Origin: Sipunculus nudus
Lineage: Eukaryota > Annelida > Sipuncula > Golfingiida > Sipunculidae
NCBI GenBank assembly: GCA_026874595.1
Contig: CM049306.1
Coordinates: 66,160,019-66,224,018 of the forward strand
DNA length: 64,000 bases
Reading direction: 5' to 3'
Made by a program: the position numbers and the translations under genes. Positions 1 to 64,000 of this stretch are shown one piece after another. The first letter of the stretch is position 1. Each line of letters opens with the position of its first letter. Below the pieces are notes generated by a model. That model was not told where the DNA came from and did not search any database. It saw only the letters and a list, made by a program, of their open reading frames with translations.

Positions 1-540
1 TCATCCCTGTAAGTTTCAAGTCGATTGCTGCAAAACTGTGGCCAGGAGAGTAGAGACAAACAGACCAAAAAACTAGACGACCATTGGTCGAGAGCTTGCC
101 GGACTGGAATGACAGACAGACGGACAAACTGTCGGTTTTCTATCAATTGAATGACTTTCAGAGCGAGTGCTGGAAAGTTTTGCCTGTTGAATGGCATATA
201 TCACACAAAAGAACATGAAAGCAGACATAGCTCAAAACAGACAGATATACTGACACACCTGACATAACAGACTACCAGAAAAAAGTTGGGAACGTAAAAA
301 GAAGCAAAATGAGCTATAGTTTTAGTAGGTAGAGTTTATAGTGTCGGAGGTATGGCCAATATATGGTAGGGGCCATATCCCAAACATTAAAAAATTCTTT
401 TGAGACTTTAATGTAAGAAATAAGATGTTGTTCCAGTTCCAAAGGATTCCCGTAAAACTGTGTCCTGAAAATTGCAAGAAGCAAGGTCCAGCAAGCAGGC
501 GAAATTTAGGATCACTGACAAACAGACAGACATACTCAAA
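1..540. repeat. Family E/G tandem-repeat remnant, left of an A element
   Basis: No gene is seen. The text resembles the repeat at 5820-6480 and 7600-7760: a 'gtaagttt...cgattg...aactgtggcc' phrase near the start and 'acaaacagacagacatac' at 513-532. The same host repeat resumes at about 2435 after the A element at 541-2434, so this piece and 2435-2690 were once continuous. Its transposon class is not known. Confidence 0.55.
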
Positions 541-2434
541 CAAGGGACCTATGGGTCACTGTGCTCAGCTGACGTTAACCTTGAAGGTAAAAATCTAAAA
601 TAATATCTAATGGAGATAAAGTGTAAGAGGAAGAGGTAATAAAGGCCATGGTTGGTTTATATGATTGGTTTGTATTGATGAGCAAGAAATTATTGCAAAA
701 ATATTTTGTGACCTGACCATGTGTTTCCTAATGTTGAAACTAAAGCATGTGAGCAGTTTGTGAACAAATGATCTGTACTATTACCATGATCATTAGTTGG
801 TTTTTTGATTAACTGTTGACATTTCAGTAGTTTACACATTTGTTCAATTGAATCTATTTTTTTGCATAATATATATTTTTAATTATATATGTATTTTTTA
901 TGAAATGTATACAGCTGAAATATAGCTATTTAACAACATAAAACAGGGCAAACAAAACCTGATCTCAAATTCTGCTGAGGCAGGAAAATAATGAACAAAT
1001 GTTTGTATTAAATCCTGATTTTTTTATCACATCAATTATTTTCTAATTTAAGTTTATATTTCTATACATTTCCAATTTAACATATATATCTGAATATAAA
1101 AGTTGATTCATAATTCTCAATTGCATCATCATAAATCTCAATCTTGTCAGATAACACCACATCATGCATACAAATGTTATTTATTTTTTACCACAAAAAT
1201 ATATCTTTTAAATCTGCAAAACAATAAATATCTAAAAATAATACTTGATTTAGATTTCAAAATTTTTAATTGTGTCTTTATTTATCCAGAATGTGCTTGA
1301 TATTTTATAATAATTTAAGCATACTGATGGGTTCATTTATATTTGTTAAAATCATTTAAAAGAAAATTGATTTCTTTAAAAATGCTACATTACACAACAT
1401 TGCATCTTCTGGATTGCACCTTGAATTATTTTTTCAAGGAAAGTTTTTGCATATCGGAGTGGAAACAGCATTACAATTAAGGAGATACAGTGAAAACAAT
1501 AACAATTACTGCATAACACTTGGTGGGTTGGGTTTGCGGGGGGGGGGGGGGGGGGGGGGGGGGGAGATGATTGGGGTGGTGATATGAGAATAACTGTACA
1601 CCTGTCACAGCAGGGGTTCTCCCCCAGTGACGGTAACAAATCAGAAACCCTGGCATAGCTGACTTCCAGTGACCTGGAGTGGGACCCTGCATCTGTAATC
1701 AAAGCAAGTCACTACAGAAAAAAAAATCAATAACTAGCTTAATTTTCAAGCTTTTATTTTCAAATTTCAGATTTAGACAAACTAAATATTTATGTTTACA
1801 TGCTGTAAAAATTAAATCAATGGTGCTTACAGGAAAAAAATGTGCCATGGTCAAAGTTGGGCAAAATTTAAGGTACTGATTTTTTTTTATGCTAATAACT
1901 TAAAAAATATACAAAATTCAGATCTAATTTTGGGTAAACAATTGAATCTTAATTAAACATAGTTATATACTTGCGAAAATAGACTCTAGTTTCAAAATTT
2001 TTCATTTTAAGTGAGTTATTATTTTTCCTGATTTTTTACAAAGTCCATTATGTTTGGGCCCATAACTTAAAGAATTTATACTTTACAGACTTAATTTCTG
2101 GCATGTACATAGGAACTATATAGAGGAATATTTATGGTAAATATGAGGAAAAACAGATGTGTGGTTTTGATATTAGGCAGTCCTGAAGTGTGAAAACAGG
2201 ATTTTAATAAAAAATTGAGGTTTTTCTCTAATTTCTCAAAGGAACGAAGTCGCAAAGACCCAGTTTTCGGCTTGGTAGGAAATCTTGGGGACATCTAACA
2301 TTATGCTAAATTTTGGATTCCTAGGTCTTACGGTTTCAAAACGTGCCACATCTACGGATGGACGGACAGATGGACGGACGACGGACAATGGACCAAGACT
2401 ATAGCTCAGATGACTTATAGTCAGCTGAGCTAAA
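541..2434 (+). mobile_element. Complete family A element, subtype A1 (non-coding, Helentron-like)
   Basis: The left end reads CAAGGGACCTATGGGTCAC followed by GCTCAGCTGAC. The right end is a hairpin with arms TAGCTCAGATGACT and AGTCAGCTGAGCTA, then AAAA. Between them are about 1 kb of A1-specific sequence, a 27-G run at 1538-1564, one core repeat (the phrase GGCAAAATTTAAGG near 1860, CATTATGTTTGGGCCC near 2047, GGTTTTGATATTAGGCAG near 2164) and a short ACGG-rich tract at about 2350-2380. Other A1 copies start at 13072, 44200 and 49447. No ORF has protein-like content. It sits inside the E repeat with A on both sides and no obvious target duplication. Confidence 0.8.
1538..1564 (+). repeat. Poly-G tract inside A1 element
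   Basis: A run of 27 G residues. Other A1 copies carry a G run at the same place after 'gggttgggtttgcg' (about 14074 and 46314), so the tract is a fixed part of the element whose length varies between copies. Confidence 0.9.
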
Positions 2435-2686
2435 AATGACACAAGAATAAGACCAGATGACCTACTCAGATTATCGAGTAGATTCAGAGGAAGAAAATAA
2501 ATCATAGTTTTCAATTGGCTACATTGCTTTTTTTAAAGTTGCATTTACCCAATCTCTTCTTATCAAACTGGCAGAAACCTACCATAGAATAATTCTTGTA
2601 AAGTTTAAACCAATCACCTTAACAGTTTCATCATAAAACAGTGTATAAGCTTGAGAGTCTAAATTTACATTTTCCCTTGTAAAAAA
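2435..2686. repeat. Resumed E repeat followed by F-type flank
   Basis: 2435-2500 continues the E repeat interrupted by the A1 element ('gaccagatgacctac', compare 'agacaagatgac' near 5960). From about 2510 the text matches 57735-57910 ('caattggctaca', 'acccaatct', 'ctggcagaa', 'cagtgtataagct'). No gene is seen. Confidence 0.6.
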
Positions 2687-5310
2687 CAAGGGACCTATGG
2701 GTCACGACGCTCAGCTGTTATATATGATAAAAAAATGTTATTTAGAAATGAGGCACATGCTGGTTTTGTGTGGTAATAAATATAAGCTGTATTATGAGTT
2801 GTTGTTGTTTAGCTTATGTATGATTTTGATAGTACCTTTGGAGACAGGGAAGAGGATTGATTTCATTTATTTTATTAACAAATGGACACACAGATTTTGA
2901 CTTGGCCATATAACTTATAAGCAAAACATATAATATAAGAGTTTAACTATTTATTAAAAAAAATACAAATATTGTCCCAAATATAATTTTTATTAAAAAT
3001 AATAAGAGAATCATATGATTTTTTAAAATGAAATATAACTGATACGATTATTAAAATAATATTAAAGAATATATTCATGAATGCATTCATGAATACATTT
3101 AAAAAGTATTTGCATGAGTATTCATATATTTTCATTTTTACCTAAATTCCCATTCTTTATGCAAGAAATTTTATAATGGAGTACAAAATCATATTCGTAT
3201 TTAAATACAATTACAAAGTATTTGCACAATGTCTGGAATTTATTCAGTTTTCACCAAACAATGATGTTGAGAATTCAGAATATACAAAATTCACACATTT
3301 AAATAATGATCATAAGTACCTGGTTTTATGGCTTTTATTTATATTAAAAAATAACTGTAAAAAATTCATTTTGGACTAATTTCACATCAATGTACACACT
3401 AGACACAGCAGGAATCTAGATTAATATTATCAACTGCATCTTTGTCTAATTTCCTTCATATGATTCCTAATGATTAGTAATGAATAATATGATTCACTTC
3501 TTTATCATTAAAATTGAACTGAAAAATGCCATAGGTGACTGCATGGTGTTATTTGGTTTATGTGACATTCTACCCATCGATACAAGATTCTTATATCATC
3601 AGTAACTGCAAGTTAATTTCCTGTTATTATAAACTAACAAATTCCTTTTCTATTTTTCTTTAATTTGTTATTAAAAACCAATAAAAATTTATTAATTTAT
3701 TGTCTTTTGTTATGTTCTTGGTTAAAACTACTAGATGAGTTGGGTTGGACACCTGGATCAACTGTGGCTTGCCATAAGCTGCCTGGATTCCATGTATGCC
3801 TCGCCTCAAGCGTGCATAATTTGATGAAAGGTCAACAAGGTCAACATACAGGTGACTCAAGAGGGGCTGGAGAGAGCCAAAGTCTGACAGGGTCTCATAA
3901 AAACATTAATAAAAGCTACAATTTTTGGCCAATTTCTTTCAGCTTTCTAAACTAAAAAGCTGAAATGCTTATGTGTGCATGATATGAAAATTATATCAAC
4001 AGTGCTCATGGGAAACAAACGTGCCATGGTCACAGTTGGGCAAAATTTAAGGTACTAATTTTATATTTATACTAAATAAAATTTGAAAAATTCAGAACTA
4101 ATTTTGGGTATTCAATTGAATCTTGATTAAATAATGTTACATCCCTGACAAAAAAATCTCTAGCTTCAGCAATGCTCTTGTTAAGGGAGTAAATATATTT
4201 CTTGATTTTTTACAAAGTGCATTATGTTTGGGCCCATAACTTAAAACAATTACACAATACTGACATCATTCTGGCATGTGCATAGAGAATGAAAAATATG
4301 TATATTATTTATGATTAAAGTCAGATCAGTGGTTTTGATATTAGGCAGTCTTGAAGTGTAACAATGGGTTTTTAATGGAAAAATGAATTTTTTCATTAAT
4401 ATCTCGAATGTCCTAGTGACCAAATTCTTGGCATGGTAGGGCATTTTGGAGACATCTAACTGTATGCCGAATTTATGGAACTTAGAGCTGAAGCTGGGGA
4501 GCTGAGCTCTTGCAAACTGCATAACACTAGCTTGATGTAAACAATATGTTACATGGTGCTTGAAAACTTGATTAAAATCTACAGTTTTTGATCAACTGGT
4601 TTCAAATTTTTGGTATTAACAGTTGAAATGCAAACAAAAACATGTTGTGAAAATTAAATCCACAGAACTTACAGGAAAAAAACGTGCCATGGTCAAAGTT
4701 GGACAAAATTTAAGGTACCAATTTTTTATTTTTATTAATATTTTAAAAAATTTAAAAGATTTTCATCTAATTTTGGGTATACAATTTAATTTTGATTAAT
4801 TAAAGTTATATTACTGGAAAAAAGGTCCATAGCATTGACATTTTTTGTGTTAAGTGATCAAATATCTTTTCTGATTTTTTACAAAATGCATTATGTTTGG
4901 GCCCATAACTTTTTGAAATTAAATAGTACAGACATAATTTCTGGCATGTACATAGGAACTATATAGAGGAATATTTATGGTAAATATGAGGTAAAACAGA
5001 TGAGTGGTTTTGATATTAGGCAGACCTGAAGTGTGAAAATAGGATTTTAATAAAAAATTGAGGTTTTTCCTTAATTTCTCAAAGGAACGAAGTCGCAAAG
5101 ACCCAGTTTTCGGCTTGATAGGAGATCTTGGGGACATCTAACATTATGCTGAATTTTGGATTCCTAGGTCTTACGGTTTCAAAACGTGCCACATCTACGG
5201 ACGGACGGACGGACGGACGGACGGACGGACGGACGGACGGACAGACGGACGGACGACGGACAATGGACCACGACTATAGCTCAGATGACTTATAGTCAGC
5301 TGAGCTAAAA
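2687..5310 (+). mobile_element. Complete family A element, subtype A3
   Basis: The left end is CAAGGGACCTATGGGTCAC, then GCTCAGCTGTTATATATG, which defines subtype A3. The body has A3-specific AT-rich sequence up to about 3960, then two core repeats of about 670 bp (GGCAAAATTTAAGG at about 4033, its variant GACAAAATTTAAGG at about 4706). A long (ACGG)n tract lies at 5197-5259. The right hairpin TAGCTCAGATGACT/AGTCAGCTGAGCTA is followed by AAAA. The flanks join to reproduce the uninterrupted repeat at 57890-57925, so the ends are well placed. It is non-coding. Confidence 0.82.
5197..5259 (+). repeat. (ACGG)n microsatellite of an A element
   Basis: About fifteen ACGG or ACAG units in a row, directly before the conserved 'acaatggaccacgac' and the right-end hairpin. 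The same tract in the same position marks other A copies at about 17353-17403, 18092-18131, 24262-24342, 24842-24905, 35975-36018, 47111-47163 and 48040-48075. Confidence 0.92.
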
Positions 5311-5820
5311 AACAAATCAATGTTGGTGGCGCCACCAATACCTCAATTTCAGATATGACATATGAGACAAACATAGGTATAAAATTTGGTAATGACAGCT
5401 CAAGCCGTTTCTGAGATTTAAATTTTAGTTTGCTTTTTTGGACAGATGACTAAGTTCAACCTCCTGTTCAATCTCCGAACTGAAACCAATCGAACAAACT
5501 TGAGATAGATTGTTCAAGAGATCATTTCTTAGAAATATTGGACAATTTGGCTGGACAGTTTCGCAGAAGAAGATTTTTAAAGCTTTTTTAGCTTTTTCCT
5601 TATAAATCTCAGTAAATGCAGAAAGCCAAAAAATAAACAAAATCCGATAGAGCTTTTCAGATGACTGTTTATTTACCAAAAAAATTGGTAATGCTAGTTC
5701 CTGCTGTTTTTGAGATAGCTATGGTTAACCTACAGACGACGGACGACGCAGCACCATTATAGCATAAGCTCACAGATTCGCTAATAATCTGTTTCGAGAT
5801 ATAACTGTAAGACATAAAAT
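5311..5820 (+). repeat. Family F tandem-repeat element, right part
   Basis: It begins with GGTGGCGCCACC (5330-5341) and 'aatacctcaatttcag', then a core ('aagttcaacctcctg', 'ttgagatagattgttc') also found at 57920-58200 and 59340-59650. It ends 'gcataagctcacag', as at about 58392 and 59795. The A3 element at 2687-5310 separates it from its left part. No coding content. Confidence 0.6.
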
Positions 5821-7676
5821 TCAATAGTTTTAAAAAGATTCTTTCAAAACTGTTGCCTGTAGAATTCTATTAGTGAGATGAAAGAAAAAACAAGCAGGCA
5901 ATTTGAGGACAACTGACAAACAAACAGACATACTGACAAAGGTACACAAGATGAAGACAAGATGACTTAACCAGATTATGGGGAAGACTCAGAGGAAGAA
6001 AATAAGGTATAGTTAATGTAATTGAGGTTTATAGTTTTGGAGATATGGCCAAATAATGATATACTGGGGATGTTCGACTGCAGCGCCCTCTAGTGGACAT
6101 ATCCTGAAGACGACAAATGCGTTTCATGATATTAGTGAATGGCATGAGATGTAATCGTTTCAAAAGGATTCCTCCAAATATCTGGCTTGTTGATTGCTAT
6201 ATGTGAGATGCAAAAACCAGCAAGTAGGCGAATTTGAAGATAACTGACAAACAGACAGACATACTGACAAAGTAACACAAAATGGACACCAGATGACGTT
6301 ACCATGTTTTGCAGAGGGCCAAGAGAAAGAAAATAAGCTACAGTTTGTGTAATATAGGTTTACTCTTACGGAAATATGTCCAAAAACTGATTTGTTTGGA
6401 TGGGTCTAGTGCAGCGCCCCCTAGCTATTGAGATATTAGTGTAAAACATAAGATGATGGAAAAAACATAGGCGGGTGACAAACATGCTTGCGAAAATCGA
6501 AGATTTCCGGCAAGCAAAAAACATACGGAACTGAGCATGCAATAAAGTTTGGACTGTGCTTCCAACATGTATGATCATAGATAGGGCCCGGAAAGGCCGA
6601 CACGCACCTCTGCACATGCCGGCTGCCCCCCGTAAGGACCCTGCCGCCACTTGCGGCGACGGCACGTGACTTCGTGGTTTGGTGAAACACTGCGCGAGAT
6701 TTGACGAGACTTACAATGTGACCCCTGAATATGACTGTGAGTGTCAGACGCTATCCAGCGCTGCAAACCATGTGTCTGCAGTGTAAAAAATGACAGAATT
6801 ATGGGCATTTCTTTGAATGGTCACGTGTTCTCGTTTCACGAGAAACGGTGTGAGATATGACGAGACTTGCAATTGAATGACTTAGAACTAGAGGGATGCT
6901 GTCTAACGCCAAAAACCAGACCTTTCTGTGGCAAATATCAACAGAGATAGAAGCAGGTAAACTTTGTATTTTCAAGTTGTCACGTTTTACCCCAAAATTT
7001 GGTAACCATGGTAACGGCAGCACAAGGATGTATGTGCACAGGAATAAGCCAATGATCCTAGTTTTAGATGAGACAATAAAAATTGTGACATGTGTAATAT
7101 TTTTTGAGATATTGCAGAAAAATGATATGTTACAGTGTTTCCGGTACCACGCCCCCTGGTGGCTATTTCCAAAAAATGAAAAATTGATTTCGAGATATTT
7201 ATAAATAACACAAAATATATCAATTTCAAAGCCCTTGTGTAAAAAATGCAACCTGTAGGTCATATTTAATGAAATCTCGGAAACTCTCGTTTGGCGAGAA
7301 ATGGTGTGAGATTTTACGAGACTTTCACTTGTATGATAAAGAGCTTATTTAGTACTGTCTGGTGCAAAAAGCTAGACCTCTCTAGCTTTAAAACTGACAA
7401 AGTTAGAAAAATTGGTCCATTGATTTTTCGATTTTCATCACTTTTACCCGAAAATACGTAACCATGTTGACAACAAATTTGAGTCAGCTACACCTTAGAT
7501 GAAAGGCCTTGGAATGACAATTAAAATGAGCTACAGTTGAAGTAGATACGCTTTATAGATAAAAAAAAAATATGAAGAAAAAACCGTTTTGAGAATTTTT
7601 GATGTCCTTGACCTTGACCTTTGACCGATCATGGCCAAAAACAATAGGCTCCAAAGGAGAACCGATTATACACTTT
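5821..7676. repeat. Family E/G degenerate tandem repeats
   Basis: The phrase 'acagacatactgacaaag' occurs near 5924 and 6253, about 330 bp apart, each followed by 'gatgac'. From 6670 the phrases 'ggtgtgagat' and 'acgagact' recur near 6849 and 7304, about 455 bp apart, next to the short palindrome TCTCGTTTCACGAGA (about 6829). A hairpin GCTTGCGAAAATC-gaa-GATTTCCGGCAAGC lies at 6486-6515. Small ORFs are present but none resembles a known protein. Confidence 0.55.
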
Positions 7677-7935
7677 ATCTGTAAGTTTTAGAGCGATTGG
7701 TGAAAAATTGTGGCCTGTAGAGCGTGGATATACAGACAGACAGACAAACAGACAAACATACGCGGCTGATCAACATGCTTGCGAAAATCGAAGATTTCCG
7801 GCAAGCAACAAATGGACATACGCAACTGACAATTATGCTTGCCGAAATCGAAGATTTCCGGCAAGCAACAAACAGACAAATGGACATACGGAACTGACCA
7901 ACATGCTTGCTAAAATCGAAGATTTCCGGCAAGCA
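7677..7935 (+). repeat. Three tandem copies of a strong 30-nt hairpin
   Basis: Near-identical hairpins lie at 7777-7806, 7837-7866 and 7905-7934. Arms are GCTTGC(g/c/t)(a/g)AAATC and GATTTCCGGCAAGC around a GAA loop, and each is followed by AA. Spacers contain 'aatggacatacg' and 'aactgac'. The same hairpin occurs once at 6486. The arrangement looks like repeated 3' termini of one element family. Confidence 0.8.
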
Positions 7936-8500
7936 ATGATAGCTATTGGTCCCTCCTCTCTAACACTGTCTATCTATTTATTCATATCATTGTCAGGTAT
8001 TGAAATAAGTCTGGCACCAAGACTCATTAACACTGACAGGTGTTAATGCTTGTTGAACCCTTACCTGGAGATAATCACTGAGCTGAGACCAACTATACAG
8101 TCTGAGCTAATTAACCTGGTGTGTCCATATGTGAACTTAATTGATAATATAGTGCAAGAGCCCAACAACAGTGTCAATATTTTGTTATATAACTTTCATT
8201 AGGCTGCATGGCCTTGATAATAGACACTAGCTGAGATGCCCTATAAGCCTGGCATGTGAGTGAACTTCTAAAACTGTGAAAGCTTGAATTAAATTCCTGC
8301 TGGCTAGTGTCTAATTTTAATCTATTGTAAAGCAGATCCATAGAAATTGTTATAACAATTGTCTACTCCAATTAAACATGGCATAACCAAGGTCCTATAA
8401 CTTTTAATATTTTATCTTGTTTCTAGTTTCTTTATGAAATTTTTTTAGTAACAGATGTATAAACAAGTATTAACCTGCGAGACACACCCACCCAAAGACC
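7936..8500. other. Non-coding stretch, nothing recognised
   Basis: AT-rich sequence with stop codons in all frames. No gene, RNA or clear repeat boundary was recognised. Confidence 0.4.
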
Positions 8501-9788
8501 ATGTGATACATATTTGAACTTGACCTAGCCCTTCATGAGGTATGAATATTACTGCAAGTTTGCGACTGTGCCTTAATTTCTTTTCAGTTATTGCATTAAC
8601 AGCATTTAAGCATTATCTCTGCTGTGACCTTAACAGATCATTCTCTACTTGAAGTGAGAATTAAGCATACCTATCAAAGGTGTCTTATTCTATTTAACTC
8701 GGCTAGAAAACAAAGTATCTGACATATTTGTCTCGACTTTAAAACCTGTATGCTTAAAACAAAATCGGTTGTAAGACAGGATTATCGGCATTTACCATAA
8801 ACTTTGCCATTTTGAATTGCTATTTTCATCATTTTCAAACTGGGTAAGTATGTGCTTGGAAAGACAACAACAAGCCGTATGGGACAAAGAAATTTCAGAC
8901 CCAGCATTACGCGGCTGGTTTACAACTTCATACAATTAGGTCAGGTAGATGTGATGTCCCCATGGACTTTCACGTGTCATGAGTGCAAAACACTATGTAA
9001 TATTTGTGTCGCGAGTGCGACACATGCACTCATTGGGGGGGGGAGGGGGGGGGGGGCTCATTTTGTAGTGCATCCAGGCCATCCATGTTCGATTATTACC
9101 TAGCCCTTGATAAAGCGCATCAATGCTACAATTTTGGTGACTGTACCTCAAATACATTTCAAGTTAATTCATTAATATCATTTTAGCATTATGGCCCCTG
9201 TGACCTTGAAAAATGTGTCAATGACAACTATATTCAAACATGACCGAGCCCTTGATCAGGTGCATCAATGCTGCAAGTTTGGCCACTGTACCTCAAATTC
9301 TTTTTCTAGTTATTGTGATAACATCATTTTAGCCTTATCACCGCAGTGACCTTGAATAATGCATCAAGGTCATCCATGTTCAAACTTGACCTAGCTCTTG
9401 TAAAGTGCATCAATGCTGTAAGTTTGGTGACTGTACCTCAAATACTTTCAAGTTAAATCGTTAATATCGTGTGAGCATTATCGCCCCTGTGACATTGAAA
9501 AATATGTCTAGATCAACCATATTCAAACCTGACTTAGCCCTAGATAAGGTGCATCAATGCTGCAAGTTTGGCAATTGTACCTGTAATTCTTTTTCCAGTT
9601 TTTTTATAACATCATTTTAGCCTTATCACTGCAGTGACCTTGAAAAATGCATCAAGGTCATCCATGTTCGAACGTAACCTAGACCTTGATGAGGTGCATT
9701 AATGCTGCATTTTTGGTGACTGTACCTCAAATACTTTCCAAGTTATTGCTTTAACATCATTTTAGCATAATGGTGGCTATGACCTTGA
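8501..9788 (+). repeat. Family H array of about 145-bp tandem repeats
   Basis: The phrase 'gtgaccttgaa(a/t)aatg' recurs near 9203, 9349, 9491 (variant) and 9636, and a shortened form near 9780, giving a period of about 145 bp. Each unit also carries 'cttgat..ggtgcatcaatgct' and 'ctgtacctcaaat'. A more diverged unit lies at about 8505-8640. The interval 8660-9060 is less repetitive and includes a G-rich run at about 9034-9055. The period equals half of the unit in family C, which suggests related core repeats. Confidence 0.7.
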
Positions 9789-10052
9789 CAAGGGACCCAT
9801 GGGTCACGGCGCTCAGCTGTTATATCTGATCACAAAATATGACTGGAAGAGGAGGTATGCAAATGCTGGTTTTGTGTGGTAATATAAGCTGTATTAAGAG
9901 TTGATGGTGTTTAACTCACATTATGTAAGATTTTGATAATATCCTTGAAGACAGGGAAGAGGACTGATGTCATTTATATTATTTACTTTCAGAAATTGTG
10001 TGCTATTGTTTCATAGGTTTTGACTTGGCCATTGCAGTAGAATTATTTGAAA
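9789..10052 (+). mobile_element. Family A3 left-end fragment
   Basis: It starts CAAGGGACCCATGGGTCAC then GCTCAGCTGTTATATCTG and follows the A3 body ('tgctggttttgtgtgg', 'ttttgacttggccat') until a C element interrupts it. No matching right end was identified. Confidence 0.65.
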
Positions 10053-10750
10053 AATAGACATTTCTTGGCACCGCAGGTACCAGAGTATCCCCAGACATAG
10101 TACGCCCCCCCCCCCCCCCCCTTTAAGAATAGGCCCTAATTTTTAGCAGCATATACTGACACTTGGCAAGCAATTATTGTTTCTTCCATCTATCAATCCA
10201 CAATCTTTTTGAAGATGTTGGTCCTGTGACCTTGACCTTTTGGCACATCACAAGGCTATCCAAGATCTTCTGTCACCTTGATTTTGGGACCAATCCATGC
10301 AAACGATCCTGAGATATTTAAGAGTTTGTGTAATTTTCAGCAGAAATTGACCTATTCAAGGTCAAGGTCACTCTCTTAGCCTTCTGTGACCTTGACCTTT
10401 GACCTCATGACCCCAAAATCAATTCGGGTCTTGCTTTTCAAATTGGACATATACAAGTCAAGTTTGAAATCCATACATCAATAAAAGCAGGAATTATCAT
10501 CCAGAAACTAATTTTTGGACAGATGGCTCCTGTGACCTTCACCTTTGACCTTGTGACCTCAAAATTTATGGGGTCTTCCACTCTTGGCCGGTGAACTATA
10601 TGTGCAAGTTGAAAGATCTGAGATGAATTGTTTGGCTGAAAATGCATCCACAATTTTTTTAAAAATGTGTCCTGTGACCTTGACCTTTGACCTAAAAATC
10701 AATTCGGGCAGTGGCCAGCGGCGGGACCGTCGTGAAACCATAGTATCCCA
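10053..10750 (+). mobile_element. Family C element, right end truncated
   Basis: The left end reads 'aatagacatttcttggcacc', with the 5' motif GTATCCCCAGAC and a C run at about 10104-10121. The body contains core repeats with tgaccttgacctttgacct at 10387-10405 and 10675-10693. The usual right end (GTATCCC then GTCTGGGGATAC) is cut just after 'accatagtatccca' and joins sequence resembling an A left end ('gggccatgaagctcagctg'). Confidence 0.7.
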
Positions 10751-11224
10751 CGGGCCATGAAGCTCAGCTGAATTCAAGGGGTAAAATGAACTCAGAGAGT
10801 GTTCAAAATCAAGCATTAAACATTAGATATAGGTTACAGTGATTTTATTCTACATCCAACTGCTACCATTTGTGTCCATATGACTAAAACAGTGCTAAAA
10901 TCATGTTTCTTTCACAAATCTTGCAGAATTTAGGTCACAGTGACATTATTTCAAATTTCCAAGAAATTTTTACAGGAACCTCCCTTGATCTTAATAAAAT
11001 TAGAAGTTTCTAGGTCCAACTGTAATCAATCATGCAAATCTGTCCTATAGGGTGCTCAAATCATGTTGTTTCACAAATCTTTCAGAATATAGGTCACTAT
11101 GATCTAATTTCTAATTTCCCTGGATGTACAGTTAGAAGTTTCTAGGTCCAACTTTTACGGTTTGTGCCCTATTAACATCAAGACCATTTCATTTGAATGT
11201 CTCAACTAAAAGACACCACAGAAA
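10751..11224 (+). mobile_element. Truncated A-ended element with about 165-bp core repeats
   Basis: It begins with a partial A left end (GGGCCATGAAGCTCAGCTGA). Two copies of a unit containing 'aaatcatgt' and 'cacaaatctt.cagaat' (about 10897 and 11058) lie about 165 bp apart, each followed by 'agaagtttctaggtccaac'. The last phrase also occurs in the 336-bp repeat element at 34000-36068. No right end is seen before the B element. Confidence 0.5.
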
Positions 11225-12684
11225 ACTAGAATACGGGTAATCGACAAGCGACTACATGTATCCGCCAAAATCAGAGTGGAACGGGTGAAGTGAGGCAAGG
11301 ATTGAGTGGCATGGGGAAACAGAGTGAGGTGTGTTGCATATTAGCATGGATGTCTGCAGCCGAAATGTGTATAAAGGTTGTGCCACCTACCACAAATCCA
11401 GACAGCTGTCCAAGTTGTATACATATGCAAAATTTTAGGCAGAAAAGTCAAACCACTACAAGTATATGAGTGATTTTTATCCCACACCAAACAAAAAAGT
11501 CTTGTGCAAAAATGGTTGGAGGTGGCCCCTCCAGTTTTGTGTATGATGAAGAGCTATGTAAGATCTATACACATGCAAAACTTTGGCCCAATTGGTCAAA
11601 CAGTTCCAAAGATATGATCTTGGAGGTCTAAAGCGTAAACTAGAATGTAGGTGGCGCCACCTGTCATAAAATCAAGAAAGCTGTCCAGGAAGTGTAAACC
11701 TGCAAAATTTTAGGCAGATAAGTCAAACCACTACAGATATATGAGTGATTTTAGCCCACGGCAGACAAACAGATGGATGCTGTGCAAAAATGGTTGCAGG
11801 TGGCCCCTCCAGTTCTGTGTATGATAAAAAGCTATGTGAAATCTATACACATGCAAAATTTTGGCCCAATCAGTCAAACGGTTCCCGAGATAGGAGCTTG
11901 GATGTTTGCAGCGTAAACTATAATGTAGGTGGCGCCACCTGTCATAAAATCAAGAAAGCTGTCCAGGATGTATAAAACTGCAAAATTTTAGGCAGATACA
12001 TCAAACCACTGCTGAGATATGAGTGATATTATCCTACCGCAGACAAACAGACGGACGCTGTGCAAAAATTGGTTGGAGGAGGCGACACCAGTTTTGTGTA
12101 TGATAAAGAGCTATGTGAGATCTATACACATGCAAAATTTTGGCCCAATCAGTCAAACGGTTCCCGAGATATGAACTTTGATGTCTGCAACGTGAACGTT
12201 AATGTAGGTGGTGCCACCTGTCATCAAATCAAGAAAGCTATCCAGGATGTATACACATGCCGAATTTCAGGTCAAAATTATTAGTCAAACCACTGCAGAG
12301 ATATGAGTGATTTTAACCAAAGGCAGATGAACAGATGGACACTGTGCAAACATGGTTGCAGGTGGCGCCACCATTTTTTGTGTATGATATAAAGCTATCC
12401 AAGGGCTACATTTGTACAATTTTTTTTTCCTGATCGGTCAAACGGTTCCCGGGATATGTGAGTTTATGTATGTAAACAGATGCACAAACGGAAGCTGGGC
12501 AGAGAGGAAAGGTCAGAGGTCAAAACAAAATCTGGGCGCAGCAGTTCACATGTAACCTGAACATAATCCCGGGTTTCGTAAAATTCCGCCCAGTGGTTAT
12601 GGAGGAGTTCTCCTGAATCCTATGCCGCGGTGGCGGCATGCAACTGAAAACATAGTATCCGCAAACTCTGTTTTGGTGGATACT
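11225..12684 (+). mobile_element. Complete family B element
   Basis: The left end is ACTAGAATACGGGTAATCG, a small hairpin, then GTATCCGCCAAAA. The right end is CCGCAAACTC...GTTTTGGTGGATACT (the usual form is GTTTTGGCGGATACA). The interior is a tandem array with a period of about 278 bp made of two diverged halves of about 140 bp. Marker phrases are GTAGGTGGCGCC (about 11647 and 11925) and a variant near 12204, with 'gctgtccaggatgtata' and 'gtcaaacggttccc'. No coding content. It inserted into the A1 interior that resumes with 'attactgcataacactt'. Confidence 0.8.
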
Positions 12685-13071
12685 ATTACTGCATAACACT
12701 TGGTAGGGTGGGGGGGGGGGGGGGGAGATCAGGGTGGTGATATGAGATACCTGTGCACCTTTCACAGCTGGGGATCTCCCCCAGTAACTGTAACAAATCA
12801 TAAACCCTGGCATAGCTGACTTCCTGTGACCTGGAGTGGGACCCTGCATCTGGACCAAGCAAATGACTACAATAGAGCTTCAAGATAAAAATCAATAACT
12901 TGACTAATTTTGAAGCTTTTATTTTCACATTTCAGATTTGAACAAATTAAATACTTGTGTTAAAATGCTGTGAAAATTAAATCAATAGTACTTACAGGAA
13001 AAAAATGTGCCATGGTCAAAGTTGGGCAAAATTTAAGGTACTGATTTTCTTTTTATGCTTATAACTTTAAA

Positions 13072-16000
13072 CAAGGGACCTATGGGTCACTGTGCTCAGC
13101 TGACGTTAACCTTGAAGGTAAAAATCTAAAATAATATCTAATGGAGATAAAGTGTAAGAGGAAGAGGTAATAAAGGCCATGGTTGGTTTATATGATTGGT
13201 TTGTATTGATGAGCAAGAAATTGTTGCAAAAAATATTTTGTGACCTGACCATGTGTTTCCTAATGTTGAAACTAAAGCATGTGAGCAGTTTGTGAACAAA
13301 TGATCTGTACTATTACCATGATCATTAGTTGGTTTTTCGATTAACTGTTGACATTTCAGTAGTTTACACATTTGTTCAATTGAATCTATTTTTTTGCATA
13401 ATATATATTTTTAATTATATATGTATTTTTTTTATGAAATGTATACAGCTGAAATATAGCTAATTAACAACATAAAACAGGGCAAACAAAGCCTGATCTC
13501 AAATTCTGCTGAGGCAGGAAAATAATGAACAAATGTTTGTATTAAATCCTGATTTTTTTATCACATCAATTATTTTCTAATTTAAGTTTATATTTCTATA
13601 CATTTCCAATTTAACATATATATCTGAATATAAAAGTTGATTCATAATTCTCAATTGCATCATCATAAATCTCAATCTTGTCAGATAACACCACATCATG
13701 CATACAAATGTTTATTTATTTTTTACCACACAAATATATCTTTTAAATCTGCAAAACAATAAATATCTAAAAATAATACTTGATTTAGATTTCAAAATTT
13801 TTAATTGTGTCTTTATTTATCCAGAATGTGCTTCATATTTTATAATAATTTAAGCATACTGATGGGTTCATTTATATTTGTTAAAATCATTTAAAAGAAA
13901 ATTGATTTCTTTAAAAATGCTACATTACACAACATTGCATTTTCTGGATTACACCTTGAATTATTTTTTCAAGGAAAGTTTTTGCATATCGGAGTGGAAA
14001 CAGCATTACAATTAAGGAGATACAGTGAAAACAATAACAATTACTGCATAACACTTGGTGGGTTGGGTTTGCGTGGGGGGGGGGGGGGGGGATTGGGGTG
14101 GTGATATGAGAATAACTGTACACCTGTCACAGCAGGGTATCTCCCCCAGTGACTGTAACAAATCAGAAACCCTGGCATAGCTGACTTCCAGTGACCTGGA
14201 GTGGGACCCTGCATCTGTAATCAAAGCAAGTGACTACAGAAAACAAGGGACCCATGGGTCACGGCGCTCAGCTGATCGTGATTGGACTATAAATGTTTCT
14301 CCACTGGGATACTATATCGAGTCGATAAAGCTTATGAATATCATGGACATGTTGGGCTATTATAAAGGAATGTAATGTAATACGTGAGTAAATGATAAAT
14401 GAAATAACCTGACTGATGGATTAATAGAGTCATATATAGTGGTTTATGTTTTATTTATTAAAGAGGTGTAGAAAATTGTGATATATTTGAGCAAATATGA
14501 ATGCAATGACAGCAGTAATAAGCAGTAGTAGAATGATGATAAGGCTATTTGTTGAAGGATCTAAAGTGTATGGTAGTCTGCAAGCTTCCAATTTGACAGA
14601 TATGATGTTATGATTAACTATGCCGATGAAGTGATTTATGAATTTGTGACTGTATGACACAATATCTCTTTAGTCTTGACAAGGTACATTATTGTGATGC
14701 CCACTATGTCTACATATTACACAATATTGACATAATTTCTGGCATGTACATAGGTACCTATGGACGAATAGTTATACAAAATATTAAAGTATGAATATAT
14801 CTGATTCATCTTGTTCTTGCTTACTGAGGCTGACTTTGGGATGGGGAAATATTCTATTGTAATGTTTTTCATTTATATAAGAATATGAAAAGCTAAGAGG
14901 AAAGGGGCCCTCCTACTTGGTTATAGTAAAGTTCTAAATATATGATTGCAAACTAATACTCTGACAAGACTGTCATGAAGAAAAACAGTAAAAGTTTTGA
15001 GATACTGTTATGTATGAAAATTTACAGATGGAAAAATTACGGATGAACAGGCAAGTGGACAGAATGGACTAATACCTTCACTTTCAAGGGAATAATGCAT
15101 TTAAGTTTATATATAAGCCTATTTTTTTTTAAGCATATCCACTTTTTCCATTAAGAAGTTTTTATCTGAATCATTTTTTTTATTTACAGGTTTTATAAAT
15201 TTTAAATGAAAAAACCTGAAAATATAAGTTAAAATATTAGAATTGTTGCAAAAGTTGCAATCATTATATATACAGAGTAAAAAACTGAAACTATAAGTTA
15301 AAATATTAGAATTGTTGCAAAAGTTGCAATCATCATATATCCAGAGTGTAGCTCATATTGGGTCATATTATGCATACACATATATTTTATTATTTTTAAA
15401 TCATAAATGTTTAAACTGAATTTAAAAGAAAATAATGCCACAACATGGCATCTACAAGAATATTCCTTGAATCACTATTAAAAAGTTTTGCACATTGAAG
15501 TTTTCAGTACCTGCTTAATTTTATTCACCAAAATAAAATAAAAGATTCAGTAAATTTGATAAAATAAAACATCTTTTCAAATAAAGTATACACACTGTTG
15601 GTTGAATGAGAAACAAACAATATCATTGTGCTAATTACTATCCAAGTTTTAATTAATTACTGAAATTAATAGTCAATTTCACACCTGGTGAAGTTTTTAC
15701 TCCTCTGAAGTAAGGAATTACTTATCTCATGAACATCCACACTTTCATAGCAATACACCATTTTGTGGACACAATTAAATGTACACTTTAATCATTGTAA
15801 CCCTGGTGGTACAATACAAAATCTAAAATGTAGCATAGCCTAGAATAAGAATGAATCACATACAGAAAATCATAACATTCATCTAGTTTATGCACCATCT
15901 GGGGGGGGGGGGGGAGGGAGTGCAGAGCAGAGGGGAAGCCTGCTGGTAGTGGCCAAGCTGACCCAAGGCAAGCTGCCTGGGGTGGGTTACATAATGCAAG

Positions 16001-18180
16001 AGAAGGCTGTACTACTAGGTGGGCTAGATGTAAACAACACTTGACATGGTGTATGAAAACATGAATAAAAGCTATTCTTTCCAATCAATTTCTTTGAAAT
16101 TTCAGATTTTAAAAGATTAAATCCTTATGTATATATGCTGTGAAAATTAAATCAACAGTGCCAAAGTTGGACAAAATTTAAGGTATTGATTTTTTATTTA
16201 TGCTAATAACTTGAAAAATTTGCAAAATTCAGATCTAATTTTGGGTAAACAATTGAATCTTGATTAAATAAAGTTATATTCCTGAAAAAAAGTCAGGTTC
16301 AGCAATTCTCTTGTGAGTAAATATATTTCCTGATTTTTTAACAAATTGCATTATGTTTTGGCCCATAACTTCAAAATAATACCCAATACTAACCTAAGTT
16401 TTGGTATGTTCATAGAAAATGTATAAAAGAATGTGAATCCTAAATACGATGAAAACAGATCAGTGGTTTTGATATTAGGCAGCCCTGAAGTGTAACAATG
16501 GTTTTTATTATGGAAAACAGAGTTTTTTTCCTTAATATCTCGAAGTCCTGAACAAAGTCCTAATGACCCAATTTTCGGTATGGTAGGAGATTTTGGGGAC
16601 ATCTAAAATTATGTCAACAGCCTGGGGAGCATAGAGATGTGCACTGAATGACCTACAGTCATCAAAGTGGACTGCTTGACAATGTAGGGAATACAACAAG
16701 AGCCTCCAAAAAAATTCAATAACTAGCCTAATTTTGCAGCTTTTATTTTCAAATTTCAGATTTTAACAGATTAAATCCTTATGTATACATGGTGTGAAAA
16801 TTAAATCCACAGTACTTACAGGAAAAAAACGTGCCATGGCCAAAGTTGGGCAAAATTTAAGGTACCAATTTTATATTTTTGCCAATATTTAAAAAAATTT
16901 AACAAATTTTGATCAAATTTTTGGTATACAATTAAATTTTGATTAATATAAGTTGTATTACTGGAAAAAAGTCCCTACTTTTAACACTTTTGGTCTTAAG
17001 TGACCAAATATCTTCCTGATTTTTTTACAAAGTCCATTATGTTTGGGCCCATAACTTTTTTAAATTATACAATACTGACTTAATATCTGGCATGTACATA
17101 GGAACTATATAGAGGAATATTTATGGTAAATATGAAGAAAACCAGATGAGTGGTTTTGATTTTAGGCAGTCCTGAAGTGTGAAAATAGATTTTTAATCAA
17201 AAATTGAGGTTTTTCCTTAATATATCAGGGGAACGAAGTCCTATTGACCAAATTTTTGGCATGGTAGGAGATTATGGGGACATCTAACTGTATGCCGAAA
17301 TTCAGATTCGTAGGTCCAACGGTGTCAAAACGTGCCAGTTTTAACGAAGGACATCCAGACGGACGGACGGACAGACGGACGGCACGACAGACGGACGGAC
17401 GACGGACAATGGACCATGACTATAGCTCAGATGACTTATAGTCAGCTGAGCTAAAAAAATCAATAACTAGCTTAATTTTCAAGCTTTTATTTTTAAATTT
17501 CAGATTTAGACAAACTAAATATTGATGTTTACATGCTGTGAAAATTAAATCAATGGTGCTTACAGGAAAAAAACGTGCCATGGTCAAAGTTGGGCAAAAT
17601 TTAAGGTACTGATTTTTTTTTTATGCTTATAACTTAAAAAATTTACAAAATTCTGATCTAATTTTGGGTAAACAATTGAATCTTAATTAAACATAGTTAT
17701 ATACTTGAGAAAATAGAATCTAGTTTCAAAATTTTTCATTTTAAGTGAGTTATTATTTTCCCTGATTTTTTAACAAGGTCCATTATGTTTGTTGGGCCCA
17801 TAACTTAAAGAATTTATACTTTACAGACTTAATTTCTGGCATGTTCATAGGAACTATATAGAGGAATATTTATGGTAAATATAAGGAAAAACAGATGAGT
17901 GGTTTTGATATTAGGCAGTCCTGAAGTGTGAAAATAGGATTTTAATAAAAAATTGAGGTTTTTCTTTAATTTCTCAAAGGAACGAAGTCGCAAAGACCCA
18001 GTTTTCGGCTTGGTAGGAGATCTTGGGGACATCTAACATTATGCTGAATTTTGGATTCCTAGGTCTTACGGTTTCAAAACGTGCCACATCTACGGACGGA
18101 CGGATGGACGGACAGACGGACGGACGACGGACAATGGACCACAACTATAGCTCAGATGACTTATAGTCAGCTGAGCTAAA
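13072..18180 (+). mobile_element. Family A1 element interrupted by an A2 element
   Basis: The left end CAAGGGACCTATGGGTCAC lies at 13072, followed by the A1 body nearly identical to 541-1700. At 'gactacagaaaa' (14243) an A2 element intervenes. A1 text resumes at about 17457 with 'atcaataactagcttaa' exactly where 541-2434 would continue. The right hairpin and GAGCTAAAA end it at about 18180. Confidence 0.8.
14244..17456 (+). mobile_element. Family A element, subtype A2, nested in A1
   Basis: The left end CAAGGGACCCATGGGTCAC is followed by GCTCAGCTGATCGTGATTGG, which defines subtype A2. The body includes a duplicated 'gttgcaaaagttgcaatca' segment (about 15246 and 15314), a G run at 15901-15914 and two core repeats (GACAAAATTTAAGG near 16177, GGCAAAATTTAAGG near 16848, about 671 bp apart). 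An ACGG tract and the right hairpin follow. A second A2 copy lies at 21225-24393. Non-coding. Confidence 0.8.
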
Positions 18181-18830
18181 AATTTACAAAATTCAGATCT
18201 TATTTTGGGTAATCAATTGAATCTTAATTAAACAAAATTATATACTTGGAAAAAAAGTCTTTAGTTCCAAAATTTTTGTGTAAATTTTTTTCTGATTTTT
18301 TGCAAAGTCCATTATGTTGGGGCCAATTACTTAAAGAAATTATATTTAACAGACTTAATTTCTGGCATGTATATAGGAAATATATAGGAGATTACTTCTG
18401 GTATATATTATGAAAAACAGATAAGTGGTTTTGATATTAGGTGGTCCAGAAGTGTGATAATAGGTTTTTAATGGAAATTTGAGGTTTTTCCTAAATATCT
18501 CAAAGGAACTAAGTCATATTGACCCAATTTTCAGTATGGTAGGAGATATTGGGGACATCTAATAGTATGCCGAATTTTGGATTCATGGTTTCCAAACGTG
18601 CCAGTCTCACAGACGGACGGACAATGGACAATGACTATAGCTCAGATGATTACAGTCAGCTGAGCTAAAATCAGATAAGTGGTTTTGATATTTGGCAGTC
18701 CTGAAGTGTGATAATAGGTTTGAAATGGAAATTTGAGGTCATTCCTTAATTTTTCGAAGAACAAAGTCGCAGTGGCCCAGTTTTTGGTTTCGTAGGAGAT
18801 TTTGGGGGCATCTAACAGTACCACATTTAT

Positions 18831-19142
18831 TCTAATTTGGCGACCACTTGAAAATAATTAATTTTTCTCAGAGGTCGAGATAATGGAGGATATTTGAAAA
18901 TTATCTTCCTGCAGAATTTGCGGTGGTTGAGATTTTAGAGGCATGCGGTTGCATAACCTTCCCTAGAGACACCAAGCCGCTCTGACACTCGAGCAAACAT
19001 ATGGATTGAGTGATAATATGGGTGTTTATTAGTTTGTTTTGTCAACTTAACAGTTTTTCCTAAAAACGGGCTTCCAACCGTCACATGAATTATACAGAGT
19101 CCGCAAATGATTAATCAAACTGAGCTCAGTCACTTCACAAAA
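18831..19142. other. Non-coding gap, nothing recognised
   Basis: Text differs from the flanking A sequences. No ORF, RNA or repeat end was recognised. Confidence 0.4.
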
Positions 19143-22100
19143 CAAGGGACCTATGGGTCACGACGCTCAGCTGTTATATATGATAAAAAAAATTATTTAG
19201 AAATGAGGCACATGCTGGTTTTGTGTGGTAATAAATATAAGCTGTATTATGAGTTGTTGTTGTTTAGCTTATGTATGATTTTGATAGTACCTTCAGAGAC
19301 AGGGAAGACAATTGATTTCATTTATTTTATTAACAAATGGAGTACTATTGTCACACAGATTTTGACTTGGCCATATAACTTATAAGCAGAATATATAATA
19401 TAAGGGTTTAACTATTAATTAAAAAAAATTACAAATATTGTCCCAAATATAATTTTTATTAAAAAATAATAAGAGAATCATATGGTTTTTTTTAAATGAA
19501 ATATAACTGAAATGATTATTAAAATAATATTAAAGAATATATTCATGAATGCATTCATGAATACATTTTGAAGTATTTGCACTGGTGTTCATATACTTTC
19601 ATTTTTACCTGAATTCCCATTCTTTATGCAAGAAATTTTATAACGGAGTACATAATCATATTCGTATTTAAATACAATTACAAAGTATTCGCACCATGTC
19701 TGGTATTTATTCAGTTTTCACCAAACAATGATGTTGAGAATCCAGAATATACAAAATTCACACATTTAAATAATGATCATAAGTACCTGGTTTTATTTAT
19801 ATTAAAAAATAACTGTAATAAATTCATTTTGGACTAATTTCACATCAATGTACACACTAGACACAGTAGGAATCTAGATTAATATTATCAACTGCATCTT
19901 TGTCTACCATTAATTTCCATCATATGATCCCTAATGATTAGTATTGAATGATATGATTTACTTCTTTATCATTAATATTGAACTGAAAAATACCATAGGT
20001 GACTGCAAGGTGTTATTTGGAATACGTGACATTCTATCCATCGATACAAGATTCTTATATCATCAGTAACTGCAAGTTTATTTCCTGTTATTATAAACTA
20101 ACAAATTCCTTTTCTATTTTTCTTTAATTGTTAATTAAAAACGAATAAAAATTTATTAATTTATTGTTTATTGTTATGTAGTTGGTTAAAACTACTAGAT
20201 GAGTTGGGTTGGACACCTGGATCAACTGTGGCTGGCCATAAGCTGCCTGGATTCCCCTGTATGCCTCGCCTCAAGCATGCAGAATTTGCTGAAAGTTCAA
20301 CAAGGTCAACATACAGGTGACTCAAGAGGGGCTGGAGAGAGCCAAAGTCTGACTGGTGTTCATATAGACATTAATAAAAGCTACAATTTTTGGCCAATTT
20401 CTTTCAGCTTTCTAAACTTAAAAGCTGAAATCCTTATGTGTGCATGATATGAAAATTATATCAACAGTGCTCACAGGAAACAAACGTGCCATGGTCAAAG
20501 TTGGGCAAAATTTAAGTTACTAATTTTACATTAATACTAATAACTTATAAAATTTGAAAAATTCATAACTAATTTTGGGTATTTAATTGAATCTTGATTA
20601 AATAATGTTACATCCCTGACAAAAAATCTCTGGCTTCAGGTTTCCCCTTGTTAAGGGAGTAAATATATTTCTTGATTTTTTACAAAGTGCATTATGTTTG
20701 GGCCCATAACTTAAAACAATTACGCAATATTGACAACATTCTGGCATGTGCATAGAGAATGAAAAATATGTATATTATTTATGATTACAGTCAGATCAGT
20801 GGTTTTGATATTAGGAAGTCTTCAAGTGTAACAATGGGTTTTTAATGGAAAAATGAAGTTTTTCATTAATATCTTGAAGGTATTAAGTCCTAGTGACCAA
20901 ATTCTTGGCATGGTAGGGGATTTTTGAGACATCTAGCTGTATGCCGAATTTAAGGAACTAAGAGCTGAAGCTGGGGAGCTGAGCTCTTGCAAACTGCATA
21001 ACACTAGCTTGATGTAAACAATGTGTTACATGGTGCTTGAAAACTTGAATAAAATCTACAGTTTTTTATCAACTGGTTTCAAATTTTTAGTGTTAACAGT
21101 TGAAAAGGTAACAAAAACATGCTGTGAAAATTAAATCCACAGTACTTACAGGAAAAAAATGTACCATGGTCAAAGTTGGGCAAAATTTAAGGTACCAATT
21201 TTTTATTTTTATTAATATTTTAAACAAGGGTCCCATGGGTCACGGCGCTCAGCTGATCGTGATTGGACTATAAATGTTTCTCCACTGTGATACTATATCG
21301 AGTCAATAAAGCTTATGAATATCATGTACATGTTGGGCTATTATAAAGGAATTTAATGTAATATGTGAGTAAATGATAAATGAAATTACCTGACTGATGG
21401 ATTAATAGAGTCAAATAAAGTGGTTAATTTTTTATTTATTTATTTAGGGGTTGAAAATTGTGATATATTTGAGCAAATATGAATGCAATGACAGCAGTAA
21501 TAAGCTGTAGTAGAATGATGATAAGGCTATTTGTTGAAGGATCTAAAGTGTATGGTAGTCTGCAAGCGTTCAATTTGACAGATATGATGTTATGATTAAC
21601 TATGCTGATGAAGTGATTTATGAATATGTGACTGTATGACACAATATCTCTTCAGTCTTGACAAGGTACATTATTGTGATGCCCACCATGTCTACATATT
21701 ACACAATATTGACATAATTTCTGGCATGTACATAGGTACCTATGGACGAATAGTTATACAAAATATTAAAGTATGAATATATCTGATTCATCCTGTTCTT
21801 GCTTACTGAGGCTGACTTTGGGATGGGGTTCGGAGAAGGGAAAAGTGAGGGCAGCACGAAGGTGGATGTAGAAATATTCTATTGTAATGTTTTTCATTTA
21901 TATAAGAATATGAAAAGCTAAGAGGAAAGGGGCCCTCCTACTTGGTTATAGTAAAGTTCTAAATATATGATTGCAAACTAATACTCTGACAAGACTGTCA
22001 TGAAGAAAAACAGTAAAAGTTATGAGATACTGTGTTGCATACGAAAATTTACAGATGGACAGGCAAGTGGACAGAATGGACTAATACCTTTATTTCACTT

Positions 22101-24959
22101 TCAAGAGAATAATGCATTTAAGTTTATATATAATCCTATTTTTTTAAGCAGATCCACTTTTTCAATTAAGAAGTTTTTATCTGAATCATTTTTTTATTTA
22201 CAGGTTTATAAATTTTTAATTAAAAAACCTGAAAATATAAGTTTAAATATTAGAATTGTTGCAAAAGTTGCAATCATATATACAGAGTAAAAAACATTGG
22301 GTCATATTATGCATACACATATATTTTATTATTTTTAAATCATAAATGTTTAAACTGATTTTAAAAGAAAATAATGCGACAACATGGCATCTACATGAAT
22401 ATTCCTTGAATCACTATTAAAAAGTTTTGCACATTGGAGTTTTCAGGACATGCTTAATTTTATTCACCAAAATAAAATAAAAGTAAATTTGATAAAATAA
22501 AACATCTTTTCAAATAAAGTATACACACTGTTGGTTGAATGAGGGACAAACAATATCATTATGCTAATTACTATCCAAGTTTTAATTAATTACTGAAATT
22601 AATAGTCAATTTCACACCTGGTGAAGTTTTTACTCTTCTGAAGTAAGAAATTACTTATCTCATGAACATCCACACTTTCACAGCAATTCACCACTTTGTG
22701 GACACAATTAAATGTACACTTTAATCATTGTAACCCTGGTGGTTCAATACAAAATCTAAAATGTAGCATGTCCAAGAATAAAATAAAATACAGAAAGATT
22801 TTAACATTCATCTAGTTTATGCACCATCTGGGGGGGGGGGGGGGGGTATGAGTGCAGGGCAGAGGGGAAGCTTGCTAGTAGTGGCCAAGCTGGGCCAAGG
22901 TAAGCTGCCTGGTGTGGGTTACATAATGCAAGTGAAGGCTGTACTACTAGGTGGGCTAGATGTAAACAACACTTGACATGGTGTATGAAAACATGAATAA
23001 AAGCTATTCATTCCAATCAATTTCTTTTGAAAGTTCAGATTTTAAAAGATTAAATCCTTATGCAGATATGCTGGGAAAATTAAATCAACAGTGCCAAAGT
23101 TGGACAAAATTTAAGGTATTGATTTTTTATTTATGCTAATAACTTGAAAAATTTGCAAAATTCAGATCTAATTTTGGGTAAACAATTGAATCTTGATTAA
23201 ATAAAGTTATATTCCTGAAAAAAGTCTCTAGGTTCAGCAATTCTCATGTGAGTAAATATATTTCCTAATTTTTTAAAAAATTGCATTACATAACTTCAAA
23301 ATAATACCAAATACTGACCTAATTTTTGGTATGTTCATAGAAAATGTATATATGAATGTGAATACTAAATACGATCAAAAACAGATCAGTGGTTTTGATG
23401 TTAGGCAGCCTTGAAGTGTAACAGTGGCTTTTTTTTATGGAAAACAGAGTTTTTTTTCCTTAATATCTCGAAGGTACAAAGTCCTAATGACCCAATTTTC
23501 GGTATGGTAGGAGATTTTGGGGACATCTAAAATTATGTCAACAGCCTGGGGAGCATAGAGATGTGCACTGAATGACCTACAGTCATCAAAGTGGAATGCT
23601 TGACAATGTAAGGGAATACAACAAGAGCCTCCCAAAAAATTCAATAACTAGCCTAATTTTGCAGCTTTTATTTTCAAATTTTAGATTTTAACAGATTAAA
23701 TCCTTATGTATACATTGTGTGAAAATCAAATCCATAGTACTTACAGGAAAAAAACGTGCCATGGCCAAAGTTGGGCAAAATTTAAGGTACCAATTTTATA
23801 TTTTTGCCAATATTTAAAAAAATTTAACAAATTTTGATCTAATTTTTGGTATACAATTAAATTTTGATTAATTAAAGTTGTATTACTGGAAAAAAGTCTG
23901 TACCTTTAACACTTTTGGTCTTAAGTGACCAAATATCTTCCTGGTTTTTTTACAAAGTCCATTATGTTTTGGCCCAGAACTTTTTTAAATTATATAATAC
24001 TGACTTAATATCTGGCATGTACATAGGAACTATATAGAGGAATATTTATGGTAAATATGAAAAAAACCAGATGAGTGGTTTTGATATTAGGCAGTCCTGA
24101 AGTGTGAAAAAAGATTTCTAATAAAAAATTGAGGTTTTTCCTTAATATCTCAAAGGAACAAAGTCCTGTTGACCCAATTTTTAGCTTGGTAGGAGATTAT
24201 GGGGACATCTAACTGTATGCCGAAATTCAGATTCGTAGGTCCAACGGTGTCGAAACGTGCCAGTCTTACGGACGGACATCCAGACGGACAGACAGACGGA
24301 CGGACGGACAGACGGACGGACAGACAGACGGACGGACGACGGACAATGGACCATGACTATAGCTCAGATGACTTATAGTCAGCTGAGCTAAAAATTTAAA
24401 AGATTTTCATCTAATTTTGGGTATACAATTTAATTTTGATTAATTAAAGTTATATTACTGTAAAAAAAAAGGTCCATAGCTTTAACATGTTTTGTGTTAA
24501 GTGATCAAATATCTTTCCTGATTTTTACAAAATGCATTATGTTAGGGTCCATAACTTTTTTAAATTATATAATACAGACATAATTTCTTGAATGTACATA
24601 GGAACTATATAGAGGAATATTTATGGTAAATATGAGGAAAAACAGATGAGTGGTTTTGATATTAGGCAGTCCTGAAGTGTGAAAATAGGTTTTTAATAAA
24701 AAATTGAGGTTTTTCCTTAATAACTCAAAGGAACGAAGTCGAAAAGAACCAGCTTTCGGCTTGGTAGGAGATCTTGGGGACATCTAACATTATGCCGATT
24801 TTGGATTCCTAGGTCTTAGGGTTTCAAAACGTGCCACATCTACGGATGGACGGACGGACGGACAGACGGACGGCAAGACGGACGGACGGACAGACGGACG
24901 GATGACTGACAATGGACCACGACTATAGCTCAGATGACTTATAGTCAGCTGAGCTAAAA
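19143..24959 (+). mobile_element. Family A3 element interrupted by an A2 element
   Basis: The left end at 19143 is CAAGGGACCTATGGGTCAC then GCTCAGCTGTTATATATG. The body parallels 2687-4740. At 'attaatattttaa' (about 21224) an A2 element is inserted. The core resumes at about 24394 with 'atttaaaagattttcatc', matching 4750-4770 of the uninterrupted A3. An ACGG tract at 24842-24905 and the right hairpin end it at 24959. Confidence 0.8.
21225..24393 (+). mobile_element. Family A2 element nested in A3
   Basis: The left end CAAGGGTCCCATGGGTCAC is followed by GCTCAGCTGATCGTGATTGG. The body is nearly collinear with 14244-17456, including a G run at about 22830-22846 and core repeats near 23104 and 23771 (667 bp apart). 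A long ACGG/ACAG tract at 24262-24342 precedes the right hairpin. Relative to the other A2 it has about 45 extra bases near 21830-21870. Confidence 0.8.
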
Positions 24960-27082
24960 ATGATAACTTCGCGTATAGGTACGATCACTTGACATAGACG
25001 GCAACTCATGTAACTACCAGTTGTTTCAAGTTTACCCACCAGGTGGCAATATCGGTGGCCTGAAAAGGAACAAGCAGCTGCACATAGTGCTCCTGCTCAA
25101 ATATTTTCTAAGTGCCATTTCAATTGCAGTAACATTTAAGCACATTTTGAATATGCTTAAAAAGTGCTTTTTATATGCCTAAACTGTGCTTAAAGCATGC
25201 TCCATTCATACTTCTATTGTGCTTTTTCTGTGCTTCTTGACTGTGCTTAAACTATGTTTTTTTTCTGTAAGGGTTAGCTCAGACTGTAACAGGAACAGTT
25301 ATTGTATAGTCAAATCATTCATTATTCTTATTAAAAATAAAGAAGGAAAAAACAGTTCATATATAATCTTTTAATGTGACATGTAACATTGTGACAAGAA
25401 TGCAATATTCAAGTTAGGCCCTACAGTTTAGTTTATTCAGAACTGCTCATGTTAATTTATTTTCCAATTCTGACCCTCTGAATTTACAGGTAACATTTAA
25501 AAATTAATTATTACAACAGTAATTATTATGTGTCGGTGCATTCCTGCACATGTTAAACGTATTCCATGAATCAGCTAGTAGTCCCCCAGCCAAGGATAAT
25601 AAATGACATGCTGTCAACAAGAGCAGATAAGAGGCTGCTCATCTGTACAGGGGTAGGCCTCTCAGCACTAGCCAGTTCTTAATGAAATTTGTGGTGGCAC
25701 ATCTTGTAACAAGTTGTGTGTAAATTAAAATAAAATTATCATAGAAAAAAATAAAACATAATTCTTTTTTATATTTACTCTAATATTTTAGGCTTCTATC
25801 TTAATTGGACATTTGCGTTTACACCGTTCCCAATCTGAATCATAAAACTTCACGATCTACGATCTCATCAACTATTTATAGCCTAACTGTCAAAGTATAT
25901 TAACGTACATGGGCACGACATCGTTCTGTCTAATCAAGTTATATAAAGGTTGTTTCAAAGTGAACAAAACCCATGTTTCATTCAATTAAAAACGATTTCG
26001 CAAGAACTGGCGTTATATTTCTGTGAAAAGAAAGTGCCGGTTCCTCCGTGACATGTCAAGTGCGGGCATATAAGAGAGTCTCTGCGTGTTGTGATATGAT
26101 ACACAACAAGCTTACTTTGAAAACGAGCACAAGTGAAAGCGCTATCAAGAAAACGGGGACAGCTTGTTCTTGGCATGTTAATTAGGGTCAATGCATAAAT
26201 TATGCAAAGTACCTACTCCTATTCCTGACAAAAGTTCATGTGACTCCATCGCTTTCTTCATCGTGAAGGCTTTGAAGAATGCCCCCGTGCAATTCCTTTT
26301 GACCAGTTATGACGTGAGCGTATAGATGAGTTAGAATACCGCTTTAGTTTTGATTAAACTGGACAAAGTTTGCATTCAGCGTGATTATTTTCCCAAAAAG
26401 CAGACCTTTGACATTTTGCATGCATTACAAAGTCGGGCGCACTGCGTTCAGGGGATTGCCGTTTGAAAGCAGGGGATTCCCCTGAATCGTAAGGGGTCGC
26501 GTGCCTGAATATTAATAGCCCTAAAGGTCAGGCACACGGCATGTTTTTAGGGTCAACTCGCGGGTCACACTTTACACCTGTTACGGTAAGCCATGGGTCA
26601 TAACATACAGTCATGCGAGCTACGATGTTTGATAGCCAACGCAGCGGCCTCTGTTTGACAGTGAATGTGGTGCAGGTCACTATTGCAAACTGATATTAAA
26701 CGATTCAGGATTTCTGAAAGCTCTGAGGATTTGGAAATGCCGATGTCATGTGACTTAGTGAAGAAAATTCCAATTTTTTTCCAGATTACCCAGACTCCTT
26801 GTCAAGTTGCAAATTCCGTCTCAAAATGCGTTTTCTGCGAATTCCGTCCGTTTCCCGCGATCACAGAAAATCATTGGCTCTACTATTTTTTTTTCAAGCT
26901 ATACAAATTATGAAGCAGTTATGAAGGGAACAATTTTCATTAGTGGACTATATGTTTTCCTCAGTGTCAAGCTGGTCAGCTGTGTCATCTCTGACAAAAT
27001 CAAATATGATATGTTGCAGTTAAAAAGACTTGGGCCTTTTGTTTCAATGGTTTAAGTGTAGCCTAATTTATTTTGGGATAAT
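24960..27082. other. Low-repeat non-coding region
   Basis: This is the longest stretch in the window without recognisable family A-H text. 25130-25260 is rich in 'tgcttaaa' and 'gtgctt' phrases. Several ORFs of 60-90 codons exist (for example 26665-26913 plus, 25982-26191 minus) but none has recognisable motifs, and none is long enough to call. It may be host intron or intergenic DNA, so it is a candidate region for missed small exons. Confidence 0.5.
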
Positions 27083-28240
27083 TGTATCCGCCAAAACAGA
27101 GTTTTGCGGATACTATGTTTTCAGCTGCACGCTGCCGCCACCGCGTAGGTGTCTGGAGAACTCCTCCGTAACCGCTGGGCAGCATTTTACGAAACCCGGG
27201 ATTATATTTGGGTCACATGTGAACTGCTGCGCCCCGATTTTCCTCTGCGCTCTACGTCCTTTTGTTCGCCTGTTTCTACACATAAACCCACATATCTTGG
27301 TAACCGTTTGACGGATCAGGAAAATTTTTTTGCACAAATGTAGCCCTTGGAGAGCTTTATAACATACACAAAAAATGGTGGCGCCACCTGCAACCATGTT
27401 TGCAGTGTCCATCTGTTCGTCTGCCTTGGGTTAAAATCACTCATATCTCTGCAGTGATTTGACTAATTCACCTGAAATTCGGCATGCGTATACATCCTGG
27501 ACAGCTTTTCTGATTTTATGACAGGTGGCGCCACCTACATTCATGTTTTCGCTGCAGACATCCAAGCTCATATCTCGGGAACCGTTTGACAGATTGGGCC
27601 AAAATTTTGCATGTGTATAGATCTCACATAGCTCTTTATCATACACAAAACTGGTGGCGCCAACTGCAGCCATTTTTGCACAGCTCCCGTCTGTTTGTCT
27701 GCCATGGGATAAAATCACTCATATCTCGGCAGTGGTTTGACATATCTGCCTAAAATTTTGCAGGTTTATACATCCCCGACAGCTCTCTTGATTTTATGAC
27801 AGGTGGCGCCACCTGCATTCTAGTTTATGCAGCAGACATCCAAGCTCATATCTTGGGAACCGTTTGACCGATTGGGCCAAAGTTTTGCATGTGTACAGTT
27901 CTCACATAGCTCTTCATCATACGCAAAACTGGTGGCGCCACCTTCAACCATTTTTGCACAGCGTCCATCTGTTTGTCTGCCACGGGCTAAAATCACTCAT
28001 AAACATATAGTGGTTTGACTTATCTGCCTCAAATTTTGCATATGTATACAACTTGGACAGCTTTTTGGATTTTGTGGTAGGTGGCGCAACCTTCATACAC
28101 CATTTGGCTGCAGACATCCATGCTAATATGCAACACTTCACTCTATTTCCCCTTGCCACTCAATCCATGCCTCACATCACCCGTTCCACTCTGATTTAGG
28201 CGGATACACGTAGTCGCTTGTCGACTACCCGTATTCTAGT
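27083..28240 (-). mobile_element. Complete family B element, minus strand
   Basis: Read on the minus strand it begins ACTAGAATACGGGTAGTCG at 28240, then the hairpin GTAGTCG-acaag-CGACTAC, and ends at the bulged hairpin GTATCCGCAAAAC/GTTTTGGCGGATAC at 27083. The interior array carries the 12-bp palindrome GGTGGCGCCACC at 27377-27388 and several more times up to about 27940. Non-coding. Confidence 0.82.
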
Positions 28241-28548
28241 TAAAGTTTTTGTGATGTCTTTTTTTTTGATACTGATCAAAGGTACAGTTATGCTACAATA
28301 TAGGTAAACTGTGCTGATTATATGGCTGGCAGTCAAGCTGAGCTGTGCTTCTTGACTTACAGCCCAGGGGGTCTTTCTAAACACCGAAAAGTACCGAAAA
28401 GTTAACGAAAAGTACTGAAAAGTACCGGAAAGTTACCGAAAAGTACTTAAAAGTACCAAATAGTTACCTAAAAGTAATTGAAAAGACTTTAAAAGCACAT
28501 TTTAGTTAATGTTATCACTAAAAATTACCAAAAATTAGGTTCAGCCTG
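28241..28548 (+). repeat. Degenerate 10-11-bp tandem repeat
   Basis: From 28381 to about 28490 units resembling 'ccgaaaagta' or 'ccgaaaagtta' follow one another with increasing divergence. The rest of the interval is unremarkable. No gene. Confidence 0.7.
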
Positions 28549-28783
28549 TCAGTAGATCTGATTTTGGGAATACAATTGAACCTTAATCAAACAAAGTCAT
28601 ATACTTGGAAAAAAAGTCTCTAGCTTAAAAAATTTTCATGTTAAGTGAGCAAATATTTTTCCTGATTTTTACAAAATCTAGTATTTTCAAGCCCACAACT
28701 TAAAGTAATTGCACTGAACAGTCTTAATTTTTGGCATGTATATAGGAAACATATAGGAGAATACTCTTGGGATAAATTAAGAA
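28549..28783 (+). repeat. Family A core-repeat fragment
   Basis: It matches the second half of the 670-bp A core ('atctgattttggga', 'catatacttgg', 'ggcatgtatataggaa'). It is cut by the A3 left end at 28784. Confidence 0.65.
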
Positions 28784-29019
28784 CAAGGGACCCATGGGTC
28801 ACAGCGCTCAGCTGTTATATATGATCAAAAAATATGATTTAGAAATGAGGCACATGCTGGTTTTGTGTGGTAATAAATGTAAGCTGTATTATAAGTTGTT
28901 GGTGTTTAGCTTATGCATGATTTTGATAGTATCTTTGGAGGCAGGGAAGAGGATTGATTTCATTTATTTTATTAACAAATGGAGTGCTATTGTCACACAG
29001 ATTTTGACTTGGCCATATA

Positions 29020-30026
29020 CTGTGGTTGCCTTTTTATGGGCGGGGCTGAATTTTTCGCGGTTTTTGTATTTTTAAAAGTTTCATGGGGTTCCTTTTTTGC
29101 GCTCTATCATAAGTCTAGTAGTATATTTTATTATCAAATATGAAACTATGAACTGTAATGACAACATTATTTCATAAACGGCTGATTTCACTGTTATCCA
29201 GGTCTACTATTTCTCTGTCTGGATATCGCATGTTCGAACAGTCAAGGACGGCTGAGCCGACACGTGCGGGAAGAATTGAACCCGCTGGCTGTAATTAGTT
29301 CATGGCCAAGGCTCATTCAAAACAACTAACATTCAACTCTTGCGGCAATTTTGCCCCATAATGAACTGTGACATTTCAAATATATTCAAAGTTCACGTCA
29401 TCGCTAGCCAATCAAACATCGTTAGCCGCGTCATGATTTCGGGAGTGACAGAATTATTCCTTTATACAATTACAAGGTGGCGCTACCCAAGCGGCTACGT
29501 TCACTACTTTAGTGGTAAATTTTATTTATTTACAATTACTAAATACGGCACAATATGAAGGAGTGCCTTCTACTCAATATTCATTTTAAGCGGCAGTGGA
29601 TGTCACCTGGCTTGGAACACATACAAGTAATTTTAAAATATTACTGCCCAGCGGGCATTGACACTTTCCAGACTTCAGTCCTGTGCCGGGTGGCAGGAAA
29701 CACTGACAGGGGCGCCCAACCGGTCAGCTCATCCCTGCAAAGGGTCACGGTTTTTGCATCTGAGCAAACCGGTATTATTTTAAATGGGTCCTGTTTTTAA
29801 TTCTCCCTGAATCACATAAAATATATGCGCGAGGCTCGATGGACATCACCAGGTACCTGAAGATTAATCTCAACTGTCGCCAACTATAATATAACGGCAG
29901 CTACTGAAATTAACGATCTTAGCCTGGTATATATGCATTCAAAACTGCGTGGTTTCAATTTCGTGGTCAGAGAGCGACCGTGATATCGCGAATTTGAAAC
30001 CATCGCAAATAAGAAGACAACCACAG
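29020..30026. mobile_element. TA-flanked inverted-repeat MITE of about 1 kb
   Basis: The ends are CTGTGGTTGCCTTTTTAT and, as reverse complement of the right end, CTGTGGTTGTCTTCTTAT. TA is present on both sides (29018-29019 and 30027-30028). Uninterrupted A3 copies read 'ccatataacttataag' here, with a single TA, so the element and its TA duplication are well supported. The interior holds no recognisable transposase. TA duplication suggests a Tc1/mariner-related source. Confidence 0.82.
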
Positions 30027-30114
30027 TAACTTATAAGCAGAACATATAATATAAGAGTTAAAGCTTTTATTAAAAAAATTTCCAATATTGTCCCAAATAT
30101 AATTTTTATTACAA

Positions 30115-31561
30115 ACTAGACATTTCTTGGCACCGCAGGTGCCAGAGTATCCCCAGACGTAGTAGGCCCCCCCCCCCCTTTATGAATAGACCCCCATTTT
30201 TAGCAGCATATACTGACACTTGCCATATTTATTGTTTCTTCCATCTAACAATCCACAATCTTGTTGAAGATGTTGGTCCTGTGACCTTGATCTTTTTAAA
30301 GATGTGTCCTGTGACCTTGACCTTTGACCTCATGACCCCAAAATCAATTCGGGTCTTGCTGTTCCAATGGGACATATGCAAGTCAAGTTTGAAAATCTAT
30401 ACCTCAATAAAGCAGGAATTATCATCCAGAAACTAATTTTTGGACAGATGGCTCCTGTGACCTTCAGCTTTGACCTTGTGACCTCAAAATTGATAGAGTT
30501 CTTCCTCTCTTGGCAGGAGAACTTTATGTGCAAGATGAAAGATCTGAGATGAAATTTTTGGCTGAAAATGCATCCACATCTTTTTAAAGATGTGTCCTGT
30601 GACCTTGACCTTTGACCTCATGACCCCAAAATCAATTTTGGTCTTGCTTTTCCAATGGGACATATACAAGTCAAGTTTGAAATCCATACATCAATAAAAG
30701 AAGGAATTATCATCCAGAAACAAATTTTTGGACAGATGGCTCCTGTGACCTTCACCTTTGACTTTGTGACCTCAAAATTTATATGGATCATCCACTATCG
30801 GCAAGTGAGCTATATATTCAAGATGGAAGACCTAGGATGAAAGTTTGGCTTAAAATGCATCCACAGTATCTTTTAAAATGCCAGTCCATTGACCTTGACC
30901 TTTGACCTCATGACCCTAGAACCTATAGGATTCTTACTTTAGTGGTGGGCCATACATAAGTCATGTTTGAAATCCATATGGCTATCAACACTGGAGATAT
31001 CATAAGAGGTGTGTGATTTTTACCATATATGGCAATATTCAAGGTCAAGGCCACTATCATAGGAAAGGTCATGACCCCAATTTAAATAAACATCATCCCA
31101 TAACCCATACCTATGTATATGCATAATATAAAAGAAATCTGTCCATAAGTTTGTGACTTATAATGCTCACAGTACTGTAAGGTGGCAATTTTGGGGATAT
31201 TAAACGGCACAAAAACAAGTAAAGAATAATAGGTGGCGCCACCAGTTTCTGGAAAATGACAACCCTATCCATGATCTTCCATCAACTTGATTTTGGGATA
31301 AATCCATGCAAGATTTCTTGAGATATTAAAGAATTTGTGTGATTTTCCCCAAAATTGGACCTATTCAAGGTCAAGGACACTATCCTAGTAAAGGTCGTGA
31401 CCTCATTTTAAATAGGCGTCGTCCTCTTACCCATATCTATACATATACCAAGTTTGGTAAAGTTCCGTGAAATATTTTTTGGGTTATCGCGCCAACAAGA
31501 TTTATATGCGGCGGCGGGACCGGTATGAAAACATAGTATCAACCGACTTTGTCTGGGGATA
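30115..31561 (+). mobile_element. Complete family C element
   Basis: The left end is ACTAGACATTTCTTGGCACC, with hairpin TGGCACC-gca-GGTGCCA, then GTATCCCCAGAC and a C run at about 30168-30177. The right end is ACATAGTATC...GTCTGGGGATA. The interior has a period of about 290 bp. Its markers are tgaccttgacctttgacct at 30312, 30600 and 30890. A GGTGGCGCCACC palindrome lies near 31232. It sits in A3 text at 'tttttattacaaa', and the flanks join without target duplication. Confidence 0.82.
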
Positions 31562-32644
31562 AAATAATAAGAGAATCATATGATTTTTAGCTCAGCTGAC
31601 TATAAGTCATCTGAGCTATAGTCGTGGTCCATTGTCCGTCGTCCGTCCGTCCGTAGATGTGGCACGTTTTGAAACCGTAAGACCTAGGAATCCAAAATTC
31701 AGCATAATGTTAGATGTCACCAAGATCTCCTACCAAGCCGAAAACTGGGTCTTTGCGACTTCATTCCTTTCAGAAATTAAGGAAAAACCTCAATTTTTTA
31801 TTAAAAACCTATTTTCACACTTCAGGACTGCCTAATATCAAAACCACTCATCTGTTTTTCGTCATATTTCCTATAAATAATCCTCTATATAATTCCTATG
31901 TACATGCCAGAAATTAGGTCTGTATTATATAATTTAAAAAAGTTATGGGCCCAAACATAATGCATTTTGTAAATAATCAGGAAAGAAATTTTATCACTTA
32001 ACACAAAACTTGTTAAAGCTAAGCACTTTTTTTCCAGTAATATTTCTTTTATTAATCAAAATTAAATTGTATACCCAAAATGAGATCAAAATCTTTTAAA
32101 TTTTTTAAAATATTAGCAAAAATAAAAAATTGGTACCTTAAATTTTGCCCAACTTTGACCAAGGCACGTTTTTTTGCTGTAACTGCTATGGATTTAATTT
32201 TCACAGCATGTTTTTGTTAGCATTTCAACTGTTAACATTAAAAATTTGAAACCAGTTGATCAAAAACTGTAGATTTTATTCAAGTTTTCAAGCACCATGT
32301 CACATATTGCTAGTGTTATGCAGTTTGCTAGAGCTCAGCTCCCGAGCTTCAGCTCTAAGTTCCTTAAATTTGGCATACAGTTAGATTTCTCCAAAATCCC
32401 CTACCATGCCAAGAATTTGGTCACTAGGACCTAATTCCTTCGAGATATCAATGAAAAACTTCATTTTTCCATTAAAAACCCATTGTTACACTTTAAGACT
32501 GCCTAATATCAAAACCACTGATCTGACTTTGATCATATATAATATACATATTTTTCTATACATTCGCTATGCACATGCCAGAAATGATGTCAGTATTGTG
32601 TATTTTTTTTAAGTTATGGGCCCAAACATAATGCACTTTGTAAA

Positions 32645-35600
32645 CAAGTGACCCATGGGTCATGACGCTCAGCTGACTGGGAAGAGATTCGCAAAAGGAA
32701 ATTTTATCATTAGAATGGTAGTATATACCCATTCAACTGAAGCATCAAACAGATTAACCAACAGGCCAAGATTTAGTCTGTATTTATATATCTCAAAAAT
32801 AGAGAAAAATGTGTAAACTTTTAAAACTAGAATACGGGTAACCGACAAGTGACTACATGTATCTGCCAAAATCGGATAGTGAGGCATGGATTGAGTGGCA
32901 AGGGGAAATAGAGTGAGGTATGTTGCATATTAGCATGGATGTCTGCAGCCTAAATGTGTATGTAGGTTGTGCCACCTACCACAAATCCAGAAAGCTGTCC
33001 AAGTTGTATACACCTGCAAAGTTTTAGGCAGAAAAGTCAAACCACTACATGTATATGAGCGATTTTTGCCCATGGCAGACAAACAGACAAACACTGTGCA
33101 AAAATCTTTGCAGGTAACCCCTCCACTTTTGTGTATGATAAAGACCTATGTGAGATCTAAACACATGCACAATTTTGGCCCAATCGGTCAAATGGTTCCT
33201 GAGATATGAGCTTGGATGTGTGCAGCGTTAACTAGAATGTAGGTGGCGCCACCTGTCATAAAATCAAGAAAGCTGTCCACGATGTATAAACCTGCAAAAT
33301 TTTAGGCAGTTATGTCGAACCATTTCAGAAAAATGAGTGATTTTAGGCCACGGCAGACTAACAGACAGACGCTGTGCAAACATTGTTACAGGTGGCGCCA
33401 CCATTTTTTGTGTATGTTACAGAGCTATCGAAGGGCTACATTTGTATAAATTTTATTTCCTGATCGGTCAAACGGTTCCCAAGATACAAGCTTGGATGTC
33501 ATCAGCGTGAACGTGAACGTAGGTGGCGCCACCTGTCATAAAATCAAGAAAGCTATCCTGGATCAATATGCATGACGAATTTCAGGTGAATTAGTCAATT
33601 CACTGCAGAGATATGAGTGATTTTAACCCAAGGCAGATGAACAGATGGACACTGTGCAAACATGGTTACAGGTGGCGCCACCATTTTTTGTGTATGTTAT
33701 AAAGCAATCCAAGGGCTACATTTGTATCAATTTTATTTCCTGATCGGTCAAACGGTTCCCGAGATATGAGGGTTTATGAGTGGAAACAGACCCACAAATG
33801 GACACTGGATAGAGAGGAAAGGTCAGAGGTCAACGCAAATTGGTTAGGCACCAGTTCACATGTGACCCGATAATAGGTGTAAGTTTGGGAAAAATCGGTT
33901 CATTATTCTCCGAGGAGCTCTCTGGAAACGAATGCCGCCGCGGTGGAGGAACTTGGTCAAAAACATAGTATCCGCAAAACTTCGTTTTGGCGGATACAAA
34001 AATACAGGTGGCTCCACCAGTCTGCAGAAACTAATAAAAACACTTAATGGTCAATATCCATGCAAAAAATCATGGTGATCTCTGCATTAGTTGTTCAGAT
34101 ACTTCAGTTTTTGTATCAAATTGTCCATTATTCTGAGGGATACTTCGGAGTCCTATAGCTTGAAGGATATGGGTAACAGAGACCTAATTTCAAGTTTCCA
34201 CAGGCACCTTTCATGGGCCTCCTTGCATGACAAGAATGAAGATTCTAGGTCCAGTTGTTGCGATTTGTACCCTGTTGACAGATAAACACATCTTTAAAGG
34301 TCTCAAAAAAAAGAAAAAAATTTGTAAAAATTTGAAAAAAAATAGAGGTGGCACACCCAGTCTGCAGAAACTGATGGAACAGCTCATGATCAATATGTAT
34401 GCCGAAAATCATGACCATCAGTGTTGTAGTTATTGAAATACTGCAGTTTTTGTATCAAATTTTCCATTATTCTGGGGGGGGGGGGGGGGTATTTTGGACC
34501 CATACAGCTTAAAGAATATGGGTAACAGAGACCTAATTTCAAGTTTCCATGGAGACTTTTCATGGGTCTCCCTGTGTGTCAAGAATGAAGATTCTTGGTC
34601 CAGTTTTTATGATTTGTGCCCTGTTAACAGATGTTCATATCTTTAAAGGTCTCAAAAATACAGAAAAATTTCGTAAAAAAAACCTAACAAATACAGGTGG
34701 TGCCACCAGTCTGCACAAACTTATGAAACACTCCATGATCAATATCCATGCAAACAATTATGGTTATCTCTGCATTAGTTGTTCAGATACTTTAGCTTTT
34801 GTATCAAATTTTCCATTATTCTGAGCTGTACTTTCGAGTGCCATAGCTCAAAGGATATGGGTAACAGAGACCAAATTTCAGGTTTCCATGGAGACTTATC
34901 ATGGGTCTCCCTGTGTGTCAAGAATGAAGATTCTAGGTCCAGTCGTTACGATTTGTACCCTGTTGACAGATAACTACATCCTTAAAGGTCTCAAAAATGG
35001 AGAAAACAATTCGTGAACATTGAAAAGAAGGTGGCGCCACCAGTCTGCACAAACTGATGAAACATCTCATGATCAATATGTATGTCGAAAATCATGACCA
35101 TCAGTGATGTAGTTAATGAGATATTGAAGTTTTTGTATGAAATTTTTGACTATTCTGGGGGGTAATTTTGGGCCCCATAGCTCGAAGGATATGGGTAACA
35201 GAGACCTAATTTCTGGTTTCCATGGAGACTTTTCATAGGTCTCTCAGTGTGTCGAAAATGAAGATTCTAGGTCCAGTCGTTACGATTTGTGCCACGCTAA
35301 CAGATGACAGCATCCTCAAAGGTCTCAAAAATAGAGGAAAAAATCGTAAAAAATCAAACAGTACAGGTGGCGCCACCAGTCTGCAGGAACTGATCGAACA
35401 TCTCATGATCAATATGTATGCCAAAAATGAAGACCATCAGTGATGTAGTTATTGAAATATTGAAGTTTTTGTATGAAATTTTTTACTATTCTGGGGGGTA
35501 CTTTGGGGCCCCTAGCTCGAAGGATATGGGTAACAGAGACCTAATTTCTGGTTTCCAAGGAGATTTTTCATGGACCTCTCAGTGTGTCAAGAATTAAGAT

Positions 35601-36068
35601 TCTAAGTCCAGTCTTTATGATTTGTGCCTTGTTAACAGATGTTCAAATTTTTAAAGGTCTCAAAAATAGAGAAAAAAATTCGTAAAAAATCGAAAAATAC
35701 AGGTGGCGCCACCAGTCTGCAGGAAGTGATGTAACATCTCATGATCAATATGTATGCCAAAAATCATGACCATCAGTCAAGTAGTTAATGAGATATTGAA
35801 GTTTTTGTATGAAATTTTTGACTTTTCTGGGGGGTACTTTGGGGCCACATAGCTCGAAGGATATGGGTAACAGAGACCTAATTTCTGGTTTCCAAGGAGA
35901 TTTTTTATGGACCTCTCAGAATCCCAAGTTACAAGGTTCTAGGTCCAGCGGTTACGATTTGTGCCTGGTTAACGGACGGACAGACGGACAGACGGACAGA
36001 CGGACAGACGGACGACGGACAAAGAGTGATCGCTATAGCTCAGATGACTTTCAGTCAGCTGAGCTAAA
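32645..36068 (+). mobile_element. A-ended element with a different, 336-bp core repeat
   Basis: The left end is CAAGTGACCCATGGGTCATG then GCTCAGCTGAC, and the right end is 'tatagctcagatgact' paired with 'agtcagctgagcta' then AAAA, after an ACGG/ACAG tract at 35975-36018. The interior is not the usual 670-bp core. It has six units of about 336 bp starting near 34006, 34347, 34694, 35029, 35364 and 35700, each opening with GGTGGCGCCACC or a variant plus 'agtctgca' and containing 'ggatatgggtaacagagacc'. A B element is inserted at 32826-33998. Non-coding. Confidence 0.8.
32826..33998 (+). mobile_element. Family B element nested three levels deep
   Basis: The left end is ACTAGAATACGGGTAACCG and the right end is 'catagtatccgcaaaac' with GTTTTGGCGGATACA. 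The interior array has the 278-bp period with GGTGGCGCCACC at 33242-33253 and again near 33393, 33524 and 33671. It splits the A-ended element at 32645-36068. Confidence 0.8.
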
Positions 36069-37999
36069 AATCAATAAATATATTTACTCCCTTAACAAGG
36101 GCATTGCTGAAGCTAGAGATTTTTTTTTCAGGGATGTAACATTATTTAATCAAGATTCAATTGAATACCCAAAATTAGTTCTGAATTTTTCAAATTTTAT
36201 AAGTTATTAGTATAAATATAAAATTAGTACCTTAAATTTTGCCCAACTGTGACCATGGCATGTTTGTTTCCCGTGAGCACTGTTGATATAATTTTCATAT
36301 CATGCACACATAAGGATTTCATCTTTGTAGTTTAGAAAGCTGAAAGAAATTGGCCAAATATTGTAGCTTTTATTAATGTTTTTTATGAGACCCTGGTAGA
36401 CTTTGGCTCTCTCCAGCCCCTCTTGAGTCACCTGTATGTTGACCTTGTTGACCTTTCATCAAATTATGCACGCTTGAGGCGAGAATCCAGGCAGCTTATG
36501 GCCAGCCACAGTTGATCCAGGTGTCCAACCCAACTCATCTAGTAGTTTTAACCAACAACATAACAATAAACAATAAATTAATAAATTTTTATTGGTTTTT
36601 AATAACAAATTAAAGAAAAATAGAAAAGGAATTTGTTAGTTTATAATAACAGGAAATTAACTTGCAGTAACTGATGATATAAGAATCTTGTATTGATGGG
36701 TAGAATGTCACATATTCCAAATAACACCATGCAGTCACCTATGGCATTTTTCAGTTCATTTTTAATGATAAAGAAGTAAATCATATTATTCATTACTAAT
36801 CATTAGGAATTATATGAAGGAAATTAATGATAGACAAAGATGCAGTTGATAATATTAATCTAGATTCCTACTGTGTCTAGTGTGTACATTGATGTGAAAT
36901 TAGTCCAAAATGAATTTTTTACAGTTATTTTTTAATATAAATAAAAGCCATAAAACCAGGTACTTATGATCATTATTTAAATGTGTGAATTTTGAATATT
37001 CTGGATTCTCAACATCATTGTTTGGTGAAAACTGAATAAATACCAGACATGGTGCAAATACTTTGTAATTGTATTTAAATACGAATATGATTATGTACTC
37101 CATTATAAAATTTCTTGCATAAAGAATGGGAATTCAGGTAAAAATGAAAGTATATGAATACTCGTGCAAATACTTTCAAAATGTATTCATTAATGCATTC
37201 ATGAATATATTCTTTAATATATTTTAATAATCATATCAGTTATATTTCATTTTAAAAAATCAAAAGATTCTCTTATTATTTTTAATAAAAATTATATTTG
37301 GGACAATATTTGTAATTTTTTTAATAAATAGTTAAACTCTTATATTATATGTTCTGCTTATAAGTTATATGGCCAAGTCAAAATTTGTGTGACAGTAGTA
37401 CTCCATTTGTTTATTAAATATATGAAATCAATCCTCTTCCCTGTCTCCAAAGGTACTATCAAAATCATACATAAGCTAAACAACAACAACTCATAATACA
37501 GCTTATATTTATTACCACACAAAACCAGCATGTGCCTCATTTCTAAATCATATTTTTTGATCATATATAACAGCTGAGCGTCGTGACCCATAGGTCCCTT
37601 GTTTAAATAAAATATAACTGAAATGATTATTAAATAATATTAAAGAATATATTCATGAATGCATTCATGAATATATTTTAAAAGTATTTTCACTGGTATT
37701 CATATACTTTCAGTTTTACCTGAATTCCCATTCTTATGCAAGAAATTTTATAATGGAGTACATATTCATATTTGTATTCAAATACATTTGCAAAGTATTT
37801 GCACCATGTCTGGTATTTATTCAGTTTTCACCAAACAATTATGTTTAGAATCCAGAATATTCAAAATTCACGCATTTAAATAATGATCATAAGTACCTAG
37901 TTTTATGGCTTTTATTTATATTAAAAAAAAAATTAATGTAATATATTCATTTTGAACTAATTTCCCATCAATGTACACACTAGACACGTTAGGAATCTC

Positions 38000-39570
38000 A
38001 GATTTAAATCTCAGAAACGGCTGGAGCTATCATCACCAAATTTTATGCCAATGTTGGTCACATATGTCATATCTGAAATTGAGGTATTGGTGGCCCACCT
38101 GCATCGGCCTTTTTTGTACGGAGTCATTAGTGCCTGTATCACACTGAAGGCTACAAAAACTTCTTCTCTGAAACCATATGGCCAAAATGTTTAATATCGC
38201 ACAGAAATGATCCTAGGGTAGTGCTTTCTGAAGTTTGTTCAAATGGTCTCTTTTCAGTGACTTTTGGCTAAGTTATGGGAAGCTGAATTTAGTCATATGC
38301 CATAACAGCCCATTTTAGCTCAGTGGCTACAAAGATCTTCTTCTCAAAAACCACTGGGCCAAATTCTTAAATCTCACACATTAATTATCCCCAGATGTTG
38401 ATAATTCAAGTTTGTTCAAATGGTTTTGGTTCAGTGATTTTTGGCTGAGTTATGGGATGCTGAACTTAGCCAGTTTGCTGTATCTTCCTATATGAGTTAT
38501 AAACTTGCGAAACGTTTTTCGACTGATGCCACTGAAGCCAGTTTGTTAAATATTTAACAAGAATAATCCCAACAATAATTCTTATAAAAATTGTCATTAA
38601 CGGTTCCACATGAATGATTTTTAGCTGAATTATGGAGATTGAATTGAGTTATTTTACCATATATGTAAGCTGTGTGATGCTGTTACATCTAGCCTGGCAC
38701 CAGTTTATCAGCATCTATTACATCATGCCACTAGACATTTAGATTTCAGGTTATATTTGGTTAATATTGACAAGAAAGCTTTTTTAAAAGCTTTTAAAAA
38801 ATTTAGATTTATGATTTAAGTTATTCATCATACCAGGCAAAGTTACAATCATGGATATTCAGCTCTCTGTGGCTATATAAAGACAACTGTATGTGGATTA
38901 TAATCTATTGGTATCCCTACTCAACATTATTCAAGAATCTGCCATCAATGATATATATCTGTATTTTAATTTTGCAGTCAGTATGCATCAATAATAATTT
39001 CACATATATTCCTGATTTTTTTTAGAAAAAGTCAGCTGAAAAGCATTTTGTATTGGGAAAATAAATTTCAAAGTTATTTCAAGTAGGGACCACTTTTGTG
39101 TACAGATGGCAGCACTTGGTTTAACACTGGCAGATTGCCAGTGCCTTGATGTTGGCCATTAGCAAAGATGATATCATCTCTATTAATAGTTTTGGCACAG
39201 TGCCAGGATTTGAAGAAGTGCAGCCAGGTATAGATCAAGAGTTCACTTAGTGCAGTAGCTGCATTCTATTTATAGCTTTGGCAGACTGCTCACTGCATAT
39301 TTGGCACCAAAGTTCAGCCTGAATCTATTTATAGCTTTGGCAGACTGCCAACTGTGTCAGTTTATGCAACAGGTCAAGAGTTCACTTAGTGCAGCCAGGT
39401 ACAGGTCAAAAGTTCACTCAGTCTAGCCAGGTGCAGGTCAAGAGTTCACTCAGTGCAGTAGGTTGAGGCAGCAATTTGTCACAGGTCACTCGGGGGCAAC
39501 TGCCTTTCTCACCTAAACCTTGTCAGCCCAGTGCATTAAACTCTGGGGAAATTTGATGTATTGGACTGAT
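38000..39570 (+). repeat. Family F repeats and short related repeats
   Basis: 38010-39000 is an F-type array. Units contain 'agtttgttcaaatgg' and 'gctgaact(t)tag' (about 38216 and 38410). It is the inverted counterpart of 58490-59400. From about 39100 to 39500 shorter repeats occur: 'ggtcaagagttcact', 'tttatagctttggcagact'. No gene was recognised. Confidence 0.55.
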
Positions 39571-39751
39571 ACCTGTCTATGCGTCTTTGATGGTATTCTC
39601 ATTTACAAGATTAGTGGCACAACATACAACAATTTTTGCCGATGTATGTCCCTGCTTATTTAACAGGAGGGGTTTGATAATCAGTCTGACATTGGGCATA
39701 TGTATATATCTCTTCGTTATATATAAGACTGGTGGTGCCAGCTACAATCAT
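39571..39751. repeat. B-core-like fragment
   Basis: Phrases such as 'gactggtggtgccagctac' resemble the B interior repeat. No ends are seen. Confidence 0.45.
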
Positions 39752-42609
39752 TGTACCCGCCAAAACAGAGTTTTGCGGATACTATGTTTTAAGTCGCTGC
39801 CTCCATCGCCACATAGGTTTCCGGAGAACTCCTCCATAACCACTTGGCAGAATTTTTTTAAATTCGGAATTATGATCGGTCAAATGTGAACTGCTGCGCC
39901 CTCATTTTTGGTTGACCTCTGACCTTTCCTCTCTGCCCAGCATCCATTTGTGCGTCTGTATCCACACATAAACCCATATATCTCGGGAACCGTCTGACCG
40001 ATCAGGCTAACAATTTTGCACAAATGTAGCCCTTGGAAAGCTTTATAACATACACTAAAAATGGTGGTGCCACCTGCAACCATTTTTGCATAGCGTCCAT
40101 CTGTTCATCTACCTTGGGATATCTCTGCATTGGTTGGACTTATCCACCTGAAATTTTGCATGTGCATACATCCTGGACAGCTTTCTTGATTTTATGACAG
40201 GTGGCGCCACCTACATTCACGTTTAAGCTGCAGACATCCAAGCTCATATCTCTGGAACCGTTTGACCAGTTGGGCCAAAATTTTGCATGTGTATAGATCT
40301 CCCTCAGCTCTTTATCATACGCAAAACTGGTGGTGCCACCTGCAACCATTTTAGCACAGCGACTGTCTGTTTGTTTGCTGTGGGATAAAATCACTCATAT
40401 CTCAACAGTGGTTTGATATATCTACCTAAAATTATGCATGCTTATACATCTTGGATTGCTTTCTGGATTTTGTGGCAGGTGGCTCCACCTACATTTATGT
40501 ATACACTGCAGACATTCATGCTTATATCTAAGGACTGGTTTGACATATCCCCCTGAAATTTTGCATGTGTATAGATCTCACATATCTCTTAATCATACAT
40601 AAAATTGGTGGGGCCACCTGCCACCATTTTTGCACAGTGTCTACTGTTCATTTGCCTTGGGATAAAAACACTCATATCTCTACATTGGTTTGACTTATCC
40701 ACCTGAAATTTTGCATGTGTATACATCCTTGACAGCTTTCTTGATTGTATGACAGGTGGCGCCACCTACAATCACGTTTAGGCTGCAGACATCCAAGGTC
40801 ATATCTCTGGAACCATTTGACCGAATGGGCCAAAATTTTGCATGTGTATAGATCTCCCACAGCTCTTTATCATACACAAACTGGTGGCGCCACCAGCAAC
40901 CATTTTTGCACAGCGTCCATCTGTTCATCTGCCTTGGGATAAAATCACTCATATATCGACAGTGGTTTGGCTTATTCACCTGAAATTTTGCATGTTTATA
41001 CATCCTTGACAGCTTTCTTGTTTTAAGACAGGTGGCGCCACCTTCATTCAAATTTACGCTGCAGACATCTAAGCTCATATCTCAGGAACCATTTGACTGA
41101 TTTGGCAAAATATTTGCATGTTTATAGATCTCACATTGTTCTTTAATATAGGCAAAACTGGTGGTGCCACCTGCAATCATTTTTTTGCACAGCATTCGTC
41201 TGTTTGTTTGCCATGGCATAAAATCACTCATATCTAGGGTTGGGACGGTTACCGGTATACGGTATTATCACGATATCTGACAGCTACGGTTATCATACCG
41301 TCAACTTTCCTTTTATCGCGATACCACGATATCAATTTTTGTTCACGATTTTGGTTCACAAGCAAGCCCTTGAAGTACAAAATAAATTTATTTCAAAGAA
41401 TCACATTTATTTTTATAAACCACATGTATTTGAATACACGCGTGTGGGTGGAACCGTGTGCTTACAGACTTCGGGATTAGTCAGAAATGTCCGGAAGTAG
41501 CAGGTTGAATCGGAGAGGACAAAAGCTTGAGAATTCCAGGAGAAAATAACATTATAATGAAAGAGCAATAAATACACATATTTATGCTTTTATTGCATGG
41601 AACGAAAATGTCAACATAAAAGTGTCACCACGGAATCAAACATTCCATACGGGTTGCATATTTTGCCATATAAAATTGAGATGGTTTATTGTGCCATGAT
41701 TGCTATGACACGCTCTCCGAAAATTCGCCGGGATTCTTCGGCTTTTATGTAGCTATAGGAAACTGATGGAAAGTTGTGTCAAGGGTGATTCGACGATGGG
41801 GTCAGGACTTCCCACGCCTCAAGCTTGCACACCTGCAGGACCTTCATGCAACTTACATCACTTAATGAGTCATTCTGTGGTACTGGCACAATTGGTATAA
41901 ATGTTATTAATACTTAACTCCTTGTATAAAGTCAAGACTTTAAAGGTGGTTGTTATAAATACCATTATTGATGGGTTATGAATGCCATTATATATAATTA
42001 AAAATATCTCGATATCACGGTATATCGCGATAAAATTTGAATAATTATCATGATATCAAAAACCCATATCGTCCCAACACTACTCATATCTCGGCAGTGG
42101 TTTGACATATCTGCCTAAAATTTTGCAGGTTTATACATCTCGGATAGCTTTCTGGATTTTTTATGGCAGGTGGGGCCACCTACATTTATGTATACGCTGC
42201 AGACATTCAGGCTTATATCTCAGGACTGGTTTGACATATCCCCCTGAAATTTTGCATGTGTATAGATCTCACATAGCTCTTAATCATACACAAAATTGGT
42301 GGCGCCACCTGCCACCATTTTTGCACAGCGTCCATCTGTTTGTCTGCCATGGGCTAAAATCACTCATAAACATATAGTGGTTTGACTTATCTGCCTCAAA
42401 TTTTGCATATGTATACAACTTGGACAGCTTTTTGGATTTTGTGGTAGGTGGCGCAACCTACATACATGTTTCGGCTGCAGACATCCAGGCTATTATGCAA
42501 CACACCTCACTCTATTTCCCCTTGCCACTCAATCCATGCCTCACTTCACCTTTCCTTCTCTGATTTTGGTGGATACACGTAGTCGCTTGTTGACTACCCA
42601 TATTCTAGT
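39752..42609 (-). mobile_element. Family B element, minus strand, split by a hAT element
   Basis: On the minus strand it begins ACTAGAATATGGGTAGTC at 42609 and ends with the hairpin GTATCCGCAAAAC/GTTTTGGCGGGTAC at 39752. The interior is a long array of the 278-bp B repeat with GGTGGCGCCACC at 40200-40211, about 40756, 40886, 41034 and 42300. A hAT-type element at 41235-42082 interrupts it. Removing that element and one copy of its target duplication restores 'atcactcatatctcggcag'. Confidence 0.8.
41235..42082. mobile_element. Non-autonomous hAT-type element with 8-bp target duplication
   Basis: The left end is TAGGGTTGGGACGGTTACC. The right end, read as reverse complement, is TAGTGTTGGGACGATATGG. 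Exact 8-bp duplications CTCATATC flank it at 41227-41234 and 42083-42090. The interior has 'tatcgcgata' and 'cacgatatc' motifs near both ends, forming longer imperfect terminal inverted repeats. No transposase is encoded. An 8-bp duplication and TAG-type ends are diagnostic of the hAT superfamily. Confidence 0.9.
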
Positions 42610-42699
42610 TTTTTTATTGTGTGCACCCATGCCAGAATTGCAGCAGTGATGTTTGTTTGTTTCTTGTTCTAAGTGTTTAGTACTTGCATTGTTCATATA

Positions 42700-43920
42700 C
42701 AGTGGAGTCTCGTTATAGCGAACATGATTGTTCCATGGGAATAATTTCCATAAATCAAATTTCCGTTGTATTGAAATTTCGGAGTATGCCGTTCTTGTTG
42801 CATGGCAGAAAATTGACAAAAGTACACATGCAGACATGTGAACATTCATAAAAAAAAAGTTAAAATCAAATAAAAAATGATTATTACATAATGAACATAT
42901 ATATAAAGCAAAATTTACAACTTTAATGTACATGATCTGTTGACAAATTCTCTAGTGAAAAAAATCCGTGATGCTAGCCTAGTTACATCTGTATGGTGAA
43001 TCAAGCACTGTGGCGGCATGCCAAAGATTCTCCAGTATGTTAGCCCTATCCGCGGCCTCTGGTTGCAGTTCGAAGAACCTGATCGCGGCCTTCAGACAAT
43101 CTCTGGCATCAGCCCTCTTGACAGGTTCAACCGGCGAATCATTCAAGTCTCCGTCTATGTCACCATCCTCCTCCTGGTCCGCTTTTGCTCAGATGATCGA
43201 CAAAATACTTACATCGTCCAACTCGACTTCGGTTTCTGAAGCTGAATCAACCGCGGCTTACTGCTTCACTCCCAGTGGCGTTTCCATACAAAGGATCCTG
43301 ATGTCTGCCTCCAGTGCCTGGACAAAGCAAGTGTCGTTCTCTTCGGGGGACCCTTGGTTTTCTGGTGTGGCGCCTGGCAAAATGAGCATTTCGTCGTTTA
43401 TGGTAGCCCCATGTGTTTGCTTGTCAGTCACCCACATGAAGAGTGCTTTCTCAGGTTCTCCATGCTTCCCCCCGCGGAATTGGATCACCTGGCTTGAATC
43501 GCTGGCGACACCTGACCACTTGTCTGCTGCGCTCAGAAAATCTGGGAGACTGTTGAGAAGTGAACATGGGTGCGCTCAACCGAGACAGGGCGTAAACAGT
43601 GGTGACATAACCACTCGACTATGGCCTTGGTGTGAAAACCTGCCTTGTCATGTATTAATTAGCCTGTCATTGTCGGCTGGGTTTAACAAAGATCAAACAA
43701 CTGGGGAAACTGACCTGACCGCCGCCACTCAAGTTCGTTATAACGATTCTGAGTATATCGGCGAGGTTCATTTTGTTTCATGCAAGTCCGCTCAGATCCG
43801 GAACACGAGTTTTCCGTTATATCGAAGCCAATTTAAACTTCCACTCATTCATTCCCTAGAGATTTGTCCGTAACTCGAGTCTTCCATTGTAATGGACCCC
43901 GTTATAACGAGACTTCTCTG
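42700..43920 (-). mobile_element. Internally deleted pogo/Tigger transposon
   Basis: The terminal inverted repeats are CAGTGGAGTCTCGTTATAGC at the left and, as reverse complement of the right, CAGAGAAGTCTCGTTATAAC. TA flanks both sides (42698-42699, 43921-43922). The related segment at 56364-56365 has a single TA and no insert, giving an empty site. Length is 1221 bp, too short for a full pogo transposon. The interior is GC-richer than the surroundings and retains transposase ends on the minus strand. Confidence 0.9.
43010..43640 (-). pseudogene. pogo/Tigger transposase remnant: HTH fused to C-terminal tail
   Basis: On the minus strand, about 43258-43488 encodes a piece with 'EPEKALFMWVTDKQTHGA' followed by 'INDEML'. 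This resembles the start of the CENP-B-type helix-turn-helix (Tc5/pogo family) that binds the inverted repeats. After an in-frame stop the text (about 43010-43250) encodes an acidic, serine-rich stretch then 'ADARDCLKAAIRFFE', resembling the C-terminal tail of Tigger/Jerky-type proteins. The DDE catalytic region expected between them is absent. The long plus-strand ORF over the same bases (43010-43873) is an antisense shadow in GC-rich sequence. Family call is fairly secure from ends plus HTH. The tail assignment is tentative. Confidence 0.7.
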
Positions 43921-44199
43921 TACATGTTACACATGTTCTTGAAAAGTAATGGTCCAGCATTGAAGCATTATACCTGGTGTAATCTCACTGCACAGGTTCG
44001 CATTAGGCCTGTAGGCCTTGTTTACAAAGTGCATTATGTTTGGGCCCATAACTTAAAACAATTATGCAATAATGACATCATTTCTGGCATGTGCATAGAG
44101 AATGTATAGAAAAAGATGTATATTATATATGATTAAAGTCAGATCAGTGTTTTTGATATTAGGCAGTCTTGAAGCGTAACAATGGGGTTTAAATGGAAA

Positions 44200-47100
44200 C
44201 AAGGGACCTATGGGTCACTGTGCACAGCTGACGTTAACCTTGAAGGTAAAAATCTAAAATAATATCTAATGGAGATAAAGTGTATGAGGAAGAGGTAATA
44301 AAGGCCATGGTTGGTTTATATGATTGGTTTGTATTGATGAGCAAGAAATTGATGCAAAAAATATTTTGTGACCTGACCATGTGTTTCCTAATGTTGAAAC
44401 TAAAGCATGTGAGCAGTTTGTGAACAAATGATCTGTACTATTACCATGATCATTAGTTGGTTTTTCAATTAACTGTTGACATTTCAGTAGTTTACACATT
44501 TGTTCAATTGAATCTATTTTTTTGTATAATATATATTATTAAATATATATGTATCTTTTATGAAATGATTACAGTTGAAATATAGCTAATTAACAAAATA
44601 AAACAGGGCAAACAAAGCCTGATCTCAAATTCTGCTGAGGCAGGAAAATAATGAACAAATGTTTGTATTAAATCCTGATTTTTTTATCACATCAATTATT
44701 TTCTAATTTAAGTTTATATTTCTATACATTTCCAATTTAACATATATATCTGAATATAAAAGTTGATTCATAATTCTCAACTGCATCATCATAAATCTCA
44801 ATCTTGTCAGATAACACCACATCATGCATACAAATGTTTATTTATTTTTTACCACAAAAATATATCTTTTAAATCTGCAAAACAATAAATATCTAAAAAT
44901 TATACTTGATTTAGATTTCACAATTTTTAATTGTGTCTTTATTTATCCATGATGTGCTTCATATTTTATAATAATTTAAGCATACTGATGGGTTCATTTA
45001 TATTTGTTAAAATCATTTAAAAGAAAATTGATTTCTTTAAAAATGCTACATTACACAACATTGCATCTTCTGGATTACACCTTGAATTATTTTTTTCAAG
45101 GAAAGTTTTTGCATATCGGAGTGGAAACAGCATTACAATTAAGGAGATACAGTGAAAACAATAACAACTAGAATACGGGTAGTCTACAAGCGACTACGTG
45201 TATCCGCCTAAATCAGAGTGGAACGGGTGAAGTGAGGCATGGATTGAGTGGTAAGGGGAAATAGAGTGTTGCATATTAGCATGGATGTCTGCAGCCAAAT
45301 TGTATATGTAGGTTGCTCCCCCTACCACAAAAATCCAGAAAGCCGTCCAAGTTGTATACATATGCAAAATTTAAGGCAGATAAGTCAAACCACTACATGT
45401 ATATGAGTGATTTTAGCCCGTGGCTGACAAACAGATGGACGCTGAGCAAAAATGGTTGCAGGTGACGCCACCAGTTTTGCGTATGATAAAGAGCTATGTG
45501 AGAACTATACACATGCAAAACTTTGGCCCAATCGGTCAAACGGTTCCCAAGATATGAGCTTGGATGTCTGCTGCATAAACTAGAATGCAGGTGGCCCCAC
45601 CTGTCATAAAATCAAGAGAGCTGTCGGGGATGTATAAACCTGCAAAATTTTAGGCAGATATGTCAAACCACTGCCGAGATATGAGTGATTTTATCCCATG
45701 GCAGACAAACAGACAGGAGCTGTGCAAAAATGGCTGCAGGTGGCGCCACCAGTTTTGCGTATGATAAAGAGCTATGTGAGATCTATACACATGCAAAATT
45801 TTGGCCCAATCGGTCAAACGGTTCCCGAGATATGAGCTTGGATGTCTGCAGCGCAAACGTGAATGTAGGTGCCGCCATCTGTCATAAAATCAGAAAAGCT
45901 ATCCAGGATCATGCCGAATTTCAGGTGAATTAGTCGAGTCACTGCAGAGATATGAGTGATTTTAACCCAAGGCAGACAAACAGATGGACACTGTGCAAAC
46001 ATGGTTGCAGGTGGCGCCACCATTTTTTGTGTTTGTTATAAAGCTCTCCAAGGGCTACATTTGTGCAAAAAAATTTTCCTGATCGGTCAAACGGTTCCCG
46101 AGATATGTGGGTTTATGTGTGGAAACAGACGCACAAACGGACGCAGAGTGCATAGGAAAGGTCAGAGGTGCGCAGCAGTTCACATGTGACCCGAACATAA
46201 TCCCGGGTTTCGTAAAATTCCGCCCAGCGGTTACGGAGGAGTTCTTATAGTATCCGCAAAACTCTGTTTTGGCGGATACAATTACTGCATAACACTTGGT
46301 GGGTTGGGTTTGCGGGGGGGGGGGGGGGGGGATTGGGGTGGTGATATGAGAATAACTGTACACCTGTCACAGCAGGGGACCTCCCCCAGTGACTGTAACA
46401 AATCAGAAACCCTGGCATAGCTGACTTCCAGTGACCTGGAGTGGGACCCTGCATCTGTAATCAAAGCAAGTGACTACAGAAAAAAAATCAATAACTAGCT
46501 TAATTTTCAAGCTTTTATTTTCAAATTTCAGATTTAAACAAATTAAATATTTATGTTTACATGCTGTGAAAATTAAATCAATGGTGCTTACAGGAAAAAA
46601 AGTACCATGGTCAAAGTTGGGCAAAATTTAAGGTACTGATTTTTTTTTATGCTAATAACTTAAAAAATTTACAAAATTCAGATCTAATTTTGGGTTAACA
46701 ATTGAATCTTAATTAAACATAGTTATATACTTGAGAAAATAGACTCTAGTTTCAAAATTTTTCATGTTAAGTGAGTTATTATTTTTCCTGATTTTTTACA
46801 AAGTCCATTATGTTTGGGCCCATAACTTAAAGAATTTATACTTTACAGACTTAATTTCTGGCATGTACATAGGAACTATATAGAAGAATATTTATGGTAA
46901 ATATGAGAAAAAACAGATGAGTGGTTTTGATATTAGGCAGTCCTGAAGTGTGAAAATAGGATTTTAATAAAAAATTGAGGTTTTTCCTTAATTTATCAAA
47001 GGAACGAAGTCGCAAAGACCCAGTTTTCAGCTTGGTAGGAGATCTTGGGGACATCTAACATTATGCTGAATTTTGGATTCCTAGGTCTTACGGTTTTAAA

Positions 47101-47215
47101 ACGTGCCACATCTACGGACAGACGGACGGATGGACAGACAGACGGATGGACGGACGGACGACGGACAATGGACCACGACTATAGCTCAGATGACTTATAG
47201 TCAGCTGAGCTAAAA
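44200..47215 (+). mobile_element. Family A1 element carrying a B element
   Basis: The left end is CAAGGGACCTATGGGTCAC with GCACAGCTGAC (one base off GCTCAGCTGAC). The A1 body follows 13072 closely. A B element lies at 45167-46270, inserted at 'caataaca'. A1 resumes with 'attactgcataacacttgg'. A G run at about 46314-46331, one core repeat, an ACGG-rich tract at 47111-47163 and the right hairpin follow. Confidence 0.82.
45167..46270 (+). mobile_element. Family B element nested in A1
   Basis: The left end is ACTAGAATACGGGTAGTC and the right end is GTATCCGCAAAAC with GTTTTGGCGGATACA. Other A1 copies (about 1495 and 14030) show the empty site 'caataacaattactgc', so the insertion lies between two A residues with no duplication. 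The interior array includes GGTGGCGCCACC at 46010-46021 and near 45740. Confidence 0.85.
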
Positions 47216-48335
47216 ATGAAGTTTTTCATTAATATCTCAAAGGTAATAAGTCCTAGTGACAAAATTCTTGGCATGGTAGGGGATTTTGGAGACATCTAAT
47301 TGTATGCCAAATTTAAGGAACAGAGAGCTGAAGCTGGGGAGCTGAGCTCTTGCAAACTGCATAACACTAGCTTAATGTAAACAATATGTTACATGGTGCT
47401 TGAAAACTTGAATAAAATATACAATTTTTGATCAACTGGTTTCAAATATTACGTGTAAACAGACAAAATGCTAACAAAAACATGCTGTGAAAATTAAATC
47501 CACAGTACTAACAGGAAAAAAACGTGCCATGGTCAAAGTTGGGCAAAAATTTAAGATACCAATTTTTTATTTTTGTTAATATTTTAAAAAATTTAAAAGA
47601 TTTTGATCTAAATTTGGATATAAAATTTAATTTTGATTAATTAAAGTTATATTACTGGAAAAAAAGTCCATAGTTTTAACATGTTTTGTGTTAAGTGATC
47701 AAATATCTCTCCTGATTTTTTACAAAATGCATTATGTTTGGGCCCATAACTTTTTTAAATCATATAATACAGACATAATTTCTGGCATGTACATTGGAAC
47801 TAAATAGAGGGATATTTATGGTAAATATGAGGAAAAACAGATGAGTGGTTTAGATATTAGGCAGTCTGGAAGTGTGAAAATATTTTTTTAATAAAAAATT
47901 GAGGTTTTTCCTTAATTTCTCAAAGGAACGAAGTCGCAAAGACCCACTTTTTTACGGCTTGGTAGGAGATCTTGCGGACATCTAACATTATGCCACTTTT
48001 TGGATTCCTAGTTCTTACGGTTTCAAAACGTGCCACATCTACGGACGGACGGACAGACAGGCGGGCGGACGACGGACAATGGACCACGACATAGCTCAGA
48101 TGACTTATAGTCAGCAGAGCTAAAAACAGATAATTGGCTTTGATATTTGGCAGTCCTGAAGTGTGATAATAGGTTTTTAATGGAAATTTGGGGTTTTACC
48201 TTAATTTCTTGAAAGAACGACTCAATGACCTAATTTGGGGCCAGTCTAAAGTCGTCCATCCGTGACAATCTAACAGACAGATGGACGACGGACATTGGAC
48301 CACAGTGTCACATTAAAGTCAGCTGAGGAAAAAAC

Positions 48336-49125
48336 AGTAGGTTGCGCCACATGTCTGGTCTACAACAAGGCTATCCAAGATGGATAAACATGCAAAAATT
48401 GCAGGCTGATACATCCATCCACACCTCAGATATGAGCAATTTTTACCCAAAACAAATATATGGATAGATGCCAGCCAAAGACAATTGCAGATTGTCTTAA
48501 ATACAAGATGGAGGTATCCAAGATCTATGGACATGCACAATATCAGGCCAATACAGCAAATCACTTCTCAGAAAAGGGCATTTATTTATTCTATGAAAAT
48601 AGGAAGGATGGAGGTGCCACCTGTCTGGTCTATGAGAAAACTCTCCAAGATGTATGTACATGCCAAATTTCAGACCAATACTTTGAACCACTCCTGAGAT
48701 ATGAGCAATTCTCACCTAATGCAAATGTACAGATGGCAGTCACACAAAAATGATTGAAGATGGCTCCACTAGTCTTGAATACAAGATGGAGGTATCCAAG
48801 ATCAATTGACATTCACAATTTCAGCCCAATCTGTCCAATAGTTTTTGACTTATAATGCCCACAGTACTGTCATGTGGCAATGATGGGGTATTAAACCGTG
48901 CAAAAACAAGAAGAGGACAGGTGGCCTCCACCTGTCTTCAGCAGAAGACAATACTATGCATGATCTTCCGTCAACTTCCCGCCCACCCATATCTATGCAC
49001 ATGTCAAGTTTTGTAAAGATCTGTGAAATATTTTTCGAGTTAACTCGCTTGAAAGAAATCTCTGCGACGGCGGCGCAATTGTGCCTAAACCATAGTGTCC
49101 CAACTTTGTCCGTGGATTCAATTAC
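48336..49125 (+). mobile_element. Decayed C-like element, right end only
   Basis: The interior has diverged repeats with 'caccagtctgg' or 'cacctgtctgg' type phrases about 140-280 bp apart (near 48345, 48617, 48765 and 48925). The right end near 49095-49125 reads 'accatagtgtcccaac' then 'tttgtccgtggatt', a decayed form of the C terminus. The left end was not found. Confidence 0.5.
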
Positions 49126-49222
49126 TGATATTTTTGTGGAAAAATCAAATTGAAATTTGAACTGATCTGCAGTCAAGTACAGGATAGATTTACTTTAAAC
49201 TCAATTTGTAAACTTTACTCAC

Positions 49223-49367
49223 CTTTTAGAATGTCTAAGCATATTCTACCCAGTTTGTCTATGTTAGGGTGATAAATCTTGGTCACAAAACGAACTTTGG
49301 GTGCTGACATGGGGTATTCTTCAGGTAGAAACAGTTCAAGCTTAAATGTGCCACCTTCATATGGAGA
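49223..49367 (-). CDS. UBE2N: Exon of UBE2N/Ubc13-type ubiquitin-conjugating enzyme E2
   Basis: This internal exon of 145 nt encodes 48 complete codons plus one base, running from '[19 protein letters not shown]' to 'GRICLDILK'. It holds the E2 catalytic core: the HPN motif in '[11 protein letters not shown]' and the active-site cysteine in 'GRICLDILK'. By family knowledge, UBE2N pairs with a UEV partner (UBE2V1/2) to build K63-linked ubiquitin chains in DNA-damage tolerance and immune or NF-kB signalling, in cytoplasm and nucleus. The exon corresponds to about residues 45-92 of the usual 152. On the minus strand it has a clean 3' splice site (cttttacag before 49367) and a GTGAGT 5' splice site just below 49223, and the reading frame is open. 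Flanking exons were not recognised in the window. The sequence is strongly conserved, so it is a real exon rather than a chance ORF. A processed pseudogene is excluded by both splice sites. Confidence 0.93.
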
Positions 49368-49376
49368 CTGTAAAAG
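49368..49376 (-). other. 3' splice site of the UBE2N exon
   Basis: On the minus strand, a pyrimidine-rich 'tgcttttacag' runs into the first exon base at 49367. The matching 5' splice site GTGAGT lies at 49217-49222. A family A1 element starts about 80 bp upstream of this acceptor (49447). Confidence 0.85.
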
Positions 49377-49679
49377 CAAGAACAAATGTTCAGATGAAAA
49401 TGACCTCAAAACTTTCTTTTTATCAATTTAATCCTCACAAAAGAAACAAGGGACCCATGGGTCACTGTGCTCAGCTAAAGTTGACCTTGAAGGTAAAAAT
49501 CTAAAATAATATCAAATGGAGATAAAGTGTAAGAGGAAATGGTAATATAGGCCATGATTGGTTTATAAGATTGGTTTTTATTGATGCACAAGAAATCCAA
49601 ATAATATTGGTTTGTATTGATGCGCAAGAAATTCATTTTGTGACCTGACCATGTGTTTCCTAGTGTTCGTATTTTCAAA

Positions 49680-50640
49680 ATTTTTTTTCAAGCATATTAA
49701 CACCTCAAATGAATTTTTTGTAATTACGAGACACAGAGGCCTGACTCTAATTAATTAGTTCTGGGCCGATGCTGTCACTTGGGCAAGGTGTGATAACTAC
49801 AGCTAGTTGTGCAACACCAGGCTCTGTATACCCCTAGTAAGCGTCTGAGCAGTTTATCCAAGAGCACTTGTGTATTATAAACCATATCTCGTTTGTACTC
49901 AAGCAAGCATAGTTCGTCAGCTTTGGCTTGGATGTCAGGCCAAAAAAACTCAGCAGTTTACTAGCAAGAGTATTGGTGAAGCATCATTTGCACATCCCTT
50001 GTGCTCAAGCTGGTTGAGATGCGAGGCCATAGCACGCAGGCCTGGTCATACAATTCATTCTGAGAGGGCAATCGAGTAAAAAAATCTTAAACTTGCCGCT
50101 ATTCAGCTTATTTACTGTCAAGAAGAACACCAATCCAACACTATCGTCTTGCTGTCACTGGCCAGAGATATGGAGTCAAAGAAGAGAAAACGGACTGCAA
50201 TATGTGTGTGCCGCACTGGCGCCGCCTGCGGGCTGTTAAAGAAACTAACTGAGCTACAATAATGTCAATGTCATTTGACCTTACCTTCCCGTGAATTTTT
50301 TTTTTTTTGGGGGGGGGGGGGGGGAAAATAGCACACAAGTATCCTAAAAACAAGTTAAAATGGGTTTAACCCATCAAACTCTGCAATAAATCCGACATTT
50401 TTATAAGTTCTGGTCGTAAATTACGTGGGTCGAAGAGAAACACTGTGTTCCCTCAGTGGTATAGCATTAAGTTAATCATTAAATGACGTACAAAACTGGC
50501 CCTAGACCCCTGACCAAATTTTAAAAAATTTGTTTTTCAACAAGAAAAGCTTGTCCCCTGACGCTTTCGGAAAAACGGCACTCTACTGTATCTGTATTAT
50601 TATAGTGTATATAAAAAGGATTTTTACTTAATTCAACAAT
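49680..50640. other. Non-A stretch inside the A1 element
   Basis: No repeat family from this window matches. Short ORFs exist (for example 49870-50079) without recognisable motifs. A T9/G run lies at about 50298-50325. This may be a different transposable element, but no ends were found. Confidence 0.4.
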
Positions 50641-51097
50641 GCTTACAGGATAAAAAAGTTCATTCATAATTACTTAATACTTAAAAAAGGACAGACAGAT
50701 TTGTAGACAAACAAAGTTGATAATATATGAAGTTTCAATTATTTCTTAATTTATTTATTATATCAAACTTTTTTAAACTTTAACATCTGCAATAATACAT
50801 GACTGAATATATAATTTGCTTTCAAATTTCAGACTTAAATAGCTTAATTCCAAACACATACAGCAAATAAAAGTTTTTTCAGCAGTGCTTATAGGAAACA
50901 TTTCATAATTAATATCTATTTAATGATAACATAGAGATGATGGACAGAGCTGATCACATTATGTTCCATTCTCCTAAGGCAAAAATGTTTCAATAAGATC
51001 TTAATTTTTTCTAATCCTATTATTTTTTTAATTAAATAAATTTTACACATTTGCAATAAAAACGAATGTCCCTGTGCACAGGAATCAATGGCAGCAC

Positions 51098-51123
51098 GGG
51101 GGGGGGGGGGGGGGGGGGGGGGG
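51098..51123 (+). repeat. Poly-G tract
   Basis: About 26 consecutive G residues. Other long G or C runs in the window lie near 9034, 10104 (C), 15901, 22830, 30168 (C), 34476, 50309 and 60740. Confidence 0.9.
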
Positions 51124-52514
51124 AGATTGTGGGATAAACTACACTTCTGCATATACATACAGGATATCCAATTCTGCTGAGGCAGGAAAATAATGAACAA
51201 ATGATTGTATTAGATCCTCATTTTTTATCACATCATTTTTTATTATAACAGTCATTTCTATACATTTCTAATATAACATATATATCTGAATATAAAAGTT
51301 GATTAATAATTCTTAAGTGCATCATTATAAATCTTGTCAGACAACACCACATCATGCAAACAAATGTTTATTTATTTTTTACCACAAAAGTATATCTTTA
51401 AATTTGCAAAACAATAAATATCTAAAAATAATAATTGATTCAGATTTCACAATTTTAAATTGTGCCTTTATTCATTCATAATTTGCTTCATATTTTATAA
51501 ATTTTAGCATACTGATGGGTTTAATTACATTTGTTAAAATCATTTAAAAGAAAATTTATTTCTTTAAAAATGCTATATTAACACAACATGGCATCTTCTG
51601 GATTACATCTTGAATTACTTTTTCAAGGAAAGTTTGTGTATATTGGAGTGGAAACAGCATTACAATTAAGAAGGGGGGGGGGGGGAATGAGGTGGTGATA
51701 TGAGAATAACTGTACATCTGTCACAGCAGGGGATCTCCCACAGTGACTGTAACAAATCAGAAACCCTGGCATAGCTGACTTCCAGTGACCTGGCGTGGAA
51801 CCATGCACCTGGAAAAAGCAAATGACTACAATAGAGCCTCAAGAAAAAATCAATAACTTGCCTTATTATAAAGCTTTTATTTTCAAATTTCAGATTTGAA
51901 TACTTATGTTTACATGCTGTGAAAATTAAATCAATAGTACTTACAGGAAAAAAATGTGCCATGGTCAAATTTGGACAAATTTAAGGTACTGATTTTATTT
52001 TTATGCTAATAACTTAAAAAATTAACAAAATTAAGGTCTAATTTTGGGTTAGCAATTGAATCTTAATTAAACAAAGTTATATACTTGGGAAAACAGTCTC
52101 TAGTTTCAAAATGTTTCATGTTAAGTAAGTAAACATTTTTCCTGATTTTTTACAAAGCCCATTTTGTTTGGGCCCATAACTCGAAGAAATTATACTTAAT
52201 GGACTTAATTTCTGGCATTTATATAGGAAATATATAGGAGATTACTTCTGGTAAATATTATAAAAAAGATAAGTGGTTTTGATATTAGGCAGTCCTGAAG
52301 TGTGATAATAGGTTTTTAATCAAAATTTGAGGTTTTTCTTTAATATCTTGAAGGAACTTTTCTGTATGGTAAGAGATCTTGGGGACATCTAACAGTATGC
52401 TGAATTTTGGATTCATAGGTCTAACAGTTCCAAAATGTGTCAGTCTAACAGACAGACAGACGGACAATTGACCACGACTATAGCTCAGATGACTTATAGT
52501 CATCTTAGCTAAAA

Positions 52515-53160
52515 ATTCAACAAATACAAAATACATGACATTTACAAAGGTACAACACACATACATTAAGAATGTGTTGTTTACATGTGATTTTACAACC
52601 ATCACATATACTGAGGTGGCCAGGTGGTGGGTACAGGCAACCTTTTGCAAAATCTGATACAATTGGCAGTCTGCCTAAGCTATAAATAGATCCAGACCGA
52701 AACTTGGACAGGTGTCAAATCTGAAATAGTTGGCAGTCTGTCAAGCTATTTATAGATACAGACAAAATTTTGTCATGTTGCCAAATCTGTTTATACATTC
52801 CTGAATGACTTTGGCTACAATGCTTTTTTCAAGCTGTTTATTCATTAGATTTTTTTTATCAAAATGTTTAGAATAATAAAAGATGCCTATTGGAAGCAAA
52901 ATCACAATACAGATATATTTTATTCATGGATATATCTTTTACATTAGCTCGTCATGGACTCCAATTATTTATGTTGCCTGTACAGCTCTGCTTATACAGC
53001 AGGACCGTAGTGAGGGGACACCTGTGGGATATGGTAAAAGTGTCTCTTAATCAGAGGTAGATACATATGTATTGGGGGGGGGCATGGATGAATGACTAAT
53101 GTTGTGTGTTAAATAAATAACAAAAAGAAACACAGGTACAGATAACAAATTTATTGCTGA
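52515..53160. repeat. Short repeat region, no gene
   Basis: 'ttggcagtctg' occurs twice (about 52665 and 52730) beside 'ctataaatagat' or 'ctatttatagat'. These are inverted relatives of 39290-39350. The remainder to 53160 includes a G-rich run near 53076. No coding sequence is seen. Confidence 0.5.
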
Positions 53161-54105
53161 ACTAGACATTTCTTGGCACCGCAGGTGTCAGAGTATCCCC
53201 AGATACAGCCCCCCCTTTAAGAATAGGCCCCCATTTTTAGCAGCATATACTGACACTTGGTACATCAATAAAAGCAGGAATTATCATCAAGAAACTAATT
53301 TTTTGACAGAAAGCTCCTGTGGCCTTGACCTTTGAATTTGTGGCCTCAAAATTGATATGGATCATCCACTATTAGCAAGTGAGCTATATATTCAAGATGG
53401 AAGACCTGGGATGAAAGTTTGGCTTAAAATGCATCCACCGTAACTTTTAAGATGCAAGTCCAGTGACTTTGACCTTTGACCTAATGACCCTAGAACCAAT
53501 AGGGTTCTTACTTTAGTGGTGGGCCATACATTTGTCACGTTTGAAATCCATATGGCTATCAACACTGGAGATATCATAAGAGGTGTGTAATTTTCACCAT
53601 GTGTCATGACCCAAATGTAAATAGACCTCATCCTATAACCCATCTCTCTACATGTGCATAATATGAAAGAAATCTAGCTGTCCATTAGTTTTTTACTTAA
53701 AATGCTTACAGTACTGTCAAGTGGCAATTATGGGGGTATTAAAAGGCGTAAAAACAAGAAAAGGATAATAGGTGGCGCCACCAGTTTCCGGTATAACACA
53801 AGGCTATCCAAGATCTTTAATCACCTTGATTTTTGGACCAGTCCATGCAAGCTTACTTGAGATATTTAAGAATTTGTGTTATTTTCAGCCAAAATAATCC
53901 TATTCAAGGTCAAGGTCACTCTCATGCATAGGTCATGACCTCATTTTAAATAGGCTTCGTTCCCTTACCTATATCTATACAAATTTAAAGTTTGGAAAAG
54001 ATCAGTGAAATATTTTTTTAGTTATCACGCTCGCAAGGTTTTTCTGCGGCGGCGGACCGTCATGAAACCATCTATAGTAGTATCCCGACTTTGTCTGGGG
54101 ATACA
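53161..54105 (+). mobile_element. Complete, short family C element
   Basis: The left end is ACTAGACATTTCTTGGCACC with the 5' hairpin (one G-T pair) and GTATCCCCAGA. The right end is GTATCCCGAC-ttt-GTCTGGGGATAC. The interior has fewer repeat units than 30115-31561. A TGACCTTTGACCT motif lies at about 53470 and a GGTGGCGCCACC palindrome near 53773. Non-coding. Confidence 0.8.
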
Positions 54106-54429
54106 ATAATAAATGAAAATAACATATTTACATTGACAATATATTCACATGAAAAATAACATATTTACATGGACAATATATTTTCATGGGAAATAACATT
54201 CTTAGTTATACCTTTGGAAAGGTGGTTTGTCAATTAACAACATCATCTGTTGATGCGATCAGAAGCGGCTCATGCAAATATGCAATAATAATTGTCAAAA
54301 CATCGACTATGACGTATGTCGTAATGCAAGGATGATAACAGAAATGAGTGAGATATTGTGGGATTTATTCATAATTCATAATAAATACAATTACTGTTGT
54401 AGTAAGACTTCATAAATTCTGCTGCGATC
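54106..54429 (+). repeat. Short 36-bp tandem repeat and unassigned flank
   Basis: 'aaataacatatttacat' and 'gacaatatatt' repeat at about 54117-54151 and 54153-54190, then decay. 54215-54429 shows nothing recognisable. Confidence 0.65.
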
Positions 54430-55600
54430 GCAAAATTAAACCCTCCCAAAACATTCATAATGAAGAAATTGCGAAATTTCAGCCTCGTGAATATGAAGCC
54501 AACCACAGTATGTCAGGGTGTTAGCAGAGCTGATGGGTGGGACAGGTGGGCCAGACTCCTCCTCATCCTCAGACCTGTTGTTTTTGGGTGATTCTTCACA
54601 TGCTCTTTCCATCAGGTCCTCGGTGAAGCCATCTAAGCTAGCGGTTTGGGCCATTGAAGGAGTCCAAGGACACAAACTCATCTCAAGACATACCATCCAG
54701 TAGGTGACTGTACTGGTGCACCTCACTGCTGGGGAGATGTGCAGGATCCGTGTCTGGTTAACTGGATGGTGGGTGCATGGACCTTCTCTGGTGAAGCCCT
54801 TGCTGATGGTGCTGGCAGGGAGGCTACTCCAGCTCAGATGCAGCAAGCTCACTGCATCCCTCATGGTGATTGACTTAGCCAAGTCTCTGCATCAGACATA
54901 TGTGCAAGGATGTGCCTCATAAGTCACTTCCTATAGTGTGCTGACAGCAACTATGATGCTGGCATTGCAGGGCTGAAGCCAGGATGTTCCTGCCTTGACC
55001 CTTCATACAGTTGCACCAGCCACTCTTCAAATAGGACTGATGTCTTCATGCTTTGGTATTTGCTAGGGAGGTCACTGGCAGAAGGCTAATGTCAACTCCT
55101 TTAAAACGCCTTGGCTTCTTTGACTGGCCGATAACCAGAGGTCACAGCTTGTGGCCAGTAGCAGAACAAGCTAACAGGGCCTGTGATGTGGTCTTTGTTG
55201 TTTGAACCACTTTCCTCTAATCACCTTTCAACACCATGGACCGTGATGGCAAGACAAGGAAAAACAGGCCAGTCTCAACTATGTTGTATATATATACCAT
55301 GCTGTAATCTTTCATCAGCTCTGGTTGGCACTCGGTCCAGCTGTCGAAAACTGCCAAGGTGTTGCCAAGGATATGTTGTGCCTTTAGCCTCTAGCCAGCC
55401 ATTTGATGACATAAAGTCAGCGTGTCCCATCTCCACTCAGTGTAGCAGAGTATTTTCCTGTAACAGGTGTCTACTAACAGGGAGTTCCTTGGCTAGTGCA
55501 TCACAAAACCACTCTAACACCAGTGTGTTCAGATCCTCATATGTGGTCTTAATATTTCAAGTCAGCTCTGCATGGTGCCCTCTTGCCACTCATCAGGGGC
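54430..55600 (-). pseudogene. Decayed pogo/Tigger DDE transposase
   Basis: On the minus strand the family's domains appear in order but in several frames. First comes a CENP-B-type HTH at about 55390-55550: 'LEWFCDALAKELPVS', one stop, then 'DFMSSNGWLEA'. Next, 'NIVETGLFF' at about 55258-55300 corresponds to the conserved motif with the first catalytic Asp, here replaced by Val. Then 'PLVIGQSKKPRRFKGVDI' lies at about 55088-55155, followed by a remnant of the 'FEEWL' helix. Last, a C-terminal 'MRDAVSLLHLSW' with 'TISKGF' lies at about 54795-54880. By family knowledge this enzyme cuts and pastes TA-flanked DNA. Multiple stops, frameshifts and loss of a catalytic residue make it inactive. Terminal inverted repeats were not located, and it need not be the source of the deleted element at 42700-43920. 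Confidence 0.75.
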
Positions 55601-56455
55601 AGATCCAGGATTGTTGAAACAGAAGGGTCCAACCAAGGAAAACTAAAAGAAAACATAGAAAAGGTCCTTTGGTTGAAAGGAGGGAGTCTCAGTTGCAAAA
55701 TTTGGTTTGAGACCCTATCATGATGACCATAGGTCAAGCACTTCCCGAAAATTGAAACAGGACAGACAGACAGAATGGGGAATGGAAAGACACCTGTAAA
55801 TCCTGTTTATACGGCCGCACATCTATTTATAGCTGCACCCTGAGTTAGCAAGGTCTCTTTAAGGAGATTTACATGTACATATATTGAAGCAAAAAGCCAT
55901 AATAAAAAAAGAGTATTGAGCACCTCATGCAGCAGCGCTTGGGGGGGGGCGACATGATGGTTAAGACTGCTGAAACTGTCAGATTTTCAGCCAGCACTAA
56001 CAGTCTAACTTAATCATGGCTCGTGGTATAAATATAAAACTTAAAATGTACAACCTTAACATGTGTATCTTTCGTTTGATATATAACTTGTTAAAGAAAA
56101 TCTTGGTAATTGTCACAAAATAATACGTTTTGAACACCCCTGCTGTACCACACAGCAGCCAACTTAGTTTGGCATGGTCAAGCAAAATTGAAATAAATGC
56201 CTGTTTTAAACTAATTTGAAGTATTATTTAGCTACGTTTATTTGTTTCGAAAGTAAAATTAATAACAAGGCCTACAGGCCTAATGCGAACCTGTGCAATG
56301 AGATTACACCAGGTATAATGCTTCAATGCTGGACCATTACTTTTCAAGAACATGTGTAACATGTATATGAATAATGCAAGTACTGAACACTTAGAACAGG
56401 AAACAATTAACAAACATCACTGCTGCAATTCTGGCATGGTGCACACAACACAAAA
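55601..56455. repeat. Unassigned sequence, then segment duplicated from 42.6-44.0 kb
   Basis: 55601-56255 shows no gene (a G run near 55939). From about 56260 to 56455 the minus strand matches 42610-42699 plus 43921-44021 without the pogo insert. The TA at 56364-56365 is the unoccupied target. Confidence 0.7.
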
Positions 56456-57475
56456 ACTAGAATATTGGTTGTCAACAAGCGACTACATGTATCCGCCAAA
56501 ATCAGAGTGGGAAAGGTGAAGTGAGGCATGGATTGAGTGGCAAGGGGAAATAGAGTGAGGTGTGTTGCATAATAGCCTGGATGTCTGCAGCTGAAATGTG
56601 TATGAAGGTTGCACCACCTACTACATAATCCAGAAAGCTGTCCATGATGTATAAACATGCAAAATTTTTGGCAGATAAGTCAAACCACTACTGAGATATG
56701 AGTGATTTTAGCCCATGGCAGACAAACAGACGGACGCTGTGCAAAAATGGTGGCAGGTAGCGCCACCAATTTTGTGTGTCATTAAGAGATATGTGAGATC
56801 TATACACATGCAAAATTTCAGGGGGATATGTCAAACCAGTCCTGATATATGAGCCTAAATGTCTGCAGCGTATACATAAATATAGGTGGCGCCACCTGCA
56901 ACAAAATCGAGAAAGCTATCCAAGATGTATAAACATGCAAAAGTTTATGCAGATAAGTCCCACCACTACTGAGATATGAGTGATTTTAGCCAACAGAAGA
57001 TAGATGCTGTGCAAAAATGTGGCAGGTGGCGCCACCAATTTTGTGTATGATTAAGAGCTATGTGAGATCTATACACATGCAAAATTTCAGGGGGATATGT
57101 CAAACTTGAGCTTGGATGTCTGCAGCTTAAACATGAATGTAGGTGGCGCCACCTGTCAAGAAAGTTGTCCAGGATGTATACACATACAAAATGTCAGGTG
57201 GATAAGTCCAACCAATGCAGAGATATGAGTGTTTTTATCCCAAGGCAGATGAACAGAGAGATGCTGTGCAAAAATGGTGGCAGGTGGCGCCACCAATTTT
57301 GTGTATGAATAAGAGCTATGTGAGATCTATACCCATGCAAAATTTTGGCCCAATCAGTCAAACGGTTCCCAAGAAATTAGCTTGATGTCTGCAGATTAAA
57401 GGTGAATGTAGGTGGCGCCACCTGTCATAAATCAAGAAAGGTGTCCAGGATGTATAAACCTGCAAAATTTCGCTT
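56456..57475 (+). mobile_element. Family B element, right end lost
   Basis: It starts ACTAGAATATTGGTTGTC, preceded by 'cacaacacaaaa', the same flank that abuts the B element ending at 42609. The interior array has GGTGGCGCCACC near 56887, 57029, 57146, at 57283-57294 and near 57412. The array stops near 57475 without the GGCGGATAC terminus. Confidence 0.7.
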
Positions 57476-57734
57476 TAAATGTAAACCAAGTTTTTTCAAA
57501 CAGTTGAAAGATATAGTTCCAGTAATCTGGGAATTCTGCATCTAAACATTGTGTCTAGACGTCTAGATGCTGTGTCTAGACGCTAGACATCTAGACACAT
57601 TGTCTAGACACCCCCCAGAGCCAGGTCAGTTGCCAAGGTGATGTCTGGACCCCATCTGTTTGAACTGAGTGACCTCTTGACTTGGCTGCTGAAACTCAGC
57701 ACATTGTCAAATCTGTTTTCAATTACAGAGAGCC
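57476..57734. repeat. Unassigned sequence with a strong inverted repeat
   Basis: Arms GTGTCTAGACGTCTAG (57551-57566) and CTAGACATCTAGACAC (57583-57598) pair at 15 of 16 positions around a 16-nt loop. The region is full of GTCTAGAC palindromes. No gene. Confidence 0.75.
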
Positions 57735-59815
57735 TTTTTCAATTGGCTACAAATTTTTTTTAAAACTGTATTTACCCAATCTTTTCTTATAAAACTGGCA
57801 GAACCCTACCACAGAATAATTCTTGTAAAGTTTAAACAAATCAGCTTAACAGTTTCATCATAAATCAGTGTATAAGCTAGAAGAGTTTAAAATTACATTT
57901 TCGCTTGTAAAATACACATCAATGTAGGTGGCGCTACCAATACCTCAAAATCAGAAATGACATATGTGACAAACATTGGTATAAAATTTGGTGATTATAG
58001 CTCTAGCCATTTCTGAGATTTTACTTTTAGTGTGCTTTTTGGACAGAAGACTAAGTTCAACCTCCTGTAACTTAGCCAAAAATCTCTGAACTGGAATCAT
58101 TCAAACAAACTTGAGAGAGATTGTTCCAGGGATCATTTCTGTGAAATATTGGACAATTTGGCCGGAGAGATTCAGAGAAGAAGATTTTTTTCAGGTTTTT
58201 CTCTATTAAATCTTAATTAATACAGATACCCAATAAGCTCCAGGGCACCAAGTTTCACATGTGACTAATTCTTACATGTAATTTGGAGCTGCTAGCTCCG
58301 ACTGTTTCTGACTTACAGCCATGGACGGCAGAAAGCCAGCTCTGGACGGCGGACGGCTGATGGCGGAGATGGACGGACGATGCTGCGCCATCGCATAAGC
58401 TCACAGGTCCGCTTAAATGAAATCAGGAATATATGTAAAAATTATTACGGATGCATACTGAATGCAAAATTAAAAAACAGATACATCTCATTGATGGCAA
58501 ATTCTTGAATTAAGTTGAGTGGGGATACCAAAAATTTATAATCCACGTACAGTTGTCTTTATATAGCCACAGAGAGCTGAACATCCATGACTGTAACATT
58601 GCCTGGTATGATGTATAACTTAAATCATAAATCTAAATTTTTTAAAAGCTTTTGAAAAAACTTTCTTGTCAATATTAACCAAAGATAACCTGAAATCTAA
58701 ATGTCTAGTGGCATGATGTAATAGATGCAGATAAACTGGTGCCAGGCTAGATGTAACAGCATCACACAGCTAACGTAATGGTAAAATGACTCAATTCAAT
58801 CTCCATAATTCAGCCAAAAACCATTCATGTTGAACCATTAATTACAATTATTATAAGAATTACTGTAGGGATTATTCTTGTAAAATATTTAACAAACTGG
58901 CTTCAGTGACATCAGTCGAAAAACGTTTCACAGGTTTATAACTGATATAGGAAGATACAGCAAACTGGCTAAGTTCAGCTTCCCATAACTCAGCCAAAAA
59001 CACTGAACCAAAACCATTTGAACAAACTTGAATTATCAACATCTGAGGATAATTAATGTGTGAGATTTAAAAATTTGGCCCAGTGGTTTCTGAGAAGAAG
59101 ATCTTTGTAGCCACTGAGCTAAAATGGGCTGTTATGGCATATGACTAAATTCAGCTTCCCATAACTTAGCCAAAAGTCACTGAAAAGAGACCATTTGAAC
59201 AAACTTCAGAAAGCACTGCCCTAGGATAATTTCTGTGTGATATTAAACATTTTGGCCATATGGTTTCAGAGAAAAAGTTTTTTTTAGCCCTCAGTGTGAT
59301 ACAGGCTTTGATGACCCCGTACAAAAAAGACCGATGCAGGTGGCGCCACAAATACCTCAATTTCAGATATGACCTATGTGACCAACATTGGCATAAAATT
59401 TGGTGATGAAAGCTACAGCCGTTTCTGAGATTTAAATTTTAATATGCTTTTTTGCACAGTTAACAAAGTTCAACCTCCTGTATCTCGGCCAAAAATCTCC
59501 AAACTGGAACCATTCAAACAAACTTGAGAAAGATTGTTCCAGGGATCATTTCTGTGAAATATTGGACAATTTGGCTGGACAGTTTTGGAGAAGAAGATTT
59601 TTAAAGCTTTTTTAGATTTTCCCCTATAAAATCTAAGAAAATGCAGTCAGAAAAAAAATAAACAAAATACGATATAGTTTTTTGGATGACTGATTATTTG
59701 CAAAAAATTTGGTGATGCTACCTCCTACCGTTTTTGAGAAAGCTATGGTTAACGTACAGACGAAGCACGACAGTGGATGGACGCCGCCGCACGATCGCAT
59801 AAGCTCACAGGTTCG
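57735..59815. repeat. Family F tandem-repeat elements
   Basis: 57735-57910 matches 2510-2686, and 57912 onward matches the F text at 5320, so this is an F copy without the A3 insertion. F ends 'cgcataagctcacagg' occur near 58392 and 59795. 58490-59400 is the inverted counterpart of 38010-39000. F cores contain 'ttcaacctcctg' and 'tttctgtgaaatattggac'. A variant of the 12-bp palindrome (GGTGGCGCCACA) lies near 59339. No coding content is recognised. Confidence 0.6.
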
Positions 59816-60169
59816 CTAAAAACAACTGAGATTTGTGGCATTGATAGCTTTTAATTTCAATAAGTGCAAGATTGTGAATTTTTTATGACATTTCCTTGAC
59901 AAAATTGGAATGTATTAATAGAAAAGAAATATAATTACTGAACACAGTTTCCAAGTCTCATACTATTTTTTACTACTATGAATGACTTTTGAATGAGTGA
60001 AATGAAGCCCTGTGTCCGTAAGGCACATATCACATGATGTCTGATCTCATTTATTGTATATGAATACCCTGCCAGAATGATGCATTCCGCTCCCTAGCTG
60101 ATTCGGACAGCTATACAAATCAGCCATTAAAGTATATTATTAAAATGATCACTAGGAATTTAAAATAAA
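59816..60169. other. Non-coding gap, nothing recognised
   Basis: AT-rich, with no ORF or repeat end identified. Confidence 0.4.
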
Positions 60170-60440
60170 CTAGAATACGGGTAGTCGACAAGTGACTACG
60201 TGTATCCGCCAAAATCAGAGTAGGACGGGTGAAGTGAGGCATGGATTGAGTGGCAAGGGGAAATAGAGTTACATGTGTTACATATTAGAATGGATCTCTG
60301 CCACGTTAACATGATTGTAGGTGGCGCCACTTGTTATTTGAACAAGAAACTATCCAAGATGTATACACATGCAAAATTTCAGGTGGAAAAGTCAAACCAC
60401 TACTGAGAAATGAGTGATTTTAGCCCATGGCAGACAGTAC
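60170..60440 (+). mobile_element. Family B left-end fragment
   Basis: It starts ACTAGAATACGGGTAGTCG with the hairpin GTAGTCG-acaag-TGACTAC, then GTATCCGCCAAAA, and one B repeat unit ('gtaggtggcgccact', 'atgtatacacatgcaaaa'). It breaks off after 'gcccatggcagacag'. Confidence 0.75.
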
Positions 60441-61263
60441 TTAAACACCTGGATAGTAAAAATCTAAAATATTATGAAATGTAGATAAAGTCTGAGAAAA
60501 AAAGGTAATCTAGGCCATGGTTGGTTGATATGATTGAAGAAATTGTTGCAAATAATATTTTGAGATCTGACCATGCGTTTTCATTGGATACCTTTTTGAC
60601 AGGCTGTTGACAGTTTTCAACATTTACACATTTGTCTTATGAGATCCAATTTTTTTAATAAACCTTTTTTTCTATTTTATGATATGTATACAGTTGCTAT
60701 AAAGTCCCCACTCCACAGGCGGAAGGACTTGATATGGAGGGGGGGGGGGGGGGTTATGATGTGAGTTACAACGCCTCTGTCTCTCTGTATATATTTTCTT
60801 CAAATTATTAAATTTTATGCTATAGCAATAGAACTATTGTTCACAGTGCCAAGGAGCAAGGACTTAGTGGGGTGGGGGAAGGGAATGGTGGGAGTTACAA
60901 ACCCTTGCATATACATACAGGATATGAAATCTAAATAATCAGTGCTTACAGGAAAAAAAAAAGTTTATTCATTATTATTAAATATTTAAAAAAGACAGAA
61001 AGCTAGAGAAACAAAGCAAATCATTTTAATCCCCATTCTTCTGAGCCAGGAAATTATGAATAATTTTTACATAAATTCCTTTTTTTATAACATCATTTTT
61101 TTTCCAGGTTTGAAAATGTACATTTAGAGTATAACATGTATATGTGAATAATTCAGTTGATTCACATTTTTAAATTGCATCAACATATATATCTAATAAA
61201 TCAGGTTTATAGTACCTGTCAACAAAATGGGGTGGAGGGAGGAAGGGAGGCATAGGGGTGTGA

Positions 61264-61295
<32 letters not shown>

Positions 61296-61304
61296 AAGGG
61301 ACAT
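60441..61304 (+). repeat. Diverged A1-like sequence
   Basis: 'aaaaatctaaaata', 'taggccatggttgg' and 'ctgaccatgcgttt' match the A1 left body in order, with many substitutions. A G run lies at about 60740-60753. A GA-rich microsatellite at about 61261-61297 precedes the LINE. Confidence 0.55.
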
Positions 61305-61316
61305 ACCTAGACTGTC
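61305..61316 (+). repeat. LINE target-site duplication, left copy
   Basis: ACCTAGACTGTC is identical to 63834-63845, which directly follows the A-rich tail of the LINE. Confidence 0.85.
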
Positions 61317-61329
61317 CTGAATTATAATA

Positions 61330-63085
61330 TTTAGGTGGTTTGTTTTTAGCAATTTCTCTTGATATATTATTTTTTAGCAATTTACTGGTCTGGCAGTGTT
61401 TAAGTCTATCATCTAGTTTGTTCCATAGTCGTACAGATTTTGGTAGGAATGAGTTGTAGTACAGCTCTGTTCTAGAGAAAATGTTTTGTATATTGAGTAG
61501 AGCACTTGATCTTGTAATAAAGGTATAGTTTCTTGGTGGAGGTAATAGAAGGTAAAGGCACTTTGGAGTTTCTTGTTTTAAAATTTTGTGTAGTTGGATG
61601 ACCACAGAGTTTTCCCTACGTTTTCTTAATAGGGGCCAGCCTGTTTCTTTGTATAGTTTGGCATGGCTAGTTCCTCTGACACAGCCTGTCACAATCCTGG
61701 CAGCTTGTAGCTGCACTGCCTCCAATGTATCACTTTGCTCTTGTGTGCAGTTACACCACACAACATTGCTATATTCCAATATTGGCCTTATATAAGTGAA
61801 ATATATGTTTTCAAGAGTTTTCCTATCAAGCATATATTTCAGTTTGCTTAGTATTAATACTTTTGAGTTTGCTTTGGCTCTAATATTTTCTATGTGATCA
61901 TTCCATTTACAGTCCTTTCTGAATGTTAATCCTAGATGTTTATAACTGTCAAATTTATCTATTTTAATGCCATTTAAATATAGGTCTGGGTGAGTTGTTT
62001 TAGATGATTTAGATGAAAATATTAAGGACTTGTTTTTTTTTTTGCCTTAAAAGTGACTAACCATTTTATGGACCATTTAAATATTTTATCCAAGTCATTG
62101 TTTAATATTTCTGCTGCTAATGATGGATTTTCTCTGGTGAGATATAACATAGTCATCCGCTAATAATCTTATATTACTTACTATGTTTCCTGTGATGTCG
62201 TTGATGAATATTAAAAATAATAGGGGTCCCTGTATGGACCCTTGAGGTACTCCTGCATGAAGTGATCCCCAATCAGAAAATTCATTTTCAATTACTCTTT
62301 GTTTCCTATTTTTTAAATACTGTGCTAACCACCGAAGCAATTTTCATTTAATTCCAACTGATGACAATTTGGTGAGGAGGCCTTCAGACCAGACCTTGTC
62401 AAAAGCTTTACTCATATCTAGGAATACAGCCTGTACTTTCTTGCCTTTATCAACGTCTTGGCAGATTGAATTGTATAGGTCAGACAGTTGGTATACTGTC
62501 GAGTCTCCTGGGATAAAGCCAGACTGATATGGGCTTATTATGTTCTTCTCTTTTAATAAGTTGTACATTTGGGCAAAGATTATTTTTTCAAAGAGTTTGC
62601 AAATACAGGATGTCAGTGATATAGGTCTGTAATTAATTGGCATATTTTTTTCTCCATTTTAATAGATTGGTGATATGTTAGCCTTTTTCCATAGTGAGGA
62701 AAGTTGCCCTTTTTCCATTGACAAGTTAAAAAATTTCCATAGTGGATAAACCAGTTCTTTGTGGCATTCCCGAAGGAGGATTGGGGGGACCTCATCAGGA
62801 CCTTTGGACTTGTTACAGTTTAGACCTTTCATTATTGATTCTAGTTCATTAATATCAATAATGATGTTGTCAAGTCTATTTCTATTTTTACTAGCTAGCA
62901 ATGGTTTGGATGAATTGTTTTCTTGAATTATTGTTTGTTTATTAAATTGTTCATTTAAGAAATCCGCCTTATCCTTTGACTCAGTTGCAAATGTTCCATC
63001 TTTATTGATAAGTGGAGGTAAGAGTTGTTGGTTATTACCCTTCATTAAGATATTTACAGTTTTTATTTACAATTACCAATGTTTT
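61330..63085 (-). pseudogene. Reverse transcriptase of jockey/CR1-like LINE, inverted segment
   Basis: The minus strand encodes, in order: 'KGPDEVPPILLREC', 'ANISPIY', 'INYRPISLTSCICKLFEK', 'VFLDMSKAFDKVW' with the first catalytic Asp, 'LHAGVPQGSIQGPLLFLI', and 'RLLADDYVI' with the catalytic Asp pair. The post-RT region with 'YIRPILEYSNVVW' follows. This is the standard order for jockey-superfamily LINE RTs, which copy LINE RNA at the nicked target. It is broken by in-frame stops at about 62659-62661 and 62344-62346, a frameshift after the ADD motif at about 62140, and another at a T run at 62032-62043. It ends at 'PPKYYNSG', where the forward segment takes over. Confidence 0.88.
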
Positions 63086-63126
63086 TCATTATGTAGGTTA
63101 TTTTTTTTTTTTCATTATGTAGGTTA
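63084..63126 (+). repeat. Direct duplication at the LINE inversion junction
   Basis: 'ttcattatgtaggttatt' occurs twice, at about 63086-63103 and 63109-63126, separated by T residues. It sits exactly between the inverted and forward LINE segments. Confidence 0.75.
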
Positions 63127-63442
63127 TTATAATTCAGGATCAAAAAGAGCCCAGATAATTCACACATGGCTAAGAACACAGTGCAGTAATCTAAACCATG
63201 ATTTATAAAGAAGACACTTATCAAACAACTCAAAATGCCAATGTGGATTTGAAACAGAAAACGCAGAACATTACCTACTGCAGTGTCAACTCCATGTCAA
63301 CTCTAGAAGTAAACATCTCCCCCTAAATATACCTGTAGAAGAACTTCTTTATGGAAATCCCTATGCAAGCCACATCAGAAATGAAGAAATTTTTGAAGCA
63401 GTATCTTCATACATAGAAGACACAAAAAGGTTCAAAATATAA
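63127..63442 (+). pseudogene. C-terminal end of the same LINE protein, forward segment
   Basis: It begins 'YYNSGSKRAQIIHTW', overlapping the end of the inverted segment, then 'LRTQCSNLNHDL', an in-frame TAA at 63206-63208, then a Cys/His cluster 'CQCGFETENAEHYLLQC'. It runs to a TAA at 63440-63442 after 'YIEDTKRFKI'. A cluster of this kind is common at the C terminus of marine-invertebrate LINE polymerases. The reading frame is otherwise open. Confidence 0.8.
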
Positions 63443-63833
63443 TATTCCCCACCATATTTTCCCCTAAAAGTGATATTCATAATTCATAGTCCTAATATAC
63501 TAGGACCTGAAACAAAAATGAAACAAAAAAAATTTAAATACTGGTCTTCCAAATAATTAATTAAATTAAAAAAAAAGAATAAATGAACAATTTCTTCCAC
63601 TCTTACTAAGAAAATTTACAACTTGCCTTCACTTACCCAACATCCATACCACCCTACCTCACCTAAACTCAATCACATCCAAACACTCTGAATACTGCCA
63701 TCGTATATTGTTAATGGAAACATTCAGGAGAGAGTCGAGGTAAGCTTTAAGTAGCTTGCACTTAATCCCACTGATGCTTGTATTATGTGATTTATATGTG
63801 CATATTCAGTATCAATAAAATATCTAAAACAAA

Positions 63834-63844
63834 ACCTAGACTGT

Positions 63845-63845
<1 letters not shown>
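63834..63845 (+). repeat. LINE target-site duplication, right copy
   Basis: ACCTAGACTGTC follows the A-rich 3' tail directly and precedes 'atggagagagag'. Confidence 0.85.
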
Positions 63846-63847
<2 letters not shown>

Positions 63848-63885
<38 letters not shown>

Positions 63886-64000
63886 AGACTGCCAGAGAAA
63901 GAGAGAAAGGGAAAGAGATCGAGTCGAAAGGCTCTCTCCTAATTACTGCCTGACCCAGCCTGACCCAGACACTCACAGAAGCAGTAGGCAAGGAGTGAAG
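63848..64000 (+). repeat. (GA)n microsatellite and flank
   Basis: A pure GA run lies at about 63849-63882, then GA-rich text. With the GA tract at 61261-61297 it represents one microsatellite region split by the LINE insertion. The last 100 bases show no gene. Confidence 0.8.

Follow-up and report, generated by a model that had tools for sequence, protein, structure and literature searches.

Canonical Helitron1 elements begin with 5'-TC, are devoid of a 5' hairpin and insert between A and T. CvA and DTC84 are bivalve elements grouped with pearl, and their likeness to the families described below is one of description, not of sequence. Pearl itself has been re-classed as a non-autonomous Helentron (PMC7492417), and for Helitron2 it was proposed that termination occurs by pairing of inverted repeats (PMC3627910). 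The single mention of CTAG that we found in the text on Helentrons (PMC4067079) concerns an endonuclease-less proto-Helentron of Phytophthora. As far as the portions cited here go, the oyster HINE study (PMC7492417) left open what moves the abundant array-bearing elements; in the present genome, a Rep-helicase-endonuclease clade can be linked to one family of this sort.

The window analysed, a stretch of 64,000 nucleotides from Sipunculus nudus, contains copies of three families, A, B and C (Table 1). With a probability of about 0.88, they are best explained as non-autonomous rolling-circle transposons of the Helentron/Helitron2 type, A being moved in trans by one clade of Rep (HUH)-PIF1 helicase-endonucleases. 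The Helentron-like grouping put forward in the first-pass annotation is backed for A by Rep-helicase-endonuclease loci with the same 3' ends and by endonuclease remnants within copies, whereas B and C would join the Helentron/Helitron2 group by end anatomy alone, a candidate enzyme having been seen for A only. The kind is already known (HINE/pearl-like Helentrons); the families are new and likened to it by structure, and for A a Rep clade is identified. Canonical Helitron1 is ruled out for all three by the 5' hairpin and the A/A (T/T) site.

Table 1. Copies and isolated ends of families A, B and C in the window; strands are Rep-sense.
Feature	Positions	Strand	Evidence and remarks
Family A copy, TGT subtype	541..2432	-	both ends (3' tip at 541, 5' hairpin end ~2432); endonuclease remnant
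Decayed endonuclease C-terminus inside A 541	705..857	-	tblastn 37% over 51 aa to E2, E 7.7e-6
Family A copy	2687..5307	-	ends; comparison sites R8, window 57814-58008, 6 extra A's
Family A 3' tip	9789..9819	-	tip match; 5' end not found
Family C copy, mutated tip base, 5' hairpin missing	10054..10745 (right limit approximate)	-	adjoins decayed GGCC-type A tip
Family B copy, 278-bp array	11226..12684	-	ends and array
Family A copy split by A 14244-17453	13072..18178	-	outer pairing inferred; endonuclease remnant 13228-13389
Family A copy within another A copy	14244..17453	-	empty sites L041, window 46384, window 1622: +2, +3, +2 A's
Family A copy split by A 21225-24390	19143..24956	-	ends, site comparisons; outer pairing inferred
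Family A copy, nested	21225..24390	-	+2 A at each of three displayed empty sites
Family B copy	27083..28239	+	ends and array
Family A 3' tip	28784..28814	-	tip match
Family C copy, 288-bp array, mutated 5' hairpin	30116..31564	-	ends
Family A copy, opposite orientation, interrupted by A 32645-36066	31588..37601	+	ends; pairing inferred
Family A copy, CACTTG subtype, 336-bp array	32645..36066	-	+2 A at two displayed empty sites
Family B copy inside A 32645-36066	32827..33998	-	ends; approximate empty site in L026 only
Family B copy, 277-bp array	39752..42608	+	ends and array
Family A copy containing B 45168-46280	44200..47212	-	two comparison sites, +3 A; endonuclease remnant 44356-44511
Family B copy, cleanest insertion site	45168..46280	-	three empty sites
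Family A copy	49447..52511	-	ends; pairing inferred
Family C copy, intact 5' hairpin	53162..54106	-	hairpin, complementary motif, ends
Family B 3' tip	56457..56501	-	hairpin match
Family B 3' tip	60170..60214	-	hairpin match

The polarity first assigned to these elements, with CAAG or ACTAG as the 5' tip, proved to be inverted: in the sense of Rep this is the 3' end, in which an inverted repeat is followed by a second hairpin and then, adjoining T, by CTTG in A or by CTAG in B, C and one subclade of A. The Rep-sense 5' end of all three families is a T run followed by a repeat of 11-13 nt that folds back as a terminal hairpin, and an inverted copy of this repeat lies 22-32 nt before the 3' end (hand count). 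For family A the candidate 5' start is TTTTT-AGCTCAGCTGA, and a variant of AGCTCAGCTGA occurs in the Rep locus E3. The arrangement by which HINEs are recognised, namely a 5' subTIR in the tip hairpin and a subterminal 3' subTIR before a palindrome, is present in A, B and C. The interior holds a GTCC-type microsatellite in A and often a satellite-like array in A, B and C; a central tandem array, as originally described, was confirmed for the B copies, A 32645-36066 and C 30116-31564, while none was called in A 541-2432 and C 53162-54106.

The end plan common to the three families stood, its motifs lying far above shuffled expectation. In the window, the A palindrome has 12 matches at up to one mismatch (0.06 in shuffles), the B hairpin seven (0 in shuffles) and the C hairpin four rows representing three places, one being read on both strands (0.04 in shuffles); the complementary motifs GCTCAGCTGAC, GTATCCGCCAAAA and GTATCCCCAGAC occur 30, 18 and 5 times versus 0.26, 1.3 and 0.11. 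Genome-wide, at 0 mismatches, there are 14,161 A tips, 13,716 A hairpin ends, 3,240 B tips and 1,248 C tips, against 0 for each reversed-pattern control, with the A and B end patterns including some two-way or free places. One series of C tips, ~9.76 kb apart, was seen at C1:63713994-63743278. Folding of both ends, proposed as a check, bore out the design only in part: as single-stranded DNA, all Rep-sense 5' hairpins lie well below shuffles (z -5.8 for A, -6.0 for B, -3.1 for C), as do the 3' hairpins of B (z -2.4) and C (z -2.8), whereas the energy of the A 3' palindrome was not significantly below shuffles in four forms (z -0.8, +0.9, -1.4, -0.7). The pair states of this palindrome are A-T in 6,050 cases, G-C in 768, G.T in 29 and A.C in 56, and the A-T/G-C change may be one subfamily event. 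Palindrome and tip may also change as a pair, from GACC/GGTC with CTTG to GGCC/GGCC with CTAG, alongside one set of Rep loci.

For B and C, the statement that the tips have no primary sequence in common had to be corrected. Within GATACTATGTTTTCA, at offset 25-27, four of five B 5' ends have 13-15 nt in common with C 30116-31564, whereas 257 of 258 random window pairs used as a control have at most 11 nt in common; the intact C 53162-54106 has just 8 nt in common with the B 5' ends, which is in the random range, yet at an equal offset from the tip. The interiors of A, B and C contain the palindrome GGTGGCGCCACC (29 exact matches in the window, 0 in shuffles), within family A in copy 32645 alone. 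This box is also present in one clade-I Rep locus. Two of the Rep loci, R3 and E4, showed a fourth kind of end, D (hairpin GTGTCGTTCCGACAC, AT, CTAG), for which the window has no match even with 5 mismatches allowed.

The proposed search for autonomous Rep-helicase partners succeeded for A and returned nothing for B or C among the loci read. On contig C1, a by-eye comparison of a PIF1 family search (150 of 256 candidates scored) with the B and C tips listed there (to 25.4 Mb for B, 89 Mb for C) likewise showed none adjoining. Of 30 Rep loci extracted from the host genome, out of at least 143 Rep matches, 13 have an A-type tip that lies downstream of Rep and on its strand; these are 12 of the 15 clade-II loci (E3, E4, R5, R10, L025, L026, L027, L029, L031, L039, L041 and L046), none of the 10 in clade I and 1 of 5 among the others, the tip-bearing L040 being outside the clade I and II tallies. 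No A tip was found within the cut stretch of the remaining clade-II loci E2, L035 and L042, no 3' end being located for E2, and L025 is a weak case because its Rep homology stops ~1.9 kb before the tip. In E3, R10, R5 and L029, which are ~98% alike, the match stops at CTTG and the shared T's. The CTAG subclade comprises L026, L027, L031 and L046, and the CACTTG tip subtype is common to A 32645-36066 and E3, R5, R10, L029 and L039, the tip of that copy matching R5, R10, L029 and L039 at 94-97% over 35-37 bp. On contig C1, a GGCC-type tip lies 4.15-4.21 kb downstream in the right orientation at 3 of the 13 Rep loci listed (fragments merged), these three being outside the 30-locus sample; random placement yielded at least three such tips in 1 of 20,000 trials. 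Clade-I ends were not reached, even with R13 and R8 extended 8 kb downstream, and therefore the 0/10 controls for chance proximity and says nothing on clade-I termini. The region upstream of E1, compared with two further loci, gave no boundary, as homology with the C13 locus reaches the first base of the E1 cut. Clade-I Helentrons were seen to have repeat tracts of >11 kb.

Clade-II proteins unite a Helitron_like_N domain with HUH motif (EFQQRGSPHIHMLMW in E2, E3 and E4), a PIF1 helicase and a C-terminal endonuclease. In the tip-bearing E3, Pfam Helitron_like_N and PIF1 are above cut-off and endonuclease PF03372 reaches 21.8 bits, under the cut-off of 24.5; in E2, for which a tip was not found, endonuclease PF14529 scores 35.2 bits, above cut-off, and the tip-bearing R5, R10 and L029 share 86-92% identity with E2 up to and including the endonuclease tail. 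The partner of A has the hallmarks of a Helentron, that is, a HUH Rep and PIF1-like helicase with a fused C-terminal AP-type endonuclease, and partners with a DDE transposase or reverse transcriptase did not emerge, the loci found with A ends encoding Rep-helicase in a sample of Rep loci alone. Three window A copies hold a decayed endonuclease tail whose DNA is 70-73% identical to the E4 3' region (for A 541, positions 626-849, 73% over 228 bp, E 2e-33), and elsewhere in the genome two A copies (in L025 and L041) show similarity to the endonuclease 0.1-0.4 kb ahead of the 3' tip; the short piece at 705-857 had no Pfam match. Partner and derivative have an exact 3' end in common. Their 5' correspondence is a candidate one, in E3, where two A-type 5' ends may lie 6.1 and 6.8 kb upstream of the ORF, with a B copy nested between.

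Empty sites reveal insertion into A (T) runs, mostly with two extra A's, in 20 comparisons chosen for display from a longer list. The A/A (T/T) insertion without longer duplication is clear for A and for B 45168 and imperfect for B 32827 and C. The cleanest site belongs to B 45168-46280 (empty acAAtt, filled acAA[element]AAtt), and A 541-2432 has an empty site in the clade-I locus R8 with +2 A; deviating sites are A 2687 (+6 A's), A 44200 (+3) and C 30116 (+3-4 bases, namely 4, 4 and 3 relative to window positions 2911, 37367 and 19376). Beyond ~2 A's nothing is constant in the displayed comparisons, which speaks against a consistent longer target duplication. Conceivably, though we consider it unlikely, insertion yields a true 2-bp AA (TT) target duplication and the elements are not duplication-free, as exactly two A's were gained at B 45168 and at most displayed A sites. 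However, of the 14,161 A copies, 14,044 have an A adjoining the tip and 117 (0.8%) another base, versus at least 380 (2.7%) with a non-A one base further; this greater constancy next to the tip suggests an element-borne A, and the terminal T's of Helentrons are described as part of the element in the portion of Thomas et al. 2014 (PMC4067079) used here. Because the targets are poly-A, an AA duplication is inseparable from element-borne A's.

A similar question applies to the A tips near Rep genes, which could be chance nested insertions, since A copies are dense (14,161 tips) and nest freely; the A tip of R3, which follows an A-type array, may be such a case, and L025 another. Against this, the tips are co-oriented and clade-specific (12/15 versus 0/10), they form the exact end of the 98% homology in four copies, and the C1 permutation (1/20,000) goes along with a near-constant distance in three loci, so that chance nesting, largely refuted by the boundary alignments, appears very improbable. 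It is rather doubtful, too, that A alone is a Helentron and that B and C represent MITE-like or other elements whose hairpins are convergent and which use a different enzyme. This would agree with the fuzzy tip searches (up to 9 mismatches for B, 13-14 for C), in which none of the 30 loci proved to have either tip downstream of Rep, and with the absence of any endonuclease match from the 3 B and 2 C copies searched; because none of the 30 Rep loci, of at least 143 Rep matches, bears B or C tips, we do not file these families as proven Helentrons. Nevertheless, the asymmetric plan of A recurs in B and C, with the 5' tip repeat in a hairpin and the subterminal 3' repeat before a second hairpin, their CTAG adjoins T as in the A-type Rep loci L026, L027, L031 and L046, B 45168 was inserted between A's with +2, and the GGTGGCGCCACC box is common to A, B and C. 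A further possibility, on which we would place equally little weight, joins these observations: sub-families of ends might co-evolve with Rep clades, B and C being driven by an unsampled Rep, possibly of clade-I Helentrons, and GGTGGCGCCACC might be a shared functional site (e.g. for helicase pausing or Rep binding) that explains array build-up.

If A, B and C are Helentron/Helitron2-type elements, as we favour, family A would be moved in trans by the clade-II Rep (HUH)-PIF1 helicase-endonuclease, strand displacement would proceed from the Rep-sense 5' hairpin, and termination would follow upon pairing of the two inverted repeats. The corrected end polarity decides where initiation and termination are to be sought. 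The link of A (>14,000 tips) to a Rep clade of its own genome opens end recognition and the spread of arrays to testing.

In the portions of the literature drawn on here, Cg_HINE of Crassostrea gigas (PMC7492417) resembles our families in its 11-12 bp 5' subTIR with complementary inverted repeat, its GTCC/GTCY microsatellite, its central satellite-like repeats, its 3' subTIR followed by a palindrome and its oligo-T insertion without duplication. The likeness is structural, and in that account Cg_HINE could not be connected with an autonomous element, whereas A has its Rep clade. Helentrons and HINE/DINE-1 (PMC4067079) are alike in having a Rep/helicase that terminates in an endonuclease, subTIRs, a stem-loop at the 3' end, insertion at T-rich sites and derivatives whose ends match those of the partner; the CTTG/CTAG 3' tips set the present families apart from the Helentrons of that work. 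Helitron2 (PMC3627910) likewise has its 5' ATIR in a tip hairpin and, upstream of a hairpin, its 3' ATIR at 20-30 nt from the terminus, but unlike Helitron2, the partner protein in S. nudus carries an endonuclease domain.

The end motifs named in the first-pass annotation all occur in the window at counts well over those of dinucleotide shuffles. In the 1.43 Gb of genome searched, whose contig C1 carries the window at 66160019-66224018, matching at 0 mismatches returned 14,161 A tips, 3,240 B tips and 13,716 A hairpin ends, using patterns with some two-way or free places, as well as 1,248 C tips, while reversed-pattern controls gave 0 matches genome-wide for each of the four. The printed copy ends of transposon families A, B and C each follow a single plan, described here on the strand of the Rep gene, opposite to that of the first reading: the 5' end has a T run and then a repeat of 11-13 nt folded as a hairpin (folding z of -5.8 in A, -6.0 in B and -3.1 in C), and the body is followed by the repeat in inverted form, another hairpin and a tetranucleotide tip abutting T (CTTG in A, CTAG in B and C). 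Folding energy alone lends the A 3' hairpin no support. In one sequence context, the variable pair of the A palindrome is A-T in 6,050 cases, G-C in 768, G.T in 29 and A.C in 56, which fits a constraint on pairing; the same counts may stem from one ancestral double change common to a subfamily. Two unpaired A hairpin ends lie in the window at ~18665 and ~48122, and G runs occur inside A copies (27 G at 1538-1564, 26 G at 51098-51123).

Family A is a non-autonomous Helentron whose Rep-helicase-endonuclease clade was identified. The genome holds at least 143 PF14214 matches (fragments counted apart, 150 of 195 candidates scored), and DNA downstream of Rep was cut at 30 loci, in sets of 4, 6, 12 and 8, which tblastn sorted into 15 of clade II (like loci E2, E3 and E4), 10 of clade I (like locus E1) and 5 divergent or unassigned (R3, L028, L033, L040, L045). 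Within the cut DNA, a co-oriented A-type tip follows Rep at 12 of the 15 clade-II loci, being absent from E2, L035 and L042, and at 0 of the 10 clade-I loci. This count includes L025, a weak case in which Rep homology stops ~1.9 kb before the tip. L040 also has such a tip, and R3 was left out because its tip, although after Rep, stands behind an A-type array. The tip marks the precise end of four copies ~98% alike (E3, R10, R5, L029), and the 3' ends of L026, L027, L031 and L046 read TGGCC(C/T)ATGGGCCA-CTAG in place of TGACCCATGGGTCA-CTTG. Furthermore, among the 13 Rep loci of C1 (merged PF14214 fragments), 3, all outside the 30 cut loci, have a right-oriented TGGCC-type/CTAG tip 4,147-4,212 bp downstream, a number equalled in 1 of 20,000 random placements of the 87 listed C1 tips.

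In R10 (L022 reverse complement), two A-type 3' ends stand in tandem at 3410-3475: the Rep element lies within another A copy, right by that copy's 3' end. There is also a fourth type of end, D, made up of the hairpin GTGTCGTTCCGACAC, then AT and CTAG, followed by T. It occurs in R3 (L021 reverse complement) at ~2485-2506, ~370 bp past the last Rep-protein homology, and in E4 at ~13860-13884. On C1, the A-tip pairs 31350195/31350510 and 70558647/70558962 are exactly 315 bp apart, with the same orientation within each pair. Similarity to the downstream tract of the clade-I locus R8 covers window positions 6-543, 2432-2688 and 5306-7757, which places A 541 and A 2687 within a clade-I-derived stretch; downstream of Rep, R8 and R13 are repeat-rich to the end of their 16-kb cut stretches, short of the clade-I end. 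Window 10725-10800 contains an apparently chimeric or deleted junction, where the 5' end of a C element begins right next to a decayed A tip of GGCC type.

The clade-II proteins E2 and E3 combine Helitron_like_N, DUF6570, PIF1 and endonuclease families with an N-terminal match named Herpes_teg_N. The endonuclease match is over the cut-off in E2 (PF14529), where no tip was found, and under it in E3 (PF03372); the tip-bearing R5, R10 and L029 share 86-92% identity with E2 through the endonuclease tail. The HUH motif is SPHIHMLMW in E2, E3 and E4 and SPHAHTLLW in E1. Close to the 3' tip, A 541, A 13072 and A 44200 carry, in Rep orientation, a remnant matching the E2 tail (37-38% over 51-54 aa, with E from 3e-6 to 8e-6), and over 228-259 bp of DNA these copies are 70-73% identical to the 3' region of E4 (E 3e-34 to 6e-33); being interrelated, the three are not independent. 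Outside the window, homology to the endonuclease also lies ~0.4 kb before the 3' tip of an A copy in L025 (minus strand) and ~0.14 kb before that of one in L041. The endonuclease tail had no match in the other window copies of A, B and C that were tested, and a Pfam search of the short remnant pieces returned no hit. Similarity alone is compatible with a possible retrotransposon source, but position and DNA identity point to the Helentron, and on these we favour a Helentron origin of the remnants.

Joined flanks of the copies were used to locate insert-free paralogous sites, and 20 comparisons, chosen from a longer list, were displayed, among which no longer target duplication was seen. Genome-wide, the bases before the A tip are AA in 13,664 of 14,161 matches and a non-A then A in 380; the adjoining base is non-A in 117.

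Window copies compared with insert-free paralogous sites
Copy	Difference from empty site	Places compared
A 541	+2 A	
A 2687	+6 A	two
A 14244	+2, +3, +2 A	three
A 21225	+2 A	three
A 32645	+2 A	two
A 44200	+3 A	two
B 32827	approximate empty site only	
B 45168-46279	filled acAA[..]AAtt; empty acAAtt	three
C 30116	4, 4, 3 extra bases	

By their anatomy, B and C belong to the same class as A; none of the 30 cut Rep loci carried their tips on the downstream side of Rep. The families had been said to have no common primary sequence at their tips, which does not hold for B versus C: C 31564 shares words of 13-15 nt at matching offsets with 4 of 5 B 5' ends and 8 nt with the fifth, although C 54106 shares only 8 nt with each B 5' end. 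A has 5-8 nt in common with B or C in the pairs tested. In 257 of 258 random window pairs, the longest common word was 11 nt or less. The word GGTGGCGCCACC occurs exactly 29 times in the window versus 0 in shuffles, in A 32645, the B arrays, C 30116 and C 53162, and also at 5325 within the clade-I-like stretch. A literature search for it found nothing related, and one for three end motifs gave no transposon paper by title among the matches listed. Four B copies (11650, 27802, 33242, 45590) each have a single array unit of palindrome, CATT, CTAG and TT, which resembles a Helitron 3' end and lies ~410-420 bp away from the true tip of B, whereas CACG, CATG and further variants stand at that place in the remaining units. 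On C1, four same-orientation C tips (63713994, 63723754, 63733516, 63743278) form a tandem series with a spacing of 9,760-9,762 bp, a unit size that could accommodate an autonomous Helentron.

What was first read as the 5' tip is the actual 3' end, as both end anatomy and the Rep strand indicate. Since some Helentrons carry their ORF in reverse orientation (in excerpts of PMC4067079), polarity was argued from anatomy besides the Rep strand, and the two are concordant. The ends of A, B and C, new families of a kind already known, match the Helitron2/Helentron layout as excerpted from PMC3627910 and PMC4067079, and that of Cg_HINE in the part of PMC7492417 describing it.
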